DNA of 64,000 nucleotides from Jaapia argillacea MUCL 33604 (Eukaryota; Basidiomycota; Agaricomycetes; Jaapiales; Jaapiaceae): assembly GCA_000697665.1 (NCBI GenBank), contig KL197712.1, forward strand, positions 1,658,940-1,722,939, in the 5' to 3' direction. Below the pieces are notes generated by a model that was not told the DNA's origin, searched no databases, and was given only the letters and a program-made list of their open reading frames with translations. Each line of letters starts with the position of its first letter. Positions within the stretch are counted from its first letter, which is position 1. Of this stretch, positions 1-64,000 are shown one piece after another. The position numbers and the translations under genes were made by a program.

Positions 1-3000
1 TCTGGAGATAACATGAGCTACTTACCGTCATAACAGAGGAGGAATTCATCCTCGCTGGATCGGAACATCCCAACAGGCTTACACGATTCGCAACGTTTGG
101 CTAACTTCTCAAGGCGAGCGTCGTCCCGCTGAGGTACAGTCGTACTCTTCAAACTAGGGCTAATAGTTTAGTAAAATCCACCCGGTAAGTCGAAATGGGA
201 CTGACTCAATGAGATCCATGATCTCGAACCCTCTGGTGCACAGTATAGCAATCTTTGCTTTTAAGAAGATGAGGTCGAATGATTCCGAGGGCAGGAAGAA
301 GTCCTGGAAATAGAAATCAGAAATCGATTCCGAAGGTAGCCAGGTAACGGGTCTTACTCGGTATACTCTGAACCATTCTGACTTTCCTGGTCGCAAGCCA
401 AACCGACTACCAAGCGACATGGGAGCGCGGGTGCGGTCGTTAATATTGGCCACTACAGGTTCGAGAACGCGGAAGATACTCTCCAGCTATTTGTAGATAA
501 AGTTCATCAGTTTCGTGAGCAACTTCAATCCGAGATAACAGCACATACGCCTTTCTTCTTCATGTAGATAACGAGAATACGACCTGCGAGATTACCAACA
601 CTGAAGAACTGGACATCTCTGTTGCCGCTAAGCTTCTGCGGCGTTTGCGAAGTGTGTGCACTTTGAGGGGAGGAGGGCACGAGAGCTTCGATGTGGTACG
701 CAAACAAGGACTGGTGGAGGTACGCAAATGTTGAGACCGAGGTATAAGCATAATGTAGAGAAGCTGACCTTGTCCGCTAGAACGAGGAAGATTCCAAACT
801 CCTCCAAGATGGCGCACTGAGTCACCATTTTGAGGTGGAGGACTCGTCGCATTGCTGTATCGACAATATGAGCGCAATCCATCATTCAAGGAGAAAATCT
901 CGTACACTTGGAATCGTGTCGGAAACCAATCCAAACACCTTCAGCGCATCCAATGGCCACCAAGGGACGTCCGTCGGCGGTGTCTAGGATGGATGACGTT
1001 AGTAGAGTGTCGTGTATTCTGACGCGTAGACTCACTGAAAGGAACAGAGCACGTAACCTTTCCGGTCAAAGAGTTCTCGTGGCTCCATGACGGGCTGGTT
1101 GTCCCCGCTCCGATGGAGGGGATGAGGAAGGTATCCGCGCTAAGAGTTTCGACCTCGAAGACTTTATTGGACTCCTGCACAACCTTGCGAAGGCCGATGG
1201 CTTCCTCCAGTTTTTGTTTCCATTCAAGGCGGGATGGGGCGGTCTCCGCATAAAGAATATTAAGACCTCCCATTCGACCGTTGTGGTGGACACTCCATGG
1301 ATAGACAGCCCGAGCATCTGAGGAAGTTTCTGGACTGTTGGCCACCCCTGGAGAAGTCACTCCTGGAGTATCACCATGCTTCTCTCCGCCTCGCAAGCCA
1401 CGAAGGAGACCAGTGCTCCGTGGAGTAGGAGGGTCATTAAAATTGACAAGGGTAAGGAGGTCCAGTGGGATTGGCTGCTCTCAAATCAGACAGGTGGGGG
1501 GTCGGGAGAAGGAAGCTCCTTACCCGACGATTGACATGGTATTTAGTCACGCCATCCTTCTCTCGAGGTTTTGTCATCACCACTAAACATGGATGAGGTC
1601 AGTCCGTCGCTGAGTGGTTGCTGGAGTACTCACTATAGTTATCGAATAAGAGGATGAAGAGTTCGCTCCAACCGCTCCATTCGAATCCAGTATCTGGTTG
1701 CCGAAGCACCTTGCCCGTGTGGATCAAGGAACGGTTCTCGTTCAGCAAATCCATATCCTAGAGAAAAATCATGGGTTCGACGCAATGAGAGAACAAGTAA
1801 GTTGGCTTACGATGGCTTCACCAGGTTTAAAGACAAGGTTGGCGTTGTACCGCCATAGCTCGACCTTTTGCTTGGCAGATGTGACTCCGGGCTCCGTCTC
1901 CTTCCCAAGAGCTTTGATAACTTCCAAGAGTTGAGGGACGGCTTGCCTATCGTCGTGTCCAGGAGGAGTTTCGTCCAGGATACTCGTGAAGAGAAGGTCG
2001 TATCGGAGTAAACGTGGAATGGGCCTCATGATGAAGCTCTTCATGTCGAGTTTGTGGGCATCGGGGTTGCGGACACATTCCTGCGTAGTCGAGCATAGGT
2101 CTCAATGCGGTTCGTCAAGAAATGAACCAAATACAAACCTCGACAAAAGTCTTGAACGCCGGATTGTTGGCCAATTCGTCGTCGATGCGATAAGAAGCAA
2201 TGGGATAGTGGGGAACATACTCCAGGTATGCGTCGCGAAAGTTAAGAAAGGCATCCAATACTGCAGCCGTCAAGCTTCGGATTAACGGGTGCTCCTCACG
2301 CTGGATCTCGTGCAAAGCTTCGAGTAGTTTTCGATGATGGGCCACAAGCTCTTTGTAGTTGTGGAAGACATCGCTAATGAACGAGTCCAGCCGCTCTGGA
2401 GGGATAATGGGCGGGTCTGCTGAGCGTAGAGGTTTGATGAAAATCTGAAGATGTAAGTCAGCGCCACCGCATCCGAAAGAAGCACGGCGCATACAAATTC
2501 GAAATTTTCCAAATCCCTGACGTAGGACATTTCACCCTTGATCACCTCGAAGAGAATCCTGAATGGGCGTAGGTTAGGATGATGGAGGAACGAAATCAAA
2601 TATCAACACACGATTGGCGTTTTGGTTCTTTCTTGGGAAGACTGAGACGGAACTCTTCGGACACCAGATTGTGCCACTCAAGCTTGGCAGTTGGACCTTT
2701 GCACATAGCACTTTGGAAGGTTCGTAACTGTGCCACGGACTGTAAGTTCTTGATTGCCTGAGTGGCTTCCTTCAAAAAGTCGGCGTCGGCATTCCCTTCT
2801 GCTGTTTCGTGCTGGATTGCCTCTAACAAAACTGGATACTTCTGTAGATGCTCGGAAGGGCGATTCAAGAAGTGTTTCCAATCCAATCGACGTGAGTCCG
2901 GATGTCTAGCGGCTTGCTGCACATCCGAGGTCATTAGCACACTGCGAAGCGATCATGAACGCGATAACAACCCACTTCAATAAACATTCGGAACTCGAGG

Positions 3001-5972
3001 TTATTCTCCATCTCATCTCTCATCTTCTTCTCCGCCAGGGGAAGATGTCCCATATAAATTGGATAGGCCAGTCGAAACTCTGCTGCTGCACCCAAGAACA
3101 CATCGCCAATTCTCTGAATGATCGGAGCTTGCTCTCGTTGTCTCACATACAAGTTCTCGAGAAGACGGCGATTGCACTCCCTGAGGTCGAGAATATTACC
3201 GAAAATCTCGTCAATGACTTCGTCGAGGCGAGCAGGGTCGATGATTGGAGGGCTGGCATTTCGTAATGGCTTGATGAACAACTATAACGAAGACGAGCAC
3301 GCTATGAGTTAAGGAAGGATCCCAGAAGGAGGTACAAACCGATTCGACAATATCCAGGTCCTCGCAATACTGTTCCTCTTTGCTTATGACCTTATGAATA
3401 ATGCTAAAATAACGAAGGAAAGTTAGTGAATCCATCACAGTTTCGAGCGAAACGAAAGTACGTTTGACGACTGATTTCGCTTTCAGGCAAAGATCTCAAA
3501 ATCTCAGGAGGGATAGTCTGAGACCACTCTTCGGCCTTTTGCTGAAAATTGAAGGTTAGATGGGTGATAGCCCTGTCCATGAACGAGCCTTACAGTGTCC
3601 TTTGGAGGCTCGGGTAATGGCAGCTCATCAAGTAAGGGCTTTTGCTGTGGACACCATCGTTAAAAACCGTGCATCACGGGGTGAGAAAGAACCAGATGAG
3701 AACGTACCCTCCTTGGACACGCATAAGCATAGCAAGGGTCTTCCTCCGTGCAACTTGGACTATAACATTTCGTCAACATCGTAATCACTCCAGTGGGCAA
3801 TTCCTCCATCTCAGGCCTCGCTTCAGACCCGCCCTCTTGATCGTCCAAAAACATATAAACATCTTCAACACCATCCTGCAGGACACGCCCGCCCCATTCC
3901 ACCTCGTAGAAGAAGAGCTGGCTTTGCAAGCTACGAGCCACCTGGAGAGCTGCTCGGCGGTCGTTAGTTGAGATGCCATGGTTGATAAGCAGTTCGCGTT
4001 GGATTTGGGATTGAATGGTCGACTGGAGAAAGCGTCAGCAAACAAGAATTTCCCGCGTACACGAACAGAGATTCTCAGAGAGTAGAATTGAGAGAACAAA
4101 GGATGGAATGGGTACGCACCACAATGTCTTTACCAGTGAAAGCCCTTGGATAAGGGATCCCACCCTTAACATGCGTACCCCTCGGAACCCTATCCCTCAA
4201 CCTAACAGCCAAATGGCTCACGAGCGCAAAGTTCACAAATCGATCTTCAGGCTCCGAATCCTCCGACTCCCCATCAAAGTACAAATCATCATCATAATCA
4301 TCCACAACGTCCTCATGCAACTCCAACTTGGGCTTGAACGTCTCCAACTGACGTGTGTACTCGTTCTGATGGCGGTGCTGGTGTTGATGAGAAGGACCGG
4401 GTTCTGGCTGAGAGGGGGTCGTAGGTGTGCGAGCGTCACCGTCGGGGTGAGCTTGGTAGGAAGCGTCGTGGCGAATTGTGTGTTCAGCTCCCGATGGGAA
4501 GTAGGAACTATTGTAAGAACTGGTGGAGTCTCCGCGGTCGAGAGATGTAGGGACCGTAGATGTAGGACTTGAGAACAGGACTCGATCGAAGTCGCTGAAC
4601 GGAGTTGACGACGATGTGGAGGTCATCGAGATAGCGCGATTCAGGCTATCGTAAGATACCACCGAGCCGGCCGAAACGGATCGGTCGAGTTGGGATGAGG
4701 ACCCGTTGGTATCTAAAAGAAGATTCTCAGTACTCAAGTTACCAGAGTCGAAAAAGAAAACTAACAAGAGGGAGTTCCTTGGGTATGTGCTGGGAAGCCT
4801 GATTGAGGAGTCCTGAGATCCTCGGAGGACACGCGTCCATTGTTGTTGAGGGCTGTTCGAGAACTGGAACGCGAGGGAGCTTTTTGCAAGGACGACCCGG
4901 GTTTCAGATACTGCGCATATGCGTCAAGAGGGGGTGGCGGTGGTGGTACGGGACCAGGAGATCCACCATTCACCTCAGAACCATCTTCTGGAACAATGTA
5001 ACCCGGATGCCCAGGAATCTGAGGAGCTAATGCCCCAGAAGGCCTCACAGAAGTCTTCCTCCCCATACCACCAGCACCACCATTGCGTCCATTCCAGGTT
5101 GCACCGCCTCCTTGACGATCGACATCGTTGGTGGAGATCTCAGGGATGGGCATATGATACGAGTACTGGGAGTGAGCTGAGGTACGAGCTGAGCTTGGTT
5201 CGTATGCCAGGTCGAAACTGGATGTGGCAGATTCGGGTCTCACGGGGACTGCGTTTGCGGACGAGTGCGCCGAGTTTGAAGGGCGTGGGTTTGACGGAAG
5301 GCCCGTATGTCTGGAATCGGCACTTGATGGGCGAGCTGTGGAGGTTTGGCCGTTTCCTCTGTGATGGGCAAAGGGTTTATAAGGACAGAGAGAAGCGAAA
5401 GCAATTATACTGACGGTTCTGATGCCGCACTCTTCCCCCCACCGGCGCTAGACTCGGGGGAATAGTAAGGCCGTGGCTCCGGCATGGGCGGACCAATCGA
5501 GGAGATGCTCGCTGAACTTCCAGGAGGTCGTGGCAGAGGCCTCATCCCTCGACCAGAATGACCAGATTGTAGACTTGGAAGAGGTCTCCCAACGTCCCGA
5601 GGGTTGGTTGGAAGGCGAGGTGATGGAGATGGCGACGGTGCTGCGAAAGATATCAACAAAACACGATACATCTGCATCTCGAAGCTTCAACTCACAAGGT
5701 TTCTGTGCTACACTCGCAGACGGCGTTCGAGAAGGTGGTTGAGCAGTAGTAGAAAACGATCGCCCTAAATCAACGTTTGCTTCGCCGCCGTATGCGCTGT
5801 AGAGCGCCTCGAGATCCCGTTCGCCTTGCTGAGAAGACGAAAGTATGGTAGTTGGAGAGCGCTCTGCGGTTGGAGATTCATCAACGAATCCCGCTAATAC
5901 CTGATTGTACAGAGCTTGCAAGTCCTCCTCTCCAGGCGGGGTTGGGCGAGATTGGGCGGCTGCGGTCGACAT
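1..5972 (-). CDS. Rom2-type RhoGEF with DEP, two DH domains, PH and CNH (3' end outside window)
   Basis: This is a guanine-nucleotide exchange factor of the Rom1/Rom2 class, which activates Rho1 in cell-wall integrity signalling at the membrane. The ATG at 5972 opens a Ser/Pro-rich disordered N terminus (5972-4250). A DEP-like domain follows (about 4210-3700: FVNFALVSHLAVRLRDRVPR, then HGISTNDRRAALQVARSL). The first DH starts after the motif EEWSQTIPPEILRSLPESE (IIHKVISKEEQYCEDLDIVE, about 3420-2700). A second linker of the same kind (LVSEEFRLSLPKKEPKRQ) leads into a second DH (ILFEVIKGEMSYVRDLE, about 2570-1800) with the usual RPIPRLLRYDLL helix. The PH region runs from about 1760 to 1090. 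The CNH begins near 970 and leaves the window. At least a dozen short introns interrupt the gene. The family normally has one DH, so the duplication is unusual. It is divergent from the methyltransferase gene at 6312. Confidence 0.88.
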
Positions 5973-6311
5973 TTGGCCCTAAGATTAGAACAGCCAATAT
6001 CCAAGCCTCAGCTGGTGACTCGATGAGCAGTCAAGCCAAGTTTCGCAGCGCAAGAAAGTCAAAAGACAGAATAATCAGGCAACTAGATGGCAGATCTAAA
6101 TGGATGAGGGCTTTTGTGGAGAGGCGTGCTCGTTGTGCCCAACGGCGCAAGGTGGCTACAGCCGTGATGTCGGGAATTGGCGTGCACCGATTCAGAGTCC
6201 CCGAACACCCCTTTAAGCTCTCCCTTTGATCTAAGCGATCGTTTCTGAGAGAAACAGAACATTATCACAGCATTATTGTTCATTTCACTGGCTGATATAT
6301 TTCGCTAGGCT
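5973..6311. promoter_or_regulatory. Intergenic region shared by two divergent genes
   Basis: These 339 bp separate the start codons of the RhoGEF (minus) and the tRNA methyltransferase (plus), so both 5' UTRs and promoters must lie here. I see no clear TATA box and no further coding sequence. Confidence 0.5.
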
Positions 6312-8056
6312 ATGGAGGATCAACGTGCATCTGATGGCCACGATGCTCAAGAGCCTGCCACCCTTAAAGTCACTTCTTCGGTACAGGACATCAATGCCCG
6401 GGCGCCGCCATTTGGTTCGAGGTATGGGGGACTTTCTCTGGGATTCATTCATGTCCATATTAATCCAAACGGAAAGGCAGGTTCCTGACAGATGAAGCTG
6501 ACGTTTGGAGCCAAAACGCATGGGATCATGTCCCCCTCCCTGATGATCAGGTTGAGGTGATAGCAGCTTCCTTGGCTAAGCAGCGGTTAGCCCCCGTCCC
6601 AGATGACGACAAGCCAAAGTACAACGAGAAGCCTGCTAGACATTGGTTCGTTCTCGTCTCTTGAGTGTTTATCATTCAAAACTGAGGCCATGCGGAAGGG
6701 ATAACTTCTACAAGATGAACGCAGACAACTTCTTTCGCAATCGAAAATGGTATTTTGATGCCTCTCCTCACATTAATTGCAAAAAAACACTGAATGCTCC
6801 CGTTCAAGGCTTCACAACGAATTTCCAGAGCTTGTCGCAGCAGCTGAACCTGAGGTTTGCCAACATCTCGCAAGTCCTCATTTTCCTGAAAAATCTCACT
6901 ACCTAACTCCCAGGCTGGTCCAATGACAGTCGTAGAAATTGGTTGTGGTAACTGCAATATTGTATCACAACAAGACCGCCATGATTGACCTTCCATAACC
7001 CACCAGGTGCCGGAAACGCCGTCTTTCCCCTCCTCTCAGCGAACAAGAACGCCCATTTATCTCTCCTCGCCTACGATTACTCTTCTCATGCAGTCAAACT
7101 AGTCCAGGTGCATACTTCTTTGATCCGCCTCTTTGTATGAAATATTCAATACATCTTTAGCACAACCCGCTATACATTTCTCCACCCATAGGCTCCATCC
7201 AAGCAGCAGTTTGGGACCTCACCTCCGACTCATTACCAGATGGAGTCCAGCCTGGGACCGTCGATATCGCCATCATGGTATTTGTGCTCAGTGCTCTGCA
7301 CCCGGAAGAATGGGGTCGTGCGATCTCCAACGTTTTCAAGGTGAACTTTCAGAATCTCTTCTGAAAAGCCATACATAGATATACAACATTTGATGGCGAG
7401 CTAACTAACATACTAGATGCTAAAACCTGGAGGCCTCGTCGTTCTTCGCGACTACGGCCGTCACGACCTTACCCAACTTCGATTCAAAAACGGTCGATTA
7501 CTAGACGATAACTTTTACATTCGCGGAGACAAGACCCGGGTGTACTTCTTCGAGTCAGGTAATCACACCTGTCACTCCTTGCTAAGAGCCTCTGACATTA
7601 AAAAAAACTCCAGACGAATTGGCCTTGATTTTCACCGGCTCACCGGCGTCCCCAAAAACAATCACACATACGACAAACGTCGTCGAAGATCTGGACAGCG
7701 AAACGGGAACTCCTTCTTTAGGCCACTTCGGCTCAATAACTCCGACCGCGTCATTGGAATCTTCAGATACATCCTCCCCTCCAGAATTCACTTCCTGTTC
7801 AAGTTCAGCCCCCGGCCCCTCCTCTCCGCCTCATGGACTTGCCCTCCCATCCATCCACCCATCCCTCGTTTCCTCGACGTACCCGATAACCCTCCCCAAT
7901 TGTCCCCCGCACCCGCTGTTTACCGTCGAACAACTTGGCGTCGATCGTCGTTTACTCGTCAACCGGAAACGACAATTAAAGATGTATCGAGTCTGGATGC
8001 AGGGCAAGTTTAGGAAACTCGGAATGCAGCCGTGGCCACCTTCCAAGTATCTATGA
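6312..8056 (+). CDS. TRM140: tRNA N3-methylcytidine methyltransferase, TRM140/METTL2 type
   Basis: An AdoMet-dependent methyltransferase of the Trm140/METTL2/6/8 family, which makes m3C at position 32 of tRNA-Thr and tRNA-Ser in the cytoplasm. The ATG at 6312 gives a short N terminus, then [13 protein letters not shown], the family signature [17 protein letters not shown], the AdoMet-binding VVEIGCGAGN, the acidic AYDYS and [17 protein letters not shown], and [17 protein letters not shown] with [12 protein letters not shown]. The C terminus carries a low-complexity insert, then [16 protein letters not shown] before the stop. About six introns of 50-60 nt are needed; I could join the first ones in frame. 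The actin-binding N-terminal extension of yeast Abp140 is absent, as in most relatives. The assignment between Trm140 and its close paralogues rests on overall pattern. Confidence 0.88.
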
Positions 8057-8243
8057 TGATAACTGATAGGAAATTTATTGAGTCCTGGAGTACATATCCA
8101 GTGATGTGTGTGCAAAAGAATGCTATCTCAATGCAAATATTATGTATATATCACAAAGACCATAAGGCGTCTATATAACACGTAAGGCGTAACGTACGCG
8201 CATCATCCCAATCGTACAACCAACAACAACATCAGATAGCAAA

Positions 8244-10456
8244 TTAGAACAAAACATGAGCGATCTTGCCCCAGATTGTCGTGGGGAGAATCTCCTCCTC
8301 CTCTGTTTCCTCAAGCGTGGGGATACCCTAAGCGCAAAGGGTCAAGGATCAGACACCGCCAACCACAAATAGATTGAGAGAAACGACATACAGTGACAAA
8401 GTCCATTTCGCTGGGTTTCCAGAATTTTGTGCGCTTGTAGATCTTCCAGAAGAAGTAGAGACCGAAGAAGATGGGAATGTTGATATCTAACATAGCAAAT
8501 ATCGTTAGCAGGTGATCCAATACCAAATACCAGACAAATACGCACAGGCGGTGAGGAAGCCTGAAGCATTGAAAGACCAGAACACCTCGAAGCCATTGAT
8601 GAGGATGAAAGTGGCGGTCCAGAAGATACCCCAGTACGATAGATATGGCTGGAGGTTACTGTGGTAGACAAGCTTCTTTCGGTCAAAACCTTGAGCTTTG
8701 AATCCACGATAGAAGAAGACGTAGGTGACGTTGATGGACCACCAGCCGAAGAAGCCACCGACAGTCGACAAATTGACGAACCAACTGTTCAGAGGTAACC
8801 GCAACGTCAATAAAGCGTCCCAAAGAGGACGATAAAACGAGATCACGTACTTGAACACAGTGGCAGATCCATTGCTAACATTCATGAAACTCAATAACGA
8901 AAACATAGCACAGAAAAGAACGGCGACGATGGGCAAGCCATTCTTGGTACAATAAGCAAAGACTTTGGGTGCCTGACCACGGAGGGAAAGACCGTAAAGA
9001 ATACGAGAGGAGCAGAAGAGGAAGGAGTTGCCGGCAGAGAAGGCAGAAGTGAAGATGGCGGCGTTGACGATCGAGGGGAGGGTGCGGATTCCAGCACGTG
9101 TCATGGCAATGACATAGGGTGACTCGGCAGCGTTACCAGTGGCTAAGGAGGAGAGTATTTAAGTATAAGTTCGAGGGAAGGAGATGAAGTAACTCTCACA
9201 TCTGAGGAGGTCGGGATCGTCGTAGGGCACAAGCATACCCGTGATTAAGATACCTGCGGGCATATATTGTCAGAATGGCACAAACGATGGAAGCCAAGCC
9301 AATCATACCCAAGATGTAGAAGATGCAGATACGGTAAAACACCCTACGAACAGCACGAGCAATGTTCCTTCTGGGACTCCTTGTTTCTGAAGCAGCACTG
9401 TCCCAACAGATGAGTCTCCAGTATCCGCCACCACAAGCAAAAAAACATGGGACATACATCGCGACCAACTCCATACCCTGGAACGAGAAGGCAGCTTGCA
9501 CGATAACCGACAAGAAACCAAGGAACCTGTCCAATTGGACACGCTGTGGCTCCAAGCCTGCACCGTTGAAAGCACCGGGGTTTTTCCAGTAGCGGAACCC
9601 AAGGCGCTGATGATTGGGTCCTCCACCGAGATCGATGATGAGACCAACCAAAATCAGGCCGGTAATGAGGGACAGCTTAATGATCGAAAAAACGAATTCC
9701 GCTACCACGCCAAGAATAATCAGCGAAAACCCCACGCGAAAAAAGCAGAGAAGAAGCACCTTCACCGAACCACCGAACACCGAACACGTTGATTGACGAC
9801 ACGATTACCACCACGACAGCTGTGTAAATCGCGGAATGATTGATCTATCAAAGGTTAAAATGCAAATTAAGCACCACAAATGACACCGTGGAAATTAATA
9901 ACGTCAACGTACATCAGGATCCCAGTAAGTGATCAAGATGGCAGCGGCGGTGATTTCGACGGGGACGGACATCAAGTTGGCGTAGAAATAATTCCAACCA
10001 GTTGCAAAACCGAAGGCGGGGTCCACCCATCGGGCGGCAAAATGGGGGAAAGTACCGGAGATGGGGGCGTGGCTGGTCATTTCACCAACCGCACAAAGTG
10101 ACGAATATGCAACAGTACCGACGAGTGCGTATGCAAGCAAAGCACCCGCAGGACCTGCACCTTGCAACGCATGCCCGGAACCCAAGAACAAACCTATCCC
10201 GACACTTTCAGTCCCGTCGATTCTGGTAAAATCGGAGCAAAGTCAACACACCTGTTCCAAGGGTACCGGCGATAGCAATCATCTGCACATGACGTTGCTT
10301 CAGCTTACGCTGCACTCGATCCAAATCTGCAGCATCGAAATGATAACGCTCGTCGGCGACAGCAGCGTAATGGGTTTCAGGGCCTTTCTCGAGCGAGGAG
10401 TCCTGCTTGTCGAAACTCGCTTGGTCGTGAGGCTTCTCTTCGTAGACACCACTCAT
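8244..10456 (-). CDS. Amino-acid permease, fungal YAT/APC family
   Basis: A plasma-membrane amino-acid/H+ symporter of the APC superfamily. A charged N terminus (MSGVYEEKPHDQ) is followed by QRKLKQRHVQMIAIAGTLGTG and LFLGSGHALQGAGPAG, the classic first transmembrane segment with its glycine-rich break. The cytoplasmic-loop signature GEMTSHAPISGTF and WVDPAFGFATGWNYFY follow, then EAASETRSPRRNIARAVRRVF-like and YGLSLRGQAPKVF loops. Many hydrophobic stretches fit 12 membrane segments. The C-terminal tail is ISPNIPIFFGLYFFWKI, then TKFWKPSEMDFVTG and a short acidic stretch ending in HVLF. Several short introns interrupt it. An in-frame Met exists upstream at 10501; I prefer 10456. The substrate cannot be read from the sequence. 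It is convergent with the methyltransferase gene. Confidence 0.88.
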
Positions 10457-12015
10457 GGTGGAGTGCTCAACCCTGTCGTAATTTGATGGGGAGGGAAGCA
10501 CGAAATGCTCAAGCCTAAGAGGGGAGAGCGAAGGGGGGGAGGATGACCTGGTGGGAACGGCTGGAAGCTAAATATGGTCTTTATATGGAGAGAAGAGGAG
10601 GCGCCAAGGTACCATGTGGAAGCAGCTGCAAGTGGTGCCTCGTCTGTCCATCAATGGAGCTTGCATCGTAGCGATAAGGGAGCCGCCGATAAGAATTTGA
10701 AGGCGAGTGATGCCTCGGTAGCTCTCGGGTCGTCCACCGAATAGAATTGCGAGCCGTGTTGACAGGCCCTATGTATCGCGGACCTTGGTTTCTTTGCATT
10801 GGTCTTCTCGCGACATCGAGCAAGAAGCTCGCAGCATATTGCGAGAACGGTTTGAGATTCCAATCGCTGGAGATATTTTTGCCTAGCGAGACGCAAGGGA
10901 GGGGAAGCAGCAGAAACCTCGTGGAAAGCCAAATTGGGCCAGATAAAAACCCTGCACGTCACGTGGCAGATAGAGATGCATCTGGGCACTGTGATTGAGC
11001 TCCCCATTTAGGTCGATCTCTGCAAGATCTCTGAAAATCGTTCGTGTGAGCTCAAGGTTGTGTCTGAGACGAAGCTCCACCAGGCCACTCGGGTCGAGCA
11101 TATAGCCTTGGATGGAGGGCTGAAGTTTTGGGAGTGGAGCTTGAGTGGATCGGGTGATCGTTGTAGCACCATGCACACGACCACAAAATTTTAGCGGGTC
11201 GGCTTGTGCAAGCCGGGCAGAGTCGATCCCAAGTAACGCGGGGAGAGCGCTGAAGGCCATTAAAAGCGGAGCAGCCAGTGATCCGGATGAGTGTTGCGAA
11301 GGATGTCGCCACACCTGCTGCATCGCCGCAACATTTCCAGCATCTGCTCGCGTAGCAACTGCTGAGATGGTGGAGCCACGCGACCACTCGTCGTAAATGG
11401 ATCGTTCGAGTGCAAATTCCAAGTGAGCTCCCGACCGGTCCAGCGAGGCACAACTCCCCATCATGATGATCGTTTATGGATGTTCACGGACGTCGGAGAT
11501 GCCAAGGTCTTCTCCAGAAGCAGACGGTAGCAGTACTGGTATGACGCGGTAGGGGTAAGTAGACCGGATGCTTGTGATATCGATACCGGAGCCTCTGCAA
11601 CTGCATGGCTCGTAGCATACTGGACAAGGACTGAGAAAGGCATGACTTTCCCTCCGGTTAGATAGCTAAGCGAGCGGCGAAGATGCATTTGAACTTCGGA
11701 GGAGCAAGTGGCCAAAAGAACGCGGGAGTTGTCCGCGCCGTCACCGCTGCGCCATCAACTGCCAACGAAACGCAGTGAAGCCCGACTGTCAAGCGAGGAT
11801 CCCACCAAGGATTGGGACATATTATTGACCGTCGTCGAGACTATCTTCGTCCAGAGTTGCCCAGAGCACAGAATACAAATCAACAGAGTCAAAAGTCGAC
11901 GTTGACAATGATGAGGTTGACTTTTGACTTTACCGAAATAAACAAATGCCAACACGTTCTGGGTTCATACGCCACCGTCATTCCCCACCTCAGCACTCGG
12001 TCATAAATTGGCGAA
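10457..12015. other. Intergenic region with uncertain ORFs
   Basis: About 1.5 kb between the permease start and the GPATCH1-like start. Two minus-strand open frames (11715-11461 and 11464-10883) almost abut in different frames and are listed separately. The rest shows nothing I recognise. The promoters of both flanking genes must lie here. Confidence 0.4.
10883..11715 (-). CDS. Uncharacterised ORF pair, possibly one spliced gene
   Basis: An 84-codon frame starting at 11715 (MATCSSEVQMHLRRSLSYL) ends at 11461. It overlaps by 4 nt a 193-codon frame that starts at 11464 and ends at 10883. The second frame is long for non-coding DNA and has protein-like composition (LVELRLRHNLELTRTIFRDL). The shift between the two frames could be an unrecognised intron, a frameshift or chance. 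I recognise no domain and assign no function. It may not be a gene. Confidence 0.28.
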
Positions 12016-15000
12016 ATGCATTCTAGTAGGCTGAAGCGTAAACTAAATGACCTTGGGGTCGATACGTCGAGCAATAAAGCCAACGAGTCATTTTGTTTAG
12101 TGAGTGTTGTGAACCAACTTCCCGAGGGGAAGATCTTATGATTCAACTTCACACAGATTGGCACTCCTTTGCCACCCCTCGAGAAATCGAGGGATACAGG
12201 CGAATTTGTACCGTTATGGAAGCAGGATGTACGTGTTCTTCTCATTCAACATCGCTGTGACTATCTCACTCCAGTAATGTAGGTGAGGGATGAGAAGGGG
12301 AGGCGAAGACTCCACGGCGCTTTCACTGGCGGGTTTTCCGCTGGATACTTCAACACTGTAGGGTCCAAGGAAGGTAAGTGAACAAACCCGAGCCATATTC
12401 AGTTTGTGACTTTCTCTCTACAACAGGATGGGCCCCGTCGACCTTCGTCTCGTCTCGATCCGACAGAGCCAAACAAAAATCCGCCCGACCAGAAGATTTC
12501 ATGGATGAAGAGGACCTAGCCGAGCTCGCAGATAGCAGAAAGCTGGTAGATGAGAATGAAGAGATGGATTTATTGGGAGGGACTCAAGCCGAGATAAACC
12601 GCCGAGCAGGTGGTGGCGAAGTCGAGAAAGAGTGAGTACCACACTTCAATCCCCTCATTAAACTCATGATTTCCCTCGACAACCGACAGCTCTATGGCAT
12701 TCAAACTAGAAGAAGCCCTCTTATCCACCCCAACAGACTCGGCCGGAGCCCGTATCCTGCGCAAAATGGGATGGCGTCCAGGACAAGGAATCGGTCCTCG
12801 ATTGACTTGGCGTCAACGAAAACTACAAGACCTCCGAGCTGCCACTGGTCCTCCACCGAAGTCTTCGTCAAATGAGTTGGTAGATGGAGATGAAGAGGAG
12901 GACGAAGAGGCTAAGAAACATATGTTCCCTCCTAGAGATACACCTGTGTTGCTCGCTCCGAGGAAGGAGAATAGTCATGGGTTAGGGTACGTACCTGGGA
13001 TGGGATTGAATGAGAGTCTCGGGGTAAAGGCTGGAGAAGGGAAAGGGCCACGTTTATCATGTGCGTCAACTTCTCAACTTGCCTCTTGTAAAGCTCTTTA
13101 ATGATGATTAAATGGTAGCCGGCTTTGGACTGGGAGCGTTAAACGACGCAGAAGATGATGATGTGGACGTTTACGACGTCGACAGCAGTCATAAACGAAC
13201 TAGAATGGCCTATGATATCATAGACCGTGACGACGACGAGCATGTATCAGTCGGAAGTCGACAGCATGGGGTCAAGTTTGCGGTTAGTGGACGCGATCGT
13301 CCTCCTGTGAGTTTCTCCCTGTTATCTTCTGCTATCGACGCATCAGACTCACTTAAACTGCGTTCGCCCGTAGCCTCAAACGAGTAGTACCTTCCGCGAT
13401 GGCAAACCCGCACTCCGTGGCTTCTTAGTCTCAGAAACACCAATTTCAGAAGATAGATGGTACTGTGATCAACCACCGTGGTTATCCTTGTCTGATGACC
13501 TTCTCCCCTTGCCTCCCACCCGTTTTATCATTCTAGGTTCCCTTTACCTGATATACCAAAAGGCTGGAAACCCGATCCCCGAAGGGTATGGGCGAAAGAT
13601 AAGGAGAATCGTGAGAAGGTTGATTTGGCGACGAAGAAGCCTCATGAAAAGATGACGCATGCGCAATGGAAGGCGGGCGTTACACCTGATCAGGTATGTT
13701 TGGTCTTGAATAGTGGGTGTTGGATGGGATTTATTAAATGTTTGCATAGCGCGGAACGATACTGGGAGAGACGCCTCTACCTTCCGCTCCGAAATCGATA
13801 TTCGAATTTATATCCCAAAAGGATCGAGAAAGGTTAAAGAATATCACTACGAACCTCTCCCACCCATCAGCCTCTACATCGTCTCTTCCTCCACCTCTAC
13901 CACCTGCGCCCACTGTCACAGCCCTCGACCCTCAAGTTGCCCAACTAGCTCTAAGAGGTTTCCAACCCTTCACCACCGACCCCGTCAAACAATCTCGATA
14001 CACCACCTTCCTCCGTTCCTCCGCCGAACCCGACGCTCCCCTCCCTCAACTCAAAGCACTCCCCAATCAATCAGAACATGACTTCCAAAAGGAAATAGAA
14101 GATTATAAGAAGGCGGCGTTTGTGTTCAAACCACTTTCGGGTGCTATGGCTGGGAGGTTTACGAGTTCTGCCACAGTTGAGTTTTCGACGAAGGCGACGG
14201 AGGGGTTGCATACGCCTAAATTCGAGCCTGAGACGAAACCTAGTGGCGGCGAGGAGGAAGAGAAGAAGGTGGAGGAGGAGGATGTGAGTCCGAAAGCCCA
14301 TGCGGCTCGAATGGGGTTGTATGGGTCTATGACAAGGGACGTAACTTCTTGGTACCCTCACAGACTCTTGTGCAAGCGGTTCGGAATCAAAGACCCTCAT
14401 CCAGACGGTCCTGTCATGACCTCCACGACATCAGGTGGCGTTCCCACAGCCAACGCCAGCGCACATCATCCAAGTGTTAATTGGACACCTGAAGCTGCTA
14501 TGGCTGACCTTGCCGGTTTCGATCCTACTGCAACCGGTTCTACCACTCCTCATGGGACTTTCTTACCCCCTCGAGCTGTTTCGCCTTCTGGAGGTGGTTC
14601 GGGAAGAGGGAGGAGAGATCTCAGTAATGTTGGATTGGGAGAGGACGAGAGTCAGGGGGTTGATACGCTGACGTATGAGAGGCCTCCTATGGATATCTTC
14701 AAGGCTATCTTTGCCAGCGACGAGGAGGGGAGTGATGATGATGATGACGGGAAAGAGGAGAAGGAGACGAAAGATGTTACACCCGTGGCGTCGACTTCCA
14801 CTTTGACAGGTCCTTCCAAGGGAGATCCGGTTCCAGTGCCTGTACCTGCGCACCTCCATTCTGGCCCCCCGATTACCGCCACATACAATCCCGTGCCCTC
14901 CTCTTCTACCACGAAACCAGTGGTGCCAGAGACAATCGATTTGGCAACTTTCAAGCCCACGTTCATCCCTCGCTCCGAGCGTACATCTAAGGCTAGCAAG

Positions 15001-15330
15001 GGTAAAGAGAAGAACAAGAAGGATAAGAAGAAGTCAGGCAAGGCGGCTCTGTCTTTCGACGTTGAGGAGGGTTCGGATTCTGGGATGGCTATCCAACCTC
15101 GAGAAAAGGACAAGGACAAGGAACGATCGAAGAAGAAGCGGAAGGAGAAGAAGAAAGGCGAGGAGGGGGATGCGGATGATGAAGGCATGTGGGAGGAGAA
15201 GCCGCCTCCAGAGGTTGTGAAGGTTTTTGAGAATGTAGCGGCTGTTGAGTCTGATACTGGTCGGATGGTGGGTGATGCACATGAAGCTGGACCACCAAGA
15301 GGGCGAAAACGAGCTATCGATTTTATGTAG
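12016..15330 (+). CDS. GPATCH1-like G-patch protein (DUF1604), spliceosome-associated
   Basis: An orthologue of GPATCH1, found in catalytic spliceosomes, where G-patch proteins typically stimulate DEAH helicases. The N terminus carries the hallmark [19 protein letters not shown] and [20 protein letters not shown] (DUF1604). A G-patch follows ([20 protein letters not shown]), then [14 protein letters not shown]. Middle exons hold [38 protein letters not shown] and [13 protein letters not shown]. The last long exon (from about 13830) has [32 protein letters not shown] and a Lys-rich C terminus ([13 protein letters not shown]) that looks nuclear. The start at 12016 gives [14 protein letters not shown], matching the family, and the first three introns join cleanly. 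Stop at 15330. Confidence in family is high. Confidence 0.87.
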
Positions 15331-15599
15331 TTTGTCCCGTCATCTCTTCGACTGTAGTAGCATTTCAGCCTCATAGAGCGGCGCTCGAGTCGTCGTGAAT
15401 GTCTGTTGGAAATACAACGATACTTTGTACCGTGTCTGGAACTTAGTAGAAGCTGGGATGATGACTTCGTGCTGGTTGCGCAAGGCCTTCATCGTCGGCC
15501 AGAGGGGGGAAGCACTTTAATGACATCCCCACTAAGCAAGTAGGGGAGAGGGTACACCCTGAAGTGCTGAGGCGAATCTCCCATCATCAATCCCTCTGC
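15331..15599. terminator. Shared 3' region of convergent genes
   Basis: This holds the 3' ends of the GPATCH1-like gene (plus) and the MAK11-like gene (minus). No coding sequence or RNA gene is visible and no clear poly(A) signal was identified. Confidence 0.35.
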
Positions 15600-17355
15600 T
15601 CAATTCCCGAATCCAGCCCACTCATCCTCTCCCTCTCCCTCCTCCTCACTGACCCACTCTTCTTCTCCGTTCTTCTCCTCTCCCTCATCCCCATCCCCAT
15701 CCCTGTCACTCCCGCCCTCCCCATCGCTCCCATCACTCCCATTTTCCTGAACCCGTTTCCGCTTCTCCCCACTCCCACTCCCCGAATGCACAGCCTCGCC
15801 ATCAGCCAAAGTCAAACAAGTCAACCTGCTACCTTTAGTATCGTACTCGCCATCCGGTTCGATTTGTACCACTTCCTTCGTTTTCGTGGCGAGGGAGGCG
15901 GTGAGGGAAGTAAGGTTGTAAACGAAGACCTTGCCATCTGAAGAGATGGTACTGAGGATCGTTGTAGTGGATAATGTAGGTCCGGGGAGGGAGATAGTGA
16001 GAGTAGCTATTGCTTTTACCCTATAGTCCCGTTCGATCAGTTGAGAGGGACGGAAGTGAAAACAAGGCTGGATGATACCGATTTGAGTGCCCTACAAATT
16101 CTGCCACGATCTTCGGTTCAACTTCCGGTCCCGATTCTTTCGTGGGCAGGTCGTACACCGAGACTTTCTTGTCTTCAGCTGCGACTAGTAATACTTCACC
16201 TAAGTCTGACCCTGTTGGTGGGAGGTAAAACTTGAGGTCGTGTGTGCGGGAAGGATGGGTTATTGTGTGGAGGAGGGACATGTCCTGTGCTCGGAAGTAA
16301 GTTTGAGGGGTGAGATAAGGAGATGGGAGCGGAAGGGACGCACTGTCGAGTAGATTTCGACCGTGTTCTGAGATTGTACAGCAAAAGTAGATCCCGTAGT
16401 CGACCATCTCACCACTTCACCCTCTACAATGAAATCCAGTTCAACATCAAGAAAACCCATTGCAGCGAAAACGAAAACGACTCACCTCGACCGAGTTTAA
16501 CGCTCCCTACGCCTTTTCCTCTCATCAAATCCCACATCCTCAACACGCCATCCTTTCCTACACTCAGTGCTACTTTCCCACTCGGGTGAACTGCGACAGA
16601 GTTGACGCGGCCTTTGTGGCCTTTGAGGGTGCGGAGGACTGACCAGTCGCGGGTATGGAAGAGGGAGAGGGTACCGTCTTCGGAGGTTGAGAGGAGGTGG
16701 GAGGGGGAGGGAAAGTGGAGGGATGTTATCGAGCCTGGGTTCGGATGGTTGGGATGAGTAGCTCGAGAGAGTCAGAAGGGGACAGACCTTGGTGACACAT
16801 TAACCCACCGATTTCCTTTCGGCGACGGAGATCCCAGACTTTGATGATTTCGTCTGCGCTACCGGTGGCCAACCATTTCCCACCGTGAGGGCTGGCTGCT
16901 AAAGCTTTGACGCAGGAGACATGTGCGGGGAACGCGAATATTGGCTTCAAGTCGAATGTGTACGAGTCCGGCTTCTCCGACGAAGCGGATGATGAAGAGA
17001 GAGTAGGTGTGCATTCGAGTCCGTACAGAAGTTTCTCGTAGGAGCCTACGATGATCTTGAACGAGGAGGGGGGAGGGGGAGGGACGTCGTCTTTTGGTGG
17101 TTTCGGGTTCGATTTTGGTTTTGATTTTTGAGCTGGCTGGGGAGAGGAGATGACTTCCTTCTCCTTGCCTTTCCCCTTGGACTTGGTCGAAAAAGAAACA
17201 GCTGGAGGAGCTGTAGGCAACGGTGCGGTTTTATTCCCCGGCTTCCCTTTCGTTTTGGATTTAATGCTCGGTGGGGGTTCAAGTATCCGAGCCTTTTTCT
17301 GAGGCCTGGCGCCCTCCTCGAGCCTCGACGATTTTGTCTTGATTTTTGAAGCCAT
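15600..17355 (-). CDS. MAK11: WD40 ribosome-biogenesis protein, MAK11/PAK1IP1 type
   Basis: Mak11 is a nucleolar WD-repeat protein needed for 60S subunit maturation; its animal relative is PAK1IP1. The ATG at 17355 opens a Lys/Pro-rich N terminus with nucleolar-type basic runs. The WD repeats follow: FKIIVGSYEKLLYGLE, FPAHVSCVKALAASPHGGKW with LATGSADEIIKVWDL, ITSLHFPSPSHLLSTSEDG, LRTLKGHKGRVNSVAVHPSG with VLRMWDLMRGKGV, and VVRWSTTGSTFAVQSQNTVE. The C-terminal tail is highly acidic (GEEKNGEEEWVSEEEGEGED), as in yeast. Several short introns are present. The start lies 212 bp from the divergent HER2 start, so the promoter is shared or compact. Confidence 0.87.
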
Positions 17356-17567
17356 TTTGGAGAGTAAGCAAGCAAACTGATCAGAGATTTCGCAAATTTT
17401 GAATTTCCCGTTGTGGGAATTGTTAATTCAGTATTTGGCTTTGTTAGGATTCCAAGGTCTTGGTAAACAAGCGCAAAACAAAACCTCGATTAGAGTTCAA
17501 GTGGCTGTGCAGGCTTCTTTCACGCGTTCCTGACTGTCCGAACTCGGATGAACCTTCGTTGGCGACG
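17356..17567. promoter_or_regulatory. Compact divergent promoter MAK11 / HER2
   Basis: Only 212 bp separate the two start codons. An alternative in-frame HER2 ATG at 17460 would shorten the gap further. One gene makes cytosolic ribosomes and the other feeds mitochondrial translation, so coordinated expression is plausible but inferred. Confidence 0.5.
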
Positions 17568-19680
17568 ATGTCTGTCTGTGCTCGGGCTCCATTCCGCGGT
17601 CTCCTCAAAAAATCTGCTACAAGTAGAACATTTTCACCAAACGCTGGGTCAACCTACCAGCAAGCCATAGAGTCCAAGAACAAAAGCACAAATGCTTTTG
17701 TTTATCTATCAAATAGTGACACTCCTCCTGCCCAGTGCAGTGAGGGACCCCTGCATGGCTTGCCGATCGCGATAAAAGATAATATTTGTACTGCCGAGTT
17801 ACCAACTACGTGCTCATCGGGAGTCCTCCAGGGTTCGTTCATCATCTCGTTGTTGTATTGCCATTAATGTCTTAAGACAGAATTCACATCCCCGTTCGAT
17901 GCAACTGTCGTCGAACTACTCAAACAAGCCGGCGGTTTCATCACCGGAAAAACAAACTGCGATGAGTTCGGCATGGGGTGAGTCCTTCTCTCTTATATCT
18001 ACACTGACTGAACGCAAACTATACTCGACAGTTCACTCAATACCCACTCGATCTATGGACCCGTCGTCAACCCATTCCAACCATCTTCCTCAACCGCGCC
18101 ATGGGACGACCGAGAAAGACGCTCAGCTGGAGGGAGTAGTGGTGGTAGTGCGGCTGCCGTGGCTGCGGGGATGTGTTACGCGTCCGTCACCAACTTCAAA
18201 TATCTTCTTTACAGACCCTGACCTAGGCCAAGAACAGAGCGCTTGGAACGGATACAGGCGGTTCTGTCCGTCTCCCGGCTTCTTACTGTGGTGTTGTAGG
18301 GTTGAAACCTTCGTATGGGATCGTCAGTCGGTTCGTCTACTTGGTCTCCCAGTCTCCCTTTCACTCACGTACCTGAACGCCGTTCTTCAAATCACTCCAC
18401 GTTTTTCTAGATGGGGCGTGATCTCGTACTCGGATAGCTTAGACTGTGTAGGAATCCTCGCTAAACGAGTCTCAGACGTGGGAAACATATTCAGTACGCC
18501 ACTTCTTCTTCTTCCGTATACCATCTCAACCCCCTTACCTCCCGCCCTATTAGATATCCTGGCAAAATATGATGAGAAAGACCTAACAGCTGCTCGGCCG
18601 TGTTCGCGTCGAAAGGCCGAGAGCGTTTGTCGGGAGGCTATGGATCGGTGGAAGGGTAAAGGAAAGCTAAAAGGGTTAAGAATTGGAGTTCCCAAGGTCG
18701 GTCACTCACCAAACTTGCTCCGTCATTTTGTTTCTCCGTAAACTATGACATTCGCTGACCCCCACGCTTAGGAATACTTCCCCTCGCCACTCTCTCCTAC
18801 CGTCCTAGCACCCCTCCGAACCCTTCTCTCCTCCCTCTCCTCCCTCGGAGCCACTCTAGTGCCAGTCAGCTTACCAGCCACTCCATACGCCTTAAGTGCC
18901 TATTACGTTATTGCATGTGCAGAGGCTAGTAGTAACCTGGGGAGGTATGACGGAGTGCGGTATGGTGAGAACTTCCTTCCTATCGTTTGAATTCACCTTC
19001 TTTGTTGGGTTTGGTTTATGGTGTTTGACGTAGGTGAGCTGATCTTTGTCGTTGTAGGGACGAGAGTGGAACCCCCACCGGGATCGGACCTTAGGAGAAC
19101 TGCGGATGTGTACGCTCATACGAGGACGAAAGGGTTTGGAAGGGAGGTGCAGAAGAGGATCTTGTTGGGCACTTATGCGTTAACAGCCGAGTAAGTACAT
19201 CGATCCTCGCTTCTACTTTGATCCCTCGTGGATCTAATGCTACATTGACCAAACAGTGCATTCGACAATTACTTCCTCCAAGCCCAACGCGTCCGCAAAC
19301 TCATCAAACAAGACTTTGACAAAACATTCAAAATCCCAAACGTCCTCTCCACACCTTCCTCCCTCCTCCCCGATTTCGACGCAACCTCACCAACAACTTC
19401 AGGTGTCGACGTATTAATTCATCCTCAAGCTATCCGTACCGCACCTCCACTTTCTCCCCCAGATTCAAAATCAGAATCAGAGTTGGACGTTTATGTGCAA
19501 GATGTGTTGACTGTTCCTGCTTCGCTTGCTGGGTTACCTGCTATGAGCGTTCCTGTGGGAGAGGGAGAGGATGGGTGGCCTGTTGGGGTTAGTGTTGTTG
19601 GGCAGTGGGGGTGTGATGAGATGGTGTTGAGGGTTGGGGAGGTTGTTGAGGGGTTGGTTGATGAGGCCAGAAGGTGTTGA
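17568..19680 (+). CDS. HER2: Mitochondrial glutamyl-tRNA(Gln) amidotransferase subunit A
   Basis: An amidase-signature enzyme, the catalytic subunit of the mitochondrial GatFAB-type complex that converts Glu-tRNA(Gln) to Gln-tRNA(Gln). The Ser-cisSer-Lys triad is visible: Lys in [12 protein letters not shown], the cis-Ser in the glycine/serine loop [16 protein letters not shown], and the nucleophile in [20 protein letters not shown]. Then come [32 protein letters not shown] and [20 protein letters not shown], and the C-terminal GYDAFDNYF-type region [18 protein letters not shown] and [16 protein letters not shown]. At least six introns; the junction before LGTDTGG joins in frame at ...aacag|a. 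An in-frame ATG exists at 17460. A mitochondrial presequence is plausible (Arg/Ser-rich start) but not proven. Confidence 0.88.
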
Positions 19681-20266
19681 ATGTGATGGACGGCGGACAG
19701 GGTGGAGTGGTTGAGGTGGAGTGTTTGATATGGTAATCGTGGTGGTAGAGAATATTAAGTCAGGTATATTTTCTCGGTGAGCTCACCCGAGACGGCCCAA
19801 TGTTGATTGGTAGGTCTGGGTGGTGTACGCGCAGATCTTAAGGATTCATTTGAGGTTCACAAACCCGCTCGGCCCGTTCGCTTTGAATTTCTACGATTGT
19901 TCTTGTTCTTACCCGTTCGGCTCCTTTCGACGATAGCCTCGCCGTTTTGGACTTTATGAACCCTCGTTCAGTGACCTCAGCAACGTTGACCTTGACTCAA
20001 ATTCAGAGGAAGTCACAGGTACGTAAACGCTGTCCTTGCTGTGGGGGGTTTCCTATCGTATGTGGCAGAGATTCGAGACGAAACAATTAATTCATGAGGG
20101 ATTATTCGCAGAGATACAGTGGAATTAGTTAGCTGTATATTCAAATCATACACAGTTGGTGAGGGTGGGTATTGAGGTCTGGATTTCTGAAAGAAATCTG
20201 GTATCAACAATTTGGATTGAGCGTGGGATTCAGAACCACTGGGCTTACCGACTCAAACGAACGTTG
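19681..20266. other. Intergenic, 3' ends of two convergent genes
   Basis: Nothing coding is recognised. The start is G/T-rich just after the HER2 stop, which is typical of a 3' UTR. The region ends at the stop codon of gene X1. Confidence 0.35.
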
Positions 20267-21979
20267 CTATGGGGTACTACTGGCAGCACCTCGAATACGC
20301 AACATTTTTGGGGATTGGGTGGGTGAATCCGAGGAGGGCTGTCCCATAGGTCCTTCGGGAGCATCCACAGAAGGAATTGTTATATCATTGTGAGGTGGCG
20401 AAGGAGTCGTAGCATGTGTGCTGATTGACTGCAGGGGGCCGGAAGCCAACAAGCTGTCATCGTATCGGACGGACGGGGAGACTGAGTGTTCGGTGAGCCT
20501 TCGAGGTGATGTGTGGTCAGCATTCGACACCCTAGATGGACCAGGAGAGCGCATTTCCACCAAACCTCCGTAATTGCTATGAGTCAGGGCAGATAAGGTC
20601 GCGGGTCGTTCTGCGACTCGGTCAAGGCCGGTAGCGTTAGAAGCCGGGGCTACATCGACAGACATTCGGGAAAGGGAGGTAGCATAAGAGGTCCGCCTAC
20701 CGCGCTGGCCCCTGAAGGATTTCACAGACCCCCGGCTCCTGGCTGGGGGTAAAGGTGAATCAATCTTGCGCCGCTTCGGGGCAGGCAATTCGCTCTCGTC
20801 TGCGTATGACGCTTGCTTCCAGGACATTGCATCATCGTCGGGGTCACCACGTGGAACGTCTTCAAGGTCGTTGTATCGGAGACGGCTGCGTTTCTGATGC
20901 GGGAACTTAGAGGATAAATTTCACAAAATGAGGAAACGTACCTGGGGCAGTGAGGGGAGGGCTGCGGGCATCGACATCCTGGATAGTAAGTCTGGGGGCG
21001 GTTCCATTCTTGACAGTAAGTCCGGAGTCGGTGCCGTCCTCGAGAGTGAATTTGGGACCAGCGACATGTGTGACAAAAGATCTGCAGATGGTGATTTCAT
21101 TGAGTCCAACACGTCCCTTGCGCGCTCTCGAAAACGGGTTCTGGCTTCTTGTTGAGCCTATTCCGTGGGGTGAGAAGTCAAACACATTGAGCAAAGGAGT
21201 ATCACTCACTTCGGTAAGCTCAACATGGCTTATGTTCATTGACGCAACCGAAACAGACCTTTCTGTTCCCTACGAGATAGTGAGCGAAGAAGGGAGATAT
21301 CACGGTTGATACGCACATATACTTCTACTCGTGCGAGACGATGTATCTAAAGTCAAAGATACAGTAAGAGATGACCGAGTGGAAGCAAATCTCGACGTAC
21401 CCAAAAGTCGTCCATCGCCGCTTTCCAATCCTCTTCTCCAAGTTTTCTCCAAGCCGCCATCTTGTACTGGCGAATGTTACGCAGGTCTGCCCGGACGGGG
21501 CCACTCACACAGTACGTCGCTGTTTGGGATTGTGGGGGTCGATATCGTGGACCAACCTCAATATCATCCGGTAAGGTGTAATTCAGGGCCAGTATCCATT
21601 GCGGACCATTTGGCCAGTCCGGAGTCGTCGTGATCCATGTAGGGTGACGACGACGCTCGTCTTGAATATCTTTCGAGACTTCTGTGCTCAGCACAGGGAC
21701 CATATACCAGTGGTAAACACCCGGAAGTTCATCAGCGTCATGTCCGCTGTACGAAGCCATGAGTAAGACCTCCGTATCACCTTGACCTTTCGACCCCATA
21801 ATAATGGCGGGGCGGATCTTGGTGCTACCCCGTTTAGCGAGGTACTCCGCCTTCGCCAGCTCCTCCTCCCAGTCTTCACCGCCTGGTGTCCTGGAGAATA
21901 AGGAAAGAATCGGGAGCATAATCGAGGCCTTTACAGCTCGAATATCGCCAACAGCAACGGGACCATAAGACAGAGCCAT
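20267..21979 (-). CDS. X1: uncharacterised protein with conserved N-terminal domain, DLLS repeats and NLS-like tail
   Basis: I do not recognise this family. Exon 1 (21979-21401, ATG at 21979) encodes about 193 residues with VGDIRAVKASIMLPILSLF, KIRPAIIMG, VYHWYMVPVLS and WPNGPQWILALNYTLP. It is paralogous to X2 at 48.9 kb (FGDIYVVRGSIALPILELF, KARPAIIV, SSQQWVLALEYTPP). Downstream exons can be joined (about 21320, 21270-21220, 21170-20940, 20885-20267). They encode AQQEARTRFRERARDVLD, a run of near-repeats ending DLLSRM, and a long disordered Ser/Pro/Arg tail with PAPKRRKID, a monopartite NLS pattern. It is divergent from family-Y gene A1, 637 bp apart. Exons 2 and 3 are the least certain. 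Confidence 0.6.
20945..21085 (-). repeat. Short tandem repeat coding for xPxPDLLSRM-like units
   Basis: In the X1 frame the protein repeats about every 10-11 residues: SADLLSHM, VPNSLSRT, TPDLLSRM, PPDLLSRM. At the DNA level the units resemble one another (gacttactgtcaagaatgg and relatives). This is a small coding minisatellite within the low-complexity part of X1. Confidence 0.6.
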
Positions 21980-22616
21980 GTCGGATAAGCTAAGCCAGCA
22001 AGTTCAAGAGATTGAGAAGAATGATATGATAGGCCTGGGGGCGGTGGTGGTATCAAGTGATACAAACCACACCTGTTATAAAGAATCAGTCATATAAAGA
22101 CAGGATATTTTTGTACTTCGCTGTAGACATAGGAGGACAATAGCGGTGAGCAGGTTACGATTAACGTTGTTGTTGCTGTTGCACTGCCAGGTAGGGTGCC
22201 ACTGGCCGCAGTGAGACACACAAGCCATACTGTATCGGGTTCCTCTTTTACTGACGCAGAAACTACTACCAAGTCACGCTTGCAGATGACAATAGTGCCA
22301 ATGCAGTAGTCCCGTTGTTTCGTGGCTCCGTATACTTCGTGGTTACGGTTGAACCAAGCACAAACCAAGGTCAGTTGCAGAATTTGCAATTCTTAGTCGA
22401 ACAGTCCGAGAACAAATGGATGTTCTCTGTCAGGTCCGACGAACTGCCAGCAAGATCTCACGCCACGCCACATCTGTTGTTCTTGTTCTCGTTGAATGAT
22501 AAGCAAAGCAATTGTTCACCTCTGGGATAATGTTCTTTATCACCAGCCCTCGCACCAACCTCTCGACAAAACCCTTCCAAGTGTTGTGACCGCGAGGCAT
22601 GACCACTTCACAATAC
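21980..22616. promoter_or_regulatory. Intergenic region between divergent X1 and Y gene A1
   Basis: The 637 bp must hold the promoters of both X1 (minus) and A1 (plus). The part next to A1 resembles the 5' flanks of A2 and A4 (caccagccctggcaat-like motif, then Cys/Asp-poor leader). No other gene is supported. Confidence 0.45.
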
Positions 22617-24298
22617 ATGCCTCTACAGATCAACAATGCTGCGGTCATCGATGATGTGCCAGTCGACGCACGCACCCACTTGGGTGACAGTCCGAAGAAG
22701 ACGAAACACAACCCATTGATCAACGCATTCGTCGCCCTCTCGATCGATCCCGTAGCAACCGTACGAGCTTTGGAAGATCCTGTCGCCGTGGCGGAGGCGG
22801 AAAAGTTACCCTGCAAAACTTATGTCGGTCTAATTGATGATGTACGCACCCACTCCTTTTATTGGCCGTGCGACTTAAAGCAATCTAGTATTACGGCTTG
22901 CCCGGCCCATATGACCCATTCACCGAGACCTCGATCTGTCTCGTTGGCCAGGGACTCCCTCCTCACTCAGAGGAGTATTTCAGCCAACCTAGCATGTCCA
23001 TTCCGCTCTCCCCGGGTGCAGAACACCCGCTGGGGCGGGATCCACTGAAACTCACAAACCTGCTGCCGTGGCCAAACTGCTATGTTTATACCTGTTCAAC
23101 AGTGAAGGCCAGGATCCGCTCTGCCCCGTACGATGACGGCCTCATTGTCTCGAAGATATCTGACAATAGGGATTGGTGGCGAAAGAATTACTTTATCACA
23201 ATGGATGATGATACTCAACAGGATCTCCGAAATGTTTCTCGCTCCTTGATACACGTTGTGGAGACGACATCAGCGCACGATACACAAACCTCCACAGATG
23301 CAGGTCCCGATTGGCAGGCGGTATATGCTCAACTTGCTACTCCGCACCGAGCTCAAGATGCTGAAATCCAGTCATGTGCAGTCTCGAGGGGAGACTCCAC
23401 TTCTTGGTCGTTGGATTCGTCCTCCGATATTGATGCTTCCAAGGACGACCACATGATGGGTGTCATGGCAGCCATGTTGAGCCTAAACTCGACCCCATCC
23501 GTGTTGACAGTGGTGGATGCGTGGTACGATCTATCGAGAGTAACGACAATTCCTGATCCGCGAGGGTTTCTCGAGGAGAGAAAGGCGCTCGACGAGTGAG
23601 TTCCTTTCTATCGACGATTATTCCGCTCGTTGACTGCTGTTCTACAGGATCAAGCGAGCCTCGAAGAAGCGCTTGCGTCCCTGGATGGTGGCTCAGAATG
23701 AGTTGTGGGAGAAAGAACAAAGTTTGCGGAAAGAATGGTTCGCTGCAGCACTCAATGCACCTGAACCTCCTCCACTGCCCGTCGTCGATGAAGCCGACCG
23801 AACAGACATCTCACAATCGTCATCGAACGAGATTGTCGAACAGAATTCAGGGTCGGCCGGCTCTGATGGGGCTGTGGTTGCTCATTCTCCAGTCCCTCTG
23901 CCTGATTGCGAAGCGGTGCAACGACATACCCAGACTCGGTCCCTCGACAGCGTTGCCCAGGGGGGCTTGGGACTGAACCCTAGCGCTGACCCAGAAGATT
24001 GTCACGAGGATCGAAATCCACGCCCCCAGGGGGTGAAGCGATCCACTACCGACCTTGATGTCGTCGATGAACATTCCAGCAAGAAGACTCGTAAGTTGCT
24101 CAGTTTTGAGAACGAAGTCCCCATCCTGACATCTTGCTGACAGGCCTCGATGTCCCGCGTATCGCCATTGCGAGGGCCGAAGGCTCGCAAATTGCGGTTC
24201 CAAAACGTGAAATCATGCGACGGAAAAAGAGTAGGTTCATTTTTCGGCGCCTCCACGCAACGCGATGTTCACCATTTTGGAACCAGCTCTGCACGTGA
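22617..24298 (+). CDS. A1: Y-family protein, array A copy 1
   Basis: An unrecognised family, here Y. The ATG at 22617 (MPLQINNAAVIDD) matches the starts of A2-A4. Exon 1 ends at GLIDD; a 47-nt intron leads to YYGLPGPYDPF. Core landmarks are INAFVALSIDPVATVRALED, LVGQGLPPHSEEYFSQPSMS, IPLSPGAEHPLGRDP, LTNLLPWPNCYVYT, MMGVMAAMLSLNSTP and VVDAWYDLSRVTTIPDPRGF. Exon 3 begins IKRASKKRLRPWMVAQNELW, a charged, probably helical segment, then an acidic disordered stretch, KRSTTDLD...SSKKTR (bipartite NLS-like) and after a third intron AIARAEGSQIAVPKRE, MRRKK. If no further intron exists, the stop is at 24298. No known domain is visible. The A copies are about 80-90% alike by eye. Confidence 0.65.
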
Positions 24299-25117
24299 AG
24301 TCATGGATACCCGACCGATTGAGCTCAGCCTATCATCGATTTCAGACGGGTTTACGCCACTTCAAAGCTGTAACCGCAGTTTCAGATGGGTTATTCTTAT
24401 CCACCTAGGCCAGCACCATCTACGGCGTCTGTTTTCGTATTCTTTCGGTGTTGTGGTGCGAATTGTATTTATTAAATCAGTATACCCCAGCTTTCCCGCA
24501 AACTGTTTCGTAAAACTTGGCTTGGAGTGGTCTCATTTTCAAGAGGCACTGGCGATTCCGAAGGTGTGAATATGTAATGAAACGCAGAATGGCATCCATA
24601 GTAATCCCCACTTTAGGAAGGATCAACTTGAAATTGATCCCTATGAAGGCGTTAACGTTCAACTCAACCTTTCTTCACGTGGCCAACATCCGGCACAAAT
24701 GGTTTTCACCAAGCGTCCATTCTCTTGGTCTTGTCATTACACCGTCGCCAGCATTCAGGCCTTATGGTCGTACGGAATAACGGAGTCTAGTCGCCACACG
24801 CCCACAGCAGGGATAAGCACCGAGCACAACTTGAAGTCTCAAGCCTCAAACAACAAATACCTTAGCATGAATGAAGAACAAAAACAACAATTGAGCCAGT
24901 CCAAAAACAAAATGGATACTTAGTGCAATCTCACGGTGCGCCTACAGTACTTACTGTAGTCCCGGTCCTTATTCTTATTCTTGTTGTCGTTGAATGGTAA
25001 TCAGAGCTATTGTATCAACTCCCCTCTACCATGAATTTCTCGATTACAAGCCCTGGCAATCGAACCTGCCCACAAAGCACATCCAAGTCTCGCAGTTGCT
25101 AGCTATCATAACAAGCC
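24299..25117. other. Spacer between A1 and A2
   Basis: Contains a 3' flank that recurs after A2 and A3 (for example ttcagatgggtta and attttcgtattctttcggtg-like blocks), showing that each duplication unit includes the non-coding flank. No independent gene supported. Confidence 0.5.
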
Positions 25118-26790
25118 ATGCCTCTCGATATCGACGATGACCCCTTCGTTCCGGGCGTCGACGATGTGTTAGCCGACACGCCCAGTAGCTCCCGGCAGCG
25201 GGGCGACAAATCAAAGGAGAAAAATGGCGGCCCCTACCTGCCGACCTACCCATTGATCGACGCATTTGTTGCACTATCGATCGACCCCGTAGCAACTGTC
25301 CAAGCTTTGGAAGATCCTGTAGCTCTTGCAGAGGCGGAAAAGCTGCCCTGCAAAACTTATATTGGTCTAGTTGACAACGTACGCCGTCATCACCGGTTTC
25401 TTTCATTGGCGATCCGACTGAAAATATCTCAGTACAGCGGCTTGCCCAGCCCATATGACCCATTCACTCGGACCTCAATATGTCTCGTTGGCCAGGGACT
25501 GCCCCCTCACTCAGAGGAATACTTCAGCCAGCCTAGCATGTCCATCCCTCTCTCCCCGGGTGCCGAACACCCGCTGGGACGAGATCCGCTGAAGCTCACA
25601 AATTTACTTCCCTGGCCAAATTGCTACGTTTATACGTGTTGGAAAGTCGTTGTCAGGGTTCGCTCCGCTCGATATGATGATCGCCTCATTGTTTCGAAGA
25701 TATCTGACAACAGTCAGGGATTTCGGAAGGCTTACTTCGTCACAGGAGATCGCGATGCTCAATGGAAACTTGAAAATGCTTCTCGCTCTTCGGCACGCCT
25801 TGTCGAGAAGACGTCATCACACGCGACTCAAGATCTCCCAGATGCAGGTCCCGATTGGCAGGCGGTCTATGCTCAACTTGCTGCTTCACACGTAGATCAA
25901 GATGTCGAAGTTCAGTCTTGTACAGGTTCCAGGGGAGATTCTGCTACCTGGCTACCGTCCTCCGATGTTGATGATGCTTCTAACGATGAGCACATGATCG
26001 GTGTGATGGCCGCCATGTTGAGCCTCAACTCGACCCCATCTGTGATGATAGCGGTGGATGCATGGTACGATCTATCGAAGGTACCAGCGATTCCGGATCC
26101 GCAGGGATTTCTCGGGGAGAGAAAAGCCCTCGACGAGTGAGTATTTTCTGTGGATCGCGATGATTCCCCTCATTGAATCCTATTTTCAGGATCACGCGAG
26201 CCTCGAAGAAACGCTTGCGTCCCTGGCTGGTGGCTCAGAACGAGTTGTGGGAGAAAGAGCAAACAATGCGGAAGGAGTGGTTCGCTGCAGCACCCGACGC
26301 ACCTGAGCCCTCTCTAGTGCCCGTCGTCGATGAAGCTGACCGAACAGATGTCTCGCAGCTTGAGCTACCGTCGAACGATATTCTCGAACAGAATCCAGGG
26401 TCGACCGGCTCCAATGTGACTGTGGTTGCACATCCTCCAGTTCCGGTACCTGATTGCGAAGAGGTGCGACAGCGTATTGACTGTCCACCACTCGACAACC
26501 CCGCCGAAGTGGACTTGGGACTGAATCCTAGTGCTGACCCGGAGGATTCTCCTGAGGATCGAAGCCCACGCCCCCATGGGGTGAAACGATCCACTACCGA
26601 TCTTGACGCCGTCCATGAACATTCTAGCAAGAAGATCCGTAAGTTACTCAGTCTTGATAACGAAACCCCTGTCCTGATCTTGTCTACAGGCCTCGACGTC
26701 CAGCATGTCACCATTGCGAGGGTCGAAGGCTCGCACATTGTGGTACCCAAACGTGAAGCAATGCGACGGAAGAAATGTAGGTTTATTTAA
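25118..26790 (+). CDS. A2: Y-family protein, array A copy 2
   Basis: A paralogue of A1 with the same core (PYDPFTRTSICLVGQGLPPH, HPLGRDPLKLTNLLPWPNCY, VDAWYDLSKVPAIPDPQGF). The ATG at 25118 gives MPLDIDDDPFVPGVDD and a longer charged N terminus (RQRGDKSKEKNGG). Two positions that are introns in the other copies are open here: the 54-nt first intron and the 51-nt third intron are both multiples of three without stops. The protein can therefore be read with or without splicing at those sites. The intron before ITRASKKRLRPWLVAQNELW is needed. The end is RRKKCRFI, stop at 26790. Its C-terminal basic motifs are intact. Function unknown. Confidence 0.65.
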
Positions 26791-27798
26791 CACCGTTTTC
26801 ACTGCGCACCGCGGTGTTGACCCTTTTCGAACCAGCTCGACCCGCGAAGTCACGGATACCTGACCGATTAAGCTCAGCCTATCATCGATTTCAAGCGGGT
26901 TTACGCCACTTTAAAGCTGTCACCGCAGTTTCAGATGGGTTATCTTTATCCGCCCAGGCTGTGGCCCGTCTCCATGCGTAGCGCCTTGGTTTCGTATTCT
27001 TTCGGTGTTATGGAACAAATTATATTTATAAATATACCCCAGCTATCCAGCAAAATATTTCTTAGAACTCGGCTTTTTGAGTGGTCTCATTCACCAACGA
27101 TTCCAACGTTCATCGGGTCCATAGCGAAATTGCCACTTTAGGAAGGATCAAATCGAAGATTTATCATGAAAGCAATTGACCAAATATATTTTCCTCACAT
27201 GGCCAACATCCGCACAAACTTGAATGACTTTCACAGAGCCTCTATTCTCTTGTTCTTGTCACCACACCGTCGCCAGTATTTATGCCTTATAGTCCTACGG
27301 AACAACGGAATCTGTTCGCCACACCAGTGGTGTGGCGAACAGATTCCGTTCCCGAGCCAAGCCTGAGCCTGACAGTAGGGCCCGGCCTCGCTTTGCAGTA
27401 AGCCTTGACCCTTCCAAGCCAGGCCTAAGCCAGGGATTTTGAGCCAAGCCAGAGCCCGCACAACACTACACACCACCCGCCGCAACCGTGATAAGCGCCT
27501 AGCACAACCGGGACTCTCGAGTCTGAAACAAAAAATAACTTGTGCAGTATGAATGAAGAACAAAAGCGACGATTGAGCCAGTCCGAAAACACAATAGATA
27601 CTTAGTACAGTCTCACGGTGCGCCCACAGTCCCAGTCCTTATTCTTGTTGTTGTTGGAGGGTAGTCAGGGCAGATCAGAGCTATTGCATCACTTCCCCTC
27701 GATGATGATTTCTCGCTTACCAACCTGCCCCGACAATCTGATCCCTCGATAAGCCCGTCCGAGTCGTTTCACTGTCCCTCTGCCATACTTACTAGTAC
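26791..27798. other. Spacer between A2 and A3 with a perfect hairpin and a GCC-rich insert
   Basis: Homologous to the other A spacers at both ends. In the middle (about 27327-27460) it carries extra DNA: the second arm of a perfect palindrome and a stretch with repeated gagccaagcc / aagccaggcc motifs that the other spacers lack. No gene. Confidence 0.55.
27304..27350. repeat. Perfect inverted repeat, 23-bp arms with 1-nt centre
   Basis: Arm 27304-27326 (starting aacggaatctgttc) is exactly reverse-complementary to 27328-27350, with G at 27327 between them. The left arm corresponds to sequence present in the spacers after A1 and A3. The right arm is the added part, which looks like a templated inverted copy. 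Confidence 0.9.
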
Positions 27799-29484
27799 AT
27801 GCCTCTTGAACTCAACCACACTTCCGTCGTCGATATGTCAACCGACGCACCCACCCGGCAGGGGAGTGATGGGTCCAAGGAGACCAAACACAACCCAATG
27901 ATCAACGCATTCGTCGCCCTCTCGATTGATCCCGTAGCAACTGTGCATGCTTTGGAAGATCCTGTCGCTACGTCGGAGGCGGAAAAGTTGCCCTGCAAAA
28001 CTTATATCGGTCTAATTCATACTGTACGCAGATATTTCCGACTCCTTTCATTGGCTGTGCAACTTAAAGAAATCTAGTATCACGGCTTGCCTAGCTCACA
28101 CGACCCATTCACTCAGACCTCGATCTGTCTCGTTGGCCAGGGACTCCCTCCTCACTCAGAGGAGTATTTCAGCCAACCTAGCATGTCCATCCCACTCTCC
28201 CCGGGTGCCGAACACCCGCTGGGACGAGATCCGCTGAACCTCACAAACCCGCTGCCGTGGCCAAACTGCTATGTTTATACCTGGGCAAAAGTGAAGGCCA
28301 GGATTCGCTCTGCTCAGTACGACGACAGCCTCATTGTCTCGAAGATATCGAACAATCAAGATTGGTGGCGAAAGACTTACTTTATCAGAATGGATCGTGA
28401 TACTCAATGTGGTCTCCAAAGTGTCTCTCGCTCTTCGACACAAGTTGTGGAGACAACATCAGCACACGATACCCAAGCCTCCACAGATGCAGGTCCCGAT
28501 TGGCAGGTGGTATATGCTCGACTTGCCACCTCATACCGAGATCAAGATGCTGAAATCCAGTCATGTGCAGTCTCGAGGGGAGACTCCACTACTTGGTCGT
28601 TGGATTCGTCCTCCGACATTGACGCCTCCAAGGACGAGTACATGATGGGTGTGATGGCAGCCATGTTGAGCCTAAACTCGACCCCATCCGTGATGACAGT
28701 GGTGGATGCGTGGTACGATCTATCGAGAGCATCGACGATTCCTGATCCGCAAGGGTTTCTCGAGGAGAGAAAGGCGCTCGAAGAGTGAGTTTCTTTCTAT
28801 CGAGGAGGATGATTCCGCTTGTTGACCGCTGTTCTACAGGATCACGCGAGCCTCGAAGAAGCGTTTGCGTCCCTGGCTTGTAGCTCAGAATGAGATGTGG
28901 GAGAAAGAACAAAGTTTGAGGAAAGAATGGTTCGCTGGAGCATTCGGTGCGCCTGAGCCTCTTCCACTCGACGAAGCCGACCGAACAGCCGTCTCCCAAT
29001 CGTCGTTGAACGAGATTGTTGTCGAACAAAATTCAGGGACGACCGGCTCTGATGCGGCTGTGGTTGCTCATTCTCCAGTCCCTCTGCGTGATTGCAAATC
29101 GGTGCAACGACACGTCCAGAGTCAGCCACTTGATAGTCCTGCCCAAGAGGACTTGGGACTGAACCTTATCGCTGACCCAGAAGATCGTCACGAGGATCGA
29201 AACCCACGCCCCCAGGGGATGAAACGATCCACTACCGACCTTGATGTCGTCGATGAGCATTCCAGCAAGAAGACTCGTAAGTTGCTCAGTTTTGAGAGCA
29301 AAGTCCCAGTCCTGACATCTTGCTGACAGGCCTCGGCGTCCCGCGTATCGCCATTGCGAGGACCGAAGGCTCACAGATTGTGGTACCAAAACGTGAAATC
29401 ATGCGACAGAAGAAGAGTAGGTTCATTTTTCAGCGCTTCCACGCACCGCGATGTTCACCATTTTTGAACCAGCTCTGCATGTGA
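27799..29484 (+). CDS. A3: Y-family protein, array A copy 3
   Basis: A paralogue of A1; the ATG at 27799 gives MPLELNHTSVVDMSTDAPTR. The first intron (after GLIHT) joins to YHGLPSSHDPFTQTS. The core repeats the family landmarks (EEYFSQPSMSIPLSPGAEHP, LTNPLPWPNCYVYTWAKV, MAAMLSLNSTPSV, VDAWYDLSRASTIPDPQGF). Exon 3 begins ITRASKKRLRPWLVAQNEMW. The C terminus has KRSTTDLDVVDEHSSKKTR and PKREIMRQKKSRFIFQRF; the putative stop is at 29484. A3 and A1 are closest to each other in the middle exon (both have DIDASKD...MMGVMAAML and DTTTW/SLDSSSD patterns). Function unknown. Confidence 0.65.
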
Positions 29485-30312
29485 AGTCATGGATACCTGA
29501 CCGATTAAGCTCTGCATATCATCGATTTCAGGCGGGTTTGCATCACTTCAAAGCTGTCAATGCTGTTTCAGATGGGTTATCTTTATCCACATAGGCCAGC
29601 AGCATCCACGGCGCCTATTTTCGTATTTTTTTCATTGTTGCGACAAATTGTATTTAATATTTATCACTTATTACCATGCCAGAATTGCGATTGCTGTTTT
29701 AGGAAGGATCAAATAGGTTCGGGATGACGGTGGCGGACCCCACGAACCGTTTTCACCCAGAGTGCATATCGTTCTCTTGGTAGCCACACCGTCGCCAGTA
29801 TTACTATTGGTGTCTTATCATCCTACGGAACAACGAAATCTCTGTTCGCCCAGCGCCCCACCCCCTGCAACAGAGATGAGCAACTCGTGCCACTTGAATT
29901 CTCGAGTCTTAAACGACAAATTTATCGACGTGGCACGAGCAGAAAATCGCAGGGATAGGGGGTGCTATGGGCAGGGTATATTGGCTGTTGAATTCGCGGC
30001 CAAATAATCATTGATAGAGGCCATTTGCTTTCGTTGCTCCAGAGGGTCGTCACGACAACTCAGGCTTTAGCGGCGACTCCATCAACTTGAATGAAGGACA
30101 AGAGCGACCATTGAGAATTGACATTCCGAAGAAAAAATGGGCACTTCGTACGGTCTCACGGTGCGCCCACGAACCCATTCCTTATCCTTGTTGTTGATAA
30201 TCAAAGCTATTGTATGTGTCCCCCCTTGACCATGGTTTCTTGATCACCAGCCCTGGCAATCCGATCTCTCGACAAATCCCATCCTCGTCTTGTGACTACC
30301 ACTCTGCCACGC
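29485..30312. other. Spacer between A3 and A4
   Basis: Begins with the shared 3' flank of the A units, then diverges. No gene is supported. The last 80 bp before A4 resemble the leader of A1 and A2. Confidence 0.45.
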
Positions 30313-31937
30313 ATGCCTCTAGATATCGACAACACTCCGGTCGTCGACGATGTGCCAATCGACGCGCTGGTGACCTGCCAGCAGGAGGGCGAAGGGTCAA
30401 AGAAGACCAAGCACAACCCAATGCTCGACGCATTCGTCACCCTCTCAATCGATCCCGTAGCAACTGTCCAAGATTTGGAAGATCCCGTGGCTCTTGCCGA
30501 GGCGGAAAAGTTGCACTGCAAAACATATATAGGTCTAATTGATATTGTACGCAATCATTTTTGACTCCTTTCATTGGTGGTACGAAGGCTCAAAAATATC
30601 TAGTACCACGGCTTGCCTGGCCCACATGACCCATTCACTCAGACTTCGATCTCTCTCGTTGGCCAGGGACTCCCACCGCATTCAGAGGAGTACTTCAGCC
30701 AACCCAGCATGTCCATTCCCCTCTCCCCGGGTGCTGAACATCCACTTGGGCGAGATCCGCTGAAGCTCACAAACCTGCTGCCTTGGCCAAACTGCTATAT
30801 TTATACCTGGGCGGAAGTGACAGCCAGGATCCGCTCTGCTCCATACGACGATAGCCTCATTGTTTCGAAGATATCTGACAATAGTGACGGCTGGCGAAAG
30901 GCTTACTTTCTCATAACAGATCGTGATGCTCAAGGGGACTTGGAAAATACCTCTGGCTCTACGGCACACGTGGAGAAGGTGTCTAAGCACGCCACCCAAG
31001 ACTCCCCAGACGCAGGCCTCGATTGGCAGGCAGTTTACACTCAACTGGCCACTTCACACATAGATCAAGATGCTGAAATCCAGTCTTGCGCAGTCTCGAG
31101 GGGAGACTCCACTACCTGGTTGGGCTCATCCTCCGATGTCGACGCTTCAGCCCATGAACATACGATCGGTGTGATGGCCGCCATGTTGAGCCTTAACTCT
31201 ACCCCATCCGTGATGACAGTGGTGGATGCATGGTATGATCTATCGAAAGTATCGGCGATTCCTGATCCGCAAGGGTTCTTCGAGGAGACAAAGGCGCTCG
31301 ACGAGTGAGTTCCTTTCTATCGACACGATGATTTCGCTCGTTGACCGTTCTACAGGATCAAGCGAGCCTCGAAGAAGCGTTTGCGTCCCTAGCTTGTGGC
31401 TCAGAATGAGATGTGGGAGAAAGAACAAAGCTTGCGGAAAGAATGGTTCGCTGCAGCACTCGATGCACCTGAACCTCCTCCACTGCCCATCGTTGATGAA
31501 GTCGACCGAAGAGACGTCTCGCAATCGTCGTTGAACGAGATTGTCGAACAGAATTCGGGGTCAACCGGCTCTGATGAGGCTGTGGTTGCTCATTCTCCAG
31601 TCCCTCTGCCTGATTGCGAAGAAGTACGACAACGTTCTGGGAGTCCGCCACTCGATAACGCTGTCGAAGAGGAATGGGGACTGAAATCTAGTGCTGACCC
31701 AGAAGGTGTGTTACTCAAGTCTTCCAGGTGTTCCGACGGTCATGCTGATACTTACCCAGAAGCTTCCCCTGAGGATCAAAGCCCGCGCTCCCAGGGTATG
31801 AAGCGATCAATTACCGACGTCGATGGTGCCGATGAACATCGTAGAAAGAAGACACGTAAGTTTCTCAGCCGACAAATAAGTCGCTGTGTCCTGACATCTC
31901 GCTCACAGGTCTTGATGTCGTGGTGGACCAAAGGTAA
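30313..31937 (+). pseudogene. A4: Y-family copy 4, truncated by an in-frame stop
   Basis: The reading frame matches A1-A3 through MPLDIDNTPVVDD, a first intron (GLIDI to YHGLPGPHDPF), HPLGRDPLKLTNLLPWPNCY and VDAWYDLSKVSAIPDPQGF. After the second intron, exon 3 reads IKRASKKRLRP and then TAG at 31390-31392, where the other copies have TGG (Trp). The rest of the exon stays open downstream (QNEMWEKEQSLRKEWF), so the stop looks recent. The tail is also altered: 54 nt extra at about 31705-31758 and a shortened last exon (LDVVVDQR, stop at 31937). If translated, it would lack the charged C-terminal half and the NLS-like motifs. Confidence 0.7.
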
Positions 31938-32183
31938 GTTTGTTTGTACCGCTTCTGTGCAACCGTGATGTTCACGCGTTTTTGATATCGCACTACCCAT
32001 GAAGCTTGAAGTCGCAACCCACCGGGAACCTGACTGATTGAGCTCGGCTCACCGTCGATTTCCAGGCCGGTTTACGCTTCTTCAAAGTTGAGACCGACTA
32101 GCCTGACCTGTTTCCAGCCCTTCGTTTTGTATTCTCTCGATACTTTGGCGCAAAATGTATTTTCAAGATAATGTTAATCACAT
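31938..32183. other. 3' flank of A4
   Basis: Degenerate copy of the flank seen after A1-A3, running up to the inverted-repeat element. No gene. Confidence 0.4.
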
Positions 32184-32578
32184 GTACTGTACAATTTCGA
32201 TCACTTCGGCAGCGCTTGTGACCTGTGACCACGAAGTTTCGATTCGTCATTTCGGCACTTTGCATTGAGGCCTGTGACAAAATGAAAATTTCGGCACTTG
32301 GTGGGTGAAAATTGTATTGTTTGGATGTTATACCACTTTAGTGCAATGCTACCAGTAGCAATGAGCCCAATTAGCACGAAAACGGCATCAAACAGCCCCG
32401 AAAACGCCAAAATCGAGCCCAGAAATGTACCTGGGCGATTTTTTGAAATGTCATGCCTTGTGACAACCGAATTTTCGATTCGGCAGGGGTCCCGGTGACC
32501 GGTGACCAACACCTAAAATTCGTCGGCAGAGGGCCTTGTGACGTGTGACATGCCGAAGTGATCGAAATGGTACAGTAC
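32184..32578. mobile_element. MITE-like element with 28-bp terminal inverted repeats
   Basis: The ends 32184-32211 and 32551-32578 are inverted copies of each other with one mismatch (starting gtactgtac...). The 395-bp interior has no long open frame, so it would be non-autonomous. Several tgtgac motifs lie inside near both ends (cttgtgacctgtgacc on the left, ccttgtgacgtgtgac on the right). If the outer gtac on each side is a target duplication, the element proper is 32188-32574. It sits exactly where the array A homology ends. No transposase is present in the window. Confidence 0.75.
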
Positions 32579-32653
32579 CCTGGGGTCGCCGTCAATGTTA
32601 ATGATGCCTCGTAGAATCTGGCTCGAGTCCTCTTGCTTGCCAATCACTTGCAG

Positions 32654-32845
32654 AAAGTTTCGACAATCTTGTGCTACAAGCAGCTGCAACTACAATCCTG
32701 TACAACGTGCTCGAATTCTCTACTGCCTTCCTTCCTGTCACTCGCGTTGATGCAAACTGAAAGCTCGACAAGCTAACTGATGTGTGGGTATACGACGCCG
32801 CCGGAATGCAGGGCTTGCCCGTTGATGTTTTAATCGTCGAGGAAG
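32654..32845 (+). pseudogene. Remnant of an amidase (FAAH-like) C terminus
   Basis: Plus-strand frame: LQAAATTILYNVLEFSTAFL, PVTRVDAN, a stop at 32758-32760, then KLDKLTDVWVYDAAGMQGLP and VDVLIVEEAF. This resembles the C-terminal part of fungal amidases (PVTxVD..LD, YDAxxMxGLPVGVQVV). No other part of an amidase gene is visible nearby, so it is a degraded fragment. Confidence 0.6.
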
Positions 32846-33700
32846 CTTTCGCACCACAAGCTTTTGGAATCTCGGTAGGAAGGAATGCTACTAACGTGTT
32901 GGTGATGTATTCCCCGGGATGACCCGTTCCTTCCATCTGCAGCTGATACAAAATCTGCGTCAAGCAACTGTGATTCAAGGACAAATGGGATCTTGAGTTG
33001 TGAAGTATGTCTGTCCAACCTAGGCTCTGGGTCGTCCTATACGACGATCCGACTTCCTCTACTCCATCGTGAGGATGTCTTGCAGCCTAAAAGAAACTAG
33101 GGTGGAGACGTACACATCCAAGTCCCTTCGCTCCGACATTAATTGGAACACAGAACACCAGAAATCGACTTCGCGTGAGAGGACTGGTCAGGAGCTGAGA
33201 CGTGTCTCGGAACTCTGCGATGACCACTGAGCGATCCTAGAGAATTCGGAACAAGAGCCAGCAGAAACGTTGAGATATCCAAGGGCACAGAATTAGGGCC
33301 CTGCAATGCGACAGCAGGACACAAAAGGCGAACAACAAGGGCGACCTTGAGCTGGAAGGGGCGAGTGGTAATTATCCGCGTGAGAACATTGACCCAACGA
33401 CTTTGGCGCCCCGCCACAGCACTTGCCTGTTCCGTTCACTCTGCGAAACCTTCTCCACTTGCCTGCCACCGTTTCTGTTGTTCAATACTTCTCTGCTGTA
33501 TATCTATCCCAGGTCTTTCAGCTCGTATTCGGACAGAAAACACTTGGTTTTATAGGAGGGACCTCAGGAATCTGTGAAGAAACTCACCTGCCCTCTCCGA
33601 CACCAATTCTCATCTCACTCCAAGGAAAGTTCGCTCGTCTTGTTTGATATACTTGGCCTGAAGTTGCTAGTTTTTGTACAGCTCGTACGCTCTGCCTACG
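32846..33700. other. Intergenic, nothing recognised
   Basis: Contains no supported gene. The last few hundred bases should hold the promoter of the CDC4-like gene. Confidence 0.35.
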
Positions 33701-36062
33701 ATGGAGAGGAACCGAGTCGCTCCGACGGCCAATATCCGTAAATCTAATGTGCGAGTCGCCGAAGACGAGCACACACGTTCATGGCGAACCACACCAGCGA
33801 TCGATCCCGATCCAACTGCACCAACGCTGTACATGCCTATCGCCTCGCCTCCCACCCCAGCACCCTCCCCACGTCCTCTATCATCCGCGTTCCCTCCTAT
33901 CCTCGCTCAGACTTTCGCACAGAACCATTTTGACGACTCTTCCCTTCGGGACTTTGCTGGCCTCAGCCCCACCTCTCGTCGCAATTTCCTAGCATTGTTA
34001 TTGCATCAGTGTACGCCTTCAGAACTTCTTTACATTTCTACCACCATTGCCCCGCTACTTCGCCGAGACTTCATCAAGGAACTCCCCGCAGAGATCGCAT
34101 TCCATATCTTGTCTTTTGTTACGGACCCAAATACACTGGCGAGAGCGAGTCAGGTCAGCAGATGTTGGAGGGATCTCCTACGAGATGAGTATCTGTGGAA
34201 GAGGATGTGTGAGATACATGATTATCAGCCGGATGAATATGAACGGCGGCCTTGGGGTGACGATGATGACGAGGAGTTTGGTGGTCGAAACTCACGAGTC
34301 AAGGGGAAGCTGAGAGAAGGATATGATCCGATACTCCCGAGCCAATTCTCTTATCGTCATTACTTCACTACTGCATATTCTACCAGTGAGTCTCATGGCC
34401 ACTCTCATATCCTGAAACCCTCTGACAACGATCCTAGTGACTAACTGGCGGAAAGGTGGCCACCTCCTTCGAGCCCACCGCGTCCCGATTGTCACTCCAG
34501 ATAGCGGAGTCATCACATCTCTAGCAATCGACTCCGATTGGATCGTCGTAGGTCTAGCCAACTGCCGAATCCACGTATTCAGCGCCAAGACTGGAGTACT
34601 CACCAGAACACTCGTCGGACACGAACTAGGAGTCTGGGCAGTAAATTTGGTTAGTAAAGGTGGTCATTGGGGTGGGAAGATGGGTACGGTTGGGAATGAG
34701 GGAGATGATGGTGCTAAGTGGAGGTGGGAAGGACATGAAGAGAGTAGGCGAGACACTGTTCAAGAGTTGAGTGCTGGGATTGAGGGTATGTACGTCGATG
34801 CTCATGTTAGAGCATCTGTTGGGGGTGTCGTTCCACCACTCGTCGAGCTCGAACAATTGGTACCGCCTTCGCTCCGGGTCGCTTTGGGTCTTGATACCGT
34901 CAACAAGGCGACGTGGAGCAGATTTAGGGACGAAGGTGGATATAAGGAGGGAGAAGTGCCAAGACCGAGTGACGTATGTTCGGCTTCTGAGGGATGGGGA
35001 CAAGCTAATGCCCTTGTGGTGAGTGGCGGGTGCGATAAAGTTGTCAGGGTTTGGGACGTCAAGACTGGGTAAGTTCATCTTTTATCGACTTGGCTCGCTA
35101 TCAGATTCTTACACATTTTCAGCTACTGTATATACGTCCTACACGGTCACACTTCCACGATACGTTGTATCAAGGTCCTGCATAACCGCCCGATTGCGGT
35201 ATCAGGGTCAAGAGATTGTACTGTTCGCGTATGGGATGTTCAACGAGGCCGAATGCTTCGCGTATTGGCAGGTCATCAGCAGAGCGTCCGTTGTCTTGAT
35301 GTATTTGGAAATAAAGTTGTCAGTGGGAGTTATGATTGTACTTGTCGGGTGAGTTACTTGGGTTCGCCTGTTGCATGATACTCACCTTGTAGTTCTTAGT
35401 TGTGGGATATTGATACTGGCGAGTGTATATATGTCCTTCGTGGTCATTTCCATCAGATCTATAGTGTGGCGTATGATGGTATACGCATTGCGTCTGGGGG
35501 TTTGGACACTACCGTTCGTGTCTGGGATGCCGCGTCTGGGTGAGACCTTTTACCTTTTATGATTCAACTTATCCTGATGCTTCATGCTCCTCCCAGACTT
35601 TGCGTTGCATTACTGCAAGGCCACACGGCCTTGGTCTGTCAACTTCAACTTTCCCATAACATCCTCGCCACGGGTGGCTCAGATGGACGTGTAATAACCT
35701 TCTCCCTCTCATCTCCTCCTCCCTCTCCCCCCACCACCAACTCTACTACCGCCCCCACTACAACCACCACCTCGTCGACCTACGCAATCAAACACCGTAT
35801 AGCAGCCCATGACTCCTCCGTTACCTCACTCCAGTTCGACGAACATCTCCTCGTGACTGGCGGTAATGATGGTCGTGTGCGACTGTTTGAGACCAAGACG
35901 GGCAGATATATTCGTGAGTTGAGCGAGCCTTGTGAGAGTGTTTGGAAGGTGGCGTATCGGAAGGATGTTTGTGCGATTATGTGTAAGAGGGCTGGCAAGA
36001 CTGTCATGGAGATTTGGAGTTTTAGGCCGAGAGAGGAGACATCTGCACATGTGGTGAAGTGA
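33701..36062 (+). CDS. CDC4/FBXW7-type F-box and WD40 protein
   Basis: A substrate receptor of an SCF ubiquitin ligase; relatives (Cdc4, Pop1, FBXW7) recognise phosphodegrons on cell-cycle regulators. The F-box is at about residues 125-170 (DFIKELPAEIAFHILSFV, then ARASQVSRCWRDLLRDEYLW). A first intron (near 34391) joins into TNWRKGGHLLRAHRVPIV. The WD40 propeller has at least seven blades: SLAIDSDWIVVGLANCRIHV, VVSGGCDKVVRVWDVKTG, HNRPIAVSGSRDCTVRVWD, GNKVVSGSYDCTCRLWDIDT, IRIASGGLDTTVRVWDAASG, LATGGSDGRVITFSL, VTGGNDGRVRLFETKTG. A Pro/Thr-rich loop interrupts the sixth blade. An upstream in-frame ATG lies at 33674. The exact orthologue cannot be fixed without a tree. Confidence 0.86.
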
Positions 36063-36338
36063 AGTTGGCGACGTTATTTTATGATGTAAGGTGAAACAAT
36101 TGTTGTTGTTTCTAGGACTCGTTTTGTATGGCGCGGGAATTCAATTTATCGTCGGAACAATGTTGGGAGACAGTCCCATGGACTGATCGACTTGCGTGGA
36201 ATACCTGTTGCAGGAGAAATTGGCTTACCCATGCATTATGAAAAAGCGATGAGATAATAAGTAAACAATTGCCTTGGAAGTACTGATGAAACAAGCAAAG
36301 AAGGCAAAGGGGAGTAAACTAGGGCAATGTCCTTCGAA

Positions 36339-39044
<2,706 letters not shown>

Positions 39045-40740
39045 GACTGGATAGATTCGGAGGGCGATTGTTGAGGTGAAGTGCGAGATCGATCTCTCTA
39101 ATAACCATGAACGATCTCGCAACGCGTTGCGGCCACACCCAATCCTGCAGGACATTAATCAACCATCTGTATCAATGCATCGCGAGGTTCTCGCCGCATC
39201 GTAGCGCGGGGTTCTTGATACCCTGAGGGTGAGCCTGTGAGGTCAGGACGTCTATTGCTGCTACTCAGCACCAAGCCTCGAGGAGAATTCCCGAGCATCT
39301 GGCGATGGGAAAGAGTATAAAGATAGGGCGTTAGTTGATGATTCGATTCAGATTAGTTCATATCCGGGGATGAACCAACGTGAACTTACCAAAGGCGATG
39401 GAAAACGTCCGTGTTCGAACGTTGCGACGAGTTCGCGGCAGCCTGACGTGCAAACGAAGGGACGGAACACAGCAGTTTTCACAAGGACTCGCAAAATACA
39501 TGCTGCCCCCCACCCCAAAGAGATAAGACGTTTCTCACTGCATTCTTGCTCGTCGTTGACTTCTCCCGTTTAAGAGGTGCAGATCAAGTCCAATAAACGT
39601 ACATAGAGTTCACGCGATGAGCAGAAGCCCTTCCACGTGGCGGGCTTCCCGTCATTTGTTCCACTTACACGGGCTGTCCGACAGGGAGCCTCATGCTTCA
39701 GAATTAGTACTCTGCAGTACGTCTCTGTCTCGTCGTGAGCCTCAACCGGCGGGTTCACGCCGTTGCGTTCCCCTCTTCGCATCTGTTTAATTTTTGCATG
39801 TGTGGTTTACTTGCCATGTACTGGGTGGGATAATCAATGCTCGGAGATGTTTCAGCCCAATGATTCATTTGATACTACCACGCATCGGATGTTCACGGGT
39901 GAGCTATACCAGAGAATGTAAGTCTGTTCGTCTTTCTTGTCGTAGCTTCCATACCTCATGGTTTGTTGGTTCTGACATTATCAAGACGGGATCGGAGGAT
40001 ACCGAGGTAAATCTCCCGAGGAAGAGTAGAACGGAGCGGAGAACGTACGATCTCTGCGACGGCCACAAACCACCGATGACCTCCAACCATACTTACGTGT
40101 TTCTCTCGACAAGCCGAGGAACATCTATGGAAGTGAGAAAGGTGGAGAATGCGGGCGTTAGCAGAGACTATCCCTTGTCTTTTGGGACGACGGAGGATAT
40201 GTTCCAGTTGGAATCGTATCGGAGGTCAAGGCCCATCAGATGCAGTCACCAGGACGAAATTGTCAGGATCAGCGAGTGAAAAATGTCTCGGACCACAAGC
40301 AAGCCCGAGACGAAATGACGCAAACAGTCAAAGGCCCAGGACTCTGGAGGGAGCTGAGCCTGCGGGCACTTATGGGTCAAGGAACAGGATGGCCAGATGG
40401 GTGCTTTTTGTCGATCTAATGGATAGCGGTAATATGGATGCGATTTTCAAAATAAAATGGAACAAAATGTCACTCACATGCCATCCACAACCTCTACCTC
40501 CAAGCGGCTTCGCCGAATGGCCTACACCTGTCCGATGTCTAGTTTCCGTTGTCCGGGGTGAAACTCGTCGTGATTGTGTAGCCGAGTGAGCAAATAGTTG
40601 GTACGGTATGTCGGAGTTGACATTGCATTAAGGGGTTGGAGTATTGTGGGGACCGAAGTGGGAGGAGGGCAAGGAGTCTGGTTATGGTTCTGTATCGGCA
40701 AATCATTTTTCATACTTCATCATAGGGCTGTAGTATCCAC
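39045..40740. other. Intergenic, no gene recognised
   Basis: Several open frames exist (for example 39794-40279, plus, 161 codons) but they show no domain, no family resemblance and no splice-supported extension. The left part should hold the promoter of the EF-1-alpha paralogue. Confidence 0.35.
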
Positions 40741-40839
40741 GGCCTGCTAGCTCAGTTGGTTAGAGCGTCGTGCTAATATGGCAGTGAGCATTCACTCCTG
40801 ATTACGCGAAGGTCCTGGGTTCGACCCCCATGTGGGCCA
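40741..40839 (+). tRNA. tRNA-Ile (anticodon AAT) with a 25-nt intron
   Basis: The D arm (gctcagttggttagagc), anticodon stem tcgtg/cgcga, T arm (ctgggttcgacc) and acceptor stem ggcctgc/gtgggcc are all present. The loop reads CTAATA, then intron 40779-40803 after position 37, then A. AAT is the anticodon of cytosolic tRNA-Ile. One T-stem pair is mismatched (C-T) and the acceptor contains two G-T pairs. Confidence 0.88.
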
Positions 40840-41137
40840 TTTATTACTTTTTGAACTCCACTACGTGGTATTTCATCCATGCAGCTTCGGCTTAAGTCAA
40901 ATGTCCTCGATTCGACCGTTCTCATTCTGCTGTTCACCAGAGCATCGAGGTTGGCTACACACATGCATGAACCCACAAGTCACCTTCCATAGCTAGGTTT
41001 CCCTTTTGCGTGGCTTGTCATATAATTTGCCAAAGTTCGAACCCTTCACCTCGCGTCACTGAAACGGAGAACAGGAAACCGAGCTGAAGTATAATCAAAA
41101 TGGACACAAGAAAGCACCCTCATGTATAGCTCCCCAT
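40840..41137. other. Intergenic between tRNA and DNAJC7-like gene
   Basis: A T-run (tttattactttttg) just after the tRNA at about 40840 fits a Pol III terminator only partly (longest run five T). The rest is the 3' flank of the DNAJC7-like gene. Confidence 0.35.
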
Positions 41138-43294
41138 TCAAAAACTGTAACCCCCCGGGTATCCTCGACTACTGCTACTACTGCTATGCGAATGGAACCC
41201 TCCCCCTCCAAACCCTCCACCTCCACCAAACCCGCCCTCACCAAATCCTCCTCCATATCCAGGAGGAGCCCCACCAAACGAGCCAAACCCACCCCCACTG
41301 TGGAATTGCGCGAACAATTCCGATATATCTACACCTCCCATACCGCCCATACCGGATGAATCCATCATACCGTCTTCATCTTCGCCCATGTCGTATCGTT
41401 CCCGTCGGCGTGCGTCTGAGAGGACGGAGTTGGCTTCGACTACCAGTTTGAATTTCTCTTCGTCTCCACCCTATAAGCGTGGTCAGGTTAACTTCAAGGA
41501 GGGGAGAGGAAGAAAGAACGCGTACCTTGTCTGGATGATGAATCAAACTTTCCCTCCGATAAGCCTTCTTAATTTCAATCTCCGTCGCCTCCCTCGAAAC
41601 CCCAAGGATCTTATAATAATCCTTCGTCTTACTCCTCTTCAACGCCGCCTCGGCCTTCTTCAACTCGTCCCTCAAGCTCCGAACATCACTATCACTGCCT
41701 TCCATGACAGCTTGTTCGATGGAAGACTTGAAATCAGCTACTGCTGCGTCGTAAGATTCGAGGTGGAGGTTGATGCGAGCTCGGGTGCGAAGTGCTTTGT
41801 AGGATGTCGGGAGAAGGAGGAGAGAGGTTTCGATCGAGGCGAGAGCGTCTTGATGTCGGTCGAGCTACAGTTTGGGTTATTAATATCGGGCCGATGAAAA
41901 TGGGACGGGTGGGTATACCTTGAGCAGAGTAGTCGCCTTGTTCGAGAGGAGGGTGGCCCGAATCTGACCTCCCTTACCCTCTTCCTCGTTTTCTCCAATC
42001 CGCTGGACGAGGTTGCGTCACTATCATCCTTACACTAACGTTCGACAATCCATACGTACCTCCAGTGCGTCGCCATACCTATCGACGGCTTCCTGCCATT
42101 TACCGATTTTGAATGCAGTGTTACCCTCTTCCTTCAATCTCTCGACGTCTTTTACTCTCTTACGGAGCTTTTGTGCAGGCACGTGTCCTGGGTCGAGACG
42201 AAGGGCGGATTGCAGATGCTGGAGTGATTGAGCGAGTTTTGCTGTTAGAAAGAGGACGAGGCCGCGTAATGTGAGGACGTCTGGCGAATTCGGAGCAAGA
42301 CGCATGGCATCACTGAATGAGCAAAGCAAGCCACGATTAGATTCAGTCACGCGACCAACGATGAGATCACCTACTTGGCAGCAATAGTCGCAGAGTCCCA
42401 GCTCCCCCTCGCAAGTTCCAACTCACACCTCCATAACCTCCACTCAACCGGAATCTCCCCACCCTCTCCCTCAATACCCTGCAAACACTTATCCAAAGCC
42501 AACCTAGCCAAACCCCACTCCTTTCTCTTCCTCGCTCCGTCAAAGTTCCTCAAATGAGCCTCCAATTCCATAACTTTCTCCTGGAGTTGGATCGCTGCCG
42601 TATTATTTGCTTCTAGCGCCAGGACGGAACGGATGGTAGACAACGCTGGTGATGGCGAGCCGAGCGCTAAATGACATCGAGCCAGGCGGATTAGGGTCTT
42701 GGCTGAGGGTTGGGATGATTGTAGGGATGCTGCGGATTGACAATCCGAGAGAGCGAGTTTGAAACGTTTGAGAGCCATATAGGCTGCAGCGCGGTTGGTG
42801 AGATAGGCTGGCTCTGAGGAATTTAAATCTACACCCAAGATCTGTCAGCATTCGTGAGGGTCGGTAGGACAATACGACTTACCAATGGCTTTGGTGTACA
42901 AGTCGATAGCATCTCCATAACGTTTAGCCTTGAATGCGACATTGCCCTGCTCCTTCGTCTTCTCGGCGGCTACGATTGGATCTTCATCCACAACAGGCTC
43001 AGGTGCAGGTGCCTTGCCATTGGTATACGGCGGAGGCGGAGAACTCTCCTGGGGACTAACAGGCGAGTCTGCGTCCTTCATGGGGGAATCGACAATGATA
43101 GGCTCTGCAAGCTTTCTGCAAAATCGATACCGTTACCAATTAGTGGGGCACGTGTAATGCAGAGAAGCAGTGTCGGATTTGGGATTGGACTTGGACTTTG
43201 GTTGGACTTACTGTGCAGCTGGAGTTGATGGTTTCTCAGCTTGAGATTGCGGAGACTGCTTCTTTTTCCCTTGCTTGGATTTCTTGTTGGCCAT
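41138..43294 (-). CDS. DNAJC7-type TPR and J-domain co-chaperone
   Basis: A co-chaperone with tetratricopeptide repeats that bind Hsp70/Hsp90 tails and a J domain that stimulates Hsp70 ATPase. The ATG at 43294 opens a Lys/Gln-rich start (MANKKSKQGKKKQSPQSQ) and an acidic, Pro-rich linker. TPR blocks follow: EKTKEQGNVAFKAKRYGDAI with DLYTKAI, AYLTNRAAAYMALKRFKLAL, AKTLIRLARCHLALGSPSPA, RLAPNSPDVLTLRGLVLFLT, RLKEEGNTAFKIGKWQEAVD and ATLLSNKATTLLKLDRHQDA. The J domain (KDYYKILGVSREATEIEIKK) keeps HPD in LIHHPDKGGDEEK and ends with RRERYDMG. The C terminus is Gly/Phe/Ser-rich. Introns are short. Family confidence is high. Confidence 0.88.
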
Positions 43295-46116
43295 TGTCGG
43301 CAGCGTTTGGCGTGTGCGTGATCAAACGAGGGAAAAAATGCGGATAAGGGGAATGGTTGGGTGGCGGTTGCTGATTGCTTCAAATAAAATAGTTCTCACA
43401 CTCAGTAAATTGTTACCACAGTCTTCGCCGTTTCCAAGTCCGCTGATCTGACTGAAAGCATGCGACTGTTCACTTACCACTTAGACCCCGACGACGTCGA
43501 CACCACACCCCACCTGAATCTCATCGAACTCGATACCAATACCATTCTCAATCTTATTAATCTGCACCAAAATGCTCGCAGTTTGTGAGTTGCATCAGTC
43601 AGGCTCCTCCAAATTTAGAATATAGCCTTTCAGCGGATACTGATCTCATTCTGACACTGCACAAGGGACCGCCACAAAAAGGTCTAAACACAGCCTACCG
43701 TGCTTCACTCTGATCTGAGGCCGCGCACATAGAGGCATACGTACCTCGTGCGTGCCGAATAACATCGCGTCGCGCCGTCTGGTTGCCCTTGGATAACCTC
43801 GCCGGTAAGGGCTTACCTTACTCCCACCTCCCTTTACATATTTACATCGCTGTCCAGAAGGGTCCGTAGAAGTTTCCTCCTTTACCACATACGCTTTCTC
43901 CCTGGATTCATCTGGAACGGAATCCTGAAAGATGTTAAACCAGCGACCCTCTCTAGACCTGCTTACGCGCAGTCGTCGGGAGTGACGCCATTGGATTACA
44001 CTGTAAGTTGTCCGCGGGGATCCTGAATAGCTAAGCGCTGATGTATATATTCCACCCCGTGTGGTCTGCCGTCATCCCTGAAGGCTGGACACATTCTTGA
44101 TCAGCCTCCCTATACGTACGGCGAATGATTTGGGGATTATGAGCGTTTTGGTGTGGTCTGGGCGTCCGCTCCAATCCATTGCTGTCAACCTTTCTCAAGC
44201 CCGCTAGCCAATTTGGATATTTCAGTGCGTCCCTGCTCCAGATACGCAGTCACGATACGTTCTCTGACCCCCTTTTCGCAACAGAGTGTTCGAGCCGCCC
44301 CTGAGCCACCCCACCGCACGTTTGCATCACCGATCTTATTTCGCATGCCTGCTGTGTATTCCGATTACACAGCCGCTATCCATTCCGCCTCAGATTTGAT
44401 GCCCTGAGTGACAATCGCTTCGTTAGCCTATCATATGTGACGGGAAATATCTGTGACTGCAGGGCTGCAGCGCTCGTCGACTTTTCGCCGCCCTCTCCAC
44501 CGAGTTCTCTCCACCTGTAGTCGAGGGCAAGAACAATGAACCGATCGCGTACTTATCCGTAGAAAACACCGTACGGTTGCGCGCGGCTGTTTTCTTCAGG
44601 TGCGCAATATCGTCCATTTGATGAACCGTTCGTCCCTGATGTCAGAACGGGGTAGTTTTTTTTATCAATTGCCAGGGCAATATTCAGTAGATGCGATATA
44701 AATATGACCCGAGGAGCCCCGGATTTGACTCGATAGCGGTCGTTCCTTATTCTACAATGCCCACCACGCCTACCCCAGTTTTACTCTGCCATTGGTGGGT
44801 CTAATTATAAGTATTTCAGAAGCACCGCGAACCCCTTTGGGCAAAGGTCTGTTAAGGTTGTCAACCAGATCCGCGACGCTAACCATCATTTACATTCCAG
44901 TCGTAATTTCATTTCCATCCCCCATCCTCCCTGTTTGGCATCTAATCACCGACGATGATCTCGGCCACCCCCAATACTCGAACACCCCTTTGCCTCGTGC
45001 TGGGCAGTGGAGTTGAAATCGTTAAAAGTCAGGAAGATTGAATTGCGGAGTCCGGTGATCTAACGCCACCAGGCCTCAGCGCAAACGAGGCGAAGCGCTT
45101 TCGCCACCATCGCCAATTATTCGGTACCTGTCGTAGATTTGCTCGATTCAATCTGCCACCCCGGCACCCAAAGTGGTCCAACCAAGCATTATCCGACGAA
45201 GTAGCTCACACATGCTGCAACGTGCACAATTCCTGTAAGTGCATGTCACTTCCATGCCCGACACAGCCTGTAACCCCATTTCGGCACAGCGAATTCCAAC
45301 TTAAGGTTATCATCGCGGGCTATATCTTGTTCACCGGCACTTAAACGCTCGTCTCCCGGTTACTTACTTCAGCAACGCTTTTTCGACGTCCTTGATTTCA
45401 CATTACTGCCGCCGAAGGGTTTCCCCGAAACGCATCGTCATCCGCGCCCAGCAAAAAAAAAAATGAATCGCCGACGAGTACGTTGGAGCTTATTCTATGG
45501 AGTTCGCGCACGGCAAACAAGTTCTGGTGCGCACGTTGTTTATCCTCTTTGGCTACTTCGGCTTTCACCCTCACCGGTATTTCACCAAACCGAGAGTATA
45601 CTTTGGGTCTAATATAATATTTGGTTGCAGTGCGACAGAGTGCGACCTATTGGACTGGGAAAACAAAGGTGGCGTTCCAGAAGGGCAGAGTCTTGGCGTT
45701 GCTATATTGGGATGTTCATTGGTTGGTGCCGAACACTGCAGACACAGCCCCATAGGTTTTAGACGCTGGGACTAACCTTCTAAGGTTTGTACCAGTCAAA
45801 GTATCCTACGTACCGGTAACTCTCACACACGCTACAGATTCTCGTATGGGCACCCCCTCTGATTTCAATAAGAAGGGGGCCGTCTTTAAGAGTCATCCCA
45901 ACATCAGCATCACTATCGTCATTCAATTTTCCAGAACACCCACCTCTACCTCTGATTCCCCTTCTTGTAGTCGCTGCGACCAGGCAATTTACCACTCTGC
46001 TGCTCATCACTGAGTGGGAAGCATCAACTCTAACCGCCACGCTATTTTCCGAAGGGGATCAAGGCTTCGTAGATTGCTACTCCACCACACCCCTACATAT
46101 CCTTTGGTCAGACAAG
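43295..46116. other. Long intergenic region with gene fragments only
   Basis: About 2.8 kb without a gene I can support. A plausible broken exon at 43460-43584 is listed separately. A TATA-like tataaata at about 44699 is followed at 44758 by an ATG (MPTTPTPVLLCHW), but I could not extend it into a gene. A poly-A run lies near 45453 next to ATGAATCGCC. These may be remnants or upstream exons of the kinase. Confidence 0.35.
43460..43720 (+). pseudogene. Possible broken small gene
   Basis: The ATG at 43460 opens a protein-like frame (MRLFTYHLDPDDVDTTPHLN, then LIELDTNTILNLINLHQNAR) up to a good donor (gtgagt at about 43585). An acceptor follows at about 43635, and the next frame reads DTDLILTLHKGPPQKGLNTA. 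The two parts join out of frame, so this is either a broken gene or a mis-called junction. No family recognised. Confidence 0.3.
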
Positions 46117-47355
46117 ATGAAGGGTTTCTCCGCGGGTTTTGATTCTACAGTTTCTCGCCACTGGGCTTCGTTGCGGGACAGTAAGTCGTCTTTGGGTTAC
46201 AGTAGTATTCTACCCACTGAAAAGTCTAGCCAAACACCAGCTTGTTGTTACGGGAGACAACCCCTGTGCTAATGGGGGATCCTCCGACATTTACCAAGGC
46301 CAGCTCATCCCCGCGTCCACTAAATCGGAGGCGATTAAAACAGTAAGTGGTCGGTTCCGACGTAGAGAACTCAAATGACATGGTTCCGCTTGTAGGTGTG
46401 TGTCAAGATACCACGGGGATTGCCCAACCAGAACTATGCAGGGGCTCACCGAGTAAAGAAATACATACCCTCCCCCATCGTTCTCATCCAGAATATTTCT
46501 GTTAGGAAATCAAGATTCTACGAAACGTCAATCATACCAATATTGTGGATTTTATGGGAGTATCGATGAGCGGAGCCCGACCTTCCATCGTTCTGGTATG
46601 GTACGGGAACGGGGACGCCCTTTCCTTCCTGTATCGTAACCCGCAGCACTCGCGACGTTCTCTTGTGAGTCGCTTCGTAAACCGTTGGTAATAATTAATG
46701 TGAGACTCACAATGTTGTTGCTCCAGATCATCGATGTTCTCCGGGGTTTGAAGTACTTACATATGTTCGATCCGCCGATCGCACATGGAGATCTCAAAGG
46801 AGTACGAAAACCTACCTTCAACATTGCACCAGTTTTCTGACAGACTTTCTTAGCGGAACATCCTCATCAGTGATGATCTCCGAGCTGTGATTTCCGATTT
46901 TGGGGCGTCTCGAATGTTGGATGGATCCGACTTCGCCACTACTGCGATGGGATCTGCGAGATGGCTCGGACCCGAGTTTTTCTCTGTCTTTGTCAGTGGC
47001 GAGGTGGAAAGTGTTCACGATGAAGCCCCCACTCTCCAGTCCGATATCTGGGCCTTTGCGTGCGTCGTTGGGGAGGTACGCCAGCTCTCCTTCTCAGCAT
47101 ACATATTCTATCACCCAATCTACTTGTTCCTAGCTTATTACGGGCGAGCCCCCATTCGTCACCAAGCCCCACAACGCTCAGGTTGTGCCGCTGATTGTCC
47201 GTGGGGTGCCTCCATACCAGCGCAGCCGCCTCTTGAACTCGCAGATACCCGAAGGCATGGAGTACAGTGAAAGAATTTGGAAAGCTCTCGAGTCATGCTG
47301 GAACACTGATCCGGCGATGAGACCAACTGTCGGAGACTTGGAGGCGCTGTTGTAA
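46117..47355 (+). CDS. TKL-like protein kinase
   Basis: A small serine/threonine or dual-specificity kinase of the tyrosine-kinase-like group expanded in Agaricomycetes. Exons all join in frame: GGSSDIYQG (Gly loop), AIKTVCVKIPRG (the Lys probably in CVK), EIKILRNVNHTNIVDFMGVS, SIVLVWYGNGDALSFLY, LRGLKYLHMFDPPIAHGDLK with GRNILIS (catalytic Asp, Lys, Asn; HGD replaces HRD), AVISDFGASRML (DFG), GSARWLGPEFF (in place of APE), SDIWAFACVVGEILTGEPPF (the IL is a splice join, approximate) and a final exon WNTDPAMRPTVGDLEALL. The start at 46117 gives only about 25 residues before the kinase core, so an upstream part may be missing. Confidence 0.75.
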
Positions 47356-47667
47356 ATGATTGGGCTACGGTTTGAACCCTGAATTTGGTATCCCACTCGG
47401 AGGCGGAGCTCTGTAACACGTATATATGGACGATGTGCGTTCTACTTGTAAATTACTGATCAATATGCATGATCTGGGGATAGGAAAACTACGGGATATG
47501 CGGTATGGTGGTTCGCGAGTAATGATTACAGTATAGAAGGACTAGAGCCACGAGGGCTCAGGGAGACTAGATGGACACGTAAGTACGTACAGAGATGCCC
47601 AAAAGTAAGCAGCAGGATAGATCGATTATGCGGACACATACCTAACAAACGAGAGAAATAGAAGAGT
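47356..47667. other. Intergenic between kinase and X2
   Basis: Contains the 3' ends of two convergent genes. Nothing else supported. Confidence 0.35.
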
Positions 47668-48896
47668 CTAAACAGCCGCGACCTGCGGGCTAGGCGGAGG
47701 ACTGTATGTCGATGTATCAAGAACAGCGAATCGGTTGTTGATATTCGCACCCGGCTGTGAGTTAGAATTCTGCAAAGGGGCGCATACGGATCCACGTCTC
47801 GACGCAGCAAGGTCCACGATTCTGGGTGATGGCTCTGTTCGGGTAGGATGAGATCCCGAAACGAATTTAGGGGTAAAATGGGTCCCATTGGTTTTCGTGG
47901 TCGTGGTGGAGTTTCTCGAGATACTTGACATTATTGATGCCACCGACAATCTTGATCGACCAGCGGACCTCCTGAGGACCTTCATGATCGTTGTCAGTGG
48001 TGCTGGTGAATTATATAAGTTTTTCACTTGCCAAAGGAGCATTGGGTTTTCGGGCGGGGTCCGCGATTATGTATCCATCTGCCACACCTTGTTTGAACTA
48101 ACCAACCGGATCCGCATGCAGTTAAAAAGATCGGAAGTCTGAGAAAAGTGATTCAGATGACTTGCATTTTCCTTTTTCCGCTCTCTAAGGTGTCTCTGTG
48201 TTTCTGTCAGTGGGAGGCTTGAAACGTGGAATGATGGGAACCTACGAAGAATTCATCTCTCATTTCCAATTTCAGCCTCCTGGGAGTATCCACCATATAT
48301 TTATTCAATTGCTCCTCAGCGTACCCACGCGCTTTCTGCAGCAGACCAGCGTCCACTGCGTAATGAGTAAGGGGATCTCCGATTTCGTCGCCAGGTGATT
48401 CCCATCGACCACTACCCCAGTAATTGGCTGGAGGAGTGTACTCCAAGGCAAGCACCCACTGCTGGGAGGAACCTCGCCACTCTGGAAGAGTGTGGATATG
48501 GCGGTCTTCGTTGGGGCTTTGACGGTGCAAGGCACGCGAATTGACGGCCATAAGGAAGTGCTTGTATAGCCTCGGTAACGAACGATACTCTGAGGTGTTT
48601 TGGAACGTTGCCATGTACCAGATCGGCGGATGCCATCCACCAATGAGATTATCTTTCGGCCTCGTCTTGACAATGATCGCAGGACGCGCCTTATTCAAAT
48701 GAGGGTAGCTCTCGTAGTCATCTTGAGTCTTTTGAGAGAACGCTGTCTTCATAGTTTGGTCGCCCTTGAAAAGTTCGAGGATGGGGAGCGCAATAGAGCC
48801 GCGAACGACATATATGTCACCGAAGTCAATTGGTTGTGACGATGGTATTAATCGGGAGGCTTGGGAATCGGGAAAAAAGTGCTTGCAAAGGGGCAT
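47668..48896 (-). CDS. X2: paralogue of X1
   Basis: The ATG at 48896 (MPLCKHFFPDSQASRLI) opens an exon of about 216 codons. It carries the X-family landmarks FGDIYVVRGSIALPILELF, KARPAIIV, GWHPPIWYMATFQ, RGSSQQWVLALEYTPP and KLEMRDEFF. The intron starts near 48245. I could read small exons (KHRDTLESGKRKMQ, then TSDLFNCMRIR), then a Ser/Thr-rich last exon ending at 47668 (SVASIMSSISRNSTTTTKTN ... STYSPPPSPQ). Only exon 1 and the tail frame are clear; the junctions between are guesses. A shorter protein ending near 48000 is possible. Like X1, it is divergent from the first member of an adjacent Y array (B1, 448 bp away). No known domain recognised. Confidence 0.55.
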
Positions 48897-49344
48897 CTTC
48901 CTGTCGGATAGATGGTGAGTATATCGCAGGCTTACTGTGAAGGATTGGTGCTGAGGGCGGGCGCCAGTAGTGCAGACGGATTTAAACTAGAACTAGAGGA
49001 TCGAGGTCACCAATTACTTGTCACAAATCGCTGCACAAGAGAGCACAAGTGCAGATCGCGAAGGAAACAAAAGAGGTCCTCCAGCTTGTGAATCGGCTGT
49101 GATGCATATGTTCATGACGGGTTGTAGAACTTGGGTGGCGCCCAAACGTTGTTTCCGCGAACGCAGTCGCATTGTGACAAAAGAGAACACGGACCCACAA
49201 ACCTGCACTGCCGAAGGAAATCGTTGTTCCTCCTTCTAATTGTTGGCAACACCCATCATGATACCACTTTTGTTTACATGGCAGAGACTGCAGACTGCAA
49301 ATACTCCGTAGGCCGCTGATTTCCCTTTCACACCACCACTCGCT
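48897..49344. promoter_or_regulatory. Intergenic region between divergent X2 and Y gene B1
   Basis: These 448 bp must hold both promoters. The part nearest B1 (from about 49280: gccgctgatttccctttcacaccacc) recurs just before B2, B3 and B4, and is the conserved leader of array B. Confidence 0.5.
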
Positions 49345-51385
49345 ATGGTTGCCTCATGTCAATCTTCCATCACTTCGGGCAGCCTGCTCGGTGTATCTGA
49401 TGCTTTTGGTGCCGACTACGACGATCACGGCCCCGAGGACCCCATGAGTAGCCCAGTACTCAAGAGTATCTTTATTTTCTGGATCAATCCTGTCGCCACC
49501 CTCAATGCACTTCTTCGGCCTGAACTAACTGACGCAGAGATCGCAATGGTCGAATCTCTGCCTGTCAATCGATATGTTGGCTTCTTAGATAGCGTAAGTC
49601 TTGTCATCTCTGCGATAAGATCTCCACCCATCTTCTGACCTGGTAGATCTATGGCCTGCCCTTCGACGATGATCCATTCCTGGAGTGTGACCTCTACTTC
49701 GTCTCCCAAGGAGGGCTCCAACCTACGGACCATAACAGGCTGATGGACTCCACTATAGGAGTTCCGATTTGGCCCACGACCGAGCATCCTCTCGGTCGAG
49801 AGCCCATCACGTTGACCAACCCCCTCCCTTGGCCTAACTGTTACCTTCACACCACCATATCGGCTCATTTGCGCATTTTGGCTGCGGAGTTTTTCAAGTC
49901 CAATATTCCCGCTCGCATGCCACTCTCTCAGTCGGTTCGTCTAATGTGTCTTCATAGCGAAGACCTGGAGAGGCAGAACACCTTATCTATGTCTCTGGTT
50001 GGACAAAACCCTCAAGCAACGGAGCCACGCGATGATCATCCGGTTGTGCAAACCATGTCAACTGATGAGGAGCAGCTACATTACGAGAGTAATGACTCCC
50101 AGGATGACATTGGCGATATCCTTCTGGCCATGATGACCACAAACACAAGGGATTCCAAATTACCAATGGTGGATGCATCGTANNNNNNNNNNNNNNNNNN
50201 NNNNNNNNNNNNNNNNNNNNNNNNNNNNNNNNNNNNNNNNNNNNNNNNNNNNNNNNNNNNNNNNNNNNNNNNNNNNNNNNNNNNNNNNNNNNNNNNNNNN
50301 NNNNNNNNNNNNNNNNNNNNNNNNNNNNNNNNNNNNNNNNNNNNNNNNNNNNNNNNNNNNNNNNNNNNNNNNNNNNNNNNNNNNNNNNNNNNNNNNNNNN
50401 NNNNNNNNNNNNNNNNNNNNNNNNNNNNNNNNNNNNNNNNNNNNNNNNNNNNNNNNNNNNNNNNNNNNNNNNNNTTACCAATGGTGGATGCATCGTACGA
50501 TCTCTCGTTACTGACGGAGGTGCCCGATCCTCGAGGATATTTCGAGGATAAGAAAGCACTTCAATCGTGAGTGGTCTCTTTGCTTTTCTCAGACGAGTGA
50601 TGACGTTTTCTTCTATCCGCAGGTTGCACGCAGAAATACTGCGCCGTAGAGCAGCCCTCGAGGCCGAAGAAGATGCTAGATGGGCCCAGGAGCGAAAGGT
50701 AGAAGAGGAACGTCAGCTCGCTGCCGCTTCCGCTGTTTCCCCAGGTCGCTCATCCCGAAAGACCCGTATGTCCTGACTCACTAGCAAGATTGGCCACAAC
50801 TGATCAGTATGTTTCCAGGCTACAATCTTCGACATATGTTTGCTAGGCGTAACATAACACTGGATTCTGTCATGACGGAGGACTTACGAGACGGTCCCAC
50901 CACCTCACCTAGGAGACGTGAGTCACCCACCCACGTCTATGTCTCCCTCTGCTCTCATATTACAAATCCATTCTGAAGGTCCGAAATTTTGGAATCTCCT
51001 CTCACATCCACGAGAAGGGAAGGCGAGTTATGATAGTATAGCTCCCGGTTCGTCTGGAAAGAGAGGTTAGTTTTCCTCTACATTTCTTTCGCGCTCAATC
51101 CAAGTCCCATCACGTCACTTCAGGTTCTATTTTCTCCAAACTCTTCCACTCGAACTCGGGTTCAATGGTACTCCAGCCCGAAGTAGTCACTGGAAAGACG
51201 CGAGGTGCGTTCGTTGAATCCTCATTCGGCCCCAAAGCTTCTCTTTAACCCATATCATCCCTCCAGTAGAGCCAAAATCACGTGCTCAAGGCAGGCTGAT
51301 ACTTGCCTTTCGTCAAATTCAGAGGACAATTTGGTCGCAAGGTAACGAGCCGACAACTGTTACTACCACAGTCGGAGGGGAATGA
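49345..51385 (+). CDS. B1: Y-family protein, array B copy 1 (contains an N run)
   Basis: The ATG at 49345 (MVASCQSSITSGSLLGVSDA). Core: FIFWINPVATLNALLRPELT, IAMVESLPVNRYVGFL, intron, YGLPFDDDPFLECDLYFVSQ, GVPIWPTTEHPLGREP, TLTNPLPWPNCYLHT, ILAAEFFKSNIPARMPLSQS, DDIGDILLAMMTTNTRDSKL and PMVDASYDLSLLTEVPDPRG. Exon 3 begins LHAEILRRRAALEAEEDARW (a charged helix). Four short C-terminal exons follow, to a stop at 51385 (YNLRHMFARR, KFWNLLSHPREGKA, SIFSKLFHSNSG, then IQRTIWSQGNEP). Positions 50183-50474 are N; the flanks overlap by 23 bp, and joining them restores one open frame. Function unknown. Confidence 0.65.
50183..50474. other. Assembly gap (292 N) inside B1
   Basis: A run of N. The sequence 50160-50182 before it equals 50475-50497 after it, so the two contigs overlap and the gap is probably artificial. 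Confidence 0.95.
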
Positions 51386-51787
51386 TAGCCTGGACATTGT
51401 TTATGATTACTATAAGTATGTATTTGGTACACTGTTGTCTTCAAGTTTAGCCGAACTGTGGTAGCCTGCGATATGAAACAAGGGTGTGATTCTTATACTT
51501 ATGGTATCAGGGAGTTTAGATCGTGAAGGATGGTCAGCGAATCCCCACTTTTGCTGATGGTGTGGCGTGGACCAACCTGGACCCACAGACCGAAAGTTGA
51601 CAACGTTGACCACTCACCGTGACTACTGACTGCAATTCAAGTTCTTGTCTTGTCCTAATTGTTGCATCCGTCATGAATCCACTGCTTTTGTTCGACTTGA
51701 AGTCACTGCAAACACAATATCACATCGACCACATCTAGTCCAGTGAAAGCGACCGATTTCCCGTTCACACCACCCCTCACGCTCACC
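51386..51787. other. Spacer between B1 and B2
   Basis: The shortest spacer (about 400 bp), apparently free of insertions. It starts tagcctggacattg and holds the gttgacaacgttgac motif and the leader before B2. It serves as the empty-site reference for the inserts in the next two spacers. Confidence 0.55.
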
Positions 51788-53528
51788 ATGGTTGCCTCTT
51801 CTCGATCTTCCCTCGGCTCTGGCAGCCTTGTGGATCTGTCCAGTGATAATTTGGATGTCGACTCCGACAATCATGGCCCCGAGGAGCCCATGAGCAGCCC
51901 AGCGCTCAAGAGCATCTTTGTTTTCTGGATCAATCCTACTGCTACTCTCAACGCACATCTTCGGCCTGAACTGACTGACGCGGAAATTGCAATGGTCGAG
52001 TCTCTGCCTGTCAATAGATACGTTGGCTTCTTGAACCGCGTAAGTCTTGTATCATCTGTCCATAAGACATCCATTCATTCTGCTTGGTAGATCGATGGCA
52101 TCCCTTTTGATGATGATCCATTCCTAGCGTGTCGTCTCTACTTCGTCACACAAGGACTCCAGCCTACAGACCATAATCGGCTCCTTGACTCCACTATGGG
52201 AGTTCCGATTTGGCCCACTACTGATCATCCACTAGGTCGAGAGCCCCTTAGGCTGACCAACCCCCTCCCCTGGTCCGACTGCTACCTCCACACCACCGTA
52301 TCGGTTCATTTGCGCATCTTGGCTGCCGAGTTCTTCAAGTCCAATATTCCTGCTCGCATGCCACTCTCTGAGTCGCTTCGCCTAATGTCCATTCAAGCGG
52401 AAGACTTGGAAAGGCAGAAAACCTTATCTGAGTCTCGGGCTGTCCAAGTCCCGAAAGTAGCGGAGCAACACAACGATCAACCCGTTCTGCAAACCATCCC
52501 AACTCACGAGGAGCAGCCACGGTACGAGAGTGATGACCCCCAGGATGACATTGGCGACATCCTCCTGGCCATGATGACCACCAACACAAGGGATTCCAAG
52601 CTGCCGATGGTTGATGCATCGTACGATCTCTCGTTACTGACGGAGGTGCCCGATCCGCGAGGGTTCTTTGAGGATCAGAAAGCTCTCAAATTGTGAGTGG
52701 TCTCCCTGTTTTTCCTCAGAGAGGAATAGCTGATAGTGTAGCTTTTCTTCCATTTTTAGGCTTCACGCAGATATTTTGCGCCGCAGGGAAGCTCTCGAGG
52801 CCGAAGAAGACGCTCAATGGGCCCAGGAGAAAAAAGCGGAAGCGGAGCGTCAGGATGCTGCCTCCGCTCCTTCCCCAAGCCACCCACCCCGAAAGACCCG
52901 TATGTCCTCACCCGTCAGTGAGCATTGCTAGGGCTGATCTCTCTCCGCTTTCAGGCTACAACCTTCGAGACATATTTTCCAAGCCTCGAATAATACCGGA
53001 TTCCGCGATGACGGAGTCCTTACGAGATAGTCCCGCCACCGTACCTAGGAGACGTGAGTCGCCCAGCCACGTATATGTCTGCCTCCGGTATCAAATCACA
53101 ACTCCATCTTGAAGGTCTGAAATTTTGGCAGTTCATCTCACATACACGAGAAGGGAAGGCAAGCTATGATAGTATGACTCCTAGTTCGTCCGGAAAGAGA
53201 GGTCAATCTTCCGCTCCAGTTCTTTCACGCTCAATCTAAGTCCCATAAAGTCACGTCAGGTTCTATTTTGAACAAATTATTCCACTCGAGCTCGGGTTCA
53301 GCGGTACACCAGCCCGAAGTAGTCGCTGGAAAGACACGAGGTGCGTTCATCGAATCCTCATTCGGACCCAAAGGCTAAAGCTTCTCTTTAACCTATCTCA
53401 TCTCTTCAGTAGAGACAAAACCACGCGCCCAAGGCAGGCTGAGACTTGTATTTGGTGAGATTCAGAGCACAATTTGGTCGCAAAGGCACGAACCGACAGC
53501 TGTTACTACCACGGTCGGAGGAGAATAA
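51788..53528 (+). CDS. B2: Y-family protein, array B copy 2
   Basis: The ATG at 51788 (MVASSRSSLGSGSLVDLSSD), preceded in frame by a leader with another Met at 51743. Core as in B1: KSIFVFWINPTATLNAHLRP, then IDGIPFDDDPFLACRLYFVT, HPLGREPLRLTNPLPWSDCY, VDASYDLSLLTEVPDPRGF. It is the most diverged of B1-B3. Exon 3 is LHADILRRREALEAEEDAQW. The C-terminal exons are YNLRDIFSKPRIIPDS, KFWQFISHTREGKASY, SILNKLFHSSSGSAVHQPEV, then VETKPRAQGRLRLVFGEIQS, stop at 53528. All junctions join in frame. Function unknown. Confidence 0.68.
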
Positions 53529-54473
53529 TAGCCTGGACATTGTTTATGATTACTATATGTATCAGGTACACTGTTGTCTTCAAGTTTAGCCAAACTGCAC
53601 TAGCCTGTGATATGAAACAAGGGTGTAATTCTTGTACTCAAGATAGTTCAGCGTGAAGAAGTCAAGTGTGGCGTGGACCAGTGTGGACCCACAGACCAAA
53701 AATGTTGAAAAATACATTTATAGTATGACAGTATTTTTCATCAAATATTCCTGTATCCAACTTCGGGGAATTCGATAACTTTCGACCCTCCAAGTTCAAC
53801 TTTCAACTTCTCACTAAGAACATCAGCAGCTGCGTCGCTTGATACTTTCCACCTGACGGATCATCACTACAGCAAGGTAACAGAGGCCCTCAACCCATCC
53901 TTTGATACTTTTTCTGAACTGGAATTTTCCTTGCAACGCGTTTGAACCATTTTGAGGCCCCAATTGCCACTTTAGGCAAGACGAGAGCCTGTTTTAGACT
54001 TATAATATCGAAATACTTTTTTCAGAAAATTCAGGTGGTGTCAATATGGTGCTTCCAACAAGCATCGACACCGAAGTCTCTGAATGATTCTACCTCGTCT
54101 GCCAAGATGGAGGGTACAGCACCCCGCATAACATGAGTACGAGGAGCGACAATGTTGGGAGTGGACAGTGGAGTGTGCAATTGCACCCTCGCGCACGTGG
54201 CAGTCGAAAGTCGCCCAGTCGTTGGGGGACGGCCGTGAAAAGTCCCTAGATCTCCAAAAAGTGGAATTTTTGTTGAAAAATACATTTATAGAACGTTGAC
54301 AACGTTGATCACCCACTACTGGCTGCAATTCACGTTCTTGTGCTTGTCCTAATTGTTGCATCTGTCATGAATCCACTGCTTTTGTTCGACCTGAATTTAC
54401 TGCAAACAGGATATCATGTCGACCCTATAGGGTCTGTAGGCTACCGATTTCCCTTTTCACACCACCCCTCGCC
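53529..54473. other. Spacer between B2 and B3 with a 589-bp insert
   Basis: The flanks match the B1-B2 spacer. The middle (53703-54291) is an insertion listed separately. No gene is supported. Confidence 0.55.
53703..54291. mobile_element. 589-bp insert bounded by perfect 21-bp direct repeats
   Basis: The 21-bp ends 53703-53723 and 54271-54291 are identical and in the same orientation (tgttgaaaaatacattt...). The corresponding place in the B1-B2 spacer (cagaccgaaagttgaca) lacks both the repeat and the interior. The interior has no long open frame. The repeat is not part of the empty site, so it is not an ordinary target duplication. Confidence 0.65.
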
Positions 54474-56193
54474 ATGGACGTCTCTTGCCAGTCTTCCATT
54501 GCTTCTGGCAGCCTCATCGATGTATCTGATGCTTTGGATGCAGAATACGACGATTACGGCCCTGAGGAGCCCATGAGTAGCCCAGTGCTCAAGAGCATCT
54601 TCGTTTTCTGGATCAATCCTGTCGCCACTCTCAATGCACTTCTTCGGCCTGAACTAACTGACACAGAGATCGCAATGGTCGAGTCTCTGCCTGTCAATAG
54701 ATATGTTGGCTTCTTGAATAGTGTAAGTCTTGTTGGGTACGTGATAAGATCTGCACTCATCTCCTGACTTGCTAGGTCTATGGTCTGCCCTTCGACGATG
54801 ATCCATTCCTGGAGTGTGACCTCCACTTCGTCTCCCAAGGAGGACTCCAACCTACGGACCATCATCGACTGATCGACTCCACGATGGGGGTTCCAATTTG
54901 GCCTACGACCGAGCATCCATTGGGTCGAGAGCCTATCACGTTGACCAACCCACTCCCTTGGCCCAACTGTTACCTTCACACCACAATATCGGCTCATTTG
55001 CGCATCTTGGCTGCGGAGTTTTTCAAGTCCAATATTCCCGCTCGCATGCCATTCTCCCAGTCGCCTCACCTCAGGTCCCTTCATACGGAAGACTTGGGAA
55101 GGCAGAAAGCCTTATCTGCTTCCCGAGTTGTCCAAGTCCCTCAAGTAGCGGAGCAGCACAACGATCGGCCCGTTCTGCAAACCACGCTAACTCACGAGGA
55201 GCACCTATCTTACGAGAGTGATGACCCCCAGGATGACATTGGCGACATCCTTTTGGCCATGATGACCACAAACACAAGGGATTCCAAATTACCAATGGTG
55301 GACGCATCATACGATCTCTCGTTACTGACGGAGGTGCCCGATCCTCGAGGGTACTTCGAGGATAAAAAAGCGCTTCAATCGTGAGTGGTCTCTTTGCTTT
55401 TCTCACACGAGTGATGACGTTTTCTTCCATCCGCAGGTTGCACGCAGAAATACTGCGCCGTAGAGCAGCCCTCGAGGCCGAAGAAGATGCTGGATGGGCC
55501 CAGGAGCGAAAGGTGGAAGAGGAACGTCAACTCGCTGCCGCCTCGGCTGTTTCCCCAGGTCGCCCATCCCGAAAGACCCGTATGTCCTCACCCACCAGCA
55601 AACACCATTACGACTCCTCACTAAGTTTCCAGACTACAATCTTCGACACATATTTGCTCGGCGTCACATAACGCCGGATTCTGGTATGACCGAGGACTTA
55701 CGAGACGGTCCCGCCACCTCACCTACGAGACGTGAGTCACCCACCATCGTCTACGTCTCCCTAATCTCATATTACACTCCATTCTGAAGGTCCAAAATTT
55801 TGGGATTTCTTCTCACACCCAAGAGAAGGGAAGGCGAACTATGATGGTATGGCTTCCAGTTCGCCTGGAAAGAGAGGCTAGTCTTCATCTACAGTCCTTT
55901 CGCTCGATCTGAGTCCCATCACGTCACTTCAGGTTCTATTTTCACCAAATTCTTCCACTCGAACTCGGGTTCAATGGTACTCCAGCCGGAAGTAGTCACT
56001 GGCAAGACGCGAGGTGCGTTCATTGAATCCTCATTTGCCCAAAAACATCCATTCAGCCTATCTAATCTCTTCAGTAGAGCCCAAATCGCGTGCTCAAGAC
56101 AGGCTGGGACTTGGTTTTCGTCGGATTCAGAACGCAATTTGGTCGCAAGGTAACGAGCCGACAACTTTTACTGCCACGGTCGCAGGGGAATAA
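54474..56193 (+). CDS. B3: Y-family protein, array B copy 3
   Basis: The ATG at 54474 (MDVSCQSSIASGSLIDVSDA). Exon 1 ends at 54722; the intron leads to VYGLPFDDDPFLECDLHFVS. The core is HPLGREPITLTNPLPWPNCY, DIGDILLAMMTTNTRDSKLP and MVDASYDLSLLTEVPDPRGY. Exon 3 is LHAEILRRRAALEAEEDAGW, then VEEERQLAAASAVSPGR. C-terminal exons: YNLRHIFARRHITPDSGMTE, KFWDFFSHPREGKANYDGMA, SIFTKFFHSNSGSMVLQPEV, VEPKSRAQDRLGLGFRRIQN, stop at 56193. The intron after the KFWDFF exon appears to start GC (55877-55878) where B1 has GT. B3 is very close to B1 through the middle exons. Function unknown. Confidence 0.68.
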
Positions 56194-57321
56194 TAGCCTG
56201 GACATTGTTGGTGATTACTATATCAGGTACTGGTGGTACACTGTTGTTTTCAAGTTTAGCCATACTGTGGCAGCCTGCTTAATGAAACAAGGGTTTGATT
56301 CCTTGGAGCGTATTGTACAAAATATGATACAAGGTAGTACTTTGAGTGCAGTTGTTTTATGTCGTCCGATTAAATGTTGACATGGATGCCGGTGCTGCCC
56401 GTGGTGTGCGTGGCATGCGGACTCACAGACCAACAATTGGAACGTCGAACGTTGACCTCTGCTGCGTGGCTTGCGGAGTCGTGAGAATAGCAAAATCAGA
56501 GGCCTGCCACAATCGGCCGGCCTCCACGAGGGTGTATTGTCGACGAGCGGGAGAGCTAATTACACACAGTAGAGAAGCGAAGAAGAGCCATATGCAATGT
56601 AATACGGGGCGCGCAAAGTCTCAAGACAACACCAAAAGAGGGAGAGGAGGGAGGGTGACAGAAAAACTGAACGTCGAAGAGGATAAGCTAAGAGTCAATA
56701 ACTTGATTAGTATTCCAACGAGATACGAAAGAGTGGGCGAAGCCCTCACCGAACGAAGCTAATAAGGTGGAGGTGATAATGTAGATTATCTTCGAAAGAA
56801 CCTTAAAGTAGCTGTTCGAGAGAATCTCGTTAGATACAAGTCATACTTGGAGAGAGGGCGCGAAGCGCATACCTGAGCTGAGGAAAAGATCTCTGAGACG
56901 ACGAGAGACTGCCAGCAGCTCGAGATAAAGGGATTCCAAGCGAAAATGATTTTTCTCTTTACTGCTCCAGATTGGCCTCTGCTAAACGATAGCACCAATC
57001 GAAGGGCGAGAGCGACCATAATCAGAGGTGGAGCCGTCTGGGCAAGTGGAGCGATGCTCACCGAATCACCAAAATAGGAAGGATCGACGAGGAGGACCGT
57101 AAGCGGGCGCAGAGGCCTACGAAATCACACCTTACCCCTGGAACCCGCTATTACGACGACCCCTGGAGTTCCAAGTCTTGTTCTTGTCCTAATTGTTCAT
57201 CTGTCACGAATGAGTCCGCTGCTTTTGTTCGACCTGAAAGCCACTGCAAACACAATATCACGTCGACGCCATCTAGTCTGTAGGCAACCGATTTCTCGTT
57301 CACACCCCTCAGGCTCACGAT
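56194..57321. other. Spacer between B3 and B4 with an insert of about 0.7 kb
   Basis: The left end (to about 56480) and right end (from about 57165, gttccaagtcttgttcttg) match the other B spacers. Between them lies unrelated, A/G-rich DNA with two unsupported open frames (plus 56346-56762, minus 57061-56786). It shows no terminal repeats that I could find. Confidence 0.5.
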
Positions 57322-58654
57322 ATGGCTGCCTCCTCTCAATCTTCCATCGGCTCTGGCAGCCTTGTGGATTTATCTGACGGTTTGGATGCCGACTACGAAT
57401 ATCACGGCCCTGAGGAGCCTATGAGTAGCCCAGCGCTCAAGAGTATCTTTGTTTTCTGGATCAATCCTGTCGCCACCCTCAATGCACTTCTTCGGCCTGA
57501 ACTAACTGATGCAGAGATCGCAATGGTCGAGTCTCTGCTTGTCAATATTTACGTTGGCTTCTTGAACCGCGTAAGTCTTGTATTCCCTTTGTTAGGATAT
57601 CCATTCATTCTGCTTGGTAGATATATGGCCTGCCCTTCGACGATGATCCGTTCCTGGAGTGTGACCTCTACTTCGTCTCCCAAGGAGGACTCCAACCTAC
57701 GGACCATCATCGACTTATTGAATTCCCGATGGGAGTTCCAATTTGGCCTACGACCGAGCATCCATTGGGTCGAGAGCCTATCACGTTGACCAACTCCCTC
57801 CCTTGGCCCAACTGTTACCTTAACACCACCATATCGGCGCATTTGCGCATCTTGGCTGCGGAGTTTTTCAAGTCCAACATTCCCGCTCGCATGCCACTCT
57901 CCCAGTCGTCTCACCTCAGGTCCCTTCATTGGGAAGACTTAGAAAGGCACAAAACTTTATCTGAGTCTCGGGCGGTCCAAGTCCCAAAAGTAACGGAGCA
58001 ATTCAACGATCGACCCGCTCTTCAAACCATGTCAACTGATGAGGAGCAGCTCCGTTACGAGAGTAATGACTCCCAGGATGACATTGGCGATATTCTTCTG
58101 GCCATGATGACCACAAACACAAGGGATTCCAAATTACCAATGGTGGATGCATCGTACGATCTCTCGTTACTGACGGAGGTGCCCGATCCTCGAGGGTACT
58201 TCGAGGATAAGAAAGCACTTCAATCGTGAGTAGTCTCTTTACTTTTCATAGACGAGTGATGACGTTTTCTTCCATCCGCAGGTTGCACGCAGAAATTCTG
58301 CGCCGTAGAGCAGCCATCGAGGCCGAAGAGGATATTAGATGGGCTCAGGAGAGAAAGGAAGACGAGGAGTGTCAAATTGCAGCTGCAGCTGCCGCCGCCA
58401 CCACATCCCATGGAGTCTCTCCCAAGAAAACACGGTCGTTTTTAGGCAGCCGTAGACTCAGAAATATATCGAAGCAACTTCAGCAACTATTTGCTCGCCG
58501 AACATCGGCGGATTCGCGAGGTGATATCGCCTCCGTCCGTAAGAATGGCAAGTCACCTCTTCATCATTCTCTTGCTTCCGGGTCGATGACCGACTCCATA
58601 CCCAGATTCCAAACCTTGGACGTTCTTCAGGCGTACACAAGATTGGTTAGCTAG
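57322..58654 (+). CDS. B4: Y-family protein, array B copy 4, with a different C terminus
   Basis: The ATG at 57322 (MAASSQSSIGSGSLVDLSDG). The core matches B1-B3 (VFWINPVATLNALLRPELTD, YGLPFDDDPFLECDLYFVSQ, HPLGREPITLTNSLPWPNCY, VDASYDLSLLTEVPDPRGY). Exon 3 begins LHAEILRRRAAIEAEEDIRW but then diverges: an Ala-rich run (CQIAAAAAAATTSHG), SPKKTRSFLGSRRLRNISKQ, LQQLFARRTSADSRGD, and a new tail to a stop at 58654. The LFARR segment recalls YNLRHIFARR of B3, but the three following exons are not found. A splice near 58635 could add the frame 58730-59077 (MACLDFSKSGSGPLQLEALV ...). Function unknown. Confidence 0.6.
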
Positions 58655-60808
58655 CTCTGACAAGAAAGGTCCTTATCGATTCGTATTCCGCTTGACCTGA
58701 CTGCTGACCGTCAACTTCTTCACCTTCAGATGGCCTGCTTAGATTTCTCGAAGTCAGGATCAGGACCTCTACAGCTTGAAGCGTTGGTTTCTATACTACA
58801 ACATATGTTATTCTGCAAGATTGATCAATCCTATTTGACTGATAACGTTTCTCTCAGTGGAGCCGAAGCCACAATCCCAACGTCGCCTGAGGTCATGATC
58901 GATCAGTTAACCTTCATACTGAAGGTGCGATTGTTATTGCAGGACGATACTAGACTTCGTTCCATAGTAGTGATTGCTACCCGTGTACCAGACATTCAAT
59001 ACGATCTTGGACTTCAGATACCAATTCATTCCGGTTCAACAAATGTACACTCATCGGATCATGACTCGCAACGGTGAGGTTGGAGGATCTTGGAGAAGGT
59101 TAACCTTCTCGCGTTAACTGCTCCCGATGGCCTCAAGGCCGTTTGGAGAGGGGTGCGATAATGGTTCGTACTCGCGCCGGCGATGTTTAATGGTACCTCA
59201 ACTATCACCCCACGAAACGGAATGCCGGTGAGGTCAGAACCTAGCCAAAGGACATGGGACGAGGTCGACAGATACAACGGGGACGAGGTTTCCGCGCAGT
59301 CGCCGCAACAGGGTGAGATATAAGGCCCTAGTCGTCATACACGCGTGGCCTTTGTGCGAAAGCAACCTTGAGTATCCGTCATTCTCGATGATCGACCAAC
59401 AAATGAATCGACGTCAGGCGCAGTCAGGATATGAACAATGAGGCTGCTCTGAGACTAACCTACAACAAGGTTAGGTTAGAGAAGGTTGGAGGGGTAGTGG
59501 ACTTACATTGAGGTAGTACCACGATCAGGCTCGTCGCAGCGGGGGATGGAGTGGGTTTGGAGATACTGTAGCATGGCGACGGGGATCGATGCGGTTAAGC
59601 GCCGTCAGGTCCACAGAAGGGAATGACATTATTCATGAGACCAGCGCCATTTCGATGGTGTGCGCATCGTCGACAGATACAAGTCGGTGAACGAGGCGCA
59701 TGAGGAGATACATGGGTGATGACGCCACTCGGAACTTCCTAGTCTCGCGAGACTAGGAACTTCCAAGATTATCGAAAGACAGCCCTAGAGGATTCAACTA
59801 CAGTAGGACAGGCACCGAGAGGAACAGAATTGTGAACGAGGGTTACAGGCAGAAGACCGCGGAACTTCCAGGAGAGGGACAAGTGCGAGTGGGAGAATCT
59901 GGTCCAGGGCTTATACGTGAAGGTCGAACTCTGAGTATATGATGGATCCATCTGGCCTCAGAGGAGTAACAGCTCTTCAAGGCGAATTTGTATCGAACGG
60001 TGCCTCGAGAGAATAATATATTCTTGGAACGAGTTGAGAAGAAAGGGGAGGAGGTCTGAGTGTCTGGGCTAACCTGTGCGGTCACCGTAACGGGGTTCAT
60101 AGGCCTTCATTCTGCTTGATAAGGCAAGCCATGAGAGAGTAAACTGCTGAAAGGGTCGAGTGGCGGCGTCGTGATGAAACATGACACGTGCAAATAATTG
60201 ATCCTTGGACGATGCCGGGCGTTGTGGAGTCCAGGCTGTTTTGTGCCGACCAGCAAAAGGGGTGCTTTCACAACGAAATCCTGCAGAGATACATGAGTTT
60301 TGAGCTGGAGGACTTGCGATGGGGGTCAAACGTCGGGAATTGCGAAACTGGGCGCGCGGAGACGAAAAAGAGGGGAAAAAACAAATAGATTGGATGCCAA
60401 GTGGGTGAGCCAAGTGGAGACCAAATTCAAACGAAATTGGCGCCTACGTCAATCCCTTACCCAAACCTTCAGTTTCTCGCGGGGTTCATCATCTCTGCCT
60501 TCCTTATCGACCAAATCTCGAACGATAATTTGTCGTCCAGAGCCATCTCGCAGTCAGCAAACATCTTTGCCGTGGCTCTAGATTTGCCATAGCCCCAGGA
60601 CCGCAATGATGCTTGTTCGATGGAAGGAGCTGCCGCACTGTCGGAAAGCTCCACACCTCCGTATGTACCAAGGTGGCTCGCATGATATATAAGGTTGCCA
60701 ACCCGCAACGTCGTGTTCGTGTTCTCATCCAATTTTTTCCGTTTGATTCTGCCTAATACCCGATCCCAAACCCCCAGTCTTTCTTTTCTTGCATAGACCT
60801 GCATCTGA
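58655..60808. other. Intergenic, repeat-like
   Basis: The frame 58730-59077 may be a 3' exon of B4. From about 59080 to 60100 the DNA is open in scattered short frames and looks like a decayed repeat. It contains a perfect 20-bp palindrome at 59738-59757. The last 700 bp hold the promoter of the GMC oxidoreductase gene. No complete gene recognised. Confidence 0.4.
59738..59757. repeat. Perfect 20-bp palindrome flanked by ggaacttcc
   Basis: The palindrome centres on tctcgcgaga and is preceded and followed by ggaacttcc (59731-59739 and 59756-59764). A third ggaacttcc occurs near 59861. Confidence 0.85.
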
Positions 60809-63344
60809 ATGAGGTCGCTCGCGCTACTCGCAGCAGTCACTGTTTCTTTGTCCTCATCTGTCTCATGTTGGGAGGGTGGTCATAGAGAGTTGAGGAATCG
60901 AGAGATTAGAGCTCGGAATATCGTTCCTACAGGCGGCCAAATATCTTCCGCATATGATTTTGTGATTGCTGGAGGTGGTACAGCAGGGTGAGCACGTTAT
61001 TCCTCTACTCGATGCTACAAGCTAAACGGAAGCGTTCAGTTTGGCACTGGCCGCCCGTTTGTCTGAAGACTCGAACACAACTGTTCTCGTTCTCGAGGCT
61101 GGTGATTCTGGTGACGCCGTCGCGACCAACATCAGTGCGTATCCTACCCCGGCATTCCACCTTCTTTCCCTTGCTCATGATTACCCTAGACGTCCCTGAC
61201 AATGCTTATTTCAACTCGCTATGGGGCTCTTCCAACGACTGGGCATTCCAAACTGTCCCCCAGCCCAATGCCGGCAATCGTGCCCTCACCTGGCCTCGCG
61301 GTAAAGTCCTTGGTGGTTCAAGTGCAACTAATGGAATGTACTGGGTTCGTCCAAGTAAAATTGAACTTGATACTTGGGCCAGCATGATCGCGCCGGAAGA
61401 CCAAGCTGGGAGCGTGGCATGGAACTGGGATAACATGTTGGAGGCTATGAAGAAGAGCGAGACGTTCACGCCACCCGCAAGTGATATCCAACAGCAGGGT
61501 GATATCGTGTTTGATACCTCCAGTCGAGGGACGAGTGGTCCGATTCACGCTACTTATCCTGGCTAGTACGTTTTATTCCTCGCAAATTCTTCCATGATCA
61601 TTGGTTGACCTTGTCATCGAATTTAGCATGTTCCCAACTGTTGGTAACTGGACACCATCGTTGGCAGCTTTGGGAGTCGCCGGAAGCCCTGATGCGTATG
61701 GGGGTAACGGCTGGGGAACTTTCATCGCTACCTCCGCCATCAACCCTTCCAATTGGACTCGTTCCTACTCTCGCTCAGGTTACATCGACCCACTTCCCCC
61801 TCGCCCCAATCTCGACATCCTACCAAGTGCCACCGTCACTCGTATCATCTTCACCAACACCACTTCTGGTGGATTGACGGCGACGGGTGTAGAGTATGGT
61901 GTTACTGCTAATGACCCGAGATTGACGATTGGTGTTAGGAAGGAGGTTATTTTGGCTGGAGGTGCGATTGGAAGTCCGCATATTTTGATGCATAGTGGGG
62001 TTGGGCCGCAGGATGTGCTGGCTGCTGCTGGTGTTCCGCTGATGTTGAACTTGCCGGGTGTCGGACAGCATTTACAAGACCATCTCGTGCGTTGATTCTT
62101 CGCTTCCCTGTCGGTTCTATTGACTGATTGCGTTTTCTACGCAGAGTACCGAGATTATTTGGAGCACCACTCAAGACACTGCTTCTTCAATTCACGCCTC
62201 CAACTCCGTACGTTGACACCTTTTCTATTGATATATGCGTGCTTACCCTTGCCAATATAGGCATTGTCCCAAACCCCCGCGTTCCAATCTTTCATCAACT
62301 CCGCAACTGTCTACGTCAACACCTCCACTCTCATCGCCGATCCAGCCACTTTCCAATCTGAAATCCGTGCTGCACTCGTCAACGTTTCCACCCTCGTTCC
62401 CAGCACGGATCCGACGGTGATTGCAGGGTATGAAGCGATCTACAACGCTACCTTGGAAACGTTGTTCTTGTCGAGTATTGGACAGACGGAGATTTTGTTG
62501 GCGCTTACTGGGACTACCAGCGGTGCGCAGACGATTGCCATCCAGGTTGCACAGCAGCATCCTTTCAGGTATGTTTCGACTTATTTCGTTTTTCTCCTCT
62601 TCCTAATGATGTTATCGTTACAGTCAAGGCCGTCTCTACATCAACTCTTCAGACCCCTTCGCAAGCCCCGTCATTGACCCCCAGGCCCTCTCCCATCCAG
62701 CTGACATCGTCTTAATCCGCGAAGGTCTCAAACTCGCTCGTCGTATCGGTGCTACACCCCCTCTCAGTGCCGCTCTGGGAACTGAGCTCGTACCTGGTAC
62801 AGTTAACGTCAGCACGGATACTCAGTGGGAGACTTGGGCTGCAGGGACGGTCGGAACGGAGTTCCACCCGAGTTGTAGTTGTGCGATGTTGCCGTTGAAC
62901 CAGGGAGGTGTCGTCGGTGCCGATCTGAAGGTTTATGGGTTGAGTGAGTGATTTATTGTTGGTTCGTTTGGGGTTTGAGAGGCTTATGAGTGGTTTTCTA
63001 GCTAATGTCCGTGTCGTTGATGGATCTGTTTTCCCCATCCAATTTGCAGCTCATGTACGTTACTTACTTTTCATACTCCTGACGACCTTCTGACCTGATG
63101 TCTATCACAGCTGCAAGCACCTATCTACGGCCTCGCTGAACAAGCCGCAACTATCATCCGGTCACAATACAATGGTGTCGCACTTCCGTGGGCAACTGCT
63201 TCGAAGCCATCATCTGGAACTCAGTCTTCGCCTTCCCCCACCGCAGCCTCGTCACACAGTGGTGCCTCTATACTCTCTTCAAGCTCTGGATTTACTGCTT
63301 TGGCAGTTGCCTCGACCCTTTTTGCTGCGCTCTTTGCGTGGTAA
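60809..63344 (+). CDS. GMC oxidoreductase, aryl-alcohol-oxidase-like, putative GPI anchor
   Basis: A secreted FAD enzyme that oxidises alcohols and can yield H2O2, as in lignocellulose decay. It starts with a signal peptide (MRSLALLAAVTVSLSSSVS). The FAD-binding site is SAYDFVIAGGGTAG, then LALAARLSEDSNTTVLVLEA. GMC signature 1 is WPRGKVLGGSSATNGMYWVR; signature 2 is in AGGAIGSPHILMHSGVG, then LPGVGQHLQDHL. The catalytic His is in TEFHPSCSCAM, and VRVVDGSVFPIQFAAHLQAP supplies the second His. About eight introns; several split codons. The C terminus is Ser/Pro-rich and ends FTALAVASTLFAALFAW, a hydrophobic tail of the GPI-anchor type. Stop at 63344. The substrate is not identifiable from sequence. 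Confidence 0.87.
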
Positions 63345-64000
63345 ATGAACAATGGACTACCTTCTTCCTGACTGGGACGGAACGACATGGACATGGACTT
63401 GAATTGACGAAACTCTTGATGAATTACTTATCTAACTTTAGTATATACCCGCATTCTAAGAGACTCTTTAGAGCCAGAGTCTTGTATACGTTGTGGTGTA
63501 GTTGGTTTCGTATACTGGCTTGCGTTGCTTGGACTTTGTTGATACCATACTCTGGCGATTAGATTCGCCAGTACTCTTGTTATCGTACCACTGTTGGGAG
63601 CGGAGCTGCTGTTAGCAGTATACCTCTCATGTGTACAGACGTATACATATTGTCCTCGACTTTCGATGACCTGTTGAACGTCCTGCTGCATTCACGACAT
63701 CAGTGAATATTTGAGGTGGTATGCGAAGGTATAGACCGCTCTATACCTGCCAGACCTCCATACCACTTGCCATGGTATAAAATGGTAGCGAGCAGGTTTG
63801 GGAAGCTATAGAGCGCTCCATACCTGCTTCCTAATTTAGAAATTTGCCAAAACGGGTGACAGTGAAGTGCCTTCCAACAACGAGAAGGACAGCCGTCGCT
63901 TGTGACTGCCAAGTCACTAGCGCAATAATTCTCATCGAAATATACGAATATTTCGGAAGCATCACAAGTGTAGTAAAATGTCTGCAAGCAGGCCTGTGAC
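63345..64000. other. Downstream region with inverted repeats
   Basis: No gene recognised. Two related palindromic segments lie at about 63725-63750 and 63805-63831 (the first has ggtatagaccgctctatacc). The second is roughly the inverse complement of the first, so the block is an imperfect inverted repeat. Confidence 0.4.

Follow-up and report, generated by a model that had tools for sequence, protein, structure and literature searches.

Why do two gene families stand head-to-head at two places in one 64,000-nucleotide stretch of fungal DNA (the window), with one family multiplied beside each copy of the other? Either the families, called X and Y here, are partners, or they are neighbors that were duplicated together. 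If they are partners, each family could be used to find the function of the other, and the matched modules would form a natural experiment on partner specificity among duplicates. The question extends beyond the window: the two families, unmatched in the libraries searched, are paired at seven sites of this genome, always in the same orientation, and only one of the two is amplified.

Both X genes of the window lie on the minus strand, and their splicing is predicted. Exon 1 of X1 (21401..21979) encodes a conserved region of 193 aa and is followed directly by GTACGT; the likely last exon is an ORF at 20267..20920, with the stop directly after 20270, and contains a basic patch, PAPKRRKID (20759-20785). 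Exon 1 of X2 (48249..48896) encodes a conserved region of 216 aa, with a likely donor, GTAGGT, one codon further, and the likely last exon (47668..48066) is C-terminal and ends at 47671. The C-terminal motif of X2, NNRFAVLDTSTYSPPPSPQVAAV (47671-47739, minus strand), has counterparts at the ends of X3, X5, X6 and X7, found elsewhere in the genome. An earlier note on this DNA had proposed that X1 and X2 are paralogues, and whole-genome searches bear this out: the X2 query finds X1 (E 5e-9, 31% identity), and the X1 query finds X2 (E 1e-8). X4 is tied to the family weakly (E 1.8e-6 to X6; 0.0016 from X2), and X1 and X7 were not recovered in the genome search with the X4 query.

Arrays A and B each comprise four Y genes, all on the plus strand. 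In array A, exons 1 and 2 span 22617..23596 in Y-A1 (exon 1, 22617-22841; exon 2 from 22889), 25118..26137 in Y-A2 (25118-25378; from 25433), 27799..28785 in Y-A3 (27799-28023; from 28078) and 30313..31305 in Y-A4 (30313-30546; from 30604). Further exons lie in ORFs at 23634-24140, 26164-26790, 28826-29326 and 31393-31968, respectively, and that of Y-A2 contains a bipartite basic patch (26584-26643). In array B, the corresponding spans are 49345..50567 for Y-B1 (49345-49593; from 49647), 51788..52693 for Y-B2 (51788-52039; from 52091), 54474..55381 for Y-B3 (54474-54722; from 54776) and 57322..58226 for Y-B4 (57322-57570; from 57621). Y-B1 is interrupted by an assembly gap of 292 N (50183-50474) flanked by an identical 23 bases on each side, so its exon 2 sequence is uncertain. 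The proposed core common to the Y genes of both arrays was recovered as ∼85 residues in exon 2, and aligning ten of the genome's Y genes leaves 12 invariant columns.

Neither family had been recognized from the letters alone, and searches of Pfam, NCBIfam, PHROGs, PADLOC and PDB gave the same picture, with only chance-level matches for X and Y. The best for Y was a pentapeptide-repeat model (E 0.017, in one of ten members), and the best for the X profile was Mdm2 chains (E 0.05). The X motif GDI...RPAII is reminiscent of PemK/MazF-like proteins, a resemblance for which Pfam gave no supporting match. Relatives of the Y profile were not found in viral contigs or prokaryote genomes. The idea that X and Y are distant relatives of each other was rejected (profile comparison E 0.64, probability 0.1%). 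AlphaFold models were not usable, with mean pLDDT of 31.6 for X (2-row alignment) and 35.3 for Y (15 rows, the first of which read through one intron). In literature searches judged by titles and abstract openings, no description of such a gene pair was found.

To take a census of the 43.7-Mb genome, we combined the searches with four X and four Y queries; the resulting counts are lower bounds. The genome holds at least seven X copies plus one fragment, and at least 19 Y genes plus one fragment in eight clusters, seven of which adjoin an X. Five X copies besides X1 and X2 lie outside the window, each head-to-head with a Y. Thus every X copy detected with a complete exon 1, seven in all, faces a Y in this way, across ATG-to-ATG gaps of 428–637 bp. 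Transcription is divergent in all seven modules, located on contigs C4, C37 and C7, and the Y genes are always oriented away from X. Each module has a single X, and five of the seven have at least two Y copies. Exceptions to the pairing are an X fragment on C9, adjoining a Tc5-type transposase piece, and a solitary Y at C4:1889k. Linkage was thus tested on paralogues within the same genome, and the result favors it. Across the window and a further 96 kb of fetched sequence, outside the stretches masked as X–Y, no additional gene recurred in as many as three modules. As a marker of subtelomeric position, four consecutive TTAGGG repeats were looked for and not found anywhere in the assembly.

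X and Y divergence between modules runs parallel (Mantel r 0.92, 2/5040 permutations). This match supports the earlier proposal that an ancestral X–Y pair was duplicated as a unit, though the pairs number seven in the genome rather than two. The accompanying claim, that Y was amplified beside each X after the pair had split, holds for arrays A and B, each forming a single clade (94/90 and 100/99), and may also hold for G (82/77). On C37, amplification is mixed with block duplication, as judged from interleaved Y genes of two adjacent modules and a 2.3-kb block duplicated at 95% identity. Of 15 pairs compared for Y exon 2, 14 gave dN/dS of 0.18–0.45 and one was saturated, and the single X pair compared (X5/X6) gave 0.20; the compared copies are therefore under purifying selection. 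Within Y, dN/dS was lower in the core (0.10–0.32) than in the tail (0.21–0.63) in all 14 pairs.

These data suggest that X–Y is a two-part system long kept together. We put it at somewhat better than an even chance that X and Y, two families of a probable basidiomycete with no relationship detected to catalogued families or to each other, form one divergent pair by inheritance and work together. X and Y would be co-expressed from a common promoter region. No hydrophobic leader is visible by eye at the start of either protein, and X1 and the tails of array-A Y proteins carry basic patches; on these grounds both products may be intracellular, possibly nuclear. With the Y core fixed and the tails divergent, one constant X partner may act with several alternative Y partners, and duplicated modules would then diverge as matched sets.

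The same arrangement could reflect descent only, a reading that we consider less probable but still a serious rival: chance neighbors lay in a block that was duplicated several times, and the pairing carries no functional tie. Mirrored divergence of X and Y is what co-duplication of neighbors would give by itself, and local block duplication has been active, with four of the seven pairs inside 145 kb of one contig and two inside 10 kb of another, besides the repeated block on C37. Moreover, two of the seven X copies are broken (one stop in X3; one stop and a frameshift in X7) while exon 2 of the Y facing each remains open, so X may be dispensable at these modules. Yet the pairing is kept where X proteins share only about 20–27% identity, while the neighbors found differ between modules. 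Gene order has not been frozen either, there being more copies of Y than of X; even so, all seven modules have the first Y facing X. Were X and Y not partners, they would still make a clear case of long-lived linkage via block duplication.

A more specific form of partnership, which we regard as unlikely, is a fungal partner-recognition system, in which each X would be specific to the Y proteins from the same module and the modules would form insulated sets, with a layout like that of mating-type loci built from unrelated families. In basidiomycetes, the HD1/HD2 homeodomain pairs of the mating type share a short region from which they are divergently transcribed, and occur as several diverged paralogous pairs. 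X–Y modules are likewise divergent over a short gap and present as several diverged paralogous pairs, but neither X nor Y matches a homeodomain, the modules are on contigs other than those of the homeobox genes, and Y is tandemly amplified. In the pheromone receptor/pheromone (P/R) mating locus, one constant gene stands next to several copies of its partner, a short CaaX precursor. X–Y also places one constant gene beside a multiplied partner; however, X has no receptor match, exons 1 and 2 of Y alone encode ∼270 residues, and STE3 lies elsewhere.

Tandem amplification, pseudogene-like copies, confinement to a few clusters and the lack of a known domain in either protein would also fit a selfish or conflict pair, of the killer–antidote or allorecognition type, with Y turning over by birth and death. 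Selection over the compared stretches is purifying, however, not diversifying; a PADLOC search with two X and two Y proteins, run to an E cutoff of 1, gave no match, and Pfam found no known toxin, antitoxin, defence or incompatibility domain in X or Y. Such a pair is improbable. We judge it about as improbable that the modules are remnants of a two-gene mobile element. They are several and dispersed, the X fragment on C9 has a transposase piece for a neighbor, and a small 28-nt inverted-repeat element directly follows array A. Even so, Pfam detected neither a transposase nor an integrase domain in X or Y, no inverted repeat of ≥18 nt was found to bound A or B, and only seven modules were detected, strongly diverged and under purifying selection.

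Least probable is a mating-type-like locus proper, laid out like HD1/HD2 or like one receptor with several pheromone genes: despite its divergent pairs, several paralogous copies and one constant beside one amplified partner, this reading is largely refuted by the homeobox and STE3 locations. The genome has three Homeobox_KN matches, on C2 and C3. Two matches on C2, separated by 1.2 kb and divergently oriented on opposite strands, are the only divergent homeobox pair found. The 62 STE3 pieces lie on C50, C47, C20, C75 and C23, and a genome-wide search placed none on the X–Y contigs C4, C37 and C7. Pfam gave no homeodomain or receptor match in the scanned X and Y proteins.

Recomputed start-codon spacing agreed with the earlier values, 637 bp between X1 and Y-A1 (21980..22616) and 448 bp between X2 and Y-B1 (48897..49344). 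At 428–637 bp, the seven gaps are short enough for a bidirectional promoter, and both gaps of the window are candidates. Known bidirectional-promoter pairs resemble X–Y in the distance between start codons and in conserved orientation; they differ in that one and the same X–Y pair recurs seven times or more, with amplification on one side only, and that co-regulation is putative here.

The seven gaps are rich in the word AACAA, with 44 occurrences in 3561 bp versus 62 in 29,899 bp of non-coding-like sequence elsewhere. According to PMC8066042, the SOX9 optimum AGAACAATGG has AACAAT as its core; the smut pheromone element ACAAAGGGA (PMC3248468) offers a comparison. As a module-specific, HMG-box-like signal for co-regulation, the word was rejected. 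Upstream of four ordinary window genes it occurs nearly as often, at 7, 5, 4 and 2 per 500 bp (18 in 2000 bp); these genes were hand-picked for clear starts, and two of the upstream stretches overlap (the WD40 and amidase genes being head-to-head). We therefore do not count AACAA toward module-specific co-regulation. Across the full set of 53 ORF starts outside X and Y in the fetched sequence, many of them surely spurious as gene starts, its frequency is 2.8 per kb. T precedes the motif in 37 of 444 cases across all fetched stretches, gaps included, a seeming avoidance that is weak. From its distribution, AACAA is probably a general promoter feature in this genome.

Genome searches with each of X1 and X2 (C4:1680.9k and C4:1707.8k, both minus strand) showed that these two genes are paralogs, as the earlier note had claimed. 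Each lies opposite a four-gene array of family Y (clusters A and B, in the window), across the 637 and 448 bp stated there. The genome is 43.7 Mb, and the window is C4:1658940–1722939. Pooling four queries (X1, X4, X6 and X2), none of which found the full set, and taking only best-scoring candidates, so that all counts are lower bounds, gave at least seven X copies and one fragment. The other copies are X3 (C4:1758.2k, plus), X4 (C4:1824.1k, minus; first picked up by local search of fetched stretches), X5 and X6 (C37:94.1k and C37:103.6k, both plus) and X7 (C7:434.5k, plus); the fragment (C9:642.5k) was matched by the X1 query alone. For Y, four pooled queries placed at least 19 genes in eight clusters, with a single fragment at C4:1749k: A, B, G (two genes and that fragment, C4:1755–1757k), H (one, C4:1824k), I (one, C4:1889k), E (four, C37:85–93k), D (two, C37:100–103k) and F (one, C7:433k). 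Further Y matches on C35, C3 and C1 (E 0.18–2.1) were excluded as chance.

In this census, every X copy whose exon 1 is whole (seven of seven) stands head-to-head with a Y; their start codons are separated by 637, 448, 428, 522, 495, 476 and 555 bp (the X3 start being approximate). Within any array, all Y genes run in the same direction, leading away from X. Exceptions to pairing are the C9 fragment, which adjoins a Tc5-type transposase piece, and cluster I, for which neither genome searches nor reading 2 kb upstream found an X. The X–Y pairing is real, repeated and old.

X and Y are genes, not noise. For Y exon 2, dN/dS was 0.18–0.45 in 14 of 15 pairs (Nei–Gojobori; the fifteenth was saturated at synonymous sites), and lower in the conserved core than in the tail in 14 of 14 usable pairs; these pairs have genes in common and are not independent, and B1, with its gap of N, was left out. 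The sole X pair compared, X5/X6, gave 0.20. X3, with a single in-frame stop, and X7, with a stop and a frame change, look like damaged copies, and the Y exon 2 frame is broken at C4:1755k and C37:89k. In Y-B1, 292 N (window 50183–50474) are flanked on both sides by an identical 23 bases; this is an assembly gap, which may be hiding or duplicating sequence.

Across five members, X exon 1 has invariant G26-D27, R71-P72, T136-x-P138-x-W140 and Q146-W147 (X2 numbering). By eye, X2, X3, X5, X6 and X7 have similar C-termini, N-x-[FY]-A-x-L and then a proline-serine-rich end; none was found in X1 or X4. Also by eye, Y exon 1 ends in a [YF]-x-G stretch, and exon 2 has a core with H...R...PW-x-x-CY and an end of D-L-[ST]...P. 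Family libraries and the PDB gave X and Y chance-level matches only, profile comparison detected no relationship between them, and predicted structure models were unusable. As far as these libraries show, both families are uncharacterized.

The Y tree held 18 of 19 genes, the C37:89k copy being omitted because its exon 2 is broken. It grouped A (94/90), B (100/99), G with B (97/95) and F with the C37 genes (87/86); D and E genes interleave. In the X tree, X2 joins X3 (75/78), and X5, X6 and X7 form a group (84/89), with strong support at no fork; the branches of X1 and X4 are long and their placement is unsure. Inter-module distances for X and Y correspond (Mantel r 0.92; of all 5040 permutations, identity included, 2 reached this value). 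This agreement fits a history in which the X–Y pair was duplicated whole and Y then multiplied locally.

We favor, by a modest balance of probability, a functional partnership of X and Y. Yet mirrored divergence is also expected from co-duplication alone, without a functional tie, and linkage through block duplication is the main rival, though a less probable one. In an all-against-all comparison of ORFs (≥40 aa, E up to 1e-4) across the window and 96 kb of further fetched sequence, X and Y were the only genes present in at least three modules; X–Y surroundings were masked, and a small gene there could escape. Apart from the C37 pair, sharing between modules was limited to an F-box family in G and H, a brief segment common to B and F, and a remote match at 24% identity linking E with H. 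Inside the C37 cluster, a 2.3-kb block (86.9–89.2k versus 98.0–100.3k, 95% identity) is a recent duplication; it includes a fragment resembling a DUF455 gene and adjoins a Y copy that matches at 86% across 0.5 kb. A mating-locus identity is largely excluded by the positions of two homeobox matches, pointing apart on C2, and of 62 STE3-type pheromone receptor pieces on five contigs (C50, C47, C20, C75 and C23; mostly the first two). The large STE3 set suggests an expanded receptor family; together with the opposed homeobox matches on C2 and numerous short introns, it also suggests that the genome is that of a basidiomycete.

The gap lengths suit a promoter shared by X and the first Y. AACAA occurs at 12.4 per kb in the gaps, a sixfold higher density than in other non-coding-like sequence, but the regions upstream of four ordinary genes hold 9 per kb. 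It is probably a general promoter word, and its frequency before ordinary genes means that it is no evidence of special X–Y co-regulation. Another head-to-head pair, a WD40 gene (minus) with an amidase gene (plus), is spaced by ∼0.2 kb (window 16726–17867) and has seven AACAA within 500 bp before the WD40 start.

Directly after array A, 28-nt inverted repeats (96%) 339 nt apart (window 32184–32578) form a small MITE-like element. Between Y-A2 and Y-A3 lies an inverted repeat whose 23-nt arms match perfectly around a 1-nt loop (window 27304–27350).
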